Shown here in pieces: positions 1 to 64,000 of a DNA stretch of 64,000 nucleotides. The translations under genes were made by a program, and so were the position numbers. Source of the stretch: Sedimentibacter sp. MB31-C6 (GTDB lineage Bacteria; Bacillota; Clostridia; Tissierellales; Sedimentibacteraceae). Where the stretch lies: the NCBI RefSeq assembly GCF_035934735.1, contig NZ_CP142396.1, positions 1,550,001-1,614,000 of the forward strand, given 5' to 3'. Position 1 is the first letter of the stretch. Every line of letters begins with the position of its first letter. The notes under the pieces were generated by a model. It worked only from the letters and a program-made list of their open reading frames with translations. It did not search any database and had not been told where the DNA came from.

Positions 1-1
1 T

Positions 2-1237
2 TTCCCAGCAACTCACTATGCAACTACAGAAGAAAATGTAAAAAGAGCAGTAGTTAGTATAAAGGATGAACTTCAAGAAAGATTAAAATATCTTGAAAGC
101 GAAAATAAGCTACTTGAATATCAAAGATTAGAACAAAGAACAAATTATGATATAGAAATGCTTCAAGAAATGGGATATTGCAATGGTATTGAAAATTATT
201 CTCGACATATAAATAATTTAAAGCCAGGAACAAGGCCATTTACATTGTTAGACTATCTTCCAAAGGATTTTCTTATGATTGTCGATGAATCACATGTTAC
301 ATTACCACAGGTAAGAGGAATGTACAATGGAGACAGAGCAAGAAAAACTACATTAGTTGATTATGGTTTTCGTTTACCATCTGCTTTAGATAACAGACCT
401 TTGAAGTTTGAGGAGTTTGAAAAAATTATAAATCAGGTGGTATTTGTAAGTGCAACTCCTGGACCATATGAAGCTGAGCATTCACAAAATGTTATAGAAC
501 AAATTATACGTCCAACGGGTTTGATAGACCCACCTATTTTTGTAAGGCCTGTTGAAAATCAAATAGATGATTTATTAAAAGAAATACGTATTTCAACAAG
601 CAAAAATCAAAGAGTGTTGGTAACGACACTCACTAAAAAAATGGCTGAAGATTTGACATTTTATTTTAAGAATACAGGAATACGTGTTAGATATTTGCAT
701 TCTGACATCGACACATTGGAGAGATTAGAAATAATAAGAGATCTACGGACGGGAGAGTTCGATGTCCTTGTAGGAATCAATCTTTTAAGAGAAGGACTAG
801 ATTTACCGGAGGTTTCTCTTGTAGCAATACTTGATGCAGATAAGGAAGGATTTCTTCGTTCGGAAACTTCACTTATACAAACAGTAGGAAGAGCTGCACG
901 AAATGTAGATGGCAGAGTTATTATGTATGCTGATAAAATAACAGGATCAATGGAAAGAGCAATAAAAGAAACGAATAGAAGAAGAGAAATTCAAGATAAA
1001 TATAACAAGGATCATAATATTACACCTACAACAATAGTAAAAAGCGTTCGGGCTGTAATTGAAGCGACTAAGGTGGCTGAAAATGAAGAAAAATACACAT
1101 CAAAACGTACAAAAATCCTTGATATGGAAGCTTACATCATAGAACTTGAAAAAGAAATGAAAATAGCTGCAGAAAACTTGGAATTTGAAAAAGCAGCCAA
1201 AATAAGAGATGAAATAAAGGAACTAAGTATGTCCTAA
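2..1237 (+). CDS. uvrB: UvrABC excision nuclease subunit B, C-terminal part
   Basis: UvrB verifies DNA damage and recruits UvrC in nucleotide excision repair. The reading frame is already open at base 2, so the gene is cut by the window edge. The 411 codons present correspond to the last two thirds of a protein that is normally about 655 residues. Visible motifs are the LEAQRLEQRT-like stretch (here [10 protein letters not shown]), SATPGPYE, the helicase V/VI region with [13 protein letters not shown] and QTVGRAARN, and a C-terminal UVR coiled-coil motif in the last 35 residues that contacts UvrC. uvrA follows 66 bases downstream on the same strand, the usual uvrBA order. An internal ATG at 158 is not the start, because the conserved sequence upstream of it continues in frame. 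Confidence 0.97.
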
Positions 1238-1303
1238 GAGAATAAGCAAATAGATGAATGAATTGTGAAACTATATTTAAGACCAAAATTGAAAGGATAA
1301 CAA

Positions 1304-4114
1304 ATGGATAAAATCGTAATAAGAGGAGCAAAGGCGAATAATCTTAAGAATATTAACGTTGAATTGCCAAGAGATAAACTTATTGTTTTTACAGGAGTTA
1401 GCGGTTCAGGAAAAACATCCCTTGCTTTTGATACTATATATGCAGAAGGGCAAAGACGATATGTAGAAAGTCTTTCCTCATATGCTAGAATGTTTTTAGG
1501 ACAGATGGATAAGCCTGATGTGGAATCAATTGAAGGTTTATCGCCAGCAATATCTATAGACCAAAAAACCACTAACAAAAACCCACGTTCTACAGTGGGA
1601 ACTGTTACAGAAATTTTTGATTACTATAGACTTTTGTTTGCAAGAGTAGGAACCCCCCATTGTCCTAACTGTGGAAAGCCAATAACAACTCAAACGATAG
1701 ATCAAATTACAGACAAGGTATTAGAATATGAAGAAAGAACAAAAATTCAAATTTTAGCACCTATGGTAAAAAGAGCAAAGGGAACACATAAAAGGCTTCT
1801 TGAAAATATAAAAAAAGAAGGTTATGTAAGAGTAAGAGTTGATGGAGAGATTTTAGACTTAGAAGAAGAAATAAATCTTGAGAAAAACAAGAAACATAGC
1901 ATTGAAGTTGTTGTTGATAGACTTATAGTTAAAGAAGGAGTGCAAAAAAGGTTAGTTGATTCAGTTGAAACAGCTCTTCAACTTTCAAATGGTATGGTGC
2001 TTATTGATGTTATGGGTATGGAAGAACTATTAATGAGTACAAAATTTGCTTGCACTGATTGTGGTATAGGTTTCGGAGAAATTTCTCCTAGGATGTTTTC
2101 ATTTAATAACCCTATGGGAGCATGCCCTACATGCAATGGTCTTGGCGTTAAAAGAGAAATAGAAACTGATTTAATAATTCCAGATTATACAAAGTCTATA
2201 GGAGAGAGAGCAATTGTACCTTTTGGAGCAGAAGAAGATGGCTACTATTATCAAATTTTTAAAGCTATAGCTAAACATTACAAATTTGATATATCAAAAC
2301 CTCTTTCGGAAGCTCCTAAGGAATATATAGATGAGATTCTTTATGGAACAAAGGGGAGAGAGATTACTGTAGAATTTAACAGTAAGTTTCAAGGTCCAAA
2401 AGAATACACTAGAGAGTTTGAGGGAGTTGTAAACAACCTTCAAAGAAGGTATATGGAAACAAAATCTCCAGATATGAGGGAATGGATAGAAGGTTATATG
2501 TATGAAAGCCCATGTCCTGAATGTCATGGCGCAAGATTAAATCCAATAAGTTTGGCTGTAAAGATAGATAATAAAAATATATATGATATAACTAAACTTT
2601 CTGTTTTAGATAGCTTAAAATTCTTTAATGAATTGGAACTAAGTCCTTTGAATATGGTTATTGGTAGTCAAATAATTAAAGAAATCAAATCAAGACTCCA
2701 ATTTTTATCAGATGTTGGACTTAAATATTTAACTCTTGAAAGAAAAGCAAGCACATTATCAGGAGGAGAATCTCAACGTATTAGATTGGCAACTCAAATT
2801 GGATCGAGTCTTGTAGGTGTTTTGTATGTATTAGATGAACCAAGTATAGGACTTCATCAAAGAGATAATAGCATGTTGATAAAAACACTTAGAAATTTAA
2901 CAGATTTAGGAAACACGCTTATAGTTGTAGAACATGATGAAGAAACTATGGAAAGTGCAGACTATATATTAGACATTGGTCCAGGAGCTGGAGTTAATGG
3001 GGGAGAAGTTATTGGATTTGGTACTTTAAATGATATTAAGAATAATGAAAATTCAATTACTGGTCAATATTTAAGTGGTAAGAAAAAAATTGAAGTTCCT
3101 GAAACAAGAAGAAAGCCAGAAAAGTTTATAGAAATTAAGGGAGCTAAAGAAAATAATTTAAAAAACCTCAACGTTAAAATACCATTAGGTTTAATGTGCT
3201 GTGTGACAGGTGTTTCTGGTTCAGGAAAAAGTTCATTAATAAATGAAATTTTGTCTAAAGGATTACATCAAAAATTATTTAGAAATACTAATCGTCCCGG
3301 AAAATATGATAAAATGCTTGGTGTAGAAAATATAGATAAGATAATCACTATTGACCAATCACCAATTGGGAGAACACCGAGGTCAAATCCAGCAACATAT
3401 ACTGGAGTTTTTGATTATATAAGAGATTTATATGCAATGACTAACGAAGCTAAGGAGAGAGGGTATAAAAAAGGTAGGTTTAGTTTTAATATAAAAGGTG
3501 GAAGATGTGAAGCATGTCGTGGTGATGGTATTTTAAAAATAGAAATGCACTTTCTTCCAGACGTATATGTTCCATGTGAAGTGTGCAAGGGTAAAAGATA
3601 CAACAGAGAAACCTTAGAAGTAAAGTATAAGGGAAAAAACATATCCGATATATTGGATATGACAATAGATGAAGCTATAGAATTCTTTGAAAATATCCCT
3701 AAAATTTACAATAAAATTAAGACACTTCAAGATGTAGGTCTTGGCTATATCAAACTTGGGCAACCATCTCCGGAATTATCTGGTGGAGAAGCACAGCGTG
3801 TGAAGCTTGCATATGAGCTTAGCAAAAGAGGAACAGGCAAGACGTTGTATGTGCTTGATGAGCCAACAACAGGTCTTCATATGGCTGATATACACATGCT
3901 CATCGATGTTCTTAACAAGCTTGTTGAACAAGGTAATTCAATAGTAGTTATAGAGCACAACTTAGATGTAATTAAGACGGCAGATTATATTATTGACTTA
4001 GGTCCTGAAGGTGGAGACGGTGGAGGAGCCATCGTGGCAGAAGGCAATCCAGAGCAAGTTGCAAAAGTAAAAAAATCATATACAGGACAATATTTAAAGA
4101 AAATGTTGAAATAA
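1304..4114 (+). CDS. uvrA: UvrABC excision nuclease subunit A
   Basis: UvrA is the damage-sensing tandem ABC ATPase of nucleotide excision repair and acts as a dimer that loads UvrB. The 936 residues match the usual family length. The first Walker A (GVSGSGKTS) is near residue 31 and the second (GVSGSGKSS) lies in the C-terminal half. Two ABC signatures are visible ([12 protein letters not shown] and [12 protein letters not shown]), each followed by a Walker B ([20 protein letters not shown]). Zinc-binding CxxC pairs occur in the insertion (CTDC, CPTC, CPEC) and in the C-terminal zinc finger (CEAC, CEVC). The ATG is preceded by a GAAAGGATAAC ribosome site. The gene ends at a strong bidirectional terminator shared with the convergent neighbour. 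Confidence 0.98.
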
Positions 4115-4155
4115 AAGATAAAGGGCGCATTTTGAATGCGTTCTTTATCTTTTAT
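4115..4155. terminator. Bidirectional Rho-independent terminator
   Basis: A 17-bp stem (9 bp, two G-U pairs, 6 bp) encloses a TTG loop. The arms are 4115-4131 and 4135-4151. A-rich and T-rich flanks let it serve uvrA on the plus strand and the convergent transporter gene on the minus strand. Confidence 0.85.
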
Positions 4156-4161
4156 TTATAC

Positions 4162-5532
4162 TTATAAAATAATAATAGCAACTACAATTGTAGCAGCAAT
4201 TCCGCATAAAACAGGAATTAAATTTTTTCTTGCTAAATCAGAAGGACTTACTTTACATATAGCTGCTACTGGAATAACTGCCCATGGGATTATTGTTCCA
4301 CCATCTACCCATACAGTAATTATTTGACCTAAGGCCGCTAATCCGGCTTTGTTTATATCTATAAAATTTGAGAACGTGTATGCAAGTGAACCCACTATAG
4401 GAAGTCCTGAGAAACCTGAACCATCAAGACCTGTTATAATAGCAACAGAAGCTTGAGTTAATATTGTGGAGAACTTAGTCATTTGTATTTTTTCAGATAA
4501 GAAAATACTAATATCATTTAAAATACCAGGTGCATCTTCTCCAAATACTGCTAAAGCACCACTTTGATTACCAAGGAAGAAAAACCCTCCAATAAATATT
4601 ACAGGAGCAAATACTGTAATACCAAATCCAAAACCTTCTTTTAAATAATCAACAACTTTGTCAAAAGCATCCTTAATATTAAAGCTTGTCAATGAAGCTA
4701 TAATCATTATAACAATAGCTGTACCACCAACTAATGCAGTAGCATCTCCACCAGCTAAATTCAATTTAACCATAGCAATTATATCTATTGCAAAAGCTAA
4801 TAATGTCATAATCGCTATAGGTTTAGCTGTTTTGCTTTTTTCTTTAATTATTAGATTTGGAGAGATTTCAGCAGATTGTAAATATAACAAAGAATTTTTC
4901 TTTAAATCTTTTTTCATTAAAATAAAGGCGACTATTACCGTAACTAAAGACATGGTAAACCATAAAGGTATTGATGCAGCTATGACTTCGTTAACCTCTA
5001 TACCTGCTCCAGCTGCAGTTATAGCAGGTGCTCCCTGAATGAAAAAATCACTTGAAAGTGCAATACCATGACCAAATAAATTCATTGCAACGGCTGCATA
5101 TATGGCAGGCAACTTAGCTTTTAAAGCTGCAGGAAGCAAAACAGCTCCTACAAGGGGTACGGCAGGACTTGGCCATACAAGCCAAGAAATTATCATCATA
5201 GTTAAACCAATTCCAAAAAAAGCCCAGGTGCTATTAACCATTATTTTTTTAATAGGAGACATAATTAAAATATCAGCGCCTATTTCTTGTAATGATTTAG
5301 ACATTGCAACTACAAGTGAAATTATAACGATAATACTCCAAAACTCATTACCAGAAAAAATAATTGTATTAAAAATCGCTTGAACAGCAGAAATGATATT
5401 ACCTGAATTAAGATATCCCATTGCAAATATACCAATAATACATGGGATAACAATATCCTTTTTCATTAACATGATAGCAAGAATAACTACAACCATGACA
5501 ATGTACATATAGTGCATGGAAGTTAAAATCAT
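4162..5532 (-). CDS. Polytopic membrane transporter, ion-transporter type
   Basis: This 456-residue protein is almost entirely hydrophobic, with about 11-12 predicted membrane segments, the first near residues 8-38. Repeated small-residue-rich stretches (WPSPAVPLVGAVLLPAALKA, GLDGSGFSGLPIVGS) resemble the re-entrant loops of NhaC or citrate-type transporters in the ion transporter superfamily. I do not recognise the exact family, so substrate and ion are unknown. The start is well supported: AAGGAGGT lies 6 bases before the ATG. It sits 17 bases downstream of the P-loop gene at 5550-6614 on the same strand, so the two are probably co-transcribed and functionally linked. Confidence 0.75.
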   Translation of the reverse strand: MILTSMHYMYIVMVVVILAIMLMKKDIVIPCIIGIFAMGYLNSGNIISAVQAIFNTIIFSGNEFWSIIVIISLVVAMSKSLQEIGADILIMSPIKKIMVNSTWAFFGIGLTMMIISWLVWPSPAVPLVGAVLLPAALKAKLPAIYAAVAMNLFGHGIALSSDFFIQGAPAITAAGAGIEVNEVIAASIPLWFTMSLVTVIVAFILMKKDLKKNSLLYLQSAEISPNLIIKEKSKTAKPIAIMTLLAFAIDIIAMVKLNLAGGDATALVGGTAIVIMIIASLTSFNIKDAFDKVVDYLKEGFGFGITVFAPVIFIGGFFFLGNQSGALAVFGEDAPGILNDISIFLSEKIQMTKFSTILTQASVAIITGLDGSGFSGLPIVGSLAYTFSNFIDINKAGLAALGQIITVWVDGGTIIPWAVIPVAAICKVSPSDLARKNLIPVLCGIAATIVVAIIIL

Positions 5533-5549
5533 AAAGATACCTCCTTAAA

Positions 5550-6614
5550 TTATAAATATAAAGTTAGAATATTTTCTAAACATTTATCAACGCTTTTGAA
5601 ATCCATGGAGTTAATATAAAAGATTTCTAAAAGTTCATGTTGTTTTTTTGTCTCAGAAAGTTTATTCAATGCGTTTTTTATTAACAAATCAAATATTTGT
5701 AAATTATTTTCAATTTCGGAAATGTGATTTTGCATTTTTTTAACGTCCATAATTTCATGTAAATTTATTATTTCATCATAGTTTTCATTTAGTATTTCTT
5801 CTGTACTTATAACCATAAGATTTAATTCAGGAATTAATAAGTGCTGAAGTTTTTCAGGATTTAATGGTCTATAAAAGCATTCTACATCGTAACCTTTTCT
5901 TATGCCTTCAACCAGTATTTTATCTAACAATTTAGAAGTATAGTTAGAATTTTCGCCTATGATTGCTAAAATTTTTTTTCCTTGACATAATGAATTTGTG
6001 TGTTTAATATATCCATTTGCTGTATATGATTCCGAAAATGATTTTTTAATTTTGCTATGCTTTATATCATGTAAGTCATTAGGATATATTTTTTTTATTG
6101 CTTCGTTACATACACTTTCAAATTTTTCTTTATCTGTAAACTTATCATAAATTGAATTAATTTCTTCAAATACAATTCCTGCAGATTTTAAATATCTATA
6201 AGCGCTTTTATAGAGTTGAGATTTGGCCTCATTTATTTGGATTATTTGACTTTTGTGTTTTTTTAGTTGATTATTATCAAGATATGCACCAAGATTAACT
6301 ATCTCATCAACTACTCCTGGAATTTTTGGATCAATTGTATGAGGTGCAGTTCCATCAACAAAGGCAATTTTTATTTCAGGAATAATTACTCCGTCAAGAC
6401 TGTTATTATCGCTGGAACAATGAATATATTCAATAGAAAAATCTTTTTCTTTCATTCTGTTACAAAATTTTTTCATAAAAGAGCTTTTTCCTACACCAGG
6501 TCCCCCCTTTAAAATATAAATACGATTTAATTCTGAAGGGTTAATTGAATTATCAAAATAACTAAAAAAACCCTTTGAAGTGTTATTGCCAGCAAAAAAA
6601 TGTTTTTCTTTCAA
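5550..6614 (-). CDS. Two-lobe P-loop ATPase of the PRK06851 type, second lobe degenerate
   Basis: This 354-residue protein has an N-terminal Walker A, GGPGVGKSS, at residues 37-45. Downstream is HCSSDNNSLDGVIIPE and then DGTAPHTIDP, the signature of an uncharacterised firmicute ATPase family (PRK06851). From memory that family has two similar P-loop lobes. Here the second lobe keeps its outline (GKKILAIIG, GYDVECFYRPLNPEKLQHLL, IPELNLMVIS), but its P-loop reads GENSNYTSK at residues 220-228 and cannot be a normal Walker A. The start codon is TTG, supported by an upstream AGGGGGT. It shares the upstream region with the divergent topB and is followed by the membrane transporter. The biological role is unknown. 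Confidence 0.75.
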   Translation of the reverse strand: MKEKHFFAGNNTSKGFFSYFDNSINPSELNRIYILKGGPGVGKSSFMKKFCNRMKEKDFSIEYIHCSSDNNSLDGVIIPEIKIAFVDGTAPHTIDPKIPGVVDEIVNLGAYLDNNQLKKHKSQIIQINEAKSQLYKSAYRYLKSAGIVFEEINSIYDKFTDKEKFESVCNEAIKKIYPNDLHDIKHSKIKKSFSESYTANGYIKHTNSLCQGKKILAIIGENSNYTSKLLDKILVEGIRKGYDVECFYRPLNPEKLQHLLIPELNLMVISTEEILNENYDEIINLHEIMDVKKMQNHISEIENNLQIFDLLIKNALNKLSETKKQHELLEIFYINSMDFKSVDKCLENILTLYL

Positions 6615-6693
6615 ACAAACTACCCCCTAAAGTTAGTATTTATGCATTATATGAAAAACATTGAGTATTGTTCAAAGAAATTATTTCTGGATA

Positions 6694-6722
6694 AAGACAA
6701 ACCTAACCTTATGTGTTATAAT
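6694..6722 (+). promoter_or_regulatory. Sigma-A-type promoter of topB
   Basis: AAGACA (6694-6699), a 17-base spacer and TATAAT (6717-6722), with an extended -10 TGT just before it. It lies 33 bases upstream of the chosen topB start. Confidence 0.6.
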
Positions 6723-6755
6723 AACAATTGGCAAAAAACTACTAGGAAGGTTAAT

Positions 6756-8615
6756 ATGAAATTAATAGTAGCAGAAAAACCCTCAGTGGCAAAAGACATT
6801 GCTAGGGTTTTAAAAATTAGAAATTCCAAGGACGGCTATATAGAAGGTCAAAAATACATAATAACATGGTGTATTGGACATTTGATTCAGCTCGCTTATC
6901 CCGAAGAGTATAATCCGGCATATAAAAGATGGAATATGAGGGATTTGCCAATATTTCCACGTAAATTTAAATACGCAGTCAATCCATCAACTTCAAAACA
7001 ATATGAAATAGTAAAAAATCTTATGAATGATGAAAGAATTGAAGAAATAATATGTGCTACAGATGCTGGAAGAGAAGGTCAGCTTATTTTTGGGTATGTT
7101 TATATTAATTCAGGTTGTAAAAAACCAGTTAAACGCCTTTGGATAAGCAGTATGACTGATGAAGCAATACAAGAGGGTTTTGATAACTTAAGAGACAATA
7201 AAGATTTTTTCAGTCTTTATCAATCAGCAAGATCACGTTCAGAGGCAGATTGGCTTGTAGGAATTAACGCTACAAGGCTTTTTACAGTTAAATACAATCA
7301 AATGTTAACTATTGGAAGAGTTCAGACTCCAACTTTATCCTTAATTGTATCAAGACAAAAAGAAATTGATAATTTTGTATCTGAACCTTTTTATGAAATA
7401 GAAGCAGATTGTGAAATGTTTACAGCAACATGGTTTAATAAAAATGGTACAAGGATAAAAGAATTATCAATTGCTAATGAAATAGCTGACAAGTGTCAAA
7501 ATAAAGAAGGAACTATAACTAAAATTAAAACTAAGAGAGCAACTGTTGAAAGACCATTGCTATACGATTTAACTGAACTTCAAAGGGATGGTAATAAAAA
7601 ATTTGGATATTCAGCAGAACAAACACTAGAAGCTGCACAAAATTTATATGAAAAATATAAACTTACAACATACCCTAGAACTGATTCGAGATATTTAACA
7701 AAAGATATGAAAAATAAATTGAAAGGTTTATTATTGAATATTAAGGATGGTTGGGAAGGCTCCGAATATTGTGTGGATAAAATTATAAATCAAAAGATAA
7801 ATGCAGATAAAAGAGTTATTAATGATTCAAAAGTATCAGACCATCATGCAATAATAGTTACTCCAAATATTAGAAATGTAAAATCAATAAGACTATCAGA
7901 AAGAGAAAAAAATATATTAAGATTAATCGTTGCAAGGTTCATTTCTGTTCTCGATAAAAAGCAGGAATACGATCAAACAAATATTGAATTGAAAATAGAA
8001 AATGAAAAATTTAAAGCAAGAGGGAAAAAAATAGTTATACCAGGTTGGAAAGAAATAGAAGATATAATACTTGGTAAAGTAAAACAAAATACTGATGATA
8101 AAGAAATAACTGCAAATATTAAAGTTGATGATAAAATAACACCAAAAGAAATTATAGTTCGTACAAAAAAGACATCACCACCTAAACTATATACAGAAGC
8201 AACTTTATTAACAGCTATGGAAACAGCAGGAAAACAAATAGAAGATGAAAAACTTAGAGAGGAAATGAAGGCTATAGGTTTAGGTACCCCTGCTACAAGA
8301 GCAGGTATAATAGAAAAACTCATTTCAGTAGGATATATAAAAAGAAATAAAAAAAACCTAATACCTACACAAAATGGAATACAATTAATAGAAATAGTTC
8401 ATGAAAAATTAAAAAAACCAGATTTAACAGGTGAATGGGAAAGTAAACTAGGAAAAATCGCTAAAAAAGAGTCTTTACCACGAGACTTCATATATGATAT
8501 AAAAAAATATGTAGCAGAGATTGTAAAAGAGGGAAAAAGGAGTACAATAAGAAATGTGAGATTTGAGGATATAAAAAAAAGAAAAAAACCAAACAATAAA
8601 GCAAAAAATAATTGA
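6756..8615 (+). CDS. topB: DNA topoisomerase III
   Basis: Type IA topoisomerase that relaxes or decatenates DNA through a single-strand break. The open frame runs back to 6600, but the start is placed at 6756 because the family N-terminus MKLIVAEKPSVAKDIA begins there behind an AGGAAGG site and a promoter at 6694-6722. The toprim domain shows E7 and the ATDAGREGQ motif (D103, E107). The catalytic tyrosine lies in TTYPRTDSRY. At 619 residues it is shorter than many TopB proteins (about 700 or more), which carry extra C-terminal sequence. The end here is a basic tail rich in lysine, and no zinc fingers are visible. The decarboxylase beta subunit gene follows after 21 bases. Confidence 0.95.
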   Translation: MKLIVAEKPSVAKDIARVLKIRNSKDGYIEGQKYIITWCIGHLIQLAYPEEYNPAYKRWNMRDLPIFPRKFKYAVNPSTSKQYEIVKNLMNDERIEEIICATDAGREGQLIFGYVYINSGCKKPVKRLWISSMTDEAIQEGFDNLRDNKDFFSLYQSARSRSEADWLVGINATRLFTVKYNQMLTIGRVQTPTLSLIVSRQKEIDNFVSEPFYEIEADCEMFTATWFNKNGTRIKELSIANEIADKCQNKEGTITKIKTKRATVERPLLYDLTELQRDGNKKFGYSAEQTLEAAQNLYEKYKLTTYPRTDSRYLTKDMKNKLKGLLLNIKDGWEGSEYCVDKIINQKINADKRVINDSKVSDHHAIIVTPNIRNVKSIRLSEREKNILRLIVARFISVLDKKQEYDQTNIELKIENEKFKARGKKIVIPGWKEIEDIILGKVKQNTDDKEITANIKVDDKITPKEIIVRTKKTSPPKLYTEATLLTAMETAGKQIEDEKLREEMKAIGLGTPATRAGIIEKLISVGYIKRNKKNLIPTQNGIQLIEIVHEKLKKPDLTGEWESKLGKIAKKESLPRDFIYDIKKYVAEIVKEGKRSTIRNVRFEDIKKRKKPNNKAKNN

Positions 8616-8636
8616 CAACAATTTAAGGAGAAATTT

Positions 8637-9773
8637 ATGGATTTTTTAATCGAAGGTATAATACAAATTACATGGCAACAGATTTTAATGTGGATAATAG
8701 GAGGTGCACTTATATATCTAGCCATAGCAAAAGAATTAGAGCCATCATTACTATTACCGATGGGTTTTGGAGCAATACTAGTAAATATTCCAATGTCTGG
8801 AGTACTAAATCAAAATTTACCAGGTATTGGAGAAGTTCAAGGAATAATTGATTGGCTATTTGAAGTAGGAATTGAAGCTTCAGAAATGATGCCTCTTTTA
8901 CTTTTTATAGGAATTGGAGCAATGATAGACTTTGGACCATTATTATCTAATCCAAGGCTTTTATTATTTGGAGCAGCAGCACAATTTGGTATATTTGCTA
9001 CAGTTTTAGTTGCTGCATTATTAGGATTCACTTTAAATGATGCAGCATCAATAGGAATTATTGGTGCAGCAGACGGGCCAACGTCCATATTAGTATCACA
9101 AGTATTAAAAAGCAATTATATTGGTCCTATAGCTGTTGCAGCATATTCATATATGGCATTGGTTCCTATAATTCAACCATTTGCTATTAAAATATGTACA
9201 ACTGAAAAGGATAGAAAAATAAGAATGTCTTATAACCCTAAAAGTGTTTCTAGAATGACAAGGCTTTTATTTCCTGTTGTAGTAACTATAATAGCTGGAC
9301 TTGTTGCACCGGCATCAATATCTTTAGTTGGTTTTTTAATGTTTGGAAATTTAATTAGAGAATGTGGTGTGTTAAGGTCATTGTCTGAAACGGCTCAAAA
9401 GGATCTTGTTAACTTAATTACTTTATTGTTAGGAATAACAATTTCAGCAAGTATGAAAGCTGAAACATTTATATCCTTTAATACACTGTTAATAATGGGA
9501 CTTGGATTATTGGCATTTGTTTTTGATACGATAGCAGGTGCATTATTCGCGAAGTTTTTAAATTTGTTTCTTAAAGATAAAATCAATCCTATGGTTGGAG
9601 CTGCTGGAATTTCTGCATTTCCGATGTCATCAAGAGTAATACAAAAAATGGGAATTGAAGCAGATTCGCAAAATCATTTATTAATGCATGCAGTAGGTGC
9701 AAATGTATCAGGACAAATAGCATCTGTTATAGCCGGAGGAGTTATAATAGGTCTTGTACCTGGCTTAATGTAA
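8637..9773 (+). CDS. Sodium-translocating decarboxylase beta subunit (OadB/MmdB/GcdB type)
   Basis: This integral membrane subunit couples decarboxylation of a carboxybiotin carrier to sodium export. Its 378 residues contain about 9-11 hydrophobic segments. The family core is clear: LLFIGIGAMIDFGPLL, then GAADGPTSI, which includes the aspartate essential for sodium movement in OadB, and GAAGISAFPMSSRV near the C-terminus. RBS AAGGAG precedes the ATG. No carboxyltransferase alpha subunit or biotin carrier gene is in the neighbourhood, only the 40-residue gamma-like gene 12 bases downstream. The substrate (oxaloacetate, methylmalonyl-CoA or glutaconyl-CoA) therefore cannot be named from context. 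Confidence 0.93.
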   Translation: MDFLIEGIIQITWQQILMWIIGGALIYLAIAKELEPSLLLPMGFGAILVNIPMSGVLNQNLPGIGEVQGIIDWLFEVGIEASEMMPLLLFIGIGAMIDFGPLLSNPRLLLFGAAAQFGIFATVLVAALLGFTLNDAASIGIIGAADGPTSILVSQVLKSNYIGPIAVAAYSYMALVPIIQPFAIKICTTEKDRKIRMSYNPKSVSRMTRLLFPVVVTIIAGLVAPASISLVGFLMFGNLIRECGVLRSLSETAQKDLVNLITLLLGITISASMKAETFISFNTLLIMGLGLLAFVFDTIAGALFAKFLNLFLKDKINPMVGAAGISAFPMSSRVIQKMGIEADSQNHLLMHAVGANVSGQIASVIAGGVIIGLVPGLM

Positions 9774-9785
9774 GGAGGAAGTATA

Positions 9786-9908
9786 ATGGAGCAAAATGTA
9801 CTAAATTCAATAAAACTAATGGGAATGGGTATGCTTGCAATTTTTGTCGTTATAATAGTAATATATATATCAGTTAATATAATGTTAAAATTAACAAGTT
9901 CAAAATAA
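9786..9908 (+). CDS. Small single-pass membrane protein, OadG-like gamma subunit
   Basis: A 40-residue open frame starts MEQNVLNSIKLMGMGMLAIF behind a strong AAGGAGGAAG site. It is one hydrophobic helix (about residues 11-34) with the GxGM...F pattern seen at the start of oxaloacetate decarboxylase gamma (OadG) proteins. Those are short single-span subunits that bind alpha to beta. Its position immediately after the beta subunit supports the assignment. The usual C-terminal tail (about 40 or more residues, often with metal-binding histidines) is missing, so this is either a minimal or a truncated version. Confidence 0.7.
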   Translation: MEQNVLNSIKLMGMGMLAIFVVIIVIYISVNIMLKLTSSK

Positions 9909-9951
9909 ATAAGACAGTATGTAAACAATATTAATTGGGAGGATAAATATT

Positions 9952-11217
9952 TTGAGAATTAATAAAAACATGTATTTTATTGTAATACTTTTAATTATAT
10001 GTGTTGGTTTAGTAGCTTTTTTTGGCATTAAAGCTGGACCAATACAAATTAAAAGTATTCAAGACATAAGATTTGGAATTGATATTAGAGGTGGTGTTGA
10101 AGCAATATACGAACCTAAAGACCTTGATAGGGAACCAACAGATAGTGAACTAGAATCAGCTAAGTTAATTATGGAAACAAGATTAGATTCACAAAATATT
10201 TTAGATAGAGAAATAACTATAGATAAAAACAATGGTCAAATTTTAATTAGATTTCCTTGGAAGTCAGGAGAAGCTGATTTTAATCCAGAAGAAGCAATAT
10301 CAGAACTTGGAGAAACAGCAAAACTTACCTTTAGAGATCCAGAAGGGAATATACTAATTGAGGGTAAAGATGTAATAGAAAGTGAAGTAGAAATTGATAA
10401 GCAAATAAACCGACCGGTAGTAACATTAGTATTTAACGAAGAAGGAACAAAATTATTTGCAGATGCTACAGAAAAATTGATTGACCAACGAATATCAATT
10501 TATATGGATGAAACATTGTTATCTTCTCCTTTTGTAAAGAATAAGATAACAGATGGAAAATCTATTATTACAAATATGGAAAGTATGGAATATGCTGTAG
10601 AATTATCGGATAAAATTAGTGCAGGAGCTTTACCATTTTCACTTATATCGAAAAACCATAGTTCAATTTCACCTACACTTGGTTTTGGTGCTTTAGAAGT
10701 TATGGTAAAGGCTGGAATTATTGCTTTTGCATTAGTGTGTGTATTTATGCTTGTTTATTACAGATTGCTAGGTTTTGTAGCTTGCTTTGCACTAATATTG
10801 CAAATATCCGTTCAAATGTTAGCACTATCAATACCACAGATAACACTTACATTACCAGGTATAGCAGGTATTATACTATCTATAGGATTAGGAGTAGATG
10901 CTAATGTTATTATTTCAGAAAGAGTTATGGAAGAGTTGAGAATTGGTAAAACTTTAGATGGTTCCATAGAATCTGGTTATAAAAAGGCTTTTTCTGCAGT
11001 TTTTGATGGAAACTTAACTAGTATAGTCATAGCAATAATTTTGATGATATTTGGAACAGGTTCTATGCTTTCCTTCGCTTATACACTTATGGTAGGTTGT
11101 GTTCTTAACTTTATATCGGGAGTTGTAATATCAAGAATCATGACTATTTCTTTAAGTTTAAATAAAGTGTTTAGAAAAAAATCCCTATATGGTATAAAGT
11201 ATAAGGAGGCTATCTAA
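9952..11217 (+). CDS. secD: Protein translocase subunit SecD
   Basis: SecD is the RND-type partner of SecYEG that uses the proton or sodium motive force to pull exported proteins outward. It has 421 residues, with an N-terminal membrane segment (about 6-24). A periplasmic-type extracellular P1 domain begins at DIRGGVEAIYE. A five-helix membrane block follows, containing GIAGIILSIGLGVDANVII. The start codon is TTG at 9952 behind GGGAGGA. It overlaps secF by one base. It may be co-transcribed with the upstream decarboxylase genes, since I see no terminator in the 43-base gap. Confidence 0.95.
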   Translation: MRINKNMYFIVILLIICVGLVAFFGIKAGPIQIKSIQDIRFGIDIRGGVEAIYEPKDLDREPTDSELESAKLIMETRLDSQNILDREITIDKNNGQILIRFPWKSGEADFNPEEAISELGETAKLTFRDPEGNILIEGKDVIESEVEIDKQINRPVVTLVFNEEGTKLFADATEKLIDQRISIYMDETLLSSPFVKNKITDGKSIITNMESMEYAVELSDKISAGALPFSLISKNHSSISPTLGFGALEVMVKAGIIAFALVCVFMLVYYRLLGFVACFALILQISVQMLALSIPQITLTLPGIAGIILSIGLGVDANVIISERVMEELRIGKTLDGSIESGYKKAFSAVFDGNLTSIVIAIILMIFGTGSMLSFAYTLMVGCVLNFISGVVISRIMTISLSLNKVFRKKSLYGIKYKEAI

Positions 11218-12128
11218 TGTTTGATTTCTATAAAAAAAGAAAAATATTTTTTGCAATATCTACTTTTATTATTATGCTTGGTATTATATCGGTACTTATA
11301 AATGGCATAGATTTATCTATACAATTTAAAGGTGGAGCAATAATTAAATACTCCTTTATTGGTGATATAGATACTAATGAGGTCGCTGATAAAGCTTCTT
11401 CAGTATTAAATAGAAACACTGAAGTTCAAGTAATTGAGGATATGGCAACTGAAGGCAAGAAATTAGTGTTGAACTTAGCAGGAAATAGTGGATTAGATTC
11501 AAGCGAACAACAAGAATTAGATAATATTCTTAAAACTGAATTTTCAGAATTAAATTTGCAGTTATCTGAATCTAACATGGTTGAGCCTTTCATAGGAAAA
11601 AGATTTTTGATAAATGGATTAATAGCAATTGCCTTATCTGCAGTTTTTATTATTTTATATGTAAGATTTAGATTCAAGAAAATATCAGGGTTATCAGCAG
11701 GAGTAATAGCTCTTATTGCATTGGCACATGATGTTTCTATAGTATTTTTCTCTTTTATACTATTTAAAATACCAATAAATGATTCTTTTATAGCTGTAAC
11801 GTTAACTATAATTGGTTATTCAATAAATGATACAATAGTTATTTATGATAGGATTAGAGAAAACAAAAATCTACCTAAATACAAAAAAGTATCTTATGAA
11901 AATTTAGTAAATAATAGTATTAATGAAACATTGTCTCGTACAATTAATACTACTGTTACAACTGTAGCAAGCGTTGGAATTGTGTACATTTTTGCATATT
12001 TGTATAATATAGAGTCAATAACATCATTTGCTCTTCCAATGATGGTAGGTCTCATTAGCGGTTGTTACTCTACTATATGTTTAGCAGGCCCTATGATGAT
12101 TATGTGGCAAAAGAAGAAAGCCGTTTAG
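11217..12128 (+). CDS. secF: Protein translocase subunit SecF
   Basis: SecF pairs with SecD in the Sec export complex. The 303 residues show one N-terminal membrane helix, the FKGGAIIKYSF motif at the start of the short external domain, and five C-terminal helices with IGYSINDTIVIYDRIREN. The start ATG overlaps the secD stop (TAATG), with AAGGAGG upstream. A clear terminator follows. Confidence 0.95.
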   Translation: MFDFYKKRKIFFAISTFIIMLGIISVLINGIDLSIQFKGGAIIKYSFIGDIDTNEVADKASSVLNRNTEVQVIEDMATEGKKLVLNLAGNSGLDSSEQQELDNILKTEFSELNLQLSESNMVEPFIGKRFLINGLIAIALSAVFIILYVRFRFKKISGLSAGVIALIALAHDVSIVFFSFILFKIPINDSFIAVTLTIIGYSINDTIVIYDRIRENKNLPKYKKVSYENLVNNSINETLSRTINTTVTTVASVGIVYIFAYLYNIESITSFALPMMVGLISGCYSTICLAGPMMIMWQKKKAV

Positions 12129-12148
12129 ATACCATAGGTTAGTATATA

Positions 12149-12177
12149 AAACACCTAAAATTATTAGGTGTTTTTCT
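12149..12177 (+). terminator. Rho-independent terminator after secF
   Basis: Arms AACACCTAA and TTAGGTGTT flank an AATTA loop, followed by a T tract (12171-12175). It ends the topB/secDF transcription block. Confidence 0.85.
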
Positions 12178-12199
12178 TTGAATTAAAGTACGACAAAAG

Positions 12200-12228
12200 T
12201 TGATATAATATGACAATTATGATAAAAT
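12200..12228 (+). promoter_or_regulatory. Promoter of recX
   Basis: TTGATA (12200-12205), 17-base spacer, TAAAAT (12223-12228), with an extended -10 TGA. It lies 38 bases before recX. Confidence 0.65.
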
Positions 12229-12265
12229 AATAATATATAAAATTCATAAGAATTTAAGGGTATTT

Positions 12266-12913
12266 ATGAAAAAAATAACAAAAATAGAATATCAAAAAAA
12301 TAATAAAGATAGAGTTAATATTTATTTAAATGATGAATTTGGATTTGGATTAGATTTAAACATTATGATTAAATATTCCTTATCTAAAAATATGGAGTTA
12401 GATGACGAATTCATATCTGAAATACTAATAGCAGAAGATAAAAATAAAGCATATAACTATGCGATATCAATATTATCAAGAAGAGCTAAAAGCGAAAAGG
12501 AACTTAGATTAAAAATGTCACAAAAAGGATATGAAAATGAGTATATAGATTTTACAATAGATAAACTAAAACAAAATAAATACATAGATGATAGTGATTA
12601 CAGTGAAAGATTTATACTTGATAAATTAAATTTTTCTAAATATGGAAAGCTAAAAATAAGGGAAGCACTTTATAACAAAGGTATAGATAAACAAATAATA
12701 GATGAAAAATTAATTTTAATATCTTCTGAAGATGAATTTAAAAGATCATATGAATTAGCAGAAAAAAAACTTAAAAGTTTATCTAAGCTAGATTCTCAGA
12801 AGAAGAGAATAAAATTGTATAATTTTCTCATAAATAAAGGGTTTGAATATGACACTGTTAAAAAGGTAGTTTCAGAATTGTTAAAGGAAGAGTATAATGG
12901 ATTTGATGATTAA
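12266..12913 (+). CDS. recX: Regulatory protein RecX
   Basis: RecX binds RecA filaments and moderates recombinase activity in the cytoplasm. The 215-residue length and sequence fit. The conserved central block ILSRRAKSEKELRLKM is followed by GYENEYIDFTIDKLKQNKYIDD and YGKLKIREALYNKGI, which are RecX three-helix repeats. recA is not adjacent here. The ribosome site is weak (AAGGGT), but a well-formed promoter lies just upstream. The GGDEF protein gene follows after 29 bases and is probably co-transcribed. Confidence 0.92.
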   Translation: MKKITKIEYQKNNKDRVNIYLNDEFGFGLDLNIMIKYSLSKNMELDDEFISEILIAEDKNKAYNYAISILSRRAKSEKELRLKMSQKGYENEYIDFTIDKLKQNKYIDDSDYSERFILDKLNFSKYGKLKIREALYNKGIDKQIIDEKLILISSEDEFKRSYELAEKKLKSLSKLDSQKKRIKLYNFLINKGFEYDTVKKVVSELLKEEYNGFDD

Positions 12914-12942
12914 ATATAAATTTAATAGAAAGCGGTGATTTT

Positions 12943-13836
12943 GTGATTGATTATTTTAATTATATATCAGATGTAGTAATTAAATGTAAAATAGTGCAGA
13001 AAGATAATATGGGTGAAATTGACTTAAAGGTTCTGTTTGCCAATAAGCAAATACAAAATACAATGGGTGTATCATCAAGCGAAATAATAAATAAAAATTT
13101 GACAGATGTAATACCTAAGCTTTCTAATTCGATTTTTCACTGGCCTAAAATATTAAGCGAAGCAGCAATGACAAGTGAACATAAAGTAATAGAACAATAT
13201 GTTGATGCTTTTGAAAAGTATTTGAAATTTAATATTTTTGGTTATAAGGAAGAGTGTTTTTTTATAACTATACAAGATGTTACAGAAAAAAAAGACATAA
13301 AAAGAAAATTATTAGAAAGAGACAGACAAATAAAACACCTTGAAGATGAGCTAAAATCCAAAGCTAATATTGATATGTTGACTAAATTGTATAATTTTCA
13401 ATTTGTAACTGATAGTATATATAATAGTATAGAAAGCTATAAAGAAGAAGGTATAAATTTTTGTGTTTTATTAATTGATATTGATAACTTTAAAGGAATT
13501 AATAAAAAGTATGGTATTAAAAACGGTGATGCAGTTTTGCAAAATGTAGCTAACACAATTAGTTCATTGGCTAGAAAAATTGATGTAGTTGGCAGATATG
13601 GAAATGACAAATTTATATTGCTTTTGAATAGTATGGATGCAGAAATTGCAAAAATCATGGTTGAAAGATTAAAACAAGATATAAAAAGGCACTCTGCTAA
13701 TTTAGATGGTATAGAAGTTAGTGTTTGTGGTACTTTAATTGAATATCATGGTGAAAGCGAAGAAGAATTACTTGAAAAGATTGAATCAAATATTGATAAA
13801 GCAATGTCTATAGGAAAAGGAACTATAATTTCATAA
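12943..13836 (+). CDS. PAS-like plus degenerate GGDEF protein
   Basis: A 297-residue cytoplasmic protein. Residues 10-115 look like a PAS sensory domain (FANKQIQNTMGVSSSEIINKN, then an FITIQDVTEKK exit). A short coiled coil spans about 115-140, and a GGDEF-fold domain covers 143-297. In that domain the nucleotide-site region LLIDIDNFKGINKKYG is intact, but the signature GG(D/E)EF reads YGNDKF (residues 219-224). Diguanylate cyclase activity is therefore unlikely, and a signalling or GTP-sensing role is more plausible. The start is GTG at 12943. It is the last gene before a convergent intergenic region. Confidence 0.85.
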   Translation: MIDYFNYISDVVIKCKIVQKDNMGEIDLKVLFANKQIQNTMGVSSSEIINKNLTDVIPKLSNSIFHWPKILSEAAMTSEHKVIEQYVDAFEKYLKFNIFGYKEECFFITIQDVTEKKDIKRKLLERDRQIKHLEDELKSKANIDMLTKLYNFQFVTDSIYNSIESYKEEGINFCVLLIDIDNFKGINKKYGIKNGDAVLQNVANTISSLARKIDVVGRYGNDKFILLLNSMDAEIAKIMVERLKQDIKRHSANLDGIEVSVCGTLIEYHGESEEELLEKIESNIDKAMSIGKGTIIS

Positions 13837-13877
13837 GATGCGTTTTTGCAGTATGGATCGCTTTTTTGTCATCTTGA

Positions 13878-13896
13878 GGGTGCGCATTGCGCACCC
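13878..13896. terminator. GC-rich stem-loop between convergent genes
   Basis: GGGTGCG and CGCACCC form a 7-bp stem with a CATTG loop, between the stops of the GGDEF gene (plus) and the protease gene (minus). The flanking T tracts are short, so a terminator role is likely but not certain. Confidence 0.5.
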
Positions 13897-13911
13897 CTTA
13901 ATTTTCAACAT

Positions 13912-15081
13912 TCATGAAAAAATTTTACTTAAATCCAAAATTCCAGCTCCTTGATCGTAGGATGAAGCTTTTATTCTTGAACATGCATTCATTAGTTTTC
14001 TCTTAATATCGAAGTGAGAATAATTTGGATTTTCATTTAATAATAATGCTGCAGCTCCAGAAATCATCGGTGCAGACATAGAAGTTCCGCTTAGCGTAGT
14101 ATAACTTGTTAAATTTTTATGGGACAATGACATAATATCAACACCAGGAGCAATTAAATCTGGCTTTCTAACTCTGTCAATTGTAGGTCCTCTACTGGAA
14201 AAGTCAGCTATAAAATCATCATTTGTTTCAGGTGTTCTATTGTCATTTATAGCTCCTACAGAAATTACATATCTACTCGTTGCTGGTGATAAAATTGTAT
14301 TTCTCATGGGTCCGCTGTTTCCAACAGCAGCAATTACTATCATGCCATTATCAATGGCACGATTTGCAGCTTTTACCAAAGGGTCACGTCTTTCTCTATA
14401 CTGAGCAATAGCACCTAACGAATAATTAACAATTCTAGTTTTGTAAACCTCCTTTGTATCGATAATCCATTGTACAGTTGATAATATATCTGAAGTTCTT
14501 CCATTTCCAGTCTCATCTAATACCTTAATAGACAAAATATTAGATTCTGGAGCGATACCCTTGTATTTTCCTTTTGATGCATAGCCATTTCCACCTAGAA
14601 TTCCTGCACAATGAGTGCCATGACCGTTGTCGTCATAGGGATTAGTTTCATTATTTATAAAATCCTTGAATCCAACAATTCTATTTTTTGGATAAACTAA
14701 ATCCATATGAGGAGAAACACCAGTATCTATTATGGCGACAGTTACACCTTTTCCAGTATAGTTAGTATTTAGAATTCTATCTGCGCCTATTGCTTTCCTT
14801 GCAATGTCCATAACTGCAAACACTCTCGCATCATAACTTATATATTCAATATCCGGATCTTTCATAAATTCAATAATCGACTCAGTATTCATATCGCAAG
14901 CACAACCATTAACAATAGGAAGTTCATAATTGAATTTGTTAGATAATGAAGAAATTTTACCCTCTGCTATTTTTTTGTTATTCTTATAGCTGATAATTAT
15001 TGGTATAATGTCCTTATCCTTAGAATTTATTTTTCCTTGAACAATTGGACAAAGTTTTTCACTATATATATGATTTTTCAT
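13912..15081 (-). CDS. Subtilisin-like serine protease, intracellular (AprX-like)
   Basis: A peptidase family S8 protein of 389 residues without a signal peptide, so it probably acts in the cytoplasm like AprX of Bacillus. The catalytic triad is clear: D119 in AIIDTGV, H154 in NGHGTHCAG and S334 in SGTSMSAP. The oxyanion asparagine is N255 in AVGNSGP. Residues 1-95 look like an inhibitory I9-type prodomain. The ATG is preceded by AGGAAGGTGAT. It is divergent from walR and convergent with the GGDEF gene, so it is monocistronic. Confidence 0.93.
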   Translation of the reverse strand: MKNHIYSEKLCPIVQGKINSKDKDIIPIIISYKNNKKIAEGKISSLSNKFNYELPIVNGCACDMNTESIIEFMKDPDIEYISYDARVFAVMDIARKAIGADRILNTNYTGKGVTVAIIDTGVSPHMDLVYPKNRIVGFKDFINNETNPYDDNGHGTHCAGILGGNGYASKGKYKGIAPESNILSIKVLDETGNGRTSDILSTVQWIIDTKEVYKTRIVNYSLGAIAQYRERRDPLVKAANRAIDNGMIVIAAVGNSGPMRNTILSPATSRYVISVGAINDNRTPETNDDFIADFSSRGPTIDRVRKPDLIAPGVDIMSLSHKNLTSYTTLSGTSMSAPMISGAAALLLNENPNYSHFDIKRKLMNACSRIKASSYDQGAGILDLSKIFS

Positions 15082-15146
15082 TTTTAATCACCTTCCTAAA
15101 TTAATTTATGCTTTTAAATAAAGATGGTGTTCATTTTTAAAAAACA

Positions 15147-15155
15147 TGGTATAAT
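15147..15155 (+). promoter_or_regulatory. Extended -10 promoter of the walR operon
   Basis: TGG followed by TATAAT (15150-15155). I see no good -35 at 17 bases, so it is an extended -10 type. The transcript would begin near 15162 and carry the inverted repeat at 15179-15225. Confidence 0.5.
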
Positions 15156-15178
15156 ATAAATGATTAAATAATAGTTAA

Positions 15179-15225
15179 GATATAGAGAAACAATAAAAAA
15201 TTGATTGTTTATAAATTTCTATATC
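15179..15225 (+). repeat. Two-part inverted repeat in the walR leader
   Basis: Outer arms GATATAGA (15179-15186) and TCTATATC (15218-15225), and inner arms AAACAAT (15188-15194) and ATTGTTT (15204-15210). The inner loop is 9 bases and the internal bulge is asymmetric (1 versus 7). It lies between promoter and gene, so it could be a leader hairpin or an operator. Confidence 0.6.
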
Positions 15226-15250
15226 AACTGTAAAAATAGAGGTGAAATAA

Positions 15251-15937
15251 ATGCCGAAAATATTAGTCGTAGACGATGAAAGACCAATAGCTGAGATTAT
15301 TAGATATAATTTGCAAAAAGAAGAAGGTTACGAAGTAGAAACTGCAAATGATGGTGATGAAGCTATAAAGAAAGTTCATAAAATGAAACCAGATTTAGTG
15401 ATACTTGACATTATGCTACCTAAAAAAAATGGATTTGAAATTCTTAAAGAAATTCGTATGGAATATGTAATGCCTGTTATCATGTTAACTGCGAAGGAAG
15501 AAGAAAATGATAAAATAACAGGATTAGAGCTTGGAGCAGACGATTACATTACGAAACCTTTCAGTAACAAAGAAGTAGTTGCAAGAGTAAAAGCTAATCT
15601 AAGAAGAGTTAAACTTTCGACAGTAAAAGAAGAAATGAAGTCAAAAATTGTGAATGCTGGTAATCTTACAATTGACATGAATACTTATGAAGTCAGTAAG
15701 GAAGGTAAAATTATTGATTTGACTAATAGAGAATTTGACTTACTAAAATATCTATTCCAGAATTCTGATAGGGTTTTTAACAGAGAGCATTTATTAAAGG
15801 AAGTATGGGGTTATGAATTCGGTGATTTGAGAACAGTAGATGTAACCGTAAGAAGACTTAGAGAAAAGATTGAAACAAATGAAGATAAATATATAATCAC
15901 TAAAAGAGGAATGGGATATTACTTCAAGAGTAGATAG
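15251..15937 (+). CDS. walR: OmpR-family response regulator WalR (YycF)
   Basis: Transcription regulator of the essential cell-wall two-component system. The receiver domain (residues 1-120) has the acidic pair D8-D9, the phosphoacceptor D53 in LVILDIMLP, T80 in VIMLTAKEE and K102 in ITKPF. The C-terminal winged helix (about 135-228) contains LTNREFDLLKYL and RTVDVTVRRLREKIE. The length of 228 is typical. It is followed after 9 bases by the WalK-like kinase and then yycH and yycI. That order identifies the operon as wal/yyc rather than another OmpR-type pair. Confidence 0.94.
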   Translation: MPKILVVDDERPIAEIIRYNLQKEEGYEVETANDGDEAIKKVHKMKPDLVILDIMLPKKNGFEILKEIRMEYVMPVIMLTAKEEENDKITGLELGADDYITKPFSNKEVVARVKANLRRVKLSTVKEEMKSKIVNAGNLTIDMNTYEVSKEGKIIDLTNREFDLLKYLFQNSDRVFNREHLLKEVWGYEFGDLRTVDVTVRRLREKIETNEDKYIITKRGMGYYFKSR

Positions 15938-15946
15938 GGAGCAATT

Positions 15947-17731
15947 ATGTTTAAAAGTATAAAATGGCGATTTATTTTAATTTACTTTTTATTAGTATTT
16001 CTTGCAATGTCTATAGTTGGCATGTTTATTGTTGCTCAACTTGAGCAAACACAAATTGAAATGAATTCTAAAAATATGGAAGACCGTATTAAATTAATTG
16101 TTTCAGCTGATTCATTACAAAATGATGTTTGGAATGGACATATTGAAGAAATACAAAACAGTATTAATAATATTCAGGTAGGATATAATGAAAATGTATA
16201 TGTAATTTTGAATGATGATAAGAAAACCATAATAGCTGGTAGTGTAGAGAATACAATTGGTGAAAGTGCTTTTAATTCAAATAATATAAATAATTATATT
16301 CTTACAAAATCTATGGATGGTGATATAGCTGAAATTGCTCCACCAGACATATATGAAGAAACTGATTATTCTGATTTTTATCATATGTCATATCCCGTTA
16401 ATACTAACGGCAATATAAAAGGATACATCTATTTAACTAACAATATAGATTATATATACAAAACAGTTGATCAATCTAAAAGTATAATGACCCAAGCAAC
16501 GGTAATTGCATTGTCACTTACCGTATTTCTTGGGCTTGTTTTAGCAACAAGTATTACAGGACCTATTAAAGAATTAACTGTTAAAGCAAAATTAATGTCT
16601 CAAGGAAATTTTGATCAAAAAGTTGAAGTGAAATCAAATGATGAAATAGGTCAATTAGGAAATATGTTTAATTTCTTAATAGATGAATTAAAAACAACTA
16701 TGTTAAACCTTCATCAGGAAAAAAGTAAAATGGAAACAACATTTAAGTATATGGCAGATGGAGTTTTAACAGTTGACAAAAACGGGAATATAATACACGC
16801 GAATCCTGTTGCAAGGCAAATTGTTTCCTTAGAAATTAATGATGAAAATTATGATAAGGCTGTTTCAGAATTCATGACAAATATGTCTTTAAATGATTTA
16901 AGGTCCCATGATTGGCATGGAACCGAAATAATTCAACGTAATGGTGAAACCTATAAAATTGATTATGCACCTTTTATGGACAATAAAGAAGAAATAGGGG
17001 GTGTTATTCTTGTTTTTAAAAATATCACAGAACAATATAAAATGGAAAACATGCAAAAAGAATTTGTTGCTAACGTATCACATGAATTAAAAACTCCTAT
17101 AACGACTATAAAAAGTTATGCAGAGACTTTATTAGATGGAGCTTTAAATGAACCACCTATAGCAGAGGAATTTCTTAATGTTATTAATTCAGAAAGTGAT
17201 CGTATGTCCAGATTGGTTAGTGATCTATTAAGACTATCTAGAATGGATTATGCTCAAACAAATTGGACTAAAGAAAAGTTAAATGTAAAAGAATTGTTAA
17301 AGGATATTTATAGAAAACTGCACATACAAGCAAAGAATAAGAGTGTTACTATGCATATGGGTGAGGTTCCTAATGATTTGAGTATAGATTTTGACCGAGA
17401 TGGATTTGAACAGATTATGCTTAACATAGCAGGTAATGCAGTTAAGTATACACCCGAAAATGGCAATGTATGGGTAAATGTAATTAGAGAAAAAGGTAAA
17501 ATTATCATTAGCATAAAAGATGATGGTATTGGAATACCCAAGGAAGACCAAAATAGAATATTCGAAAGATTTTATCGTGTTGATAAGGCTAGAGCTAGAC
17601 AATTAGGAGGCACTGGTTTAGGTCTTTCAATTGCAAAACAAATAGCAGAAGCACATGATAGTATTTTAACTGTCGAAAGTGAAGTTCAAAGAGGAACAGA
17701 AATAAAAATAATAATTCCTGAATTAGTATAG
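15947..17731 (+). CDS. walK: Sensor histidine kinase WalK (YycG)
   Basis: Membrane kinase of the cell-wall homeostasis system, 594 residues. The order is TM1 (about 8-30), an extracellular sensor (31-180), TM2 (183-203), HAMP (TGPIKELTVKAKLM onward), a PAS domain (about 265-365), HisKA with H379 in VSHELKTP, and HATPase_c with NIAGNAVKYT (N box), DDGIGIP (G1) and GGTGLGLSIAK (G2). RBS GGAGC precedes the ATG. In Bacillus YycH and YycI bind this kinase in the membrane, and both homologues are encoded directly downstream. Confidence 0.94.
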   Translation: MFKSIKWRFILIYFLLVFLAMSIVGMFIVAQLEQTQIEMNSKNMEDRIKLIVSADSLQNDVWNGHIEEIQNSINNIQVGYNENVYVILNDDKKTIIAGSVENTIGESAFNSNNINNYILTKSMDGDIAEIAPPDIYEETDYSDFYHMSYPVNTNGNIKGYIYLTNNIDYIYKTVDQSKSIMTQATVIALSLTVFLGLVLATSITGPIKELTVKAKLMSQGNFDQKVEVKSNDEIGQLGNMFNFLIDELKTTMLNLHQEKSKMETTFKYMADGVLTVDKNGNIIHANPVARQIVSLEINDENYDKAVSEFMTNMSLNDLRSHDWHGTEIIQRNGETYKIDYAPFMDNKEEIGGVILVFKNITEQYKMENMQKEFVANVSHELKTPITTIKSYAETLLDGALNEPPIAEEFLNVINSESDRMSRLVSDLLRLSRMDYAQTNWTKEKLNVKELLKDIYRKLHIQAKNKSVTMHMGEVPNDLSIDFDRDGFEQIMLNIAGNAVKYTPENGNVWVNVIREKGKIIISIKDDGIGIPKEDQNRIFERFYRVDKARARQLGGTGLGLSIAKQIAEAHDSILTVESEVQRGTEIKIIIPELV

Positions 17732-17740
17732 AGGCATTTT

Positions 17741-19120
17741 ATGGTACGTCAAAGAATAAAAAATTTAATATTATTATTATTGGTTATAGTATGCATTTAT
17801 TTAAGTAGTAATGTATGGATGCAACTTCCTGAATTTATATCATACAATTTAAAAGATGATATAGATTCAGAAGAAGAAATTCCAGAGACTTATTTTTGGG
17901 ATGTAGTTAAACCACTAAAAAATATAATAAAATACAAAGATAATTATACTGTTGTTTATTCTGATGAACATGATTTTTGGAGTAAAACTGTATATGTAAT
18001 TTATGATGCCCTTGAAGACTTTGATAATAGTAATATTTCAGATTCAGCAGCATTTCCTTTAAACTATATAAAATTCGACTTTGTATCTAGTATTCCAATT
18101 GAATTATTTGTTGAGCATATGGAAATTGATGATTTAACAATAAAAGAATCTATTAATAATATAAAAAATGTAATAATTGATTTAGATAACAACAATACTT
18201 TATATATTTACAATGGGGAAAATACAATTAAAATTGAAAGTGATAATATAAATACTAATGAAATTTCTGCTATTGTAAAAGAAATGGATTATGATAAATA
18301 CACAAAATATTCATTTAAAGAAAAAATTGGAGAAAAAACATTAAGAATACCAGTTCCTTTAGAGCAAACTGCATTGAATCCTGTATTTGTTCAATCAGAG
18401 TTAGATGTATTTGATACTGAAGCCATTAATAAAATTGCAAAAGACTATTTTAAAAGTAACTATGAGTATGTTAGAAAATCAGTTGAAGTAAGTGGTAAAC
18501 TCATTTATATGTTTAGAACTGAAAAGGTACTTAAAATCAATGAAGAAGGTTTGCTAGATTTTTATGATGCAAATATAGATATTTACAATGAAAATGGTGT
18601 TTATGAAAGTTTTATTACAGCTCTTAATTTCACAGAAGATTTTTTAGGATTTCCTGAGTATGGATACTTAAGCAATATAGAAAATATTCAGTATGAAGGA
18701 AACTATGGGTATCGTTTTATATTTTCATATAAAATATTAGATAGGCCAATATTATTTAGCAAAGTAAGAGAAAATACAGCATTACAAATAGATGTAGTAG
18801 GAAATAAAGTTGTATCTTACCAGAGATTTATTAGGAATAAAGATGATACACAAATGAATAAGATGAATGAAATTAGTATACTACCTGCTATTGAAGTAAT
18901 AAGAGCAAATTTAGCAGGAGATGATTATGAAGAAAACATGGAAGAATTAAAACCATTAAAAGGTGATATGATTGAGAATATAAGTAATATATACTTAAGT
19001 TACTTTGATTTATCCAGAATCACAAAGGAGCAGGTTTTAAGGGTAGTTTGGGTAATTGAAATAAATGAAAAAAGTTATATTTTCAATGCAATAACTGGCA
19101 GATTGATAGAAGAGTGGTGA
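17741..19120 (+). CDS. yycH: YycH-like regulator of WalK
   Basis: A 459-residue protein with one N-terminal membrane helix (about 8-26) and a large extracellular part, like YycH, which restrains or tunes WalK from outside the membrane. Sequence conservation in this family is low. The call rests on size, topology, the position between walK and a YycI-like gene, and typical elements such as FPEYGYLSNIENIQYEGNYGYRF and the closing IFNAITGRLIEEW. It starts 9 bases after walK and ends 4 bases before yycI. Confidence 0.82.
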   Translation: MVRQRIKNLILLLLVIVCIYLSSNVWMQLPEFISYNLKDDIDSEEEIPETYFWDVVKPLKNIIKYKDNYTVVYSDEHDFWSKTVYVIYDALEDFDNSNISDSAAFPLNYIKFDFVSSIPIELFVEHMEIDDLTIKESINNIKNVIIDLDNNNTLYIYNGENTIKIESDNINTNEISAIVKEMDYDKYTKYSFKEKIGEKTLRIPVPLEQTALNPVFVQSELDVFDTEAINKIAKDYFKSNYEYVRKSVEVSGKLIYMFRTEKVLKINEEGLLDFYDANIDIYNENGVYESFITALNFTEDFLGFPEYGYLSNIENIQYEGNYGYRFIFSYKILDRPILFSKVRENTALQIDVVGNKVVSYQRFIRNKDDTQMNKMNEISILPAIEVIRANLAGDDYEENMEELKPLKGDMIENISNIYLSYFDLSRITKEQVLRVVWVIEINEKSYIFNAITGRLIEEW

Positions 19121-19124
19121 AGGA

Positions 19125-19958
19125 ATGGATTGGAATAAGGCTAATACAATACTTATAATAGCATTTATTGTTATAAACATTTCGTTAGTTATAGCATCAT
19201 TTAATAATATTCCATCAGAAGATTACGATGTAATGTCAGATGATTATTTTATTAATAATGTTGAAAATATTTTAAAAAATAATAATATCATTATTAATTG
19301 TGAGATACCAGATGATACTTATGTCTTACCTGTATTAGATATAGAATATAATATGATTAACGTAAATGATGATTTACTACAAAATTATTTAGGAGAAAAT
19401 ATTAAGGCTATTGAAGATGTGTTTATATATAATAATTCAAAGGGTGAAACCCTTGAAATAATTGATGGAAAGAAAATAATATATACTATAAGAAATAAAG
19501 TGCCTGGAAAAATTCAAAAAGAAGAATTTATAAATGATACTATATCAAATTTCATAAAGGAAAAAAATATAAATTCTGATGATTTTGAAGAAACATATAG
19601 ATATATATCCGAAGATGTAAATTATGTTGTTTACAATCAAATTCATAATGATTATAGTATAGAAAATTCATATATGTATTTTTTTGTTGACAACAAAGGA
19701 ATATACAATTTCGAAATGCAAAAAGCTATTTTAATAAATGAAATAAAAGATAAGATTAGAACTTTGCCTGCAATTGAAGCATTACCACGACTTTTAACTT
19801 ATGATGATGTAAAAGATAAAGAAATAATTAACATAGAAATGACATATTATAGTTTGGAAGATGAGAATTGGAAGTACATTACTAGAATAAATTCTGACCC
19901 TACATGGAAAGTTAATTTTAATGACGGAAGTATTAAATATTTATCAAGTTTTGACTAA
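19125..19958 (+). CDS. yycI: YycI-like regulator of WalK
   Basis: A 277-residue protein opening MDWNKANTILIIAFIVINIS, a start typical of YycI (MDW..AKTI.I..F). It has a single membrane helix at about 7-25 followed by an extracellular domain with two similar beta-rich halves (EEFINDTISNFIKEK, then RLLTYDDVKDKE). With YycH it is expected to form a membrane complex that controls WalK. The operon lacks the metallo-hydrolase walJ/yycJ and htrA that often follow. murA comes next instead. Confidence 0.82.
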   Translation: MDWNKANTILIIAFIVINISLVIASFNNIPSEDYDVMSDDYFINNVENILKNNNIIINCEIPDDTYVLPVLDIEYNMINVNDDLLQNYLGENIKAIEDVFIYNNSKGETLEIIDGKKIIYTIRNKVPGKIQKEEFINDTISNFIKEKNINSDDFEETYRYISEDVNYVVYNQIHNDYSIENSYMYFFVDNKGIYNFEMQKAILINEIKDKIRTLPAIEALPRLLTYDDVKDKEIINIEMTYYSLEDENWKYITRINSDPTWKVNFNDGSIKYLSSFD

Positions 19959-19972
19959 TTACGAAAATTATA

Positions 19973-20001
19973 TTGATTATGTCAGAAAAATAATATATCA
20001 T
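19973..20001 (+). promoter_or_regulatory. Candidate promoter for murA
   Basis: TTGATT (19973-19978), 17-base spacer and TATCAT (19996-20001), 86 bases before murA. No terminator separates yycI and murA, so read-through is also likely. Confidence 0.4.
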
Positions 20002-20087
20002 TATAAGATGAAAATGTTATTATCGGGTAAAAAAACCGTTGCTTATAAATAGGAAATCATAAAATTATATGAAAATGAGGAATTATT

Positions 20088-21353
20088 ATGTCGAAATTTG
20101 TTATAGAAGGTGGAGCAAAATTAAAAGGTAAAGTAAATATTGGGGGATTTAAAAATGCAGCAGTTGCAATAATACCTGCAACCTTGCTGTGTCCAGGCAA
20201 ATGTATTATTCAAAATGTCCCTAAAATAAATGATGTTTATGTATTCGAAGAAATACTTACTGAGTTAGGAGCAAAAGTAGACTTGTTAGAAGACATGTCT
20301 TTATCAATAGATGCAAGTGAAGTTAATGATTGTTATTTAAAAAATGGATTATCAAAAAAAATGAGAGCTTCTTATTATTTGCTTGGAGCTGGTTTAGGAA
20401 GATTCAAAAAAGCTTCAACTTTACTTCCAGGTGGATGTGCTATCGGAACAAGACCAATTGATCAGCATATAAAGGGATTTGAAGCATTAGGGGCAACAGT
20501 TAATATAACATCTGAAGGAAGAATAAATGTACAAGCAACTAAACTTGTGGGAACTAGGATTTATTTAGATGTAGTAAGCGTAGGGGCTACTATTAATATA
20601 ATGCTAGCTGCGATATATGCTGAAGGTAAAACTATAATAGAAAATGCAGCAAAAGAGCCTCATATTGTTGATACAGCTAACTTCTTAAATTCAATGGGAG
20701 CAGATGTAAAAGGAGCGGGTACTGACGTTATACGAATAAATGGTGTAAAAGAATTAAAAGGATGCACTTATAAAGTAATACCAGATCAAATAGAAGCAGG
20801 AACTTATATGATTGCAGCTGCAGCTACTAAAGGAGACATTATAATTGACGATATAATTCCTAAACATATGGAACCAGTAACTGCAAAACTTAAGGAAATG
20901 GGAATGGGAATAGAAGAATACGGAGATTCTATGCGTATTTTTTACGAAAAGGATTTAGTTCCAGTAAATATTCAAACATTGCCATATCCAGGATTCCCAA
21001 CAGATTTACAGCAACCAATGACTGTTTTGCTTTCAACTTTGAAAGGAAATAGTACAGTAGTAGAAGGGGTATCGGAAGATAGATTTAGATATGTGGAAGA
21101 ACTATTAAAGATGGGAGCAAATATAAAATATTCAAAAAGGCAAGCTAAAATAAAAGGTATAACTCATCTAAAAGGAAGTGTGGTACAAGCTACAGATTTA
21201 AGGGCAGGAGCAGCTTTGATTATTGCTGGACTTATAGGAGATGGCTTAACTGAAATAACTGAAATTCAGCATATAGACAGAGGTTACGAAAAATTAGAAA
21301 ATAAATTTATGAATTTAGGTGCAAAAATAAAAAGGGTAATAGATGAAGAATAG
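20088..21353 (+). CDS. murA: UDP-N-acetylglucosamine 1-carboxyvinyltransferase
   Basis: This enzyme transfers enolpyruvate from PEP to UDP-GlcNAc, the first committed step of peptidoglycan synthesis in the cytoplasm, and is the target of fosfomycin. The 421 residues match MurA. K22 is in GGFKNAAVA. The catalytic loop [14 protein letters not shown] places the fosfomycin-reactive cysteine at C117, the standard position. [13 protein letters not shown] and [13 protein letters not shown] are present. Whether it is the MurA or MurZ paralogue cannot be told from one sequence. Its place next to the wal operon fits cell-wall control. Confidence 0.95.
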
Positions 21354-21362
21354 GATATTTTT

Positions 21363-21390
21363 ATATGTAGCTGCAGTAGCAGCTACATAT
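21363..21390 (+). terminator. Terminator hairpin after murA
   Basis: A perfect 12-bp stem, ATATGTAGCTGC and GCAGCTACATAT, with an AGTA loop, followed by a weakly T-rich stretch. Confidence 0.7.
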
Positions 21391-21457
21391 GTTAAATTTT
21401 ACAACAGGAAATTATAGGATAACGATATCCAAATATAATAAAATTTTAGGAGGAAAC

Positions 21458-22813
21458 ATGATAAGTGATTTAAAATACTTAAAAGTAAATCTCCCGGAAG
21501 ATATTTTAAAATTAAAATGTGCTGGGTATTTTGAAGAAACAATAAAATTTATTAATTTACGTCTTAATAAGCAAATACCCTTTGCAATGAGAAAAAGGCT
21601 TGAATTGGAAAAAAAAATCATAAGAACAATTAAAGGTGAATACCCTTATACATTTAGTCAGGCATTGAAAAAAATGAAGGATAATATAAAAGATTTTACA
21701 GAAGAAGAACTAATAACTCTTCAAGAAGATAGTCAGGCAGATTGGATTTTAATTGACGGTAAAGTAAGATTTAATGACAGTTTTTTTGGTTCATTAATTA
21801 AAACTAGAGCTGACTTAGAAGCAAGACTCTTAAATAAAAGTGGTGACAGTGATGATAGGGGTGAATTTTTAAACGATAATATTAATGATATCAAGGAAAA
21901 TAAAAAAGCTTCATATCTTATTCATTTAAAATCAACGGTTAAAGTAAAAGATGAGTCAGCAAGAATTGGAGAAATAATTAAGGTTCATCTTCCTATTCCG
22001 ATAGAATGTCAGCAATCTAATATTAAAGTTATTAGAACAGTTCCAGAGGCAACTTTTATTGCCCCTGTTGATTATCCGTCAAGGACTGCTTATTTTGAAG
22101 TAAAACTTCAGAAAGATCAGGAGTTTTCAGTTGAGTATTCCTATGAGACCCACTTAAAATATAATGACATAGATTTTAAACAAGTTTCAAATGAGCAGCC
22201 AAATTTTCACACAGGAGAATTTGAGCCTCATATTGTGTTTACTCCTTATATTAAGGAATTGGCAAAGGAGATTATAGGTAATGAAACAAATCCATTATTA
22301 ATGGCAAGAAAAATATATGATTACATTACTCAAAATGTGAATTATTCATATATGAGAGCATATTCGACAATAATAAACATTCCAGAATATGCGGCGCTTA
22401 ATTTGAAAGGAGATTGTGGCGTTCAGGCATTACTTTTCATAACTCTTTGCAGATATGTAGGTATTCCTGCAAAATGGCAGTCAGGACTTGCAGTAACGCC
22501 ATTCCATATTGGACCTCATGATTGGGCACAATTTTATGTGGCACCATTTGGATGGCTTTTTGCAGATCCATCCTTTGGGGGCGGAGCATTAAGAAGCAAG
22601 AATAAAGAAAAGTGGAACTTCTACTTTTCAAACTTAGATCCATTTAGAATGGTTGCGAATTCAGAGTTCCAGCATAATTTTAATCCTCCAAAAAAATACT
22701 GGCGACACGACCCATATGACAATCAGGTGGGAGAAATGGAATACGAAGACAGAGAAATTAGAAGAGAAGAGTTCAAATCACAATATGAATTGATTGAATT
22801 AAAAAAACTATAA
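21458..22813 (+). CDS. Transglutaminase-like cysteine peptidase-fold protein
   Basis: A 451-residue cytoplasmic protein. The frame is open from 21389, but that codon lies inside the murA terminator, so I place the start at the ATG at 21458, directly behind AGGAGGAAAC. The transglutaminase core has a Cys-His-Asp triad: C320 in KGDCGVQA, H354 in GPHDWAQFYV and D370 in FADPSFGGGA. About 300 preceding residues form an alpha-helical N-terminal region and a beta-rich domain (LPIPIECQQSNIKVI). The substrate is unknown. Members of this superfamily include peptidases and cross-linkers. A TATAAT at 21434-21439 may be its own promoter. Confidence 0.85.
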   Translation: MISDLKYLKVNLPEDILKLKCAGYFEETIKFINLRLNKQIPFAMRKRLELEKKIIRTIKGEYPYTFSQALKKMKDNIKDFTEEELITLQEDSQADWILIDGKVRFNDSFFGSLIKTRADLEARLLNKSGDSDDRGEFLNDNINDIKENKKASYLIHLKSTVKVKDESARIGEIIKVHLPIPIECQQSNIKVIRTVPEATFIAPVDYPSRTAYFEVKLQKDQEFSVEYSYETHLKYNDIDFKQVSNEQPNFHTGEFEPHIVFTPYIKELAKEIIGNETNPLLMARKIYDYITQNVNYSYMRAYSTIINIPEYAALNLKGDCGVQALLFITLCRYVGIPAKWQSGLAVTPFHIGPHDWAQFYVAPFGWLFADPSFGGGALRSKNKEKWNFYFSNLDPFRMVANSEFQHNFNPPKKYWRHDPYDNQVGEMEYEDREIRREEFKSQYELIELKKL

Positions 22814-22949
22814 ACTGGATAAACTAGAGCTGAAACTGTACAAGGCGGTACATTATTTTTTCATGATAATAATCAAAGGATGATAAAGGCATTAGGCATA
22901 AGAAAGACAAGTTTTTAGGTAAAGTTAAGATATATAATATTAAAATATA

Positions 22950-22986
22950 AATTCCGAAAATTTCCTGAATTTCGGAATTTTTTTTG
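22950..22986 (+). terminator. Rho-independent terminator
   Basis: AATTCCGAAA and TTTCGGAATT form a 10-bp stem with a 10-base loop, followed by an uninterrupted T run (22978-22985). It separates the transglutaminase gene from spmA. Confidence 0.9.
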
Positions 22987-23047
22987 TATAATATTTTTTA
23001 TGTAGAATAATATAGTATTAAATTAATTTATAGGAAGGGGATATACG

Positions 23048-23677
23048 ATGATTAACGGAATTTGGTTAGGTTTTATTGTTATTGGAGTAATAGTTTCTAT
23101 TTTTACAGGTAATGTACAAGCTGTTACAGACGCAGCAATTAGCTTTGCTGACACAGCAGTTGAAATAGCCATAGGTTTAATTGGAATAATGACATTATGG
23201 TTAGGTATAATGGCAATAGCAGAAAAGGCTGGACTTATAAGGGGATTGGCAAAAGCATTAAGCCCAATTATGAAGAGATTGTTTCCTGATGTTCCAGAAG
23301 ACCATCCAGCGATGGGTGCAATGATAATGAATATTGCAGCAAATATACTTGGACTTGGTAATGCTGCAACACCGTTTGGTCTTAAAGCAATGGAGGAACT
23401 TAATACATTAAATGAACATAAAGGTGTAGCAACTGACGCAATGGCTATGTTTCTTGCAATAAATACATCTTCTGTAACTTTACTTCCTGCTACAGTAATA
23501 GGTTTACGTGCTGCTGCGGGATCTACAAATGCCACTGAAGTAATAGGACCGATTATTCTTGCTACTACGATATCAACAGTATCAGCTATAATACTTGCTA
23601 AATTATTTAGTAAAATGAAGAGATATCAAATTGAAAAAATTATAGATGAAACTGATGTAGATGTAAAGGAGGGCTAA
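23048..23677 (+). CDS. spmA: Spore maturation protein A
   Basis: SpmA is a membrane protein of the nucleoside-transporter-gate fold needed for proper spore core dehydration. The 209 residues contain several membrane segments with family motifs ITLWLGIM-like (here MTLWLGIMAIAEKAG), FPDVPEDHPAMGAM and NILGLGNAATPFGLKAM. RBS AGGAAGGGG precedes the ATG. The gene is followed after one base by spmB. Presence of the pair is evidence that the organism makes endospores. Confidence 0.94.
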   Translation: MINGIWLGFIVIGVIVSIFTGNVQAVTDAAISFADTAVEIAIGLIGIMTLWLGIMAIAEKAGLIRGLAKALSPIMKRLFPDVPEDHPAMGAMIMNIAANILGLGNAATPFGLKAMEELNTLNEHKGVATDAMAMFLAINTSSVTLLPATVIGLRAAAGSTNATEVIGPIILATTISTVSAIILAKLFSKMKRYQIEKIIDETDVDVKEG

Positions 23678-23678
23678 T

Positions 23679-24212
23679 ATGTTAATAAATATTTTAAATT
23701 CAATTTCTTTATATGCAATACCTGTTTTATTATTAGGAATACCTTTATACGGTTTTATTAAAAAAGTAAAAGTTTATGAAGTGTTTGTAGGAGGTGCGAA
23801 AGAGGGGTTTAATACTGCAATCAGAATTATACCATATTTGGTTGCAATGCTTGCTGCTATAGGTATATTCAGGGCTTCTGGAGCAATGGATTATGTTGTT
23901 AAAGTTTTCAGTCCTATAACAAATTTAATAGGCATGCCTGCAGAAATTCTCCCAATGGGGATAATGAGATCGTTATCAGGTGGTGGAGCTGAAGGTATGA
24001 TGGTAGAATTGTTCAACACACATGGACCAGATTCTTTGATTGGAAGGATGGCCTCCATTTCTATGGGTTCAACTGAAACAACCATGTATTGTATAGCTGT
24101 ATATTATGGAGTTGCAAAGATTACAAAAGTAAGACATACATTATCAGTAGGATTGATTGTTGATGCTATAAGTTTAATAGCTGCAGCAATTATCACAAAT
24201 ATAGTTTTTTAA
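23679..24212 (+). CDS. spmB: Spore maturation protein B
   Basis: A 177-residue membrane partner of SpmA. Motifs are YEVFVGGAKEGFNTAIRIIPY, MGIMRSLSGGGAEGMM and STETTMYCIAVYYG. RBS AGGAGGG lies within the spmA end. The dacF peptidase gene that precedes spmAB in Bacillus is not here, but an S66 carboxypeptidase gene follows after 19 bases. Confidence 0.94.
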   Translation: MLINILNSISLYAIPVLLLGIPLYGFIKKVKVYEVFVGGAKEGFNTAIRIIPYLVAMLAAIGIFRASGAMDYVVKVFSPITNLIGMPAEILPMGIMRSLSGGGAEGMMVELFNTHGPDSLIGRMASISMGSTETTMYCIAVYYGVAKITKVRHTLSVGLIVDAISLIAAAIITNIVF

Positions 24213-24231
24213 TAGAAAGCAGGGATAAATA

Positions 24232-25146
24232 ATGATATTTCCGAACAAGTTGAAAAAGGGTGATACAATTGCAATTATTGCTCCTTCATCACCAGTGACT
24301 AATAAAGAAGCTGATTTATGCAAGAATTTTGTTGAAGACATGGGTTATAAAGTTAAAATGGGTAAATGTACATACGAATCTATCCATGGTTATTCTGCAG
24401 GAACAGGTTATAGACGTGCAGAGGATATTAATGAGATGTTTGCAGACAAAGAAGTTAAAGCAATATGGTGCATAAGAGGTGGAGATACAAGTTCACATAT
24501 AATGGATAAACTAGATTTTGAAATGATAAAAAATAATCCTAAAATATTTGTCGGTTACAGCGATGTAACAAATCTTAATGTTAATTTTAATCAGAATTGT
24601 GGTTTTATAACATTTCATGGGCCGATGGTAAAATCAAATATGCTTAATGCTTATGATGGATTTACTAAGAAAAGTTTTGAGAAAGTTTTAAATATGCAGG
24701 ACGAGTATATTTTAGAAAATCCAATAGGTGAGGATTTCAAGGTTATGATTGATGGTACCGCTGAAGGAACCATCATTGGTGGCAACTTATCATTACTTGT
24801 TTCAATGATAGGTACTCCGTATGAAGTAGATACAAAAGGTAAAATTTTATTTATTGAAGATGTTGATGAAAATGTTAGAAGACTTGACAGGATGATGTAT
24901 CAACTAAAATATTCAAATAAACTTGAGGATGCCACTGGCATAATTTTTGGAGATTTTACTGATTGTATTAATGAAAAAGACGAAGACTATACAGTTATTG
25001 AGATGTTAAAAGATGTACTAGAAGATTATAAGAAGCCAGTTATGTATAACGTCAAATCAGGTCATTGTTTTCCCATGTTAACTATACCACTTGGATCTAA
25101 CTGTTTTATGGATACCAAATTAAAGTTAATAAAATTCAACATTTAA
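24232..25146 (+). CDS. Peptidase S66 LD-carboxypeptidase (LdcA/MccF family)
   Basis: A 304-residue cytoplasmic enzyme of family S66. Members cleave the L,D bond to the terminal D-Ala of cytoplasmic muropeptide tetrapeptides, or detoxify microcin C (MccF). The nucleophile is S110 in FVGYSDVTN. The downstream Glu/His elements are FIEDVDENVRRLDRMM and SGHCFPMLTIPLG. IRGGDTSSHIMD is the conserved glycine loop. The spacing after spmB suggests co-transcription, so a role in murein recycling or spore cortex/peptidoglycan turnover is plausible. MccF-like immunity is the alternative. Confidence 0.88.
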   Translation: MIFPNKLKKGDTIAIIAPSSPVTNKEADLCKNFVEDMGYKVKMGKCTYESIHGYSAGTGYRRAEDINEMFADKEVKAIWCIRGGDTSSHIMDKLDFEMIKNNPKIFVGYSDVTNLNVNFNQNCGFITFHGPMVKSNMLNAYDGFTKKSFEKVLNMQDEYILENPIGEDFKVMIDGTAEGTIIGGNLSLLVSMIGTPYEVDTKGKILFIEDVDENVRRLDRMMYQLKYSNKLEDATGIIFGDFTDCINEKDEDYTVIEMLKDVLEDYKKPVMYNVKSGHCFPMLTIPLGSNCFMDTKLKLIKFNI

Positions 25147-25303
25147 AGTATAGATTGTTATAGGCATACATTAGTCTGTGGTATAGTTCATTACCGAATG
25201 GATAAAGAGGTAAATTTCTAATATTAACACGTTTTAGTTATATTATGCATTTAATAGCTATAAAATAAAGTAGTGTAATAAATTAAATTAAAAGGAGTCT
25301 AAT

Positions 25304-26560
25304 ATGAGTACATCGAAAAAAACAGTTTGGGAAAACTATCGTTTTTCAATTACATTAATTATAGCTATTGCTGTAGGAAGTATTATAGGACTTATATTCG
25401 GAGAAAAAGCAACTGTATTGCAACCTTTTGGCGATATATTTTTAAACTTGATGTTTACTGCTGTTACGCCTTTAGTTTTTATTACAATTGCAAGTGCTGT
25501 AGGAAGTATGGTAAACATGAAACGCCTTGGGAAAATATTAGGAAATATGTTTTTAACATTTGTGGTCACAGGGTTAATTGCAGCTATTTTAATTCTTGTT
25601 GTTGTTAATGTATTTCCTCCCGCACAAGGAGTTAATTTGGAATTAGGAGTAACAGAAACTGAATTGGAGGAGTTATCACTCGCAAGTCAAATTGTTCAGG
25701 CTTTAACTGTTAATGACTTCGCTAAATTGTTATCAAGGTCGAACATGTTGCCTCTAATAGTATTTTCAATTTTATTCGGTTATTGTGTTAGTGCAGTAGG
25801 AGGAGAGGACAATATTGTTGCAAGAGCATTAGAAGCTTTATCAAAAGTTATGATGAAATTTATAGGATTAATAATGCTGTATGCCCCAATAGGTTTGGGT
25901 GCTTACTTTGCTAGTTTAATAGGTGAATTTGGACCTCAGTTGTTAGGAGCCTATGGAAGAGCAATGATTGTTTATTATCCATTATGTATTGCTTATTTCT
26001 TTATTGCATTTGCAGCATATACATATTATGCAGGAGGAATGCTTGCCGTAAAAATATTCTTTAAAAATATTATAGAACCTACAGTTACTTCAATTGCAAC
26101 TCAAAGTTCAATAGCTACAATGCCTGTTAACCTAAAAGCTGCTTCTCGTATAGGAGTTCCAAAAGATATTCGTGAAATTATACTACCAATAGGTGCTACA
26201 ATGCACATGGATGGAACAGTTCTTTCATCAGTACTAAAAATTGCGTTTTTATTTGGAATTTTTGGTCAAGAGTTTACAGGCATAGGAACATATTTTACGG
26301 CTATTTTGTTATCAATCTTGGGAGGAGTTGTAATGTCAGGAGTACCTGGTGGAGGACTTATAGGAGAAATGCTAATAGTTAATATTTATGGATTCCCACC
26401 AGAAGCATTTCCAATTATTGCAACTATAGGTTTCTTGGTAGATCCACCTGCAACTTGTTTAAATGCTACAGGGGATACTGTAGTTTCTATGATAGTAACA
26501 CGTATGGTAGAAGGCAAAGGTTGGATGGCTAAAAAACTAACAGCACACGAAGAGATATAA
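25304..26560 (+). CDS. Dicarboxylate/amino acid:cation symporter (DAACS) family transporter
   Basis: A 418-residue membrane protein with the elevator-type glutamate transporter fold. FGDIFLNLMFTAVTPLVF is the TM2-3 signature. HP1 reads QSSIATMPVNL, TM7 reads HMDGT where NMDGT is usual, HP2 contains SGVPGGGLIGEM, and TM8 reads DPPATCLNATGD. In carboxylate-transporting members TM8 has an arginine in the DxxRTxxNVxGD motif. Here that arginine aligns with alanine, so the substrate is probably not an acidic amino acid or dicarboxylate. RBS AAAGGAG precedes the ATG. Confidence 0.88.
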   Translation: MSTSKKTVWENYRFSITLIIAIAVGSIIGLIFGEKATVLQPFGDIFLNLMFTAVTPLVFITIASAVGSMVNMKRLGKILGNMFLTFVVTGLIAAILILVVVNVFPPAQGVNLELGVTETELEELSLASQIVQALTVNDFAKLLSRSNMLPLIVFSILFGYCVSAVGGEDNIVARALEALSKVMMKFIGLIMLYAPIGLGAYFASLIGEFGPQLLGAYGRAMIVYYPLCIAYFFIAFAAYTYYAGGMLAVKIFFKNIIEPTVTSIATQSSIATMPVNLKAASRIGVPKDIREIILPIGATMHMDGTVLSSVLKIAFLFGIFGQEFTGIGTYFTAILLSILGGVVMSGVPGGGLIGEMLIVNIYGFPPEAFPIIATIGFLVDPPATCLNATGDTVVSMIVTRMVEGKGWMAKKLTAHEEI

Positions 26561-26565
26561 GTTAC

Positions 26566-26603
26566 AAAAAAGGAGTAAGGCATTACGCATTAAACTCCTT
26601 TTT
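26566..26603. terminator. Bidirectional terminator between symporter and radical SAM operon
   Basis: Arms AAAAAAGGAGT and ACTCCTTTTT flank a 17-base loop. T runs in both orientations let it end the plus-strand symporter gene and the minus-strand radical SAM operon. Confidence 0.8.
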
Positions 26604-26609
26604 CTATTC

Positions 26610-27932
26610 TTAAAATATATTTGGCGTGATTCTTCGCTTAATCTGATATTTGTAAAACAAATTAACGATACTATAAAACAAATACTTGCCTGGTTTCTTT
26701 AAAAACTCTTTTCTTAAAATATTTCTTTTAATAATTGATTTATAAGTAAATAATGATTTGTATAAGTCCCAATAAGCTTGAGTAAGTTCTTGAGGAGTCA
26801 TATTTTTCGGTATATGAACAGCCTGAGTTCCGTCAAAAGAATAAATATTGTCATTAACCAGTCTTCCTTCAGCTTTGATCTCTTTAAAAAACTTAGTTCC
26901 AGGAATAGGCGTTAAAATGTAAAATCGCGGAACAGAAATTTTGTTTTCTTCTATAAATGTTTTTGTCATTTTTATAGACTTCAGAGTGTCTCCATCTCCT
27001 CCAACAACCATTTCAGTGGAAACATCAATTCCATGAGATTGAATATTTTCAATTAGCTCAGGATACATAGCAGGATTAGCCCAACTTTTGTTCATTCCTA
27101 CTAAACTTTCTCGTGATATACTTTCCAAGCCAAAACTCAAAGTAGTGCAGCCACTTTCAGCTAATTCTTTTAATAACTTATTTTCTTTTCCTATTCTGAT
27201 GTCACACTGGCTCATCCATTCCATATTAAGTTTCTTTATTTCTTCTAACAATTTATGCAAATATTCTCTGTCAGAAAAAGTATTATCATCCAACAGAAGG
27301 AATTTTTTAAATCCAAGATTCTTAATTTGTTTTATATCTCTTACAACTTCTTCAAGAGGTTTTTTAATATAATGTCCTTTGTATAAACAGGCAACTGAAC
27401 AGAAGCTACAAGTGTTAGGACAGCCCCTTCCTGCTTGAACAGGGAGGAAATCTCCTATATTTTTGTGGATAATTAAATCAAATCTTGGCAAAGGTGTGGA
27501 CAAAGTCCCCTTTTCTAAATTCTTTTCATATATTTTTTTAAGAGTACCTTTTGTATAATCCTCCAAAAGATCCTTCCAAACAAGCTCAGCATCACCAACT
27601 ACCACAGCATCACAATATTTTGTTGCTTCCTCAGCCATAATGCTGACCATGTAACCTCCTAAAATTACTGTCTTGCCTTTTTCCTTAAATTCTTTTGCAA
27701 TATCTAAGGACCTTATAACACCATGACCCATAGAGCTAATTCCAATTATATCAGCGTCAGTGTCCCAAGGTATGTCCTCCATTATTTCAAGTATTATTTC
27801 TGTTTCCCAATCTTCAGGCATCATAGCTGCTAAAAGGGGCATGGCAAGACCTACAAAATACAACCTTTTCTTCTTAATTGGCATGTGATTTTGGTCGTAT
27901 GGACTTGGTTGTATGAGCAATATTTTTTTCAT
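26610..27932 (-). CDS. B12-binding radical SAM protein, class B methylase-like
   Basis: Last gene of the six-gene operon, 440 residues. The N-terminal 130 residues look like a cobalamin-binding Rossmann domain (VILGGYMVSIMAEEA, then DAVVVGDAE). The radical SAM core has the cluster motif C171, C175, C178 in GCPNTCSFC. Later core elements are FGLESISRE, and a C-terminal helical part follows TPIPGTKFF. This architecture is that of class B radical SAM enzymes such as the hopanoid methylases HpnP/HpnR, which methylate unactivated carbons. The substrate is unknown. It starts 1 base inside the previous gene's stop. Confidence 0.88.
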   Translation of the reverse strand: MKKILLIQPSPYDQNHMPIKKKRLYFVGLAMPLLAAMMPEDWETEIILEIMEDIPWDTDADIIGISSMGHGVIRSLDIAKEFKEKGKTVILGGYMVSIMAEEATKYCDAVVVGDAELVWKDLLEDYTKGTLKKIYEKNLEKGTLSTPLPRFDLIIHKNIGDFLPVQAGRGCPNTCSFCSVACLYKGHYIKKPLEEVVRDIKQIKNLGFKKFLLLDDNTFSDREYLHKLLEEIKKLNMEWMSQCDIRIGKENKLLKELAESGCTTLSFGLESISRESLVGMNKSWANPAMYPELIENIQSHGIDVSTEMVVGGDGDTLKSIKMTKTFIEENKISVPRFYILTPIPGTKFFKEIKAEGRLVNDNIYSFDGTQAVHIPKNMTPQELTQAYWDLYKSLFTYKSIIKRNILRKEFLKKPGKYLFYSIVNLFYKYQIKRRITPNIF

Positions 27933-29296
27933 TAGCGTCCCCTCACAATCTTATGTATATACTGCATGCTTACAAAACTGCTGCCTGCAAGCATTTTTAA
28001 ATTGGCTTTTAATCCGTATTTCTTTATTAACACAGTTAAGTGGCTAGGTCTCATAATTACCTTGTAATAAGCCTTTAGCAATTCGTAATAGAATCTTCTT
28101 ATGCTCATGAATTTTGGATTTAACACTACATGAGCCATATCCCAAACCTCATAGCTATTTCTTTCAACTATCAATTCAGATGTATATGAATTGAAGATTT
28201 CTGTACCTGGCAAAGGGGTAAGTGGCTGAAGATTTACAAATCTTACATTAAGTTTTTTTAGCCAACTGGTTAATTCAGCAAAATCTGTAATAGTAAAATC
28301 TAGAGGAATAATCAATGTTGCATATAGTTCAATATCCAAATCCTTTAATATTTTTATGCATTTTTCATTAATTTCTTTGGTGGTTTTTTTGTTATAGGCT
28401 TGCAAATCACTTGCTCTTACAGATTCTATTCCCACTATAACAGCCTGCAAACCAATGCTTTTTAATTCAGCTATAATATCAGCGTTTTCTGTAATAAAAT
28501 CAGCTCTGCCGTAAACTAGGAAATTTTTTTGGATATTATTGTCCTTAACTAAATCTATAAAATGTCTAAGCTTGTTTCTGTCAAATAAAAAATCATCATC
28601 AACAATATAGATTTCTTTTTCTTCAATGGTTTTTAGTTCATTAATAACATCTTCCATATCTCTAGAAAAGTACTTGCCCTTTGTAATTTCTTTGCAAAAA
28701 CAAAAAGAGCAGTTATATGGACAGCCAAAGGAAGTTTTAATTAAAGCGCAAGGGCTGTGGAACATGTAGTAATAATGACTTCTATATTTAGAAACAGATT
28801 TTCTATCAGGATAATTATACTTAAAATTGTCATTCTTGAAATTGTAAGTATTCAATTGTTCATTTATTTTATTTACATCGAAATGTTCAAGTAACATTTC
28901 TAATGTTAAATTAAATCCATCGATTCCATTTTTATTATAAATAAAGTCAATAAAATCAGAATTAAAATCATTAGGAACAACTTCCGCATGAACTCCACCA
29001 ACTCCCGTTATCACATTATGGAAAATCTCTTTTGCTTTCTTAGCTAAATCTTTTATAATTCCAACATGAGTTATATAACCGGTGAATAAAACAAAATCTG
29101 GCTTTTCATTAATTAATATATCTTTATAGTTTTTCTTTTCAACTATTAGATCAATCATTTTTATATGAATATCATTTTTAATATGGTTCGGTATATTAGA
29201 AATTAAGTATTCAAATTCCAAGGGTTCACATATCATAACATGTTGCAGTCCAATGGTTTCCTTGTGAGGTCGTGGTCTTATTAATATTACTTTCAT
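27932..29296 (-). CDS. B12-binding radical SAM protein
   Basis: A 454-residue class B radical SAM enzyme. The N-terminal B12-type domain contains TGVGGVHAEVVPNDF. The 4Fe-4S motif is C192, C196, C199 in GCPYNCSFCFC. Then come IYIVDDDFLFDR, VIVGIESV and LTPLPGTEIF. It is clearly paralogous to the protein encoded at 29910-31178, sharing the CPYNCS(F/Y)CFCK core and the DD(D/V)xLFDR block, which suggests duplication within the operon. Its start overlaps the methyltransferase stop by 4 bases. It could catalyse C-methylation or another radical rearrangement. Confidence 0.88.
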   Translation of the reverse strand: MKVILIRPRPHKETIGLQHVMICEPLEFEYLISNIPNHIKNDIHIKMIDLIVEKKNYKDILINEKPDFVLFTGYITHVGIIKDLAKKAKEIFHNVITGVGGVHAEVVPNDFNSDFIDFIYNKNGIDGFNLTLEMLLEHFDVNKINEQLNTYNFKNDNFKYNYPDRKSVSKYRSHYYYMFHSPCALIKTSFGCPYNCSFCFCKEITKGKYFSRDMEDVINELKTIEEKEIYIVDDDFLFDRNKLRHFIDLVKDNNIQKNFLVYGRADFITENADIIAELKSIGLQAVIVGIESVRASDLQAYNKKTTKEINEKCIKILKDLDIELYATLIIPLDFTITDFAELTSWLKKLNVRFVNLQPLTPLPGTEIFNSYTSELIVERNSYEVWDMAHVVLNPKFMSIRRFYYELLKAYYKVIMRPSHLTVLIKKYGLKANLKMLAGSSFVSMQYIHKIVRGR

Positions 29297-29913
29297 TGAT
29301 TTACCTTCTTTAAAGTGTATATTGCAATTCTAGGCATGTAGAATTTTTCCTTAATAACCTTTACATTTTCTATTTGAAAATATGGAGATATTAAATATTC
29401 AAATTCTTTATGTGATGGATACGTAGCGGGACCCGTTGTCAGTTTAACAAAACTTAAAGCAAATTTATCGTAGAAATTATTACCACTTGCAAATCCCAAG
29501 AAAATTCTACCACCGTCCTTTAATAATTTACTTAATTCTCTCATAACTTTATTAGGTTCTTTGTAGTAGGGAAGCGAATGAGTACAGACAATTATATTGA
29601 ATTTTTCCTTTAATTTATATAATTCTGAAACATCTAACTTTATATGACTAGCAAGGGGATTTCTTGACTTGGAAACCTCCAGCATTTTTTCTGAGAAATC
29701 TATTCCCATAATATCAAGATTATTATATTTCCTAGACAATTCATTAATAAGTTGACCAGGACCGCATCCTAAATCCAGTACCTTTGTATGTTCTTTTACC
29801 ATTATTTCATTCATTGCTTTTAATATATAATTTCTTGTTGGTTTTAAGGAGTATTTCTGAACCCAAAGCTTGTCATATCTCTTAGCCCAAAAATTCCATA
29901 TAGTTGATTTCAT
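29293..29913 (-). CDS. Class I SAM-dependent methyltransferase
   Basis: A 206-residue cytoplasmic enzyme with the SAM-binding motif I VLDLGCGPGQLINEL, the acidic loop DIMGIDFSEKML and motif post-II IIVCTHSLPYY. The UbiE/COQ5-like fold suggests methylation of a small molecule or lipid-type acceptor. It sits in the middle of the operon and overlaps both neighbours by 4 bases, so translation of the set is coupled. Confidence 0.88.
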   Translation of the reverse strand: MKSTIWNFWAKRYDKLWVQKYSLKPTRNYILKAMNEIMVKEHTKVLDLGCGPGQLINELSRKYNNLDIMGIDFSEKMLEVSKSRNPLASHIKLDVSELYKLKEKFNIIVCTHSLPYYKEPNKVMRELSKLLKDGGRIFLGFASGNNFYDKFALSFVKLTTGPATYPSHKEFEYLISPYFQIENVKVIKEKFYMPRIAIYTLKKVNQ

Positions 29914-31178
29914 ATGTTCTCCATTCTATTGGTTATACTGTTCAATAGGTATTTCCAAACTCTCTTAGATTTCAACAGCCTTGCATGGACACTATAAAAA
30001 AGCAAATAAAACATCCATTTAGGCAAGTTTGGTTTTAAAACTAAGTGAAGAAAATCAAATTTTCTTGGATCCAGTGTAGTTAATTTCTTTTTTAATAATT
30101 CGTAATCTATTGTCCCTTTTATAGGAGTTAAAATTGAAATTGTATAAACCTCTATTTTGTTATTCTTTAAAAATTTATATAAGTTTTTAAAATCTTTTAT
30201 TCTATAATCAGGCTTAACCATAAATAAAGCTGTTAAATCAATATTATTTTCCTTAAGTAAGGATATGACTTCAGGATAGTTAAGTGCATTTGTTGTTTTT
30301 TCGTAACCCTTCAATTCTTCATTGTTGGTAGCTTCAAAACCTACAATAACCTCAGTTAAACCTGCTTTCCTTAAGGCAGGAAGTAGATCTTTTTCCCTTA
30401 AAATGAAATCAGCTCTCAAATATCCGATAATTTTTAAATTTAATTCTTTCTTTTTAATTATACCAATAAACTCCAACGCACCTATTCTGTCGGTAAAAAG
30501 TACATCATCAATTATCCAAAAATAATTCGCCTGAATACTTTCCATTTCTTGAATCATTCTTTTATAATCGGCTTTTATATAATAGCTGTAGTTTAAGAGT
30601 TTGCAAAAGCAATAAGAGCAATTATAGGGACAGCTTGTGCTTCCTTTAATTAAAGCAACATTTTTCTTCTCTAGATAACGAAACATATGTGGCATTTTAT
30701 AAAATAAGGTTCTGTCTGGAATTGTATTTTCATGTTCGTGTACAGCTGATTTATGAAATAAATTTACACCTTCAACTATACTATCATCGCCATTCATGAT
30801 ATTTTTTATTAACTCTTTAAAAGTATTTAAACTTTGTGTATGACATATATAATCAATTTCTTTTGTTAGAAATTCTTTAAAGTTTATTTGGGCATGGACC
30901 CCTCCTACAATTATTTTAGCTTTGGGATACTTGGTTTTATAAATGCCTGCTTCCTTAATAATTTCATTTTCAGCAACATTGTACCCTGTTAGCACTACTG
31001 CACTGGGTATTACATTTAAAGGTTCCTTTAAACCAAACTGTTTATCAATTATATAACTTTCTATATCCATGTTATTTAATACGGACTTCAAATAACACAG
31101 TTCTAGAGGTTCAGTTACAATTGGTTCAAAAATGGAAAAAACAGTCTTGATTCTTACTTTCTTTAAAAATACAATCAT
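29910..31178 (-). CDS. B12-binding radical SAM protein
   Basis: A 422-residue paralogue of the 27932-29296 product. A B12-domain-like N-terminus with IIVGGVHAQINFKEF is followed by the cluster motif C183, C187, C190 in SCPYNCSYCFC, IDDVLFTDR and VIVGFEAT. There is an extra basic C-terminal tail. As in related class B enzymes, both domains are needed for cobalamin-assisted radical chemistry. Its ATG overlaps the previous stop (ATGA). Confidence 0.87.
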   Translation of the reverse strand: MIVFLKKVRIKTVFSIFEPIVTEPLELCYLKSVLNNMDIESYIIDKQFGLKEPLNVIPSAVVLTGYNVAENEIIKEAGIYKTKYPKAKIIVGGVHAQINFKEFLTKEIDYICHTQSLNTFKELIKNIMNGDDSIVEGVNLFHKSAVHEHENTIPDRTLFYKMPHMFRYLEKKNVALIKGSTSCPYNCSYCFCKLLNYSYYIKADYKRMIQEMESIQANYFWIIDDVLFTDRIGALEFIGIIKKKELNLKIIGYLRADFILREKDLLPALRKAGLTEVIVGFEATNNEELKGYEKTTNALNYPEVISLLKENNIDLTALFMVKPDYRIKDFKNLYKFLKNNKIEVYTISILTPIKGTIDYELLKKKLTTLDPRKFDFLHLVLKPNLPKWMFYLLFYSVHARLLKSKRVWKYLLNSITNRMENI

Positions 31179-32146
31179 TTTTTATCCTCAGCTTTAAATA
31201 CGTGGTGTTTTACAGGGTATGTCTTATAAGTAAATATAGGCACCAACTTTTGAATGAAAAAGTTTAATAATGGATTGCTATGGTGAACATATAAATATTT
31301 ATAATTTTCTCTGCATCCTATTTTAAGTTTGCTTTCTTCAGCAGTTTGTCCAAATTCTATTTCTTCAACTTGTTTTTTTATCCCTGTTTCAATTATTTTA
31401 AGTAGCATATTGTAATAAATATCATATTTATTAACATCTTCTTTTTTGAATCCTCCAAACAAAAAATAAAGCTTGTTTTTTAATGTTTTTAGCTGAACAA
31501 ATCCAATTAATTCATTTGTGTCTTTATCAATAAATTCATATAATTCTGCTTTATATTCCCTAAAAAACTCAATGGGAAGTGTTTCTAAGGGGTTTTCAGT
31601 TCTGTCCATAATACTTAAATATAGGATATAATGTTCATCATTAAATTCTTTATTGCTGAAATTTCTTATAATAAGTTTATCTCTATACTTCAATGCTTTG
31701 TTAATTCTTCTTCTATAAGAACTTCTTAAAGAATTTAAATATTCATTAAAGGTTGAAAATCTATTATTAAAAACAAAGGTTGATAATGTTTTTCCGCCTC
31801 CTTTAAAGGGAGAATCAGAGTTTAAAATAACTTTCAATCCTTTTCTTTGATTAATAGCTTTTTTAATTAATTCAGAGTCTCCATAGTAACCTTGCAAACA
31901 TACAGAAACTGGTAACCCTATTATTTGAACATATATTATTAATGGAAAAATATTTTTAAAATTAAGTAAATTAAGCTTTAATTTATATGAAATAATTATA
32001 TTGTTATCTATAAGCTCATATTCTTGACTGCAAGGATTTACTTTTTCAAGGAGTTTAAGAAGGGGTGTTAATTCCTTGAATTCTTTATTATAAGGCAAAT
32101 GTAATTTGTTTATTTCTTCAGTTAAGCTTTTTATTGTATACATCAT
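31175..32146 (-). CDS. FemAB/GNAT-like acyltransferase
   Basis: A 323-residue protein without signal peptide. SLRSSYRRRINKALKYRDK is the typical start of the second GNAT half in FemAB- or BioF2-like proteins. It is followed by ELIGFVQLKTLKNKLYFLFGG and VEEIEFGQTAEESKLKIG. Such proteins transfer an aminoacyl or acyl group to an amine, on peptidoglycan precursors or on secondary metabolites. The basic C-terminus has a hydrophobic patch (NPLLNFFIQKLVPIF). In this operon an acylation step on the radical SAM product is the obvious guess, but the substrate is unknown. Confidence 0.75.
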   Translation of the reverse strand: MMYTIKSLTEEINKLHLPYNKEFKELTPLLKLLEKVNPCSQEYELIDNNIIISYKLKLNLLNFKNIFPLIIYVQIIGLPVSVCLQGYYGDSELIKKAINQRKGLKVILNSDSPFKGGGKTLSTFVFNNRFSTFNEYLNSLRSSYRRRINKALKYRDKLIIRNFSNKEFNDEHYILYLSIMDRTENPLETLPIEFFREYKAELYEFIDKDTNELIGFVQLKTLKNKLYFLFGGFKKEDVNKYDIYYNMLLKIIETGIKKQVEEIEFGQTAEESKLKIGCRENYKYLYVHHSNPLLNFFIQKLVPIFTYKTYPVKHHVFKAEDKK

Positions 32147-33222
32147 GACAGTTCCTTAATATATGCTTTATAACGTTTTGCTTCACAATCAGCCCATTTA
32201 ATGCCGAAATTTTTAGACTTAAAATTATCTAATAATATCCACCCGGATTCCATATAGTCGTACTTATCTTTAATGCAATTAAAACAATAATTAAACAAGG
32301 CAAGAATGGCACCTCGGTTTCTTTCGCTAGGGATTACTCCCATTTCAACAATTTTAAAAGTATCTATTTTATTACTAAACAACCTATTTTTAATAACTGT
32401 TTTTAATCCTACAGTATCACATGGGTTCATAATTTGATTAAAGTCTGGATACCAAAGCATAAATCCTACAGGTATGCTATCCTTCTCAACAAATAACAAA
32501 TTCTCAGGTTTTAGAAGATACTTTAAGTCCTTAAAAAGCTCATAATCTTCTTCCTTTATTCTCGGATAATAAAATAGGTGTTCATTAAAGGCTTTATTAT
32601 TTACTTCAGTGTATATTAAACATTCGCTTTTTAAGTTATGAAAATCAGCTTCTCTCACTATATATCTCTTTGAAAGTTTATCGGCAATTTCATCGCCAAT
32701 TAGCTTATCTGTCAACCTCATATCCTTTTTATAGCTTACCATTTCTATAGTGTCAAAACCTGTTTTATTGAAATATTCATGATAAAACTCAGGATTATGA
32801 GCCATTCCAAAGTTTTGTTTCTTATCATAATCGCTTGCTAAAAATCCTAAACCATAGTTGACATGTATGTTTAAAGAAGCAGATAATTTAGTTGCACCCT
32901 TTTCTCTAGCCAAGCTTTCTGCTCTGTTTAAAATCAAATTAAAAGCATCTAAGTTTAATTCATCTGTTTCAAAAAATCCAATTTGTAAATAATCAGGCAT
33001 CCGATGAGCAAATGCCAATACGCAAATCATAACTATTTTATCTTTATCAATAACCATAAGTGGTTCTAAATCAATTGATTTGCATAACTCGGATTTTCCA
33101 TATAGCAATCCTTTAAGCAGACCTGACATTGAATCCCGTTTTAATGGATTATTTAAATATTGTTTTTTATAATAATTTATAAAAGCTTTTTTATGTTGCG
33201 TACTAACCTTGATAAGTCTCAT
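32143..33222 (-). CDS. GNAT-fold acetyltransferase-like protein, first gene of the radical SAM operon
   Basis: A 359-residue protein with two GNAT-like halves. The C-terminal one carries FVEKDSIPVGFMLWYPDFNQ and EMGVIPSERNRGAILALFNYCF, matching the acyl-CoA-binding signature (VxPxxRxRG). It heads the six-gene minus-strand operon, overlaps the next gene by 4 bases and has a clear ribosome site (AAGGAGAATAAA before ATG). Its promoter is disrupted by the IS element whose left target repeat begins 15 bases upstream. Function beyond acyl transfer is unknown. Confidence 0.75.
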   Translation of the reverse strand: MRLIKVSTQHKKAFINYYKKQYLNNPLKRDSMSGLLKGLLYGKSELCKSIDLEPLMVIDKDKIVMICVLAFAHRMPDYLQIGFFETDELNLDAFNLILNRAESLAREKGATKLSASLNIHVNYGLGFLASDYDKKQNFGMAHNPEFYHEYFNKTGFDTIEMVSYKKDMRLTDKLIGDEIADKLSKRYIVREADFHNLKSECLIYTEVNNKAFNEHLFYYPRIKEEDYELFKDLKYLLKPENLLFVEKDSIPVGFMLWYPDFNQIMNPCDTVGLKTVIKNRLFSNKIDTFKIVEMGVIPSERNRGAILALFNYCFNCIKDKYDYMESGWILLDNFKSKNFGIKWADCEAKRYKAYIKELS

Positions 33223-33237
33223 TTTATTCTCCTTACT

Positions 33238-33251
33238 GATAACTTATTATA
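33238..33251. repeat. Left 14-bp target-site duplication of the IS
   Basis: GATAACTTATTATA, identical to 34973-34986 and exactly abutting the left inverted repeat of the element. It contains the TATAAT -10 of the radical SAM operon on the minus strand (33246-33251). Confidence 0.9.
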
Positions 33252-33268
33252 TAGGCATTTGTTAAATG
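33252..33268 (+). repeat. IS left terminal inverted repeat
   Basis: TAGGCATTTGTTAAATG, 14 of 17 matches to the right end. It also contains its own small palindrome. Confidence 0.85.
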
Positions 33269-33321
33269 CCCAAACCCATTGATTTAGATGGGTTTAGTGT
33301 TAATCTTATATATAAATTTCT

Positions 33322-33372
33322 CTCCTGTTATGGTATAATGTAAGTACCAACAAACAAAAACTACAACAGGAG
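33322..33372 (+). promoter_or_regulatory. Transposase promoter and RBS-sequestering inverted repeat
   Basis: CTCCTGTT (33322-33329) is the exact complement of AACAGGAG (33365-33372), which contains the transposase Shine-Dalgarno. The extended -10 TGG-TATAAT (33331-33339) lies between the arms. A transcript begun at this promoter lacks the left arm. One entering from outside contains both arms and would hide the ribosome site. Confidence 0.6.
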
Positions 33373-33379
33373 GAAACTT

Positions 33380-34810
33380 ATGTCTATTAAATACTCTCAG
33401 CTAACACTTGCTGAAAATTTCAGTGAATGTCAAGATTTACTAACATCTGACACATCTACATTCTTCTCACTATTAGAAGAACATATTAATTTATGTGATT
33501 TCATACCAGTGGAATTTTACTGTGCTTTCCACTTATCAATAGGCAGAAAAAGGGATTATCCTTTAAAAGGATTTTTATCTGCTTTAATATTGCAGAAGAT
33601 ATTAACCATTCCTACTGATGCTTTACTTATCAATTTACTTTCTTTATGTCGCGAATTGCGTGATTTCTGTGGTTTTACAAAAGTGCCTGACGCCCCTATG
33701 TTTACACGTTTTAAACAGACCTTTATACCTCAATTAGAGCTTATGTTCTCTAAAATGGTTGACTATACTGAACCTATCTGTCAAGCTATCGATTCTACCC
33801 TTGCTTCAATTATTACACTTGATACTTCCGGAATTGAATTATATGTTAAAGAAAACAATCCTAAGTATTTGAATACTCTCATTAGACAGCTTAAAACTTA
33901 CTATAAGAATAATCTTAACGTTGATCCATACAAAATGGCTTATGGTCTAATGCCTTCTCAAGCTACATCTTCTCCTGATGCTAAACAGATGTACATTAAT
34001 GGTCATTTCTGTTATGCCGACAAATTTGCTATTATCACCAATGGTTTAGGACTTGTGCGTAATATTGCTTTCTTGGATGATGACTTCAAACAAAAGCATC
34101 AAGATATTGAAATTGACAAGAAATCCGATTCCCCTGACGAGGATAAATCAATCGGTGATTCTTCTGCATTAAAACCGGTTTTACAAGACTTCTTTGAACT
34201 TCATCCTGATTTTCACCCATCGACTTTTCTTGGAGATTCCGCCTTTGATACTATTGAAACCTATACTTTTTTAAAAGATGAATTTAATTTTAAAAAAGCA
34301 ATTATCCCTTACAATACAAGGAATGAAAGTACTCTTAAAAAAGTTGGTTACAATGAATATGGTTATCCATTATGTCCAAATGACTCCTCTTTGGTTATGA
34401 AATATTGTGGGCCTTGCCGTGAAAAGGGTCGTGCCGACCGTATAAAATGGATATGCCCTAAAGTTCATATGGAAAGAGGTCAATTTGTTTGTAATTGTGA
34501 CAATCCGTGCAGCACTGCCAAAAAAGGTAGAACTACTTACACTTATGAAAATATGAGTTTTCGTATGTTTCCAGGCTTACAACGTGATTCTGATGAATGG
34601 AATGAGTTGTATAAAATACGTACTGTTGTAGAAAGAGCCATTAACCATTTTAAAATGAACATGTGCATAGCCGGAAGAAAATCTCGTGACCATCTTACTA
34701 CTAAAGCTGATGTGCTTATTGCAGGAATTGCTAGTCAATTCACAGCAATTATCGCACACAGATTAAGTTGTCCACAGTATCTTAGAAGTCTTAAACCACT
34801 AATTGCATAA
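33380..34810 (+). CDS. DDE transposase (IS4/IS1182-like)
   Basis: A 476-residue transposase. An RNase H-like core is suggested by D148 in ITLDTSG, D286 in FLGDSAFD and E418 in RTVVERAINHFK, the pattern of IS4/IS5/IS1182-type DDE enzymes. A cysteine-rich insert (CGPC at 343-346, C359, CNC at 371-373, C377) may bind zinc. RBS ACAGGAGG precedes the ATG and is part of an inverted repeat. Codon choice is richer in C- and T-ended codons than the neighbours, consistent with recent arrival. No frameshift or stop is seen, so it is probably active. Confidence 0.92.
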   Translation: MSIKYSQLTLAENFSECQDLLTSDTSTFFSLLEEHINLCDFIPVEFYCAFHLSIGRKRDYPLKGFLSALILQKILTIPTDALLINLLSLCRELRDFCGFTKVPDAPMFTRFKQTFIPQLELMFSKMVDYTEPICQAIDSTLASIITLDTSGIELYVKENNPKYLNTLIRQLKTYYKNNLNVDPYKMAYGLMPSQATSSPDAKQMYINGHFCYADKFAIITNGLGLVRNIAFLDDDFKQKHQDIEIDKKSDSPDEDKSIGDSSALKPVLQDFFELHPDFHPSTFLGDSAFDTIETYTFLKDEFNFKKAIIPYNTRNESTLKKVGYNEYGYPLCPNDSSLVMKYCGPCREKGRADRIKWICPKVHMERGQFVCNCDNPCSTAKKGRTTYTYENMSFRMFPGLQRDSDEWNELYKIRTVVERAINHFKMNMCIAGRKSRDHLTTKADVLIAGIASQFTAIIAHRLSCPQYLRSLKPLIA

Positions 34811-34955
34811 TTTCTTAATGCTTAAAGTTATTGATATTTCAATGTTCGTAGGTGTATTAAGGTTGCCCTTAAATCCAATTATTTCACTTGCTTTAACTTG
34901 TTTTTCTTTTTTTTTGCTATTTTTTATTAGATTCTATCAACAGTTATCAAAAAAT

Positions 34956-34972
34956 CATTTTACAATTTCCTA
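34956..34972 (-). repeat. IS right terminal inverted repeat
   Basis: CATTTTACAATTTCCTA on the plus strand, the imperfect inverse of the left end. Confidence 0.85.
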
Positions 34973-34986
34973 GATAACTTATTATA
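34973..34986. repeat. Right 14-bp target-site duplication of the IS
   Basis: GATAACTTATTATA, identical to 33238-33251 and directly abutting the right inverted repeat. Confidence 0.9.
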
Positions 34987-35009
34987 ACATAGGAGCTTGT
35001 CTATAACAA
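34981..35009 (-). promoter_or_regulatory. Stranded promoter of the radical SAM operon
   Basis: On the minus strand: TTGTTA (35009-35004), a 17-base spacer ending in TGT, then TATAAT (34986-34981). Without the IS and one repeat copy, this promoter would lie directly in front of the operon at 33222. It now points into the right end of the IS. Confidence 0.6.
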
Positions 35010-35244
35010 TTATAAAAACATCAGCATAATCGCTTCATAAAAAAATATATTTGGTAAAAATTTAAAGTAATTAGTTAATGATTTGACAAATAAAAGAAAA
35101 ATATATATAATAATGACATATAACCTATAAATAGTAAAAATTGTCTAATATACCTATAAGATATTATGATTTCATCCATTAAATTCTAGTAGATTTAAAA
35201 ATCAATTCAAACAAAGCGGGAAAAACAAAAAAATATGAGCTAAT

Positions 35245-35294
35245 GTGACAATAATCTGTATTAATTATCTATTATTTTTATTTTTTATTGTCAC
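35245..35294. promoter_or_regulatory. Spaced inverted-repeat operator candidate
   Basis: GTGACAATAA (35245-35254) and its perfect inverse TTATTGTCAC (35285-35294) are separated by 30 AT-rich bases. The arm centres are 40 bases apart. The right arm covers the -35 hexamer of the downstream promoter. Confidence 0.55.
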
Positions 35295-35316
35295 TATTTA
35301 AATTCAATTTTATTAT
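35288..35316 (+). promoter_or_regulatory. Promoter of the glycine betaine transporter operon
   Basis: TTGTCA (35288-35293), 17-base spacer, TATTAT (35311-35316). The -35 lies inside the right arm of the inverted repeat, so binding there would block RNA polymerase. Confidence 0.55.
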
Positions 35317-35397
35317 ATTACTATTTATTTTATGCAAATGTTTTCAAATATGATCTAATTATTTTAAAAAATATAATTTGAAATTAAAGGAGGAAAT

Positions 35398-36402
35398 ATG
35401 AAGAAATTTTTTACATTAATGTTAGCCATCCTAATGATGGTTTCTATAATTACGGGATGCAGTAATGAAGCATCAGTTTCAAAAGAACCTGTTAATATTA
35501 TTGTAACAGATAATGGGTGGGACAGTCAAAAACTGCACAATGAAATCGCTAAAGTAATAGTTGAACATGGCTATGATGGTTATACTTTTGAGACATCATC
35601 AGCTTCATCTACTATGAACTGGCAAGCTATAATAACAGGCGACGTTGATTTAGATATTGAAAGTTGGACAGACAATGTGGCAAGTTATCCGGAAGATGTG
35701 GCTAATGGAGATATTATTGATGTTGGCATATTAGTTCCAGACAGTGCACAAGGTCTTTATGTACCGCGATATGTAATTGAAGGTGATGTTGAAAGAGGTA
35801 TAGAACCTATGGCACCAGATTTAAAAACCGTTGAGGACTTGAAGAAGTATCCAGACGTATTCCCTGATTATGAAGATAAAACAAAAGGTCGGATATATGG
35901 TTCTATACCTGGATGGATGGCAGATGAAGTTTTGTATAAAAAATACGAATATTATGGTTTAGATGAAATGTTTAACTATGCAAGATTAGGTAGTGAAGCA
36001 ACCTTATTTGCATCATTAGTATCTTCTTATAACATAGGAGAAGCATGGGTTGGATACTGTTATGAACCTACATGGGTAAGCGGAAAGTTAGACTTAGTTT
36101 TGTTGGAAGATGCTCCATATGATGTTGATGTTTTTATGGATGGAAAATGTGAGTTTCCAAAACAAGAATTAAAAATAGTAAGTAGTAATAAGTTTGCGGA
36201 GAAAGCTCCTGATTTGCTTGAATTTTTTAAGAAATATGAAACAGGAAGTCAATTAATAGCTGATGCGCTTGCATATCTTGATGAAACACAAGCAAGTCAT
36301 GAAGAAACAGCAAAATGGTTACTTAAAGAAAACGATTATTTATTAGATGAATGGTTGCCTGAAGAAAACGCAGAAAAGGTACAAGCCTATTTGAATGAAT
36401 AA
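35398..36402 (+). CDS. Glycine betaine/proline-type ABC transporter, substrate-binding lipoprotein
   Basis: A 334-residue lipoprotein whose signal peptide ends in the lipobox IITGC (Cys21). The OpuAC/ProX-type binding fold is visible in VTDNGWDSQKLHNEIAKVIVE, WTDNVASYPED and IGEAWVGYCYEPTW, the last carrying aromatic residues of the kind that form the cation-pi box for quaternary amines. RBS AAAGGAGGAA precedes the ATG. It leads a three-gene operon with permease and ATPase. Uptake of glycine betaine or a related compatible solute or methylamine is likely. The exact ligand is inferred. Confidence 0.9.
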   Translation: MKKFFTLMLAILMMVSIITGCSNEASVSKEPVNIIVTDNGWDSQKLHNEIAKVIVEHGYDGYTFETSSASSTMNWQAIITGDVDLDIESWTDNVASYPEDVANGDIIDVGILVPDSAQGLYVPRYVIEGDVERGIEPMAPDLKTVEDLKKYPDVFPDYEDKTKGRIYGSIPGWMADEVLYKKYEYYGLDEMFNYARLGSEATLFASLVSSYNIGEAWVGYCYEPTWVSGKLDLVLLEDAPYDVDVFMDGKCEFPKQELKIVSSNKFAEKAPDLLEFFKKYETGSQLIADALAYLDETQASHEETAKWLLKENDYLLDEWLPEENAEKVQAYLNE

Positions 36403-36426
36403 TCTTTTAGAAAGGACATAATATAT

Positions 36427-37290
36427 ATGAATAATATTTTCTCATTTCCTCAGTCACTGCAGTTTAAAATAGGTACAGTAATTGATGATGTTGTAAAGCA
36501 GTTTAGCAGAGATTACAAGGAGATACTGGATGCTATTAGGTCTGTGGCAATTGAAGGTGTACAAGGAATCAATTGGTTGCTTACTTCTATTCCATGGTTT
36601 ATATTAATATTATTAGTAATATTTTTAGGATATAAGGTTAGTAAGAAAATCAAGGTAGGTTTGTTATACGGTGCATTGTTGTTTTTCATTGGATCAGCAG
36701 GAATGTGGGAACATATGATTGAAACAGTAAGTATAGTAACAGCAGCAGTAATTATTTCGCTAGTATTAGGGTTTCCTCTTGGAATACTTATAGCTATGAG
36801 TAAACGTGCAGAAAGCATTATACGACCAATTTTAGATTTGATGCAGACTATGCCTGCATTTGTTTATCTTGTTCCTGCTGTAATGTTGTTTAACCTTGGT
36901 ATTATGCCTGCTCTTTTGGCAACAATTATTTATTCAATTGTGCCTATGATACGCTTGACAAGTCATGGAATAATGTATGTAGACAAAGAAGTGAAAGAAG
37001 CTGCAATAGCTTTTGGCTCTACAAAAATTCAGGCTCTTATAAAAGTCCAGATTCCACAGGCAATTCCTACAATCATGACAGGAGTGAATCAAACAATTAT
37101 GATGGCAATGTCAATGGTTGTAACATGTGCAATTATAGGTGCGGAAGGTCTTGGATTAGATATATTGATTGCTACTAATCGTGTGGAAATGGGTAAAGCA
37201 TTGTTGCCTGGCATAGCAATAGTTATTATAGCAATAATTTTTGATCGCCTCACACAAGGATTTATTAAGAAAAAAGAGGTGAGCGATTAA
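36427..37290 (+). CDS. Glycine betaine/proline-type ABC transporter permease
   Basis: A 287-residue membrane protein of the ProW/OpuAB type. About six membrane helices are preceded by an amphipathic N-terminal region. The ATPase-contacting EAA loop is KEAAIAFGSTKIQALIKVQIP. LDLMQTMPAFVYLVPAVMLF is a family signature. Its stop overlaps the ATPase start by one base. Confidence 0.92.
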   Translation: MNNIFSFPQSLQFKIGTVIDDVVKQFSRDYKEILDAIRSVAIEGVQGINWLLTSIPWFILILLVIFLGYKVSKKIKVGLLYGALLFFIGSAGMWEHMIETVSIVTAAVIISLVLGFPLGILIAMSKRAESIIRPILDLMQTMPAFVYLVPAVMLFNLGIMPALLATIIYSIVPMIRLTSHGIMYVDKEVKEAAIAFGSTKIQALIKVQIPQAIPTIMTGVNQTIMMAMSMVVTCAIIGAEGLGLDILIATNRVEMGKALLPGIAIVIIAIIFDRLTQGFIKKKEVSD

Positions 37291-38468
37291 TGAATGACAA
37301 TATTATAGAAGTAAAAAATATTACTAAGTTATATGGTATTAACAAAAAAGAAGCAGCAAAAATGATGAATGAAAGCTCAAATAAGGATGAAGTATATAAA
37401 AAAACAGGTGTTACAGTGGCACTGTGGGATGTATCTTTTAAAGTAAAACAAGGAGAAATATTTGTTATAATTGGGTTGTCTGGATCTGGCAAATCTACAT
37501 TGGTAAGATGCTTTAATGGATTATTAAAACCCACCTCTGGAGAAATAACATACAATGGTAAAAATGTTAAATCATTCAGCAAAAAAGAGCTTATAGAATT
37601 TAGACGAAATAAAATATCTATGGTATTTCAAAACTTTGGACTTATGTCTCATAGAAATGTAATGGACAATATTGCATATGGCCTAGAAGTAAAAGGAATG
37701 CGCAGAGAAGAAAGACAGAAAAGAGCTATTGAAATGACAAAACTTGTTGGTCTTGATGGGTGGGAATATAAGTCTATTAATAGTCTTTCAGGTGGAATGA
37801 AACAAAGAGTAGGACTGGCTAGAGCATTAGCAAATAATCCTGAAATTTTATTGATGGATGAACCGTTTTCAGCCTTAGACCCATTGGTAAGGAAGGACAT
37901 GCATTTTGAACTTTTATCTATACAACGAAAAATTGGAAATACTGTAATTTTTATAACACATGATATTAATGAAGCTTTTAAGCTTGGAGATACAGTTGCA
38001 ATTATGAGGGATGGTAAAGTTGTTCAAATAGATACTCCTGAAAATATGACAACAAATCCTGCTGATGACTATGTAAAGAAATTCATTGTCAGTGCTGACA
38101 AGACGAAAGTTGTAAGTGTTAAAAATATAATGATAACACCATCATGTATGGTCAGAGAAAATGATTCAGCAAAAACAGCAATTCGTGAAATGCAGCAAAA
38201 TTCTGTGTCAACTGCTTATGCTGTTGACAGTAAAATGAGATATAAAGGTATTGTATCAATCGATGATGCAATTAAAGCTAACAAGGAAAATATTAAACTT
38301 TTTGATTTAATAAAAACAGACGACTATACTGTTAATGAAGATACTTTAATAAATGATATTATAACTTTTGCAGCTGAAGCTAAACATCCAATTGCAGTTG
38401 TTAATGAGGATGGTGTTTTAAGAGGTATTATATCAAAAGCAGCAGTGTTGTCTTCCTTAGCTGATTAA
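37290..38468 (+). CDS. Glycine betaine/proline-type ABC transporter ATPase with CBS domains
   Basis: A 392-residue ProV/OpuAA-type ATPase. Walker A is GLSGSGKSTL, the Q-loop VFQNFGLMSHRNV, the signature LSGGMKQRVGLARAL and Walker B ILLMDEPFSALDP. The first 45 residues contain the KLYGINKKEAAKMM segment typical of this subfamily. The C-terminal 110 residues form a CBS pair (MITPSCMVRENDSAKTAIREM, then HPIAVVNEDGVLRGIISKAAV). In OpuA that pair senses ionic strength or cyclic di-AMP. That regulation is inferred from the family. Confidence 0.93.
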   Translation: MNDNIIEVKNITKLYGINKKEAAKMMNESSNKDEVYKKTGVTVALWDVSFKVKQGEIFVIIGLSGSGKSTLVRCFNGLLKPTSGEITYNGKNVKSFSKKELIEFRRNKISMVFQNFGLMSHRNVMDNIAYGLEVKGMRREERQKRAIEMTKLVGLDGWEYKSINSLSGGMKQRVGLARALANNPEILLMDEPFSALDPLVRKDMHFELLSIQRKIGNTVIFITHDINEAFKLGDTVAIMRDGKVVQIDTPENMTTNPADDYVKKFIVSADKTKVVSVKNIMITPSCMVRENDSAKTAIREMQQNSVSTAYAVDSKMRYKGIVSIDDAIKANKENIKLFDLIKTDDYTVNEDTLINDIITFAAEAKHPIAVVNEDGVLRGIISKAAVLSSLAD

Positions 38469-38532
38469 TAAAGAAAAGTATTAATGTTAAGAGTAAAAAA
38501 TAGAAAAAAAAGTAATATATGTAAAAATATAC

Positions 38533-38561
38533 TTGTATGAAAAATTTGAATATGCTATATT
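38533..38561 (+). promoter_or_regulatory. Promoter of the short-chain dehydrogenase gene
   Basis: TTGTAT (38533-38538), 17-base spacer, TATATT (38556-38561), with extended -10 TGC. Confidence 0.5.
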
Positions 38562-38593
38562 AATATAAATTAAAAAGGGAAGGGAGATATATA

Positions 38594-39361
38594 ATGACTA
38601 ATTTATTTGATTTAAAAGGAAAAGTTGCTATAGTAACAGGAGCTTCTTCTGGTTTAGGGGTGCAATTTGCTACAGCTCTTGCAAAGCAAGGTGCTGATGT
38701 TGCAATCGTTGCAAGGAGACTCGAGAAATTAAATTTAGTTAAGACAGAAATAGAAAAACTTGGTGTGAAATGTTTACCAATTAAATGTGATGTTACAAAA
38801 GTAGAAGAAATTAAAGCAGTTGTTGATACTGTAATAAAACAGTATGGTAAAATTGATATTTTAGTTAACAATGCAGGTATTGGTTTGTTTGGGCCAGCTG
38901 AAGAACAAACTGATGAATTATGGCAAACAATGATTAACATGAATTTAAATAGTGTTTATTATTTTGCTCGTGAAGTAGGAAAGAATATGATTGAAAATAA
39001 ATATGGTAAAATCATAAATATTGGGTCAATACATAGTCAAGTTGCTATGACAGGTTTACCGTTAACAGCATATTGCTCTACAAAGGGAGGAGTACTTATG
39101 TTAACAAAATCATTAGCAAATGAATGGGCAAAATATAATATTACTGTTAATGCTATTGGACCTGCATACTTTGAAAGTGAAATGACTCAAGACGTAGTTT
39201 CAGATGAAGCTTTCACTCAAGTTGTTAAAACTTATTGTCCAATGGGAAGAATAGGTAAGAAGGGAGAGCTTGATGGTGCAGTCGTTTACTTTGCTTCAGA
39301 TGCTTCAAGCTATACCACTGGTCAAATTCTTAGTGTAGATGGCGGTTGGACAGTAATATAA
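38594..39361 (+). CDS. Short-chain dehydrogenase/reductase, gluconate 5-dehydrogenase-like
   Basis: A 255-residue classical SDR. TGASSGLG (residues 15-22) binds NAD(P), NNAG is at 92-95, and the catalytic set is S145, Y160, K164 (YCSTK). ARRLEKL after strand 2 suggests NADP(H), although ADVAIVARR is also found in gluconate 5-dehydrogenases. It has its own promoter and terminator but lies just before sugar-acid genes (KdgT-like permease, LarA-like protein, glycerate kinase). A sugar-acid or hydroxyacid substrate is therefore more likely than an acyl-carrier substrate. Confidence 0.88.
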   Translation: MTNLFDLKGKVAIVTGASSGLGVQFATALAKQGADVAIVARRLEKLNLVKTEIEKLGVKCLPIKCDVTKVEEIKAVVDTVIKQYGKIDILVNNAGIGLFGPAEEQTDELWQTMINMNLNSVYYFAREVGKNMIENKYGKIINIGSIHSQVAMTGLPLTAYCSTKGGVLMLTKSLANEWAKYNITVNAIGPAYFESEMTQDVVSDEAFTQVVKTYCPMGRIGKKGELDGAVVYFASDASSYTTGQILSVDGGWTVI

Positions 39362-39430
39362 TATATTAAAATAATTTAACTAATTAGATGACTGATTATC
39401 ATAACTAATAGAATGATTTATATTAATTAA

Positions 39431-39468
39431 AGGCTTTATGTTTCAATAGAAACATAGAGCCTTTTTTG
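39431..39468 (+). terminator. Rho-independent terminator after the SDR gene
   Basis: A 14-bp stem (AGGCTTTATGTTTC / GAAACATAGAGCCT, one G-U pair), AATA loop and a run of Ts. The rest of the 296-base gap to the next gene is AT-rich with no gene seen. Confidence 0.9.
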
Positions 39469-39657
39469 TTTAATAATATTATTTTAGTTTTTCGTATAAT
39501 TAGTTTAATAGAATTAAAATAGGATATAATAATAAAATGTTTTTAATGATGATTTTACTATTAATGGAATTTAAAAAATATAAATGTATTAATATAATTA
39601 CTTGATATAAATACATAAAAATGTGAAAACGGTTAAATATAAATTAGGAGGAAAACA

Positions 39658-40605
39658 ATGAAAATTTTAAAAAATGTTCAAAGAGTACCTGGTGGAATAA
39701 TGGTGGTTCCTTTGCTTTTAGGAGCAACAATAAATACATTTTTTCCTGAGGTATTAAATATTGGTGGTTTTACTACAGCACTGTTTAGAGACAGTGCATC
39801 GGCTTTAATTGCTCTTTTTTTACTTTGTAATGGTGCTCAGATTAATGTTAGGCAAGCAGGAAGTTCATTAGCAAAGGGATTTAGCTTAACACTTGTTAAG
39901 TTTATTCTTGGTGCTGGTATAGGATGGTTCATAGGTACTATGTGGGGAATTAAGGGTGTATTAGGAATAAGTCCAGTTGCTGTTATAGCAGCATTAACAA
40001 ATTCAAATGGTGGTCTTTATGCAGCTTTAGCTAGTCAGTATGGTGATGCTTCTGATGTAGGAGCAATATCTATATTATCAATAAATGATGGCCCATTCTT
40101 TACTATGATAGCTCTTGGTGCATCAGGGCTTGCTTCTATTCCATTTATGTCACTTGTTGCATCTGTAGTTCCAATTATTATAGGATTCATTTTAGGAAAT
40201 TTAGATGAAGATTTAAGAGAATTTTTAGCAAAAGGAACGGTTATTTGTATTCCATTCTTTGCTTTCCCATTAGGTGCGGCTCTTAATTTTGGGCAAATAA
40301 TTACAGCTGGTGGACCTGGAATAATTCTAGGATTAATTACAACAATAATAACTGGAATTGGCGGTTACCTTGTTTTGAAATTATTAAAAGCTAAAAATCC
40401 TGCAGTTGGTGCGGCAATAGGTACTACAGCAGGGAATGCTGTAGGTACACCAGAAGCAATTGCAGCAGTTGATCCATCTATTGCCATAATAGCTACAGCT
40501 GCAACAGTTCAAGTAGCAGCCTCTATTATTGTAACTGCGATTTGCTGTCCTTTATTTGTTGCATATTTAGATAAAAGGGCAAATGGTAGAAGAAAGACAG
40601 TATAA
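39658..40605 (+). CDS. 2-keto-3-deoxygluconate permease family transporter
   Basis: A 315-residue KdgT-family membrane protein with about ten hydrophobic segments. It opens MKILKNVQRVPGGIMVVPLL, the conserved KdgT start. LCNGAQINVRQAG, ALTNSNGGLYAALASQYGD and GTTAGNAVGTPEAIAAVDP are family blocks. KdgT proteins import 2-keto-3-deoxygluconate with protons. Here, without pectinolysis genes nearby, the cargo may be another sugar acid handled by the downstream LarA-like enzyme and glycerate kinase. RBS AGGAGGAAAAC precedes the ATG. Confidence 0.9.
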   Translation: MKILKNVQRVPGGIMVVPLLLGATINTFFPEVLNIGGFTTALFRDSASALIALFLLCNGAQINVRQAGSSLAKGFSLTLVKFILGAGIGWFIGTMWGIKGVLGISPVAVIAALTNSNGGLYAALASQYGDASDVGAISILSINDGPFFTMIALGASGLASIPFMSLVASVVPIIIGFILGNLDEDLREFLAKGTVICIPFFAFPLGAALNFGQIITAGGPGIILGLITTIITGIGGYLVLKLLKAKNPAVGAAIGTTAGNAVGTPEAIAAVDPSIAIIATAATVQVAASIIVTAICCPLFVAYLDKRANGRRKTV

Positions 40606-40724
40606 CAGTTAAAGATTAAAGAGGACTATACAAATCAATTGAATATGAATTAATTATATCAAGGTAAGGGATTACTTATGATAATATATTATAAAAAAAT
40701 TAGTAGAATCTAGGAGGTATAAAT

Positions 40725-42002
40725 TTGGCAAAAGTTGAGTTACCATACGGTAAGGAAAAAGTTGTATTGGAAGTTCCTGATGATAGACTTCAGTCAGTTC
40801 TTGTAAGCGAATTACATCACTATACACCTGAAGGAAGTCAGATTGAATTAGTGAGGAAGGCTATAGAAAACCCTATAGGCTCAGATAGATTAAGTAGCAT
40901 GGCAAAAGATAAAGATAAAATAGTAATTATATCTAGCGACCATACGAGACCTGTACCAAGTAAAATTATTATGCCATTAATGTTAGAGGAAATACGCAGA
41001 GGAAATCCAGAAGCAGATATTACTATACTAATATCTACAGGTTGCCATAGAGAAACTACGAGAAATGAATTAATCGAAAAATTTGGAAATGAAATAGTGA
41101 GTAATGAAAAAATTTATATACATGATTGTGATGATGAAAGTATGTTTGTAAAATTAGGGATATTACCTTCAGGTGGAGAACTGATAATAAATAAACTTGC
41201 TACTGAAGCGGATCTTCTTGTTGCAGAAGGGTTTATCGAGCCTCACTTTTTTGCTGGATATTCAGGAGGAAGAAAAAGCGTTCTTCCAGGTATTGCAAGT
41301 CGATTGACAGTTCTTGCTAACCATAGTTCAGAATTTATAGCTGACCCTAATTCAAGAACAGGAATATTAGAAGGTAATCCTATACATAAAGATATGATAT
41401 GGGCAGCAAAAACAGCTAGACTCGCTTATATAGTTAATGTTATAATTAATGATAAAAAAGAAGTTATTTATGCTGTGGCTGGAGATGCAATTGAAGCACA
41501 TGAAAAAGGCTGTGAGTTTTTATCAGGACTTTGTAAAGTTAAGGCAGTATCAGCTGATATAGTAGTTTCAACAAATGGTGGTTATCCATTAGACCAAAAT
41601 ATTTATCAGGCAGTAAAGGGTATGACAGCAGCAGAAGTTACTGTAAAACAAGATGGAGTTATTATTATGCTTGCTAAATCAAGCGATGGGCATGGCGGCG
41701 ACGTATTTTATAAAACATTTAAAGAAGCTGATGATATTAAGAAGGTATTAGATACCTTTGTATCAAGAGGCAGAAATGAAACTGAGGCAGACCAATGGCA
41801 GTCACAAGTTTTTATTAGAGTTTTACAAAAGGCTAAAATTATTTATGTTTCAGATGCAGACGATGAAACTATAAAGGATTTCCATATGATACCGGCCAAA
41901 AATGTAAAAGATGCATTAAAGAAAGCAGAAGAAATATTAGGAAATGACAATGCCACAGTAACAGTTATTCCTGATGGAGTTTCTGTAATGGTTGTTGAAT
42001 AA
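40725..42002 (+). CDS. LarA-family nickel-dependent 2-hydroxyacid racemase/epimerase
   Basis: A 425-residue LarA-fold protein. The positions known to bind the nickel-pincer cofactor or substrate in lactate racemase are all present at the same numbers: R75 (HTRPVP), H108 (STGCHRE), H174 (EPHFFAG), K184 (GRKSVLPG), H200 (LANHS), Q295 and K298 (YQAVKG). The start codon is TTG behind AGGAGGT. Biosynthesis genes larB, larC and larE for the cofactor are not in the window. Known LarA relatives act on lactate, malate, 2-hydroxyglutarate or gluconate (2-epimerase). The neighbours favour a sugar acid or glycerate. Confidence 0.92.
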   Translation: MAKVELPYGKEKVVLEVPDDRLQSVLVSELHHYTPEGSQIELVRKAIENPIGSDRLSSMAKDKDKIVIISSDHTRPVPSKIIMPLMLEEIRRGNPEADITILISTGCHRETTRNELIEKFGNEIVSNEKIYIHDCDDESMFVKLGILPSGGELIINKLATEADLLVAEGFIEPHFFAGYSGGRKSVLPGIASRLTVLANHSSEFIADPNSRTGILEGNPIHKDMIWAAKTARLAYIVNVIINDKKEVIYAVAGDAIEAHEKGCEFLSGLCKVKAVSADIVVSTNGGYPLDQNIYQAVKGMTAAEVTVKQDGVIIMLAKSSDGHGGDVFYKTFKEADDIKKVLDTFVSRGRNETEADQWQSQVFIRVLQKAKIIYVSDADDETIKDFHMIPAKNVKDALKKAEEILGNDNATVTVIPDGVSVMVVE

Positions 42003-42020
42003 AGAAAAGGTAGTGTATAT

Positions 42021-43154
42021 ATGAAAAAGGCAGTATTAATCCCTGATTCATTTAAAGGAACATTAAGTTCAGGACTGATTTGTAGCATAATTGCAGAAAA
42101 GATAAAAATGTATTTTCCTAAATGTGAAATAGTATCAATTCCAGTTGCCGATGGCGGTGAAGGTAGTGTTGATTGCTTTTTAAAGGCACTAGGTGGAGAA
42201 AAGTTATATGAAACAGTTAAAAATCCATATTTTGAAGATATGCAAGCTTTTTATGGATTAATAGATAATGGCAAAACTGCAGTAATTGAAATGGCAAGCT
42301 GTGCAGGCCTTCCATTAGTTGAAGATAGAAAAAATCCAACAAAAACTACTACATATGGAGTAGGTCAGCTAATTTTAGCAGCAGCAGAAAGAGGTTGTAA
42401 AAAGATAATAGTAGGATTAGGGGGTTCAAGTACAAACGATGGAGGAACAGGAGCAGCTGCAGCTATAGGAGTTAAATTCTATGATAATAAAGGCAATGAA
42501 TTTATACCTGTAGGAGGAACATTGAAAGATATAGTTAAAATAGACTTATCAGAACGCTCTAAGATTATTGAAAATATAGAAATAATAACAATGTGTGATA
42601 TAGATAACCCAATGTATGGCGAATCAGGTGCAGCATATATATTTGGACCTCAAAAAGGTGCCGACGCTGAAACAGTTGTAGAACTTGACAATGGCCTTAT
42701 AAATCTATGTGAAGTTATTAATAAAGATATGGCTGTAGATTTGAAAGATGTTCCTGGCGGTGGAGCAGCAGGTGCAATGGGAGCAGGTATGATTGCATTT
42801 TTTAACTCAAAACTAAAAATGGGAATTGAAACAGTACTTGAAACAGTTAAGTTTGACAATATAATAAGTGATGCTGATATGATTTTTACTGGCGAAGGTA
42901 AAATTGACTCTCAAAGTTTACGAGGTAAGGTTGTTATAGGAGTAGCGAAACAAGCTAAAAACAAAAATATTCCAGTAACTGTTATAGTAGGTGGAGCTGA
43001 TAATGATATAGATGAAGCCTATGAAATAGGTGTTACATCAATATTCACTATAAATAGACTTCCACAAGATTTTCAAATTAGTAAACTAAAAAGTAAAGAA
43101 AATCTAGAAGTAACTGCTGATAATATAATGAGACTAATTAAAAGCGTAAAATAA
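42021..43154 (+). CDS. Glycerate kinase (GarK/GlxK type)
   Basis: A 377-residue class II glycerate kinase that phosphorylates glycerate to 2-phosphoglycerate. It shows LIPDSFKGTLSSG at the start, VADGGEGSVDCFL, the signature GLGGSSTNDGGTGAAAAIGV, GGGAAGAMGAGMIAF and FTGEGKIDSQSLRGK. It begins 18 bases after the larA-like gene and is probably co-transcribed with it and the permease. It ends at a strong terminator. It would feed the pathway's three-carbon end product into glycolysis. Confidence 0.95.
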   Translation: MKKAVLIPDSFKGTLSSGLICSIIAEKIKMYFPKCEIVSIPVADGGEGSVDCFLKALGGEKLYETVKNPYFEDMQAFYGLIDNGKTAVIEMASCAGLPLVEDRKNPTKTTTYGVGQLILAAAERGCKKIIVGLGGSSTNDGGTGAAAAIGVKFYDNKGNEFIPVGGTLKDIVKIDLSERSKIIENIEIITMCDIDNPMYGESGAAYIFGPQKGADAETVVELDNGLINLCEVINKDMAVDLKDVPGGGAAGAMGAGMIAFFNSKLKMGIETVLETVKFDNIISDADMIFTGEGKIDSQSLRGKVVIGVAKQAKNKNIPVTVIVGGADNDIDEAYEIGVTSIFTINRLPQDFQISKLKSKENLEVTADNIMRLIKSVK

Positions 43155-43183
43155 TGTTTATATAATTTGTTACTAATAAATAT

Positions 43184-43220
43184 AAAAGCTATATATTTCT
43201 TTAAAATATATAGCTTTTGT
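43184..43220 (+). terminator. Rho-independent terminator after glycerate kinase
   Basis: A perfect 15-bp stem, AAAAGCTATATATTT / AAATATATAGCTTTT, with a 5-base loop, ending in TTTTG. Confidence 0.85.
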
Positions 43221-43259
43221 TAAACAAAAAACTCTCTTAATTTAAAGTGAGGTTATTTA

Positions 43260-44090
43260 ATGAAATATCCAAAGAAAACTAGCCTTGATTGGGTTAGTGA
43301 AATTAGAAATGCAAATTTTGGAATAGTTATGGCAAAATTATTAACTTACTATATAGTAATTAATATGTTATTTGCGATAGTATATAATAATTTAAAAATA
43401 TTAGAAAATGGAACTAGTTTCTTAAACTATATATACTTTTCCTTTGTTACTTCATTAGCTATTGGATATGGAGACCTAGTACCTATAACGAATATTGGAA
43501 AAATAATAGTCATAGTTCATTCTTGTATAGCTACATTATATTTTGCTTTAATGATATCAATATTATCAATTAAAATGTTACATCCTAGAGATTCAATAAA
43601 ACTTTCTAAAAAAATAATTTATAATCCTGAACTTGATTTGTTGATTTTTAGAGTTATTAATACAAACAAGGATGCACTAATAAATCCAGAAGTTAGAATA
43701 AGTGTTATAGAACATAACACTGGTGATGTTACAGCTTCTATATTTAATATCCTAACTGATTACTATATTACATATTTAGGAAAATATGATTTTTCTTATT
43801 GCTTTAGAAATAGCTTTGAAACCTTTAATGTAATGGAAGAAGTAAATAAAGCTAATAATTTCAATGAGGAAACAAAATCATTTGAAAGCAGATTTAGAAT
43901 AAAAATATCAATAACTGGTAGCTATGGATTACATCAAGTAGCTATATACAAAAAATATTATTCAAATGATATAGAAGTAGGAAAATCATTTAGCCCAATA
44001 ACATATAATAATGAAGTTTATAAAAAACAAAAAATTAAGTATAGTAAAATTAAAAATTTCTGGGAAAATTTCGAAAGCATTGAAAGATAA
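43260..44090 (+). CDS. Two-helix potassium channel, Kir/KirBac-like
   Basis: A 276-residue channel subunit. TM1 spans about residues 23-43. The pore helix and selectivity filter read TSLAIGYGDLVP (filter 67-72), and TM2 spans about 80-105. A long cytoplasmic beta-rich C-terminus starts KKIIYNPELDLLIFRVINTNKD, resembling the Kir-type C-terminal domain. It is expected to form a tetramer and conduct K+. What gates it is not visible. RBS GTGAGGTT precedes the ATG. Confidence 0.87.
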   Translation: MKYPKKTSLDWVSEIRNANFGIVMAKLLTYYIVINMLFAIVYNNLKILENGTSFLNYIYFSFVTSLAIGYGDLVPITNIGKIIVIVHSCIATLYFALMISILSIKMLHPRDSIKLSKKIIYNPELDLLIFRVINTNKDALINPEVRISVIEHNTGDVTASIFNILTDYYITYLGKYDFSYCFRNSFETFNVMEEVNKANNFNEETKSFESRFRIKISITGSYGLHQVAIYKKYYSNDIEVGKSFSPITYNNEVYKKQKIKYSKIKNFWENFESIER

Positions 44091-44149
44091 AAATTTATTA
44101 AATATATACAACAAAAAAGTTACAAAAATACAATAAAAAATAATATAAG

Positions 44150-44178
44150 TTGAAAATTTTGTAACAATATGATATGAT
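44150..44178 (+). promoter_or_regulatory. Promoter of the small conserved gene
   Basis: TTGAAA (44150-44155), 17-base spacer, TATGAT (44173-44178), with extended -10 TGA. Confidence 0.55.
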
Positions 44179-44220
44179 GTATTTAAAAGATATAATTGGA
44201 TTATATAAGGAGTTGATAAA

Positions 44221-44445
44221 GTGACTGTAAAACAATTAGGCAAAATATTAAAAGAAATGTATGATAGTGCACAAGAAGGATATCAACTTACAAACATCCT
44301 TTTGTTTGGAATAGAATATGCACCAGTTATTCTTGAAGAAGATTATAAGACTACAGATATAGTACGTGCATCTGGATTACATCCCTCATTTTCAATTGAG
44401 GTAAGAAAAGGTATAAAACTTTCTAAGTTTGTTACAGCAGTATAA
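44221..44445 (+). CDS. Small conserved hypothetical protein (74 residues)
   Basis: A GTG-start gene (RBS AAGGAGTTGATAAA) encoding a 74-residue soluble protein. It opens MTVKQLGKILKEMYDSAQEG and continues LFGIEYAPVIL and DIVRASGLHPSFSIEVRKGIKLSKFV. It resembles a conserved firmicute family with a helix-turn-helix-like pattern, but I know of no assigned function. It has its own promoter and terminator, so it is a monocistronic unit. Confidence 0.75.
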   Translation: MTVKQLGKILKEMYDSAQEGYQLTNILLFGIEYAPVILEEDYKTTDIVRASGLHPSFSIEVRKGIKLSKFVTAV

Positions 44446-44470
44446 ATTAAAATAAAATTTTATATTAAAG

Positions 44471-44505
44471 AAACTATGCCATAAATCTTGAGGCATAGTT
44501 TTTTT
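44471..44505 (+). terminator. Rho-independent terminator
   Basis: AACTATGCC and GGCATAGTT with an 11-base loop, followed by a T run. It ends the 74-residue gene. Confidence 0.88.
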
Positions 44506-44524
44506 AATATAATAAAATAAGTTG

Positions 44525-44548
44525 TAGTTATAGTGTCTACTATAGCTA
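44525..44548. repeat. Inverted repeat, 10-bp arms
   Basis: TAGTTATAGT and ACTATAGCTA around GTCT; one G-U pair as RNA. No T run follows. Confidence 0.55.
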
Positions 44549-44567
44549 TTATATTGCATAATAAACT

Positions 44568-44601
44568 ATAATACATTATTTCCTGGGAAATAATGTATTA
44601 T
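44568..44601. repeat. Near-perfect 34-bp palindrome
   Basis: ATAATACATTATTTCC and GGAAATAATGTATTAT (16-bp arms) around TG. As DNA it would suit a dimeric regulator. As RNA it would be a long hairpin followed by four Ts. Confidence 0.7.
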
Positions 44602-44784
44602 TTTGGCAAAAACACATTTGTAAAAATTTTATCAACTTATTAGCATATTCCTAACAATAAACATTAAATAGTTTGGCACTATAATCATTATTTCAATGAA
44701 TTATGAATATGCCTATTGCTTATAAATCTTAAACTATGTAATATAAAGAGGTTTTTTAATCGTCATTTCAAAAATGTTTAATGT

Positions 44785-44813
44785 TTGACAAGCATAGAAA
44801 TTTATGTTAAAAT
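44785..44813 (+). promoter_or_regulatory. Strong promoter of the flavoprotein lipoprotein gene
   Basis: Perfect TTGACA (44785-44790), 17-base spacer ending in TGT, TAAAAT (44808-44813). The leader to the ATG is about 85 bases. Confidence 0.75.
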
Positions 44814-44906
44814 TTAAACAATTAGTATCTGTTAAATATTTACTATAAAGGGTACTGATGGATTTAAATGCAAAGTGATTTTGTGACTCAAAAGGAGGAA
44901 GTAAAA

Positions 44907-46844
44907 ATGAAAAAATCAATTAAGATTGTATCACTACTTCTTGTAATGTGCATGTTGTTTTCCATAACTGCTTGTACAACAAAAACAGATGATACTTCAA
45001 CAGTTAATGAGCAAGAGGTAAATATTACTCCGATGAAGAAAGGTGAATATATTATCGATGTAGTTGGTATGAATCCAATGCAGGTGAAGGTTACATTAAG
45101 TGAAACTTCAATTGATAATATTGAGATTGTTTCTCATAATGAAACACAAGGTGTTTCTGATGCTGCAATAAAAGATATGCCAATCAAAATTGTTGAAAAA
45201 CAAAGTATAGGTGTAGATACTATCTCAGGTGCAACTATATCAAGTAACGCTATAATAGAAGCAGTTTCTAAAGCAATTGAACAAGCAGGTGGAGTTATTA
45301 GTGAATTTGATATAGCAGAAGTTGCTAGTGAAGCAGATGTTATAAATGATGCTAGACCACCAATGGGAACCAAGAATCTTCCAGAAAATTGGGACCTAAC
45401 TTATGATGTAGTAGTAGTTGGCGGGGGATTTGCTGGACTATCAGCTGCTTACAGTTCATCTACTCAAGGAGCAAATACTCTTCTTATAGATAAAATGCCA
45501 GTATTAGGTGGAAATTCACAAATTAACGGTGGAGTTTATGCATCTTATACTAGTAAAATTGCAGATTCATTATATACTCAGTTAGAAATTGAACCCGATA
45601 CTGCTGAAAAACATATTGAAGATACTATCGTAGGTGGAGACTATATGGGAGATGAGAAGTTAGTTAAAAATCTTGTCTATGGATCTCCTGTTATGTTAGA
45701 TATATTATTAGATAATGGACTTGAAGTACGTGAATCTATTACACGTCCAGGTGGACATTATGGATATCGTACATATACGACAATTAATGGAGTAGGTGCA
45801 GATATTGTTACTGTTCAAAAGAAAATGATTGATGAAACGGATACTACAGTAATGTTAAATACTAAAATGACTCAAATATATCGTGAAATAGAAGGAGAAC
45901 AAAGAGTTGTAGGCATTAGAGTTGAAACAGAAGATGGTATTAAGAACATAAAGGCTGAAAAGGGTCTTATTATAACGACAGGTGGATTTAGTGGAAATGT
46001 AGAAATGCGTTCAAAACATGTACCTGCACTTACAGCCGACTTACCTACTACAAATCATGTAGGGGCAACTGGCGAAGGATTAATAATGGCTCAAGAAATT
46101 GGAGCTAATACTATGCAAATGTCATATATTCAACTTTATCCATTCGCAAATCCAAATAATGGTGTTTTAGATGCAACAGCAGTTATTCCTTTTAGTGGAC
46201 CGAGTTCTGGTATTGTTTATGTTGATGTAAATGGAAACCGTTATGTAAATGAAGGTGAAAGACGTGACGTTTGTTCAAGAGCAGCTCAAGAAAGCGATGG
46301 ATTCCCAACCTTCTCGATTTTTGGACAGGATATAGTTGAAAAAGCAGGATTTATTGCTGATACACAGTTAGAAAATGGTATTGATGCAGACCGTATATTT
46401 AAAGCAGATACTTTGGAAGAATTGGTAGAAATGATAAATGCTCACAAATATCAAGATAACACTATAAACATGACAGCTGAAGCTTTAATTGAAACAATAA
46501 ATACGCATAATGGATATATAGAAGCTGGTGAAGACCCTGACTTTGGCAAGGTTATTGATAAAGGTGTTATGTTAAAGATTGAAAACGGACCTTATTATGC
46601 AATTCCTCAATGGCCATCAGTACATCATACTATGGGAGGATTGACTATTACTGAAAAAACAGAAGTACAGGATATTTGGGGTAATATTATACCAGGATTG
46701 TATGCAGCTGGAGAAGTAGCAGGTGGTGTTCATGGAACTAACAGATTAGGATCTAATGCTATTCCCGATGCCTTAGTACATGGACATATAGCTGGAGAAT
46801 ATGCTGTTACTGGAGAAGTTCCAGATTTTGTTTCAGTAGATTAA
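44907..46844 (+). CDS. Flavoprotein reductase lipoprotein: FMN-binding plus fumarate reductase-like FAD domain
   Basis: The start is set at 44907, behind AAAGGAGGAAG, although the frame is open from 44868. The 645 residues begin with a lipobox (SITAC, Cys23). An FMN_bind domain follows with the flavinylation motif SGATIS (T110 would carry FMN). A fumarate reductase-like FAD domain starts near residue 165 with VVVVGGGFAGLSAA. Catalytic-type motifs of that family are present: GYRTYTT, RYVNEGERRD, HHTMGG and HGTNRLGSNA. It should be a surface-exposed reductase fed by flavins. The electron acceptor (fumarate, urocanate or another enoate) cannot be read from the sequence. It has its own promoter and terminator. 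Confidence 0.92.
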   Translation: MKKSIKIVSLLLVMCMLFSITACTTKTDDTSTVNEQEVNITPMKKGEYIIDVVGMNPMQVKVTLSETSIDNIEIVSHNETQGVSDAAIKDMPIKIVEKQSIGVDTISGATISSNAIIEAVSKAIEQAGGVISEFDIAEVASEADVINDARPPMGTKNLPENWDLTYDVVVVGGGFAGLSAAYSSSTQGANTLLIDKMPVLGGNSQINGGVYASYTSKIADSLYTQLEIEPDTAEKHIEDTIVGGDYMGDEKLVKNLVYGSPVMLDILLDNGLEVRESITRPGGHYGYRTYTTINGVGADIVTVQKKMIDETDTTVMLNTKMTQIYREIEGEQRVVGIRVETEDGIKNIKAEKGLIITTGGFSGNVEMRSKHVPALTADLPTTNHVGATGEGLIMAQEIGANTMQMSYIQLYPFANPNNGVLDATAVIPFSGPSSGIVYVDVNGNRYVNEGERRDVCSRAAQESDGFPTFSIFGQDIVEKAGFIADTQLENGIDADRIFKADTLEELVEMINAHKYQDNTINMTAEALIETINTHNGYIEAGEDPDFGKVIDKGVMLKIENGPYYAIPQWPSVHHTMGGLTITEKTEVQDIWGNIIPGLYAAGEVAGGVHGTNRLGSNAIPDALVHGHIAGEYAVTGEVPDFVSVD

Positions 46845-46884
46845 ATATAAAAAACGCATTAAATATAACTAAATTGATACATAA

Positions 46885-46922
46885 ATTCCCTGAAATATCT
46901 TATACAATTTTAGGGAGTTTTT
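46885..46922 (+). terminator. Rho-independent terminator after the flavoprotein gene
   Basis: TCCCTGAAA and TTTTAGGGA (one G-U pair) with a 12-base loop, then GTTTTT. Confidence 0.75.
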
Positions 46923-46945
46923 CATTATGAAAACTTTTTTGTAAC

Positions 46946-46974
46946 TTTACACCTTTTCCAATTTATGATATAAT
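46946..46974 (+). promoter_or_regulatory. Promoter of the Moco-riboswitch operon
   Basis: TTTACA (46946-46951), 17-base spacer, TATAAT (46969-46974), with extended -10 TGA. Transcription would begin near 46981, just before the riboswitch. Confidence 0.7.
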
Positions 46975-46992
46975 TTCAATAAAATAATAAAA

Positions 46993-47135
46993 CTCCGAGC
47001 ACAATAGCCTAAGAATTTTTTATGGATGCTGTGCCGATAGGGTTTAACTGGAAACGGTTGGGCCTCCTGATGGAAAGGAGAAAAGAGAACAACTTGAGAA
47101 AAAGCAGCACATTTCCATCAAAAGTGCTGTTTTTT
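46993..47135 (+). ncRNA. Moco (molybdenum/tungsten cofactor) riboswitch with terminator
   Basis: The leader starts CTCCGAGC. GCACA (46999-47003) can pair with TGTGC (47030-47034), followed by GCCGATAGGG. AACTG-GAAA-CGGTT (47046-47059) is a GNRA-capped hairpin, and CTCCT (47064-47068) pairs with AGGAG (47076-47080). This order and these sequences match my memory of the Moco RNA consensus, including the GGAAAGGAGAAAAG tail. The GAAA hairpin favours the Moco over the shorter Tuco type. The expression platform is an 11-bp terminator (47100-47110 / 47124-47134) followed by Ts. An 8-base sequence in the aptamer (GATGGAAA, 47069-47076) is perfectly complementary to the terminator loop (TTTCCATC, 47112-47119). 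No search was run. Confidence 0.85.
47100..47135 (+). terminator. Riboswitch-controlled terminator
   Basis: AAAAGCAGCAC and GTGCTGTTTTT (one G-U pair) with a 13-base loop that contains TTTCCATC, complementary to the aptamer. It lies 58 bases before the first gene, so it decides read-through into the operon. Confidence 0.75.
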
Positions 47136-47193
47136 ATTTGATTTAAATTTAGTTTTACTAAAGTTAAATAAATATAATAAGTGGAGGAATTGT

Positions 47194-48342
47194 ATGTTAA
47201 AAAGATTTAGAGTAATTCTATTTGTATTGATTGCAGTTATAATATTTCAACTGACAGTATTTGCGACTGAAACAAAAGCTTATACTGTTGCTATTGGAGG
47301 AGAGTTTGTTAAAACTGAACTTAATTTAACTTTAAAGGATTTGAAAGAAATGCCTGAGGAAGCTCAAATATCTCAGGAATACATTTACAATTCAAAGTCA
47401 GGAGAAAAAACAGCTCAAGTTAAAGGTGTGAGCTTAGCTTATTTGTTAAAAGATAAAGCAGGAGTAACTGCAGAAGAAGGAATCGTAATATTTACAGCAT
47501 CTGATGGATATGAAATTGATCCACAGCCACTTCAGGATATTTTTAATGATAAATTGAAATTTGTTTTAGCTTATGAAGTAAATGGAGAAATAATTGACAA
47601 TGATGAAATTGAAAATGAAGAAATAACTGTGTATAGAAATTTAAAAGAAGAAGGCGAATTTAATACAGTTTATAAAATGATTAATAAAATTACCATAGAA
47701 GAAGATTTAGAAGAGGTTGTTGAAGAAGAACCTGAGGAAGTTACAGTTGAAGAAACTGATGAAAAAGAAACTGAAACTATTATATTTACTGACATAACGG
47801 AAGAATTTAAATTTGCAGAAACAGCTATTTATGATCTTGTTAATAGAGATATTATAGATGGTATGGGTGATGGACTTTATGCACCTGAAAAGGAATTTAC
47901 TAGAGAACAGTTCTGTAAAATAATAGTTGCAGCTTTAGGATATGAGCTTAAAGATTATGAAGGAGCTTTCAGCGATATAGATAAAGATAGATGGTCATCT
48001 TCCTATGTTCAAGCTGCTGTTGAATCTGGATTATTTATAGGAAACCCTGATGGTACGTTTATGCCCGAAAAAGTAATATCAAGGCAAGAAATAGCAGTTG
48101 TAGCTGCAAGGGCGGCAATTGCAAAAGGTTTAGTAGAACAAACTAAGGTAGATAAATTTGTTATGGAAAAATCAAATTACATAGATAAAAATGATGTAGC
48201 TGAATGGGCAGAGAATGCTGTTGCTTATCTTGAAACTCAGGATGTTTTTGTTGGAGTTGCAGGAGAAAACTTTGAACCTTTAAAGAATGTAAATAGAGCT
48301 GAAGCTGCATTGATAGTATTTAATACATTATTTTCAGAATAA
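47194..48342 (+). CDS. Exported SLH protein with molybdopterin-oxidoreductase-fold domain
   Basis: First gene of the riboswitch operon, 382 residues. A signal peptide ends near VFA (residue 24). Residues 25-170 carry one domain like the molybdopterin-binding oxidoreductase fold (PF00174): VKGVSLAYLLKDKAGV, then TASDGYEIDP. It contains no cysteine. A Glu-rich linker is followed by three SLH repeats from about residue 195 (FTDITEE, AFSDIDKDRW, SNYIDKNDVAEWA), which attach the protein to secondary cell-wall polymer. It is probably the cell-wall anchor of the surface system. Confidence 0.85.
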   Translation: MLKRFRVILFVLIAVIIFQLTVFATETKAYTVAIGGEFVKTELNLTLKDLKEMPEEAQISQEYIYNSKSGEKTAQVKGVSLAYLLKDKAGVTAEEGIVIFTASDGYEIDPQPLQDIFNDKLKFVLAYEVNGEIIDNDEIENEEITVYRNLKEEGEFNTVYKMINKITIEEDLEEVVEEEPEEVTVEETDEKETETIIFTDITEEFKFAETAIYDLVNRDIIDGMGDGLYAPEKEFTREQFCKIIVAALGYELKDYEGAFSDIDKDRWSSSYVQAAVESGLFIGNPDGTFMPEKVISRQEIAVVAARAAIAKGLVEQTKVDKFVMEKSNYIDKNDVAEWAENAVAYLETQDVFVGVAGENFEPLKNVNRAEAALIVFNTLFSE

Positions 48343-48356
48343 TATAACAATAATAT

Positions 48357-48381
48357 AAATGAGCGATTCTTTCGCTCATTT
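48357..48381 (+). other. Intercistronic hairpin
   Basis: AAATGAGCGA and TCGCTCATTT with a TTCTT loop, between the SLH gene and the next gene. The following T tract is short, so it may be a partial attenuator or mRNA-stability element. Confidence 0.55.
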
Positions 48382-48402
48382 ATTATAAATCAGGAGGTTA
48401 TT

Positions 48403-50835
48403 ATGTTCAGAAAAATTATGGTTTGGTTTCTAATTGTTTGTATGCTTATATCAAATGCTGTTGTCTTTGGTAAAACAGCAGAGCTAGAGCTAATAATCAC
48501 AGGCACTGGAGTCAAAGAAGAGGTTTTAATTTCAGAAAAAGACTGGGTAAAATATACGATGGTAGAGAGAACCTTCTCTACTAATAACAGCCTTGGATTT
48601 CATAAAATTATCAAAGCGAAGGGATATGATTTTTTTGAACTTATTAGTGATAATTTGAAATTGGACAAAGATTATACTGTTAAGTTTACTTGCTCAGATG
48701 GTTTTGAATTTACAAAGACTATCAATGAGCTAAAAAATTCATATTATTACAGTGATTTTACTTTGGAAAGCAAGGAAGTGGTAATGCCTATGATTGCAAG
48801 ATATACTACAGTCATGGCTGATTTTCCTAAGAACATTTTCTCTCCTCCCGTTTCATGGACTGATATAGATATAATTGAAAGTGATTTAGACAAGGATTTT
48901 CCGAAATTATTATTTGGACAGACTGATATTGATGACATGAATATGTCAAAATGGGGTAAAAAAATAATAAAGGTTACTGTAGGGGACGAAAGAGTGAAGG
49001 TAACTTCTGAATCACCTTATAAGCACATTGATAGAGATGGAGAGCCTTATAATATTGATGCTATTACAGGAGCAACTTTTACAATTGAGGGACCTGCAGT
49101 TGAAGGTTATAGAGCTGTTTCTTTGAGACAAATAGAAGAAGATACAGAAGGTCAAACCTTGAAAACATACTGTGAAAAAGTTGACGGTAAAGTATTGGAA
49201 AATTCATACGAGGGGATAAATGTCAAATATTTAATTGATAATTATGTGAAAGCAAAGGAGAATGCAGGAAACATTACTTTTAAAGATAAATCAAGACAAA
49301 AAATTCTTACAGTACCTATTTCTGAGGCGGAAAATTACACAGTCGCTTATGGCATTAATGAAGTACCCTTAGTATTTTTGGATACAGAAGATGGTTATAT
49401 TAAAGAAAAACATAACGACAATGGCTGTTTTAAGTTAATTTATCATCAAGATGAAAATACTGCCAAGGAATTTTCTAATGTGGCATATATTTATATAGAA
49501 GAAAAAGACGCTAAAAATATTTATGAGCACAGTTATGCTCCTTATGACGATACTAAATATACTGATTATGAATTGATTATTCACGGTGATGCATTAGAAA
49601 AAGAAGTGAGATATAATGTCAAAGATATTGAAGCAATGGAGGATATTCATGTAACAAAAGAATATAGCCTTTCTAATAGCGAGTATTTTTGGTATTACAA
49701 TACATTTAAGGGTGTTCCATTGTGGGATATTCTTCTTAAAGCAGGGGTAAGCCCAAAAATTGATGAAAATACAAAAGTGCGTTTTATTGCAGCAGATAAT
49801 TATAATTTTGCTCCAATGACTATAAAGCAAATTAAGGATAACTCATTATATGGCTATTATGAAAAAAGTGCGTTAGATAAAGGGGATGGAACATTTCCGG
49901 GTGAATATGTAGACCCTCTTTATACAGAATTTCCAGTGCTAGTTGCTTATGGATTCAATGGATACCCCTATGTAACGAGACCAAATGATGAAGGATTCAA
50001 TCCAGGTATTGGAAATGATGGAGGACCTATTCGAATAATATTCGGTAAAACAAATTATAATGATACAAACGGATCTAATCAGGTACAGTTTGCAAAAGAA
50101 ATAATTATAGGTGAAGGAGAATCTATAGCAACAGAAACCCAGGGAACAGGTGAAGGTGAAAGTACACAAACTGATGTAGGCGAAAATGCATGGAACCACG
50201 AACAAGGCATATATGAGGATTACTTAGACATGCCTGTCCTTCGTGTAACAGGCTCTCAGATAAAAGAACCAAGAACGTTTACTTTAAGACAAATTGAAGC
50301 ATTAAAAGATTATGCAATAAGAGATGTTTATACTGGCGATGGAATTCGTGAAATGGAAGGTATTGTTCTTTGGGATTTAATAAATGAAGTTGTTGAACTT
50401 AAGGATGATGTAGATGTTCCAAGCATAAGAGTATTTAGTGGGCAAAATTACAACCAAATACTAAGAAGTAATGAGCAGGTGATAAATGGAGTTCTAAATT
50501 CTCAGGGACAAATTAAGGATATAATTCTTGCATATGCAGCGGACGGTTATCCTCTTGTTCCCAATGAAGGAAGTATTGGATATGTTAACAACAATGCATA
50601 TGGACCATTGAGACTTATTATTGAAGAAAGCAAATCTATGTGGGTAAAATGGACTGATTGCATAGTTGTTGGTACAGGTGATTATGAAGCACCAGAAATG
50701 AAGGATGTAAAAACAGATACCTTTTTTAGTGATATTGAAAATCACTGGGCAAAAAGACTGCTGTTGCAAAATCAGTTTAGACTGAAATTATTAAAGGGCT
50801 TCCCGGTAATATTTTTGCAGGAACTCAAGAGGTGA
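48403..50835 (+). CDS. Exported protein with about four molybdopterin-oxidoreductase-fold repeats and a broken SLH end
   Basis: An 810-residue exported protein (signal peptide to about residue 23). I count about four repeats of the PF00174-like fold, marked by GYDFFELISDNL, YEGINVKYLIDN, FKGVPLWDILLKAGV and MEGIVLWDLINEV, each followed by a DGY/DNY strand. Residues 219-227 (DAITGATFT) match the flavinylation motif. A Thr/Glu/Gly linker (about 595-615) precedes the last repeat. The C-terminus begins an SLH domain (FFSDIENHWAK) and then goes out of frame. Bases 50757-50837 in another frame read TAVAKSV, stop, TEIIKGLPGNIFAGTQEV, clearly SLH. The reading frame shown is as encoded. Confidence 0.8.
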   Translation: MFRKIMVWFLIVCMLISNAVVFGKTAELELIITGTGVKEEVLISEKDWVKYTMVERTFSTNNSLGFHKIIKAKGYDFFELISDNLKLDKDYTVKFTCSDGFEFTKTINELKNSYYYSDFTLESKEVVMPMIARYTTVMADFPKNIFSPPVSWTDIDIIESDLDKDFPKLLFGQTDIDDMNMSKWGKKIIKVTVGDERVKVTSESPYKHIDRDGEPYNIDAITGATFTIEGPAVEGYRAVSLRQIEEDTEGQTLKTYCEKVDGKVLENSYEGINVKYLIDNYVKAKENAGNITFKDKSRQKILTVPISEAENYTVAYGINEVPLVFLDTEDGYIKEKHNDNGCFKLIYHQDENTAKEFSNVAYIYIEEKDAKNIYEHSYAPYDDTKYTDYELIIHGDALEKEVRYNVKDIEAMEDIHVTKEYSLSNSEYFWYYNTFKGVPLWDILLKAGVSPKIDENTKVRFIAADNYNFAPMTIKQIKDNSLYGYYEKSALDKGDGTFPGEYVDPLYTEFPVLVAYGFNGYPYVTRPNDEGFNPGIGNDGGPIRIIFGKTNYNDTNGSNQVQFAKEIIIGEGESIATETQGTGEGESTQTDVGENAWNHEQGIYEDYLDMPVLRVTGSQIKEPRTFTLRQIEALKDYAIRDVYTGDGIREMEGIVLWDLINEVVELKDDVDVPSIRVFSGQNYNQILRSNEQVINGVLNSQGQIKDIILAYAADGYPLVPNEGSIGYVNNNAYGPLRLIIEESKSMWVKWTDCIVVGTGDYEAPEMKDVKTDTFFSDIENHWAKRLLLQNQFRLKLLKGFPVIFLQELKR

Positions 50836-50837
50836 TT
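50721..50837 (+). pseudogene. Decayed SLH domain remnant
   Basis: The in-frame start FFSDIENHWAK is followed by an A run (50751-50755). One extra A would restore the frame into KTAVAKSV, a TAG (50778-50780) and then TEIIKGLPGNIFAGTQEV, the normal continuation of an SLH repeat. Only part of one repeat remains of the usual three. Confidence 0.75.
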
Positions 50838-51569
50838 ATGAAAAGAATATTGATTATATTAATGGCTTTACTGCTGTTACTGGCTGGATGTTCAACAAGT
50901 GTAAATGAGAATTCAGATATTGATAATAATGAAAAAATAGAATCAGCAACCCTAAAACCTGATGAAAAAACTACTGAAGGAGAAATAGAATCCGAAGAGG
51001 ATAATAATATAGAACAAATAACAGAAGAACCAACAACAGAAGAACTAATAACAGAAGAACCAATAACAGAAGAACCTTCATCAGTAGAGCAAACAAATAA
51101 TATTGATGATGAAAAAAATACAAAGAATCTATTAAAAATAGAAGGATTGGTTGAAAATGAACTTTCACTTTCACTAGATGAATTAAAAGCAATGACTGAC
51201 ATTATTTTTGAGGCTGATTTTTATTCATTGAATAGTTTTGGCACCACAGGATATACATATTTTAAAGGAATTAAGCTATGGAATTTATTAGATGAAGTAG
51301 CCTTGATAAAGCCTGATGCAACAAAAATATCTATAATTGCTGAGGATGGCTATAAAATGGAATTTACAATAGAACAAGTACAAAATGAGTATATTGATGA
51401 AACAAATCCTGAAAATAAGTATCCAATGATTATAGCGTGGGAAGAAGATGGCGAAGAATATAATACAGATGAAGGTGCTCCATATAAGTTAGTAGTAGGT
51501 CAAAAGGAGGCAGGAGATGTGAATAAGCCTCAGTGGGTTTCAAACATAGATGTAATCCTTATAGAATAG
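50838..51569 (+). CDS. Lipoprotein with molybdopterin-oxidoreductase-fold domain
   Basis: A 243-residue lipoprotein. The ATG at 50838 is preferred over the GTG at 50832 because GAGGTG is its ribosome site. The lipobox is LLAGC (Cys18). Residues about 20-95 form an acidic, Thr/Glu/Pro-rich stalk built from a 15-base tandem repeat (TEEPT/TEELI/TEEPI). One PF00174-like domain follows (FKGIKLWNLLDEV, IIAEDGYKMEF, PYKLVVGQ) without cysteine. The frame is continuous with the SLH remnant upstream. It looks like a membrane-tethered member of the domain family. Confidence 0.8.
   Translation: MKRILIILMALLLLLAGCSTSVNENSDIDNNEKIESATLKPDEKTTEGEIESEEDNNIEQITEEPTTEELITEEPITEEPSSVEQTNNIDDEKNTKNLLKIEGLVENELSLSLDELKAMTDIIFEADFYSLNSFGTTGYTYFKGIKLWNLLDEVALIKPDATKISIIAEDGYKMEFTIEQVQNEYIDETNPENKYPMIIAWEEDGEEYNTDEGAPYKLVVGQKEAGDVNKPQWVSNIDVILIE
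51021..51076 (+). repeat. 15-bp tandem repeat encoding an acidic stalk
   Basis: Three copies of a 15-base unit (ACAGAAGAACCAATA and variants) plus a partial fourth, keeping frame as TEEPx/TEELx. Confidence 0.85.
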
Positions 51570-51577
51570 GTGAAATT

Positions 51578-53155
51578 ATGAAGAATAGATATAGATATAT
51601 TATCGCAATTATATTAATTGTAGTTGGTTTTTTATTTTTTGTATTGAATGATTCTTCTAAAGAGGAAAAGGAAGTAAGAGTATTTTATCCTCAAGCAAAA
51701 AAAGTAACTTTGATAAAAAACATTGCGGATGACTTATATGGCTCTTTGTATTTTCCGGCAGTAAAAAGGGCTTATGAAGTAGATGGAGAAATTTGCGCAT
51801 ATGTTGTAAGCTGTGTGGGGTATAATGGTCCTATTGAAGTTTTAGCTGCTATTGATAACAAAAAAGATAAATTAATTGGAATACAAATTTTAAACCACGA
51901 AGAATCTATGGACTATGCAGAGCATATAGAAAAAAACTGGTTTTTGGATAGGTTTAAAAATTTGCCTGTGAATAAATATTTAAATATGGTGGTGCTTGAC
52001 AAGGAAAATCCTGAAGATATAGTTCAAGTTACAGGAGCAACAGTAAGTTCGCAGGCAGTAGTGAGCGCAGTAAATGCTGCTATAGGACACTATCAATATT
52101 GGAATTATAGTATACAATTACCGAAGGTTCCGGATGTAGTACCACAGGAAATGTGGCAAAAAGATATAAATAGTTTTGCTATAAATTGGGAAGGTGGGTC
52201 TGTTCGTATAGATACTGATGAAATAAAAGAATATGAGCAGATAGAAATGGATACAACACTTATAAATACAACAGGAACCGAAACAAAATTACGTGTAACA
52301 GGTCCTACTCTTAGACATGTTTTGGATATGGAAGGTATTGATTTAAGTGAATATGAAGGTATAGGTATAACCGGAAGAGATGGATATTATACTATGATAG
52401 ACAAGGAAAAATTAGAAGTAAATGACATAATATTAACCTGGAAAGTCAACGGCAAAGATATAAAAGATGAAGATAAGCCTGTAAGAGTATCTGTTCCTTT
52501 GGAACTTGGACCATATTGGGTAAAGATGGTTTCCAATATTGATTTATATAAAGAAATATCTCCTAAGGATATAGATAGCGTTCATATGTTTAATCCATTA
52601 ACTGAAGATATTGAGCCATATTATTATGAATACTATGGAGCTAAGGATAAGTCAATAGAGGTAGGGAAAATATTAAGAAAATTTGACGAAGTTGATGAAA
52701 AAGGTTTTTTCACTATGGGTGCTGTAGACGGTCTTATAAAAAATGAAACAATATCATTGGTAAGGCAAAGATATTTTCTAAAGGTTGAAGGAGACAATGC
52801 TCCAATGAATATTGCTCCCAATTTCAAGCTTGGTATGAATGTAAAAGAAATGACGCATTTTTCAACTACAAAAGATGCAGTGATTTTCCCTGAAAAAATA
52901 ATCGAAGTTGTAAGAACAAAGTCTATATATGGTAATGAAGGAATGCTTTTGGAAGACGTATTGCTAACAGCAGGAATGAGATGGGATGAAGTAGATAACT
53001 TTACTGCTGTGAAAACAGATGAAACTACAATAGATTTATCATTGGAAGACTTGTTGAAATGTTATTTGATATATGAAGACAAATCTGTAATTTTATATAA
53101 AGGAAATAGTGAAATAATGAGGTCGCTTTTAAGGATTGAAAAGAATGAAATATAA
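51578..53155 (+). CDS. Membrane-anchored FMN-binding protein with molybdopterin-oxidoreductase-fold domains
   Basis: The start is set at 51578 (RBS AGGTGA), not at the earlier in-frame codon inside the previous gene. The 525 residues have an N-terminal membrane anchor (about 7-23). An FMN_bind domain follows, with VTGATVSS (T155 as flavinylation site). Two PF00174-like regions come next, marked VTGPTLRHVLDMEGI and NEGMLLEDVLLTAGM. It fuses a covalent-flavin carrier to the surface domain family, so it may pass electrons between them. It overlaps the NapH-like gene by 11 bases, so translation is coupled. Confidence 0.85.
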   Translation: MKNRYRYIIAIILIVVGFLFFVLNDSSKEEKEVRVFYPQAKKVTLIKNIADDLYGSLYFPAVKRAYEVDGEICAYVVSCVGYNGPIEVLAAIDNKKDKLIGIQILNHEESMDYAEHIEKNWFLDRFKNLPVNKYLNMVVLDKENPEDIVQVTGATVSSQAVVSAVNAAIGHYQYWNYSIQLPKVPDVVPQEMWQKDINSFAINWEGGSVRIDTDEIKEYEQIEMDTTLINTTGTETKLRVTGPTLRHVLDMEGIDLSEYEGIGITGRDGYYTMIDKEKLEVNDIILTWKVNGKDIKDEDKPVRVSVPLELGPYWVKMVSNIDLYKEISPKDIDSVHMFNPLTEDIEPYYYEYYGAKDKSIEVGKILRKFDEVDEKGFFTMGAVDGLIKNETISLVRQRYFLKVEGDNAPMNIAPNFKLGMNVKEMTHFSTTKDAVIFPEKIIEVVRTKSIYGNEGMLLEDVLLTAGMRWDEVDNFTAVKTDETTIDLSLEDLLKCYLIYEDKSVILYKGNSEIMRSLLRIEKNEI

Positions 53156-54308
53156 AATACGAAATATAATACAAATAATTACAACTGTTACAGTAATAAT
53201 ATCATGTTTGATTTATTATATGTATATAAATGAAATTATAGATTTTAGATTCTTTTCTATAGGTGATATGAATCCTTATGGTGGATGGAGTGCAGTGAAA
53301 TCTGCCTTTACTGATTTATCTTACAGGTGGCGGGGCTTTTCAAGAAGCATTGCATTAACATTTGGAATAACCATTACTGCATTATTATTGGGAAGATTCT
53401 TTTGTGGATTTATTTGTCCTATTGGAGCAATACAGGATTTTTTTAAATACTTAGGCAGTAAAATAAAACTTGAGGAAATAAAGTTTTCACATAAGCCCGA
53501 ATTTATAAAATATATAATATTAATAATAATATTGATTATAAGTATTTTGGGAATGGGAAATATTATTTCCCCAATTTCACCGTGGATTGCTTACCTAAAT
53601 ATATTTGCGGGATTTAATTTGCAACTAGGTACTGTAATTTTATTGTTGATTGCTTTGATATCATTGTTTGGAAGAAGGATATTCTGCAGGTATTTTTGTT
53701 TTTTTGGAGCTTTTCAAAGTTTGCTATATTCCATTGGGCCTTTTAAGATAAAGAAGAATGATTGTGAATCGTGTTCTTATTGCTTAAGAAATTGTCCTGT
53801 TTCTGAGCAGCTTAGAATATCTGAAGTTGAAGAAAATATTTCTCCCGAATGCATTAACTGTCTAGAATGTATAAATACTTGTGTAAAAGATAATGAGGGT
53901 TATTCGATTAAAATAGGAAATAAAAAAATTAAAAGTAATATTTATATAATATTTTGTATTTGTATAATTTTAAGTTCATATATTTTGTTACCTTTAATAG
54001 ATGTTACAGATGTACAAGCCATAGCAACTATTGAAAATATTAAGGACGGTATCTATTTAGGTTCAGGTATTGGGTTTGGCGGAATTATGAATGTAGAAGT
54101 CGTAATAAATAATAATAAAATTTCTAATATAAAAATATTAAATCACAGAGAAACAACAGGTTATTATGAAGAGGTATTTCGTTATATTTCATATAAAATT
54201 TTAGAATCACAAAATTTAAATTTAGATGCTGTGAGTGGTGCTACTTCTTCTTCACGAGGTTTTATTAATTCAGTAAAGGATGCTGTAAGTAAATCCTTAG
54301 TCAACTGA
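53145..54308 (+). CDS. NapH-like 4Fe-4S membrane protein fused to an FMN-binding domain
   Basis: The ATG at 53145 is favoured by AAGGA nine bases upstream; a TTG at 53136 is possible. The 387 residues have about five membrane helices with two CxxxC(P) motifs (C87/C91 and C181/C185) as in NapH/NosR-type proteins. A double 4Fe-4S ferredoxin region follows (C207, C210, C213, C217; C236, C239, C242, C246). Another membrane helix (about 265-285) leads to an external FMN_bind domain with SGATSS (T367). This architecture can take electrons from quinol or cytoplasmic donors and deliver them to flavins outside. It is the likely electron entry point of the system. Confidence 0.88.
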   Translation: MKYKIRNIIQIITTVTVIISCLIYYMYINEIIDFRFFSIGDMNPYGGWSAVKSAFTDLSYRWRGFSRSIALTFGITITALLLGRFFCGFICPIGAIQDFFKYLGSKIKLEEIKFSHKPEFIKYIILIIILIISILGMGNIISPISPWIAYLNIFAGFNLQLGTVILLLIALISLFGRRIFCRYFCFFGAFQSLLYSIGPFKIKKNDCESCSYCLRNCPVSEQLRISEVEENISPECINCLECINTCVKDNEGYSIKIGNKKIKSNIYIIFCICIILSSYILLPLIDVTDVQAIATIENIKDGIYLGSGIGFGGIMNVEVVINNNKISNIKILNHRETTGYYEEVFRYISYKILESQNLNLDAVSGATSSSRGFINSVKDAVSKSLVN

Positions 54309-54323
54309 TTAAAGGCGGTTAAT

Positions 54324-54794
54324 ATGTTAAAGAAACTTTTTATTATTATAATCTTAATATTTATAATAACAGGATGCTCTTTAGAACAGGCATCATTAAT
54401 TGTAAATATTGACGGAAATGAAGAAATAATTGATGTTGAAACTATTTACTCACATGAAGAAGCTGTAACATTTCCTGCGGTTGTAAGGAGTAGTGGTGAA
54501 AAGCCTGTCGAAACTTCATATAAAGGTATTGAACTAACTAAACTTTTTGAAACTTTGGATATAGATATATCAAATTATAAAAAGGTAACATTCAATGCTT
54601 ATGACGGATACAGAGTAATATTAAGCATTGAAGAAATTATTGAGCCATCAAATGCTTATTTAACTTTTGAAAGAGATAATGAACTGTTAAAAACAAAAAA
54701 ATTAGGCGGAAACGGCCCTTTTCAGCTTATTATCAGAAGAGATCCTTTCAGTCAGCGCTGGATTAAGCATGTAAATGAAATAATATTACAATAG
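54324..54794 (+). CDS. Small lipoprotein with one molybdopterin-oxidoreductase-fold domain
   Basis: A 156-residue lipoprotein with lipobox IITGC (Cys18). The single PF00174-like domain shows YKGIELTKLFETLDI, FNAYDGYRVIL and GGNGPFQLIIRRDPFSQRWIKHV. It has no cysteine after the lipobox. It lies 15 bases after the NapH-like gene and 8 before the ECF S-component, so it could be an accessory or binding protein of either module. The closest relative in the window is the 56354-56866 product (shared GGxGPxxxIxxxDxFSxR ending). Confidence 0.8.
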   Translation: MLKKLFIIIILIFIITGCSLEQASLIVNIDGNEEIIDVETIYSHEEAVTFPAVVRSSGEKPVETSYKGIELTKLFETLDIDISNYKKVTFNAYDGYRVILSIEEIIEPSNAYLTFERDNELLKTKKLGGNGPFQLIIRRDPFSQRWIKHVNEIILQ

Positions 54795-54802
54795 AGGCAT
54801 TT

Positions 54803-55354
54803 ATGGAAAATAAATTTCTAAAAAATTATACATTATTCAATTTAATTATTATAGCAATAGTATCAGCTCTTGGGATAGCAACAAAACCAATAGTGGTACC
54901 ATTAGTTCATATAATAACGGGACCATTGTTTATACCAGGGGGAGCAATAGCCGGCGGTTTTTATATGTTTTGGGTAGTCCTTGGTACAGGTATTGTTAAA
55001 AAAACAGGCACAGGTACTTTAATAGGTATTGTTCAGGGTATATTGGTAATTGCAACTGGAACAATGGGAACTCACGGGGTTATGAGTCTTATTTCTTATA
55101 CATTACCAGGAATAACTGTAGATATTGTATTTTTATTTTCCAAAAATAAGAAATATAATTCTCTTCATTATATTTTGGGATGTACGGTTGCAAATATTAC
55201 AGGAACATTGATTTCCAACATATTATTTTTTAGGTTACCACTTGTTACGGTTGTTTTGATATTGTCTGTAGCAGCTTTGTCAGGAATAGTAGGTGGGATT
55301 ATTGCATATAGCATTGCTAAAGGTTTGGAAAAAATGAATATATTAGAGGAATAA
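54803..55354 (+). CDS. ECF transporter S-component
   Basis: A 183-residue membrane protein with about six helices and the small-residue-rich N-terminal helix (NLIIIAIVSALGIATKPIVVP) used for contact with EcfT. PGGAIAGGFYMFWVVLGTGIV and GTGTLIGIVQGIL recall the YkoE-like S-component group, which includes putative thiamin-precursor carriers. A complete energizing module (two ATPases and EcfT) is encoded 1.5 kb downstream in the same operon. The riboswitch and mobB context suggests a pterin, cofactor or oxyanion-related substrate rather than thiamin, but this is inference. Confidence 0.82.
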   Translation: MENKFLKNYTLFNLIIIAIVSALGIATKPIVVPLVHIITGPLFIPGGAIAGGFYMFWVVLGTGIVKKTGTGTLIGIVQGILVIATGTMGTHGVMSLISYTLPGITVDIVFLFSKNKKYNSLHYILGCTVANITGTLISNILFFRLPLVTVVLILSVAALSGIVGGIIAYSIAKGLEKMNILEE

Positions 55355-55355
55355 A

Positions 55356-56357
55356 ATGAAAAAATTATTTTTAGTATTTTTAATATTTCTAGTTGGATGT
55401 AGTGTAAAAGTTAGTGAAACAAGTTCAGAAGAAATAGGAATAAGCATATTTAATGAAAATGAAAATTTAATGGTTGATTTTGTTCCTGAGGGAAGAGTAT
55501 CGATAAAAGAAATAATTGATGTGGATTTTTTTCATGCTATAGTCATTAGTAAAACAGGAGAAGTAAATTTAATATCTTCTGATTTTTATATTAACAAAAA
55601 CAAATCGGTTTTTGTAACTTATGAAAATAGAAATATAAAAAATATTGAAGGAATATATTTGACAGACAAATACAACAGTATAACCAATGCATATTTTGAA
55701 ACGAAAGAATACTTAAAAAGTGATAAAAAAGTAATGACAGTGCTTTTAGATGGTTTTTCATTTAATCAATTTAAGATACTTAATGAAAAAAATGACATTC
55801 CATTTTTAAGCAAATATTTTAAATATCCTGCACTAAGTGTATATACTCCTGTTACCAATGCAGGATATGCTGCAATTATTACAGGACAAACTCCTAATAT
55901 TAATGGTGTACATGACAGAAGTGTTAGAGAAATGAATGTAGATAGTATATTTGAATACGCTAATAGTAACAATAAAAATTCGCTTTTACTTGAAGGGGAT
56001 ATTAAAATATTAGACACTGAAATTGAACCTGAACTTCATATAGATATTAACAAAGATAAAGATACAGATGATGAAATGTATAAAAGTGCATTAAATGCTG
56101 TAAATGAAAATTATGATTTGATTTTCGTTCATTTTCACGGAATTGATGACAGAGGACATAGCTATGGACCATATTCAGAAGAAACCATGGAATATATAAA
56201 AATAATCGACCAATATTTGCTAAATTTAAGTAAAGTGTGGGATGGAGCAATTATAATTGTACCTGATCATGGCATGCATGAAACTTCTGAAGGAGGGGGT
56301 CATGGAATCTGTGTTCAATCTGATATGGTTGTGCCGTATTTCATTAAAGAAAAATGA
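55356..56357 (+). CDS. Surface NPP-type phosphodiesterase/alkaline phosphatase superfamily lipoprotein
   Basis: A 333-residue lipoprotein (LVGC, Cys15) of the alkaline phosphatase superfamily, closest to nucleotide pyrophosphatase/phosphodiesterases. The two-metal site is complete: D132 (LLDGF), nucleophile T167 (PVTNAGYAA), D264 and H268 (GIDDRGH), D304-H305 (VPDHGMH) and H316 (GGGHG). Residues 20-120 form an extra beta-rich region. Such enzymes split dinucleotides or phosphodiesters outside the cell. Beside an ECF importer it could trim FAD or a molybdopterin dinucleotide before uptake. The true substrate is unknown. Confidence 0.87.
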   Translation: MKKLFLVFLIFLVGCSVKVSETSSEEIGISIFNENENLMVDFVPEGRVSIKEIIDVDFFHAIVISKTGEVNLISSDFYINKNKSVFVTYENRNIKNIEGIYLTDKYNSITNAYFETKEYLKSDKKVMTVLLDGFSFNQFKILNEKNDIPFLSKYFKYPALSVYTPVTNAGYAAIITGQTPNINGVHDRSVREMNVDSIFEYANSNNKNSLLLEGDIKILDTEIEPELHIDINKDKDTDDEMYKSALNAVNENYDLIFVHFHGIDDRGHSYGPYSEETMEYIKIIDQYLLNLSKVWDGAIIIVPDHGMHETSEGGGHGICVQSDMVVPYFIKEK

Positions 56358-56866
56358 AAAGAAGAGTTACAATAGTTGTTATGTTAATAATTACATTGAT
56401 AATTATAATATTTATTTCATTAAATATAAATAGAACTTATGTTGAAAAACAAAAAGAAATTTTATCAAAAGCAGAAATTATATTAAAATATGATGATGAA
56501 AAAAAAGTTTTAACCAAGGACATGATAATGTTCTACAGTGAAGATTTTGAAGCAGTTCTTGATACTTCAACTTCAGACCCTAAAACTCATATTTATACGG
56601 GGGTTCAGTTAAAGGATTTGCTTAAAGAAAATAATATTGACTTTAAGGACAAAGTTATTATAATCAGAGCAGTTGATGGATATTCAGTTGCTTATTCTTC
56701 AGAAGAAATTTCAATGGATAAGAATGTTTATATTGCTTTTATGGAAGATGGTAAATACCTTGGAAGCAGAGATATAGGTGGGAGAGGTCCTTATGAATCA
56801 ATTGTAGTATCAGACATTTTCAGCAATAGAAGGTGTAAATGGATTACTGAAATAGAGGTTAAATAA
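56354..56866 (+). CDS. Membrane-anchored single molybdopterin-oxidoreductase-fold protein
   Basis: A 170-residue protein with an uncleaved-looking N-terminal helix (about 4-25) and one PF00174-like domain outside: YTGVQLKDLLKENNI, IIRAVDGYSVAYS, GGRGPYESIVVSDIFSNRRCKW. It overlaps the phosphodiesterase gene by 4 bases and the ATPase gene by 1, so it is translationally linked to the transporter. It may act as a receptor or docking protein for the ECF substrate. Confidence 0.8.
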   Translation: MKRRVTIVVMLIITLIIIIFISLNINRTYVEKQKEILSKAEIILKYDDEKKVLTKDMIMFYSEDFEAVLDTSTSDPKTHIYTGVQLKDLLKENNIDFKDKVIIIRAVDGYSVAYSSEEISMDKNVYIAFMEDGKYLGSRDIGGRGPYESIVVSDIFSNRRCKWITEIEVK

Positions 56867-57522
56867 TGAATGCAGTTGAAGTTAAGAATTTAAGCTTTAA
56901 ATATAATAATGTAGATGAATATATATTAAGGGATGTAAATCTTAATATAAAGGTTGGTGAAACAGTTGCAATAATAGGGCAAAGTGGATGTGGTAAAAGT
57001 ACTTTATGCAACTGTATTTGTGGATTGATTCCAAGAGTTTATACTGGGGAATTATCAGGTGAAGTATTAATTTTTGGTGAAAATATTATAAATTTTAGTA
57101 TTGCTGATACAGTAACAAAAATAGGAATTATATTTCAAAATCCTTCAACACAACTTTTTTCACCTACGATTGAGGATGAACTTGCCTTTGGCCCTGAAAA
57201 TCTATGTGTCGATAGAGAAGAAATAGGTAAACGTATTGAAAGAATATTGAAAATAATGAACATGGAGCAATATAGATATGACAATCCAAATAATTTATCA
57301 GGAGGCCAACAGCAACTTATTGCAATTGCGTCAGTTTTAATGCTTAATCCATCAATACTTATATGTGATGAAATAATGTCTTGGATTGATGATGAAGGAA
57401 AACAAATTATCAAGAATCTTCTGTTAAAATTAAAAGAAGAAGGAAAAACAATAATCATGGTTGACCATGAACTTGAAAATATTCAAATTGCAGATAGAAT
57501 AATATATTTAGGTGAACAATGA
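56866..57522 (+). CDS. ECF transporter ATPase 1
   Basis: A 218-residue ABC ATPase. Walker A is GQSGCGKST (38-46), the Q-loop IIFQNPSTQLFSPTIEDELAFG is typical of EcfA proteins, the signature is LSGGQQQLIAIASVLML, and Walker B is ILICDEIMSWID, where the usual LDEPTS is altered. It pairs with the next ATPase to energize the S-component through EcfT. Confidence 0.92.
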   Translation: MNAVEVKNLSFKYNNVDEYILRDVNLNIKVGETVAIIGQSGCGKSTLCNCICGLIPRVYTGELSGEVLIFGENIINFSIADTVTKIGIIFQNPSTQLFSPTIEDELAFGPENLCVDREEIGKRIERILKIMNMEQYRYDNPNNLSGGQQQLIAIASVLMLNPSILICDEIMSWIDDEGKQIIKNLLLKLKEEGKTIIMVDHELENIQIADRIIYLGEQ

Positions 57523-58175
57523 AAAATAAAATTGAAATCAATAATATTTCTTATGGTTATAACAGAAGGAGAAAGGTTTTTGAAAACTTTTCACTTCAGA
57601 TAAATAACGAAGAAACCACAATTTTAACAGGAAAAAATGGTTCAGGTAAAACAACTCTAACAAAGTTAATAATGGGTATTATTAAACCATCATATGGAGA
57701 AATAAAAATATTTGGACAAAGAACTGCTGACATGTCACTTGGTAGCATAGGGAAAATTATAGGCTATGTTTTTCAGTATCCTGAAAGGCAGCTTTTTACT
57801 AGTTCGGTTATGGAAGAACTGACATTTCCATTAATATTTAAGGGACTCGACAAAGAAGAAACCTTCGTCAAAGCTGAAGAAATGATAAAAATCTTTGATC
57901 TTAAAAAAGTCAAAGACACATACCCCTTTTTATTAAGTTACGGTGAAAAGAGGCGTTTAGCTATTGCTTCAGTATTGATGAATGAACCAAAGTATATAAT
58001 ATTGGATGAGCCTACTGCTTCATTAGACAGAGAAAGAATAGATACTTTGTCAGAGGTGCTTTATAAACTTAAAAATAAAAAAATAGGTATGCTAATTATA
58101 ACTCATAACAAAAATTTTATTATTAAACATGGAGACAGAGTGATAAAAATTGAAGGGGGTAGAGCTTATGAATAA
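57519..58175 (+). CDS. ECF transporter ATPase 2
   Basis: A 218-residue ABC ATPase partner. Walker A is GKNGSGKTTL, the Q-loop VFQYPERQLFTSSVMEELTFP is EcfA-like, the signature is LSYGEKRRLAIASVL (second residue Y instead of G), and Walker B is IILDEPTASLD. It overlaps the previous gene by 4 bases and EcfT by 8. Confidence 0.92.
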   Translation: MKNKIEINNISYGYNRRRKVFENFSLQINNEETTILTGKNGSGKTTLTKLIMGIIKPSYGEIKIFGQRTADMSLGSIGKIIGYVFQYPERQLFTSSVMEELTFPLIFKGLDKEETFVKAEEMIKIFDLKKVKDTYPFLLSYGEKRRLAIASVLMNEPKYIILDEPTASLDRERIDTLSEVLYKLKNKKIGMLIITHNKNFIIKHGDRVIKIEGGRAYE

Positions 58176-58890
58176 TATAGATCCCCGAACGAAGTTAGTT
58201 CAAGTTTTAATATTATCGTCCCTTGCATTGATTTATAATAAATTATCAATATTATTAGTTGTATTATTAATAGCAATATTAATTGCATTATCATATAAAA
58301 TTAATATAATATCTATATTAATTAGACTTAAAAAGTTAATTAAAGTTATAATTTTAATTGCATTAATTCAAAGTTTATTAACTAAGATTGGTAAGCCTAT
58401 TTTGACAATAGGCGGTGTCACATTGTTTACGGATTATGGAGTTTTAAGGTCCCTTGAATTTATTCTTCGTCTTGGAATAATAATTGTTTCTGCAGCAATC
58501 ATTACAACTTCATCGAGCAGAGAAATAATTCAGGGATTAATTCAGTGGCATTGTCCCTATGAAATAGCTTTCATGGTTTCTGTTGCTATAAGGTTTTTGC
58601 CTATATTCAGAGAAGAAATGTTAGATATGATTACAGCTATACAGCTTAGAGGAATTGATTTAAAGAAAGTTAAATTAAGAAAAAAGATTCAAGTTTATAA
58701 ATACATACTAACTCCAATAACAATAAATTCTGTGATTAAAGCAAAGGAATTAGCTGCTGCTATGGAAATGAGAGGGTTTAGGGCTTATTCTAAAAGGACA
58801 AGCTACATGATTTTAGAAATGAAAACCTTCGATTATCTTATAATAGCTCTTAACGTTTCAGCAACAATGTTATTTATTATTTACAAATAG
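58168..58890 (+). CDS. ECF transporter transmembrane protein EcfT
   Basis: The start is at 58168 behind GAAGGGGG rather than the in-frame TTG at 58150. The 240 residues start NNIDPRTKLVQV, the usual EcfT beginning. Several membrane helices follow, then the two coupling motifs MITAIQLRGID and ELAAAMEMRGF that contact the ATPases. It scaffolds the S-component encoded at 54803. Confidence 0.92.
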   Translation: MNNIDPRTKLVQVLILSSLALIYNKLSILLVVLLIAILIALSYKINIISILIRLKKLIKVIILIALIQSLLTKIGKPILTIGGVTLFTDYGVLRSLEFILRLGIIIVSAAIITTSSSREIIQGLIQWHCPYEIAFMVSVAIRFLPIFREEMLDMITAIQLRGIDLKKVKLRKKIQVYKYILTPITINSVIKAKELAAAMEMRGFRAYSKRTSYMILEMKTFDYLIIALNVSATMLFIIYK

Positions 58891-58901
58891 AGAGGTGCAT
58901 T

Positions 58902-59648
58902 ATGAAAGTTTTTTCTGTTATCGGGATATCACAATCCGGCAAAACTACAACCATAGAGAATATAATTAAAGAACTTAAAAAAAGAAATTATTCTGTAGGA
59001 AGTGTAAAAGAAATACATTTTGAAGATTTCAAAATGGATATAGAAGGGACAAATACTCATAGACACAAAATTGCAGGTTCTCAATTGGTTACAGCTAGAG
59101 GTGCATATGAAACTGACATATTGTTTCAAAGTAAATTAAGCATAAATGATATTTTAAGTTTTTACAATTATGATTTTGTTATATTAGAAGGAGTAAGGGA
59201 TACTTGTGCGCCTAAAATAGTAACAGCTCATGATGTTGAAGGAATTAAAAATAGATTTGATGATACGGCATTTGCAATATCAGGTAGGATATCTAATAAT
59301 ATAGATAAATATGAAGATATTCCAGTAATTAATTCAATAACTCAAATAAAAGAATTAGTTGACTTAATTGAAGAAAAAGTTTTTGATAGCCTTCCTGATA
59401 TGAAAGATGAATGTTGTAAAAAGTGCGGACATACTTGTAGAGAATTATGCTCGCTTATATTAAAGAAAGAAGCAGAAAGAAAAGATTGCGTTTTGACAAA
59501 ACAAAGCGTAACTCTTAAGGTTAACGGTCTTGAAATTAATATGGTACCTTTTGTTCAAAATATTTTGAAAAATACAGTTGAAGCTGTTACTAAGGAATTA
59601 GATGGTTATATGGAAAATGGAGACATTGAAATATGCATAAAAAGATAA
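58902..59648 (+). CDS. mobB: MobB-like molybdopterin-guanine dinucleotide biosynthesis protein with Cys-rich C-terminus
   Basis: A 248-residue GTPase-fold protein. The P-loop is GISQSGKTTT (8-17), with SVGSVKEIHF, EGTNTHRHKIAGS and DFVILEGVRD (Walker B-like), all MobB hallmarks. MobB assists MobA in attaching nucleotides to molybdopterin. The C-terminal extension beyond residue 165 holds CC--C---C---C (C171, C172, C175, C179, C183) plus C196, a probable metal or Fe-S site absent from E. coli MobB. It links the operon directly to Mo/W cofactor maturation and agrees with the riboswitch. RBS AGAGGTG precedes the ATG. Confidence 0.87.
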   Translation: MKVFSVIGISQSGKTTTIENIIKELKKRNYSVGSVKEIHFEDFKMDIEGTNTHRHKIAGSQLVTARGAYETDILFQSKLSINDILSFYNYDFVILEGVRDTCAPKIVTAHDVEGIKNRFDDTAFAISGRISNNIDKYEDIPVINSITQIKELVDLIEEKVFDSLPDMKDECCKKCGHTCRELCSLILKKEAERKDCVLTKQSVTLKVNGLEINMVPFVQNILKNTVEAVTKELDGYMENGDIEICIKR

Positions 59649-60262
59649 AATTAATCAGTAAACGAAATAATGTATTTCGTATTGTTGAAAATGATAGTAC
59701 TTATATTTTAAAAAAATTTAAAAACCAAGAAAATTACATAAAGGAAATTGAAATATTAAATGTACTGAAAAATGCTGGTGTTAATGTTCCTTCGATAATT
59801 AAATCTGATGAAAATTGTATTTATCTTGAAGATTTGGGTAGTGTGACGTTACTTGATTGGTATGAAGAACAGGAAAAGCAGAATAAGTTGGACATTAATA
59901 TGGTTTATAATCTTTGCAGATGGCTTAAAGTTTTTTATAGAGAAGTTCTTGAATTACATAAAGAACAAGTAATTTTAACAGATGTAAATTTTAGAAATTT
60001 TATTATTAATGATAATGAAATTTACGGGATTGATTTTGAACAGGTGTGTGAAGGGATTATATTAGAAGATGTAGGTAAGTTTTCTGCCTACGCATTGACT
60101 TATGAGCCAGTTATGACAGAATGGAAGATTAATTTTAGAAACAAATTTATTGATATAATGTCAAAAGAATTAAATATAGACAAAGAAAAGATAATATTAG
60201 AAGAAAAAAAAGAGTTATTAGCTATGGAAAGAAGAAGAGGGATTTTGTTTAAGGATTTTTAA
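59633..60262 (+). CDS. Kinase-fold protein (APH/Bud32-like), small
   Basis: A 209-residue cytoplasmic protein. Kinase-like elements are present: KKFKNQENYIKEIEIL (ATP lysine and helix C), a hinge-like YLEDLGSVTLLDWY, the catalytic loop LTDVNFRNFII with D117 and N122, and a DFG-like GIDFE (D134). It is too short for a full aminoglycoside kinase and is nearer to minimal Bud32/RIO or lipopolysaccharide-kinase types. It overlaps mobB by 16 bases. The target may be a small molecule of the cofactor pathway, but nothing in the sequence shows it. Confidence 0.72.
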   Translation: MHKKIKLISKRNNVFRIVENDSTYILKKFKNQENYIKEIEILNVLKNAGVNVPSIIKSDENCIYLEDLGSVTLLDWYEEQEKQNKLDINMVYNLCRWLKVFYREVLELHKEQVILTDVNFRNFIINDNEIYGIDFEQVCEGIILEDVGKFSAYALTYEPVMTEWKINFRNKFIDIMSKELNIDKEKIILEEKKELLAMERRRGILFKDF

Positions 60263-60273
60263 AGGAGGCTAAG

Positions 60274-62169
60274 ATGAGAAAATCATTTGTATTACTTTTA
60301 GTTGTTATAATTTTCATGCAAACCATAACTGGTTTTTCACTTGAAACATTGAATATGCAAAAACAGTCAAATATTGAAACAAATCAAAATAATGACTTTT
60401 TAAAAAAAGTAGAATGGCATGGTGAATATGACGTTATTGTTGTTGGATATGGAGGAGCAGGAGCCACAGCAAGCATAGAAGCAGCTGATGAGGGAGCAAA
60501 GGTACTTCTTCTTGAGAAGGCTCCTAAAGGTGAAGAAGGAGGCAACACAAGGTTTGCTGGGCAAGGTGTTTTAAGCATTGATACAGAGGATATGGATAAA
60601 GGTATTGAATATTTTAAGTATCTTCGTGGTAAATTCAATACGCCGAGTGATGAAATGATAAAATCATATTTAGAATCAGTAAGCGAAAACTATGACTGGC
60701 TTAAAAAAATTGGAGCTCAAAATATTACTGTTTTTCCCTTTCAGGAATATAATTATCCTGGTGGAGAAGTAATGGATGCAACGTTAATAGATGGTGAAGC
60801 TTGGACAAGTTCGTTGTATAGAACATTGCAAGAGGCAGTTGAAGATAGACGTACTTTAATTGATATATGGTATGAATCGCCGGGAGTAGGATTAATACAA
60901 GATCCTAAAACGAAAATAATTCACGGAGTTAAGGTTGATAATAATGGAACATTATTAAATATTCGTGCTAAGAATGGAGTAGTTCTTTGTACAGGGGGAT
61001 TTGAAAACAATCAGCAAATGATTCAAGATTATTTACAATTGCCTTATGGTTATTCAAAAGCAGCAAGATACAATACAGGAGACGGAATTAAAATGGCAAT
61101 GGAAGTTAAAGCAAATTTGTGGCATATGAGCAATCTAGCCGGACCTGATTTAAATGTTTTAAACCCAGAAACTAATACAACATTTGCTTATGCTATTCAA
61201 GGGAAGAAGGATACTTTAAGTACAGGTTTTGCAACACAAAATGTTATTTTTGTAGGAGCAGATGGAACCAGGTTTGTCGATGAATCAGTGCTACCGAACC
61301 ATGGTCATGTTAATTTTCACGGTACATGGAATCAGATGGCTTTGTCTCTTCCTGCATATGCAATATTTGACGAAACTGCTCGTCTTTCACAGTCTGTCTA
61401 TCCTACATGGAGTGAAGGAAATGAGGAAGAAATAGAAAGAGGTATAATAGTAAAAGCAAATACTATAAATGAATTAGCTGAAAAAATTGGAGTTAACCCT
61501 GTAAATTTACAAAAGCAAATATCAGAATATAACGAATATTGTTATGATAAAAAGGACCCTATCTTTAGTAGAGCTAAAGACACTCTCAAATCTATCGAAA
61601 AAGCTCCTTATTATGCGATGGAATTAGTTCCCTCCTTTACTAATACTCAGGGTGGACCTGAAAGAAATGAAAATGGTGAAATATTAGATGTGAAGGGCAA
61701 TGTAATTCCACATCTTTACAGCGCCGGGGAGTTAGGCTCAATGTTTTCAGGTATTTATCAAGGAACGGGAAATTTAGGAGAATGTGTGGCCTTTGGAAGA
61801 ATATCGGGTAGAAATGCAGCTAAAAATAAGAATGATGTAACTATGGAATCTGTAATGTTAGGTAAAACTCCTATTATAGCAGATTGGAAAGAGCCTGGAG
61901 AAGTTATTTGTCAAACTGGAGAGTTAATAGGAGAAGACAGAGGAATAGGTGGTCCTTTAAAGGTAAAAGTTACAATGAAGGACGATATAATAACAGATAT
62001 TGAGGTTATATATCACAATGAAACTAAAGGAGTAAGTAGCAATGCAATAGAAACAATTACGTCAGCAATTATAGAAAATCAAACACCTGATGTAGACGCA
62101 GTTTCAGGGGCAACTGTTACAAGTAAGGGAATTATTAACGCAGTTAAGGATGCCCTTGAAAAAAAGTAA
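60274..62169 (+). CDS. Exported flavoprotein reductase: fumarate reductase-like FAD domain plus C-terminal FMN-binding domain
   Basis: A 631-residue exported protein with a signal peptide (about 1-22, no lipobox). The FAD domain starts at YDVIVVGYGGAGATAS. It carries RFVDESVLPNHG, NTQGGPERN and a SAGELGSMF/YQGTGNLGEC segment in place of the HGxNRLGxNA of the first flavoprotein, so substrate chemistry differs. The C-terminal FMN_bind domain ends with AVSGATVTS (T614 flavinylated). Domain order is the reverse of the 44907 protein. It is the last gene of the riboswitch operon and is closed by a strong terminator. The acceptor is unknown. Confidence 0.9.
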   Translation: MRKSFVLLLVVIIFMQTITGFSLETLNMQKQSNIETNQNNDFLKKVEWHGEYDVIVVGYGGAGATASIEAADEGAKVLLLEKAPKGEEGGNTRFAGQGVLSIDTEDMDKGIEYFKYLRGKFNTPSDEMIKSYLESVSENYDWLKKIGAQNITVFPFQEYNYPGGEVMDATLIDGEAWTSSLYRTLQEAVEDRRTLIDIWYESPGVGLIQDPKTKIIHGVKVDNNGTLLNIRAKNGVVLCTGGFENNQQMIQDYLQLPYGYSKAARYNTGDGIKMAMEVKANLWHMSNLAGPDLNVLNPETNTTFAYAIQGKKDTLSTGFATQNVIFVGADGTRFVDESVLPNHGHVNFHGTWNQMALSLPAYAIFDETARLSQSVYPTWSEGNEEEIERGIIVKANTINELAEKIGVNPVNLQKQISEYNEYCYDKKDPIFSRAKDTLKSIEKAPYYAMELVPSFTNTQGGPERNENGEILDVKGNVIPHLYSAGELGSMFSGIYQGTGNLGECVAFGRISGRNAAKNKNDVTMESVMLGKTPIIADWKEPGEVICQTGELIGEDRGIGGPLKVKVTMKDDIITDIEVIYHNETKGVSSNAIETITSAIIENQTPDVDAVSGATVTSKGIINAVKDALEKK

Positions 62170-62177
62170 TAATGCAT

Positions 62178-62215
62178 AAAAACTCCCTAATTGTAACAGT
62201 AATTAGGGAGTTTTT
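62178..62215. terminator. Bidirectional Rho-independent terminator
   Basis: A perfect 15-bp stem (AAAAACTCCCTAATT / AATTAGGGAGTTTTT) with an 8-base loop, between the convergent flavoprotein and hflC genes. Confidence 0.95.
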
Positions 62216-62238
62216 GTTGCAATCAATACTTAGAGTTC

Positions 62239-63138
62239 TTAATTTCCACCATTTAACACTCTAACTATATAGCTATCTGCTGGCAAGAATATAGTTTTTT
62301 CTCCTTGCATAGTCACTTTTAAAGCTTCTAAGCTTCTTACAAATTCATAATAATTTGCTCTATCTTCTGTGGAGTAAGCATTTGCTATAATTTTCATATA
62401 TTCACTTTCGCCTTCTCCTTTTAATTCTTCAGCAGTAGCTTCAGCTTTTGACAGTAAAATTCCTACTTCTTTATCTGTTTCGTTTACTACTTTACTAGCT
62501 TCTAAATTACCATCTGCTCTATAACTTTCTGCCATTTGTGTTCTTTCAGATATCATCCTATTATATACTGCTGATTCATTATCTTTTGGTAAATCTAATC
62601 TTTTTATTTCTACTGCTATTGTTGAAATACCATAATTTTTAAGTTGTGCATTGACCATATCTGTTATCTTTATATTTACATTATCTATTGAGCCATTATC
62701 AGAATTAATTATATCTGATTGATCCATTGTTCCTAGTGTGTTCTTTACTGCATTATATACTACAGCATCTATTCGGTTTTCCATTTCAGAAATTCTGCTT
62801 ACTGTTTTCATAAATGTATAGGGGTCGTCTATTTGCCATACTGCAAAATTATCTACAACTAATGTCTTTTTATCTCCTGTTAATACCTCCGAAGCTGGAA
62901 TATCATACTTCATTCTAAATTGTGGAAGTGTTTCAACCTTATCTAATAAAGGAATTTTAAAGTGTAATCCTGCTGTATCTTGAATTTCAACAAACTTTGA
63001 GAACCTTGTAACATAAGCATATTCATTTTCTTTAACGATATAGATGGCATTTATTATTGATATTAATAATAGAATTACAATTAATATTTTAATAAATGAA
63101 CCTATTTTATTTTTGCTATTATTTTTAGTTTCCTGCAT
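62239..63138 (-). CDS. hflC: HflC, membrane protease modulator (prohibitin/SPFH family)
   Basis: A 299-residue SPFH protein that with HflK forms a membrane complex around FtsH. An N-terminal membrane helix (about 10-30) precedes NEYAYVTRFSKFVEIQDTAGLHFKIPLLDKV, the typical HflC start of the SPFH domain. The coiled-coil part contains the family-typical MISERTQMAESYRADGNLEASKV. The start is set at 63138 (GGAGGTGA upstream) rather than eight codons earlier. It overlaps hflK by 14 bases. Confidence 0.93.
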   Translation of the reverse strand: MQETKNNSKNKIGSFIKILIVILLLISIINAIYIVKENEYAYVTRFSKFVEIQDTAGLHFKIPLLDKVETLPQFRMKYDIPASEVLTGDKKTLVVDNFAVWQIDDPYTFMKTVSRISEMENRIDAVVYNAVKNTLGTMDQSDIINSDNGSIDNVNIKITDMVNAQLKNYGISTIAVEIKRLDLPKDNESAVYNRMISERTQMAESYRADGNLEASKVVNETDKEVGILLSKAEATAEELKGEGESEYMKIIANAYSTEDRANYYEFVRSLEALKVTMQGEKTIFLPADSYIVRVLNGGN

Positions 63139-64000
63139 TAGATTCACCTCCGTCTGGGTCATTTACCGTAGTCGTTGAAAAACTCTTTAGCGGTAGCATT
63201 TTTTGTACGCCACCTTCTGATGAATCAATGTATACAGTTATGCCTGGTAGAATTTCTTCGATTGTTTCTAGATACATTCTTGTTTTAGTAATAGTTTTAT
63301 TTTTAGCATATTCTGTATACATGGCATTGAATTTTGCTACTTCACCCTTTGCTGCATTTATCCTAGATTCTCTATAGGACTCTGCTTCTCTAATTAATTT
63401 ATCTGCTTGACTTTCTGCTGCTGGTAGTGTTTTGTTTTTATAAGCTAATGCTTCATTTATTCTTGTTTCCTTTTCCTGTTTTGCTGTTTCTACGTTCTTA
63501 AATGCTGCTATTACATCAGCTGTTGGAGGCTCACTATCTTGTATTTTCACATCTAATACTTGTACACCTAAATCATAATTTTCTAATTTCGTAATAATTT
63601 TTTCTCTTATTTCTGCTTGTATAATAGACTTTTCTGTTGTTAAAACTCCATCTACATCATTAGAACCGATAACACTTCTTGCTGACGATTGTGATATCAT
63701 TTTAAGAATTTGAGAGGGCTCATCAGAGTTGTATAAAAACTTTACAGGATCAGATATTTTCCACTCAATAAAGAAGTCTATGTTTACTATATTAAAGTCT
63801 CCTGTAATCATTTTTGCTTCATCTGCTACAGCAGCTGAATTGCTATATCCTTCATTTTCATTTGAACTAGCATAACCTATTTGTAATTTTTGTGTTTTAT
63901 TCACTTCTACTTTAGTAACATCTTGAATTGGGTAAGGCAACTTAAAATGAAGACCTGCAGTTTCAACTTTTGTTACCTTGCCAAGAGTTGTTACAACAGC
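63125..64000 (-). CDS. hflK: HflK, membrane protease modulator, N-terminus outside the window
   Basis: The frame stays open to the window edge. The bases above 63940 read AVVTTLGKVTKVETAGLHF, the conserved SPFH start, so the gene is partial and the codon at 63940 is not the start. About 291 residues are visible, including IVNIDFFIEWKISDPVKFLY, VLDVKIQDSEPPTADVIAAF and an Ala/Glu-rich coiled coil. The membrane anchor lies beyond the edge. It is co-transcribed with hflC. Confidence 0.93.
   Translation of the reverse strand, partial: AVVTTLGKVTKVETAGLHFKLPYPIQDVTKVEVNKTQKLQIGYASSNENEGYSNSAAVADEAKMITGDFNIVNIDFFIEWKISDPVKFLYNSDEPSQILKMISQSSARSVIGSNDVDGVLTTEKSIIQAEIREKIITKLENYDLGVQVLDVKIQDSEPPTADVIAAFKNVETAKQEKETRINEALAYKNKTLPAAESQADKLIREAESYRESRINAAKGEVAKFNAMYTEYAKNKTITKTRMYLETIEEILPGITVYIDSSEGGVQKMLPLKSFSTTTVNDPDGGESNAGN

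Follow-up and report, generated by a model that had tools for sequence, protein, structure and literature searches.

A Moco-type riboswitch heads a predicted molybdenum/tungsten cofactor salvage operon with an ECF transporter in Sedimentibacter

In the genome of Sedimentibacter sp. MB31-C6, a Moco/Tuco riboswitch stands ahead of 15 genes that probably serve to salvage the molybdenum/tungsten cofactor, taken up most likely in its metal-loaded form (Wco/Moco) and possibly as its pterin part. The window, i.e., the whole stretch of DNA analysed, comprises 64,000 nt (NZ_CP142396.1 of GCF_035934735.1, positions 1,550,001-1,614,000, forward strand); coordinates below are positions in this window and all features lie on its + strand. 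An earlier sequence-only reading had counted 14 genes; the run from 47194 to 62169 holds 15, with a largest intergenic gap of 60 nt and several overlaps, and may be transcribed as a single unit. The domains which that reading had named were recovered by Pfam, namely SLH with Oxidored_molyb, FMN_bind, NapH-like Fer4 with FMN_bind, the ECF parts, phosphodiesterase, MobB, the APH kinase fold and FAD_binding_2 with FMN_bind.

The riboswitch aptamer (46981-47096) matches RF01055 with 66.4 bits (E 8.6e-14), well above the gathering score of 36 bits, which bears out the earlier call of a Moco RNA, the lack of a match having been named as the result that would count against it. The model's P3 positions are deleted in the alignment, placing the RNA in the P3-lacking (Tuco) subtype, a form linked to tungsten-cofactor organisms (PMC2408646). 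Moco RNAs occur at two more places in the genome, at one of them with a score below the cut-off; in the RNA that precedes its MobA-MoeA operon the P3 positions are filled. Terminators had been proposed both after the leader and at the end of the run, and hairpins are found at both places. The first (47099-47135) has a 12-bp stem followed by a T run (47097-47145 folds at -14.2 kcal/mol, z -3.95) and the second lies at 62178-62217 (62170-62225 folds at -25.4 kcal/mol, z -7.7); neither is in the list produced by a simple terminator scan. The upstream promoter proposed by the same reading is present as a promoter-like site at 46946-46974 (TTTACA-17-TATAAT, 11/12 consensus, with an extended -10 formed by TG before the -10), 6 nt ahead of the aptamer, but such sites as a class are no commoner than in shuffles (102 observed vs 99.7), which leaves its placement as the one argument for it.

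A possible antiterminator strand in the 3' part of the aptamer (47068-47076) could form 9 bp with positions 47112-47120 of the terminator loop. Across 31 leaders, antiterminator complementarity was 16.9 compared with 12.3 in shuffles, and a strong terminator within 110 nt was present in 16/33 leaders and in 1.5% of 660 control stretches; one of the 33 (L106) had no terminator whatever. Judged from the sequence, the switch would be OFF when the cofactor is plentiful. A model built from 16 operon leaders placed the RNA upstream of the EcfS gene, on the same strand, in 52 of the 79 named loci. Of the other 27, 16 start no more than about 0.8 kb from where the available sequence ends; no RNA was found upstream in the 11 with more upstream sequence, and likewise at G194/L055.

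Six of the genes encode surface or membrane proteins with a SUOX-fold or SUOX-like domain. SLH1 (47194-48342; PF00174, PF00395) is an exported SUOX-fold protein with SLH stretches. SLH2 (48403-50835; PF00174) is a large exported protein that had also been taken for an SLH protein; it has the SUOX-fold domain and lacks the C-terminal SLH repeats in this strain, while its relative in locus L061 has three SLH stretches. These are followed by the lipoprotein Lp1 (50832-51569; PF00174, 45.5 bits; lipobox-like LLAGC by eye) and by FmbSUOX (51533-53155; PF04205, PF00174), a membrane-anchored FMN_bind and SUOX-fold protein whose true start is probably at ~51578, by eye. Lp2, the product of gene 6 (54324-54794), is a SUOX-like lipoprotein with a PF00174 (Oxidored_molyb) score of 17.1 bits, below the cut-off, and its own profile matches in 18/79 loci. 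Lp3 (56354-56866; PF00174, 25.4 bits) is membrane-anchored. Its predicted model (pLDDT 94.3) superimposes on PruR (7kom) with Z 16.6 and rmsd 2.1 over 123 residues, a tie with sulfite oxidase (3hbg; Z 15.9, rmsd 2.4, 128 residues).

Among 172 SUOX domains collected by motif pattern, 8 have a cysteine near the Mo-ligand position, scored as a Cys anywhere in the 32-residue stretch that precedes G[VIT]xL, with the ligand position taken as the expected one rather than from alignment to a reference enzyme. On this count the domains mostly do not fit sulfite oxidase-family molybdoenzymes. The combination found, a SUOX fold mostly without the Cys, is that of PruR-type proteins, and since the expected Mo ligand is mostly missing, these domains look like pterin/cofactor binders rather than the redox parts for which the ‘molybdopterin-fold’ proteins had been taken. 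A PruR-DcpA/DTB signalling system was also considered; the 15 genes include no adjacent DcpA- or DTB-type regulator, and no cyclic-di-GMP or sensor-kinase domain is among their Pfam matches.

The operon contains a complete ECF set: the substrate-binding component EcfS (54803-55354; PF09819), the ATPases EcfA1 (56866-57522; PF00005; ECF_ATPase_1 213 bits, below the equivalog cut-off) and EcfA2 (57519-58175; PF00005), and the transmembrane EcfT (58150-58890; PF02361 CbiQ, 102.4 bits). It is predicted to move the Mo/W cofactor, presumably inwards. The model of EcfS (pLDDT 88.6) is closest to the S component 5edl (Z 20.2, rmsd 2.7, 174 residues), which we take to be thiamine-type YkoE, with ThiT structures as the next neighbours; the closeness to 5edl is a point against the cofactor as substrate.

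Three further genes encode candidate processing enzymes. PDE (55356-56357; PF01663, 62.8 bits; lipobox by eye) has an exported phosphodiesterase/nucleotide pyrophosphatase fold in which D132, T167, D264, D304, H305 and H316 are invariant across 18 sequences and H268 is almost invariant. MobBx (58902-59648; PF03205) joins a MobB P-loop domain to a C-terminal module of four cysteines (C172, C175, C179 and C196, invariant in 23 sequences), and the APH-fold kinase (59633-60262; PF01636) has D117, N122 and D134 invariant in 25 sequences. The flavin parts comprise a NapH-like membrane Fe-S protein with a C-terminal FMN_bind domain (53136-54308; PF12801, PF04205), matched below the cut-off by NapH/MauN models, and an exported FAD and FMN_bind reductase (60274-62169; PF00890, PF04205). 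Genes 4, 5 and 15 thus bring together FMN_bind carriers and a membrane electron donor; Pfam detected no ApbE domain in the operon's 15 genes.

Comparison of the 79 loci carrying an EcfS gene showed that the constant part is the importer, i.e., the ECF transporter with small SUOX-fold proteins (EcfA1 in 71, EcfA2 in 69, EcfT in 67 and Lp3 in 65), and not the flavin chain, with NapH in 21/79 and the FAD reductase in 7/79. The minimal version (G162/L049) consists of the RNA, EcfS, Lp3, A1, A2 and T, without any flavin part. The description of the locus as an extracellular electron-transfer apparatus, which headed the sequence-only reading, is therefore not supported, and the flavin carriers are best read as accessory. 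MobBx, PDE and the kinase were found in 54, 52 and 43 of the loci; their absence from many loci is a point against the processing route proposed below.

The window genome is 99.6% complete and has four AFOR_N matches (AOR-type tungsten enzymes). It also has a MobA-MoeA fusion, a MobB and a riboswitch-headed ABC transporter that is FecCD-like by eye; it contains no detectable MoaC and no MoaA C-domain, this being the one genome searched for MoaA. In a survey of 249 genomes of the order, EcfS orthologues (E<1e-50) were found in 35. Every carrier, and each of the 7 genomes with a weaker EcfS match, uses Mo/W-pterin enzymes; an RF01055 hit at E<=0.001 is likewise present in each of the 35 carriers. 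Together with the constant ECF importer and the apparent lack of MoaA and MoaC in the window genome, this usage supports the scavenging of Moco/Wco that had earlier been offered as an alternative. None of the 108 non-users carries the importer, but only 8 of them fall in carrier-holding families, making this a weak test.

Carriers account for 15/27 users without MoaC vs 20/114 users with it (Fisher p 1.2e-4). The 15 MoaC-lacking carriers come from families f1, f6, f10, f11, f15 and f16, nine being at least 90% complete and six below 90%; MoeA is also absent from 12 of them, including one that is a single 4.68-Mb contig (G022). In genus g60, two genomes (G188, G190) have MoaC and MoeA and no EcfS match, and a third (G189) has the module, here adjoining a PF00384 enzyme gene, and neither MoaC nor MoeA. 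Cofactor use with synthesis apparently missing is seen in the window genome and, by absence of MoaC, in 15/35 carriers; the other 20/35 keep MoaC, so the module is not for auxotrophs alone. Relatedness accounts for much of the MoaC statistics and the within-family link is weak. Within-family permutation gave p 0.066 under strict counting and 0.011 once three modules cut off by contig ends were included, two of them found by searching only importer-negative, MoaC-negative genomes; for genomes at least 90% complete the values were 0.62 and 0.18 (Fisher 0.017 and 0.0013). Ten users without MoaC are still left without a detected module, including the single-contig G205; one (G243) is explained by an assembly edge, with a MoaA gene seen by eye, and nine are unexplained.

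In the proposed salvage route, the Cys-less SUOX-fold proteins of the S-layer, lipoprotein and membrane positions would capture cofactor from neighbouring cells and hand it inwards, the exported phosphodiesterase would cleave the nucleotide forms MGD/MCD, and EcfS-A1-A2-T would take up the resulting product. Cytosolic MobBx and the APH-fold kinase could then bind it, or phosphorylate it again, before it goes to AOR-type tungsten enzymes. Longer versions may use the flavin carriers and NapH-like electron feed to keep the captured pterin or an extracytosolic site reduced, and the P3-lacking RNA with its terminator would turn the gene set off at high cofactor. The pocket of PruR has been reported as probably too small for Moco (PMC13259868), a point against salvage.

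A variant within salvage, possible though unlikely, is uptake of a pterin precursor or of metal-free molybdopterin (or its dephosphorylated form) by the transporter, with the cell completing the cofactor itself. The MobA-MoeA fusion, MobB and FecCD-like ABC transporter of the window genome could supply and insert the metal, and the cytosolic kinase fits re-phosphorylation after uptake; against this, the 12/15 MoaC-lacking carriers that also lack MoeA would not be expected to insert the metal by the known route. A different pterin or a thiamine-type compound, linked to the Moco RNA only indirectly, is a rather improbable substrate: the structural neighbours of EcfS favour it, as does the binding of small pterins by PruR (PMC13259868), but all 35 carriers are Mo/W-pterin enzyme users, MobB is in the operon and a Moco RNA precedes many loci.

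Two readings that keep the SUOX-fold proteins as enzymes are both very improbable. One is FLEET-like extracellular electron transfer, with the ECF transporter handling flavin for flavinylation; the FMN_bind and NapH-like parts would suit it, and near such genes Listeria has a transporter that supplies it with extracytosolic flavins (PMC11334425). It does not predict a Moco-type RNA or MobB, and the absence of ApbE from the 15 genes, the scarcity of NapH and FAD reductase, the flavin-free version (L049) and the mostly Cys-less SUOX domains all speak against it. The other has surface Moco/Wco enzymes loaded by the ECF transporter run in reverse. Moco RNAs are known ahead of cofactor-using enzymes, and two such RNAs without P3, in Syntrophomonas wolfei, lie ahead of genes for putative Moco-utilizing sulphite oxidases (PMC2408646), but the 12 carriers without MoaC and MoeA could not make a cofactor for export by known routes, and here too the Cys is mostly missing.

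We would tentatively go further, at somewhat under even confidence: the operon may be the first system found to bring intact molybdenum/tungsten cofactor into a bacterium. On this reading the module is widespread, the cofactor is a traded public good that surface SUOX-fold proteins pass from wall to lipoprotein to ECF importer, and certain anaerobes, having lost MoaA/MoaC and MoeA, live on others' cofactor. No report of bacterial uptake of the finished cofactor or its pterin part was found in the literature; the work cited for the significance of salvage concerns elegans (PMC9793310). With a candidate for each of the binder, importer, phosphodiesterase and kinase, the gene set opens bacterial salvage of the cofactor to direct testing. 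Salvage could account for anaerobes with tungsten enzymes but without synthesis genes, suggests a possible function for one branch of Cys-less SUOX proteins, and might yield tools for Moco delivery, of relevance to human Moco deficiency.

Gram-positive bacteria pass heme to an importer through the Isd relay, whose binders are wall, lipoprotein and membrane proteins. The operon would share this layout but differs in folds and cofactor. It resembles PruR (7kos, 7kom) in its exported SUOX fold without the Mo-ligating Cys, but its proteins are membrane- or S-layer-anchored, several per operon and beside a transporter, and their pterin binding is predicted (PMC13259868). The FMN_bind carriers and membrane electron donor of the long version recall flavinylated extracytosolic electron-transfer systems, but the flavin part is variable here, and the main texts on those systems contain neither ‘molyb’ nor ‘ECF’ (PMC8238504, PMC11334425). 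With Moco/Tuco regulons it shares the RNA family, in the P3-lacking form of tungsten-cofactor organisms; in the available text, their named targets cover the transport of molybdate/tungstate, the synthesis of the cofactor and the enzymes that use it, but not cofactor uptake (PMC2408646). As in ECF vitamin and heme transporters (5edl-type; LhaSTA of Staphylococcus lugdunensis, whose LhaS takes heme from host proteins), an S component with ATPases and T would scavenge a ready-made cofactor, but here a Moco-type RNA, SUOX-fold binders, a phosphodiesterase and a kinase are added and the predicted substrate is a Mo/W-pterin (PMC7299338). The PreQ1/queuosine salvage operon of Clostridioides difficile likewise has a riboswitch of the cofactor type, followed by genes for an ECF S component (QrtT) and for salvage enzymes (the hydrolase QueK and the lyase QueL), and differs in its substrate; the riboswitch of the present operon is of the Moco type, and its genes include an ECF core of their own, SUOX-fold binders and a MobB-like protein (PMC11477304).

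The putative operon (window 47194-62169, + strand) is preceded by a riboswitch of the Moco family RF01055, as a sequence-only reading of this DNA had proposed; the covariance model matched at 46981-47096 with 66.4 bits. The P3 stem is absent from this RNA, and Regulski and colleagues link Moco-family RNAs lacking P3 to the tungsten cofactor (PMC2408646). A good promoter-like site ends 6 nt before the aptamer, a terminator-like hairpin lies 3′ of it, and the genes beyond, none more than 60 nt apart, are closed by a strong terminator (~62178-62217). The promoter-like site and the terminators of the earlier reading were found again, its count of 14 genes had to be raised to 15, and its domain assignments were confirmed by Pfam. 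The terminator loop of the window leader is complementary to nine bases in the conserved 3′ part of the aptamer. Among 33 leaders examined (15 from the order, the window’s among them, plus those of 18 of the 52 named loci), 16 have a strong terminator within 110 nt, compared with 1.5% of 660 stretches drawn at random from these loci. Complementarity between the 5′ half of the terminator and the 3′ part of the aptamer averaged 16.9 versus 12.3 in shuffles for the 31 scorable leaders, 18 of which reached p 0.05 or below. The design appears to be that of a transcriptional switch, the sense of which we infer to be OFF. The gene directly upstream of the promoter-like site (44868-46844) encodes an exported FAD + FMN_bind reductase, as does the last gene of the operon.

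A profile of EcfS, the S component of the ECF transporter, recovered 248 relatives in the GTDB collection, of which 80 were kept and 79 had the EcfS frame on the expected strand. Holders of this EcfS-centred module include Sedimentibacter hydroxybenzoicus, S. acidaminivorans, Geosporobacter, Alkaliphilus, Anaerosalibacter and [Clostridium] ultunense, along with Pelotomaculum, Syntrophomonas, Sporotomaculum and assemblies of Halanaerobiales and Dehalococcoidia. Counts per gene over the 79 loci are lower bounds, with many loci ending at contig ends: EcfA1 was present in 71, EcfA2 in 69, EcfT in 67, the SUOX-fold protein Lp3 in 65, an FmbSUOX-like protein (FMN_bind and/or SUOX) in 59, MobBx in 54, the phosphodiesterase in 52 and the APH-fold kinase in 43, followed by Lp1 (31), SLH2 (25), the NapH-like protein (21), Lp2 (18), SLH1 (16) and the FAD reductase (7). 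Based on these counts, the flavin chain is an accessory of the long version of the module, and the variability of the flavin parts speaks against the earlier proposal that the riboswitch controls an extracellular electron-transfer apparatus.

At 52 of the 79 loci, EcfS has a Moco-type RNA upstream on its own strand, in some cases (for example L077, L085, L095 and L125) at a distance of several kb that includes other genes. Of the 27 loci without an upstream RNA, 16 start at most ~0.8 kb from a sequence end, and the Rfam scan found no Moco-type RNA upstream in the other 11. One Bacillota assembly has three successive Moco-type RNAs upstream of EcfS (L139:8183-8649). In Geosporobacter ferrireducens, a second such RNA follows the operon, ahead of a PF00171-family aldehyde dehydrogenase (L071:15553-17415) that perhaps serves as a tungsten-free backup and is kept off in the presence of tungsten cofactor.

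The model of Lp3 (pLDDT 94.3) matched PruR (7kom; Z 16.6, rmsd 2.1, 123 aligned) and sulfite oxidase (3hbg; Z 15.9, rmsd 2.4, 128 aligned) in a tie. The molybdenum-ligand cysteine of the SUOX family is, we assume, to be expected within the 32 residues before the G[VIT]xL motif. Among 172 SUOX domains taken by motif pattern from the named loci, 8 have any cysteine in this stretch (SLH1 0/16, SLH2 3/25, Lp1 0/22, FmbSUOX 4/42, Lp2 0/11 and Lp3 1/56). Cys161 of Lp3, seen in an alignment of 12 sequences, was considered as a substitute metal ligand and dropped, because only 28 of 48 sequences have it. PruR, which is without the same cysteine, binds pterins, and its pocket is described as probably too small to take Moco (PMC13259868). 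The EcfS model (pLDDT 88.6) has the fold of an S component (5edl; Z 20.2, rmsd 2.7, 174 aligned), a match given by fold comparison alone; the EcfS profile had none among the sequences of solved structures. Residues that we take to be the catalytic positions of their families are kept in the APH-fold kinase (D117, N122 and D134; 25 sequences across loci), the phosphodiesterase (D132, T167, D264, D304, H305 and H316, with H268 nearly always; 18 sequences) and MobBx (P-loop and four cysteines; 23 sequences).

In the window, SLH2 (48403-50835) has at its end a first SLH repeat that is broken and shortened, and it runs on into the next gene. It has 810 aa and no SLH domain, full-length relatives in the stretches examined have ~950-1320 aa, and the relative tested has three SLH stretches; the truncation reflects either strain variation or a sequencing error. 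The same genome encodes a second, distant EcfS-like protein (L141:7158-7688, 36% identity), and the 14 kb examined there contain no ECF core. Its gene adjoins one for a short protein, ModE-like by eye, that matches a LysR-type HTH below the threshold, and lies near genes resembling, by eye only, Mo-hydroxylase accessory genes, one of which was tested and gave no Pfam match.

The genome of the window (3.02 Mb, two contigs, 99.57% complete) holds two RF01055 matches besides the operon leader. One (65.2 bits, with P3) is ahead of an ABC transporter (FecCD-like by eye), a MobA-MoeA fusion and MobB, and the other (34.4 bits, below the cut-off, without P3) precedes what looks by eye like a small Fe-S protein, together with an aldehyde ferredoxin oxidoreductase. 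All five PF00174 matches (E up to 0.001) fall inside the operon. Because the genome has four AFOR_N matches and none to MoaC or the MoaA C-terminal domain, each search being positive in 11 of 14 control genomes, the cell appears to have tungsten-pterin enzymes but no known pterin route. MoaE also had no match in this genome, which is uninformative because almost all of the order lacks MoaE; it was dropped as a marker of synthesis (PF02391 in 13 of 249 genomes versus MoaC in 139). A small ThiS/MoaD-like protein (by eye) with a GG end is encoded ahead of the AOR genes (L005:2725-2949), even though this genome and most of the order lack MoaE.

Across the 249 genomes surveyed from the order, EcfS orthologues (E <1e-50) were found in 35, the carriers, and weaker matches only in seven more, including the contig-end cases G246 and G230. 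MoeA was found in 119 genomes, AFOR_N in 101, PF00384 in 128 (110 at 1e-30 or better) and RF01055 in 90 at E up to 0.001, 88 of them over the cut-off. Users of Mo/W-pterin enzymes were defined by AFOR_N or PF00384 at 1e-30 or better, cut-offs picked after the lists had been seen, with G001 on the limit (1.0e-30). This left 10 genomes with weak AFOR matches (5e-10 to 2e-22) out of the AFOR set and 18 with PF00384 matches weaker than 1e-30, probably NuoG-like, out of the PF00384 set. All 35 carriers are users and synthesis genes are missing in many of them, in support of the earlier suggestion that the system may scavenge Moco or Wco; the seven genomes with weaker matches are users too. Every carrier has an RF01055 match somewhere in its genome, that of G174 (1.5e-5) probably below the cut-off. 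EcfS occurs in none of the 108 non-users, only eight of which are in carrier-holding families, and therefore relatedness could account for most of this result.

Over all genomes, EcfS and MoaC were independent (p 1; carriers 20 with and 15 without MoaC, others 119 and 95). Their association was confined to the 141 users, with EcfS in 15 of 27 without MoaC versus 20 of 114 with it (p 1.2e-4), and weakened to p 0.066 on permutation within families, the family membership of some genomes being taken from their numbering. Among users at least 90% complete (n = 106), EcfS was present in 9/19 without versus 17/87 with MoaC (Fisher 0.017), and the within-family p was 0.62. The link of EcfS to MoaC absence is present between families and, at this completeness, not demonstrated within them. 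One genus (g60) has two species with MoaC and MoeA and no EcfS, and one with the module and neither gene.

Stretches of five of the 12 importer-negative users without MoaC were inspected. The module is cut by a contig end in G230, adjoining a PF00384 enzyme; its first two genes stand at a contig end in G222; G243 has a MoaA gene (by eye) at a contig edge; and the inspected stretches of G205 and G086 hold no module. Adding G222, G230 and the MoaC-positive G246 gave 17/27 versus 21/114 with a within-family p of 0.011 (0.18 at 90% completeness or more), additions made after an inspection of importer-negative users that was confined to those without MoaC. G205, a single-contig genome with no MoaC, MoeA or EcfS match, has a formate dehydrogenase-like PF00384 gene containing an in-frame TGA and, by eye, a MobA-like gene (L143); either it salvages by another route or the enzyme is dead.

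We consider the operon likely to encode a salvage importer for molybdenum/tungsten cofactor, because this prediction covers the Moco RNA, the ECF transporter, the pterin-fold binders, MobB, the occurrence in users and the fact that many carriers lack synthesis genes. Its nearest version, in which metal-free molybdopterin is imported, would fit the window genome, which keeps MoeA; however, 12 of the 15 strict MoaC-lacking carriers are also without this metal-insertion enzyme, among them G022, a single 4.68-Mb contig. We therefore lean towards the metal-loaded cofactor as the imported form and regard the metal-free one as rather unlikely. Another pterin or a thiamine-type substrate is less probable again, as it leaves part of the evidence unexplained. 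The same is true of outward loading of surface enzymes with cofactor, which we think very improbable. Extracellular electron transfer was rejected as the core function on module conservation over the 79 loci; electron transfer in that role would leave the Moco RNA and MobB, for example, without explanation, and we give it very little credence.

The matches listed from the open-access literature include no bacterial Moco importer, which is no proof of absence. In passages of a 2013 regulon survey, coenzyme-uptake categories cover B12, thiamin, riboflavin, queuosine and folate, with none for Moco (PMC3766115), and a 2022 paper on riboswitches marks the transporter column of MoCo RNA with ‘-’ (PMC9495176). 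Regulski et al. placed two P3-lacking RNAs of S. wolfei, as exceptions, ahead of ‘putative Moco-utilizing sulphite oxidase’ genes (PMC2408646), which may represent the same module. The system would belong to ECF cofactor salvage, a known class, and uptake of the Mo/W cofactor would be a bacterial first as far as the open-access matches listed reach; that this is the first bacterial uptake system for the intact cofactor is possible, and we advance it tentatively. Precedents for the parts are found in an operon under riboswitch control for the ECF-based salvage of queuosine compounds (PMC11477304), a heme-scavenging ECF transporter (PMC7299338) and PruR. The operon brings ordinary parts together in a new way, and its substrate is probably new.
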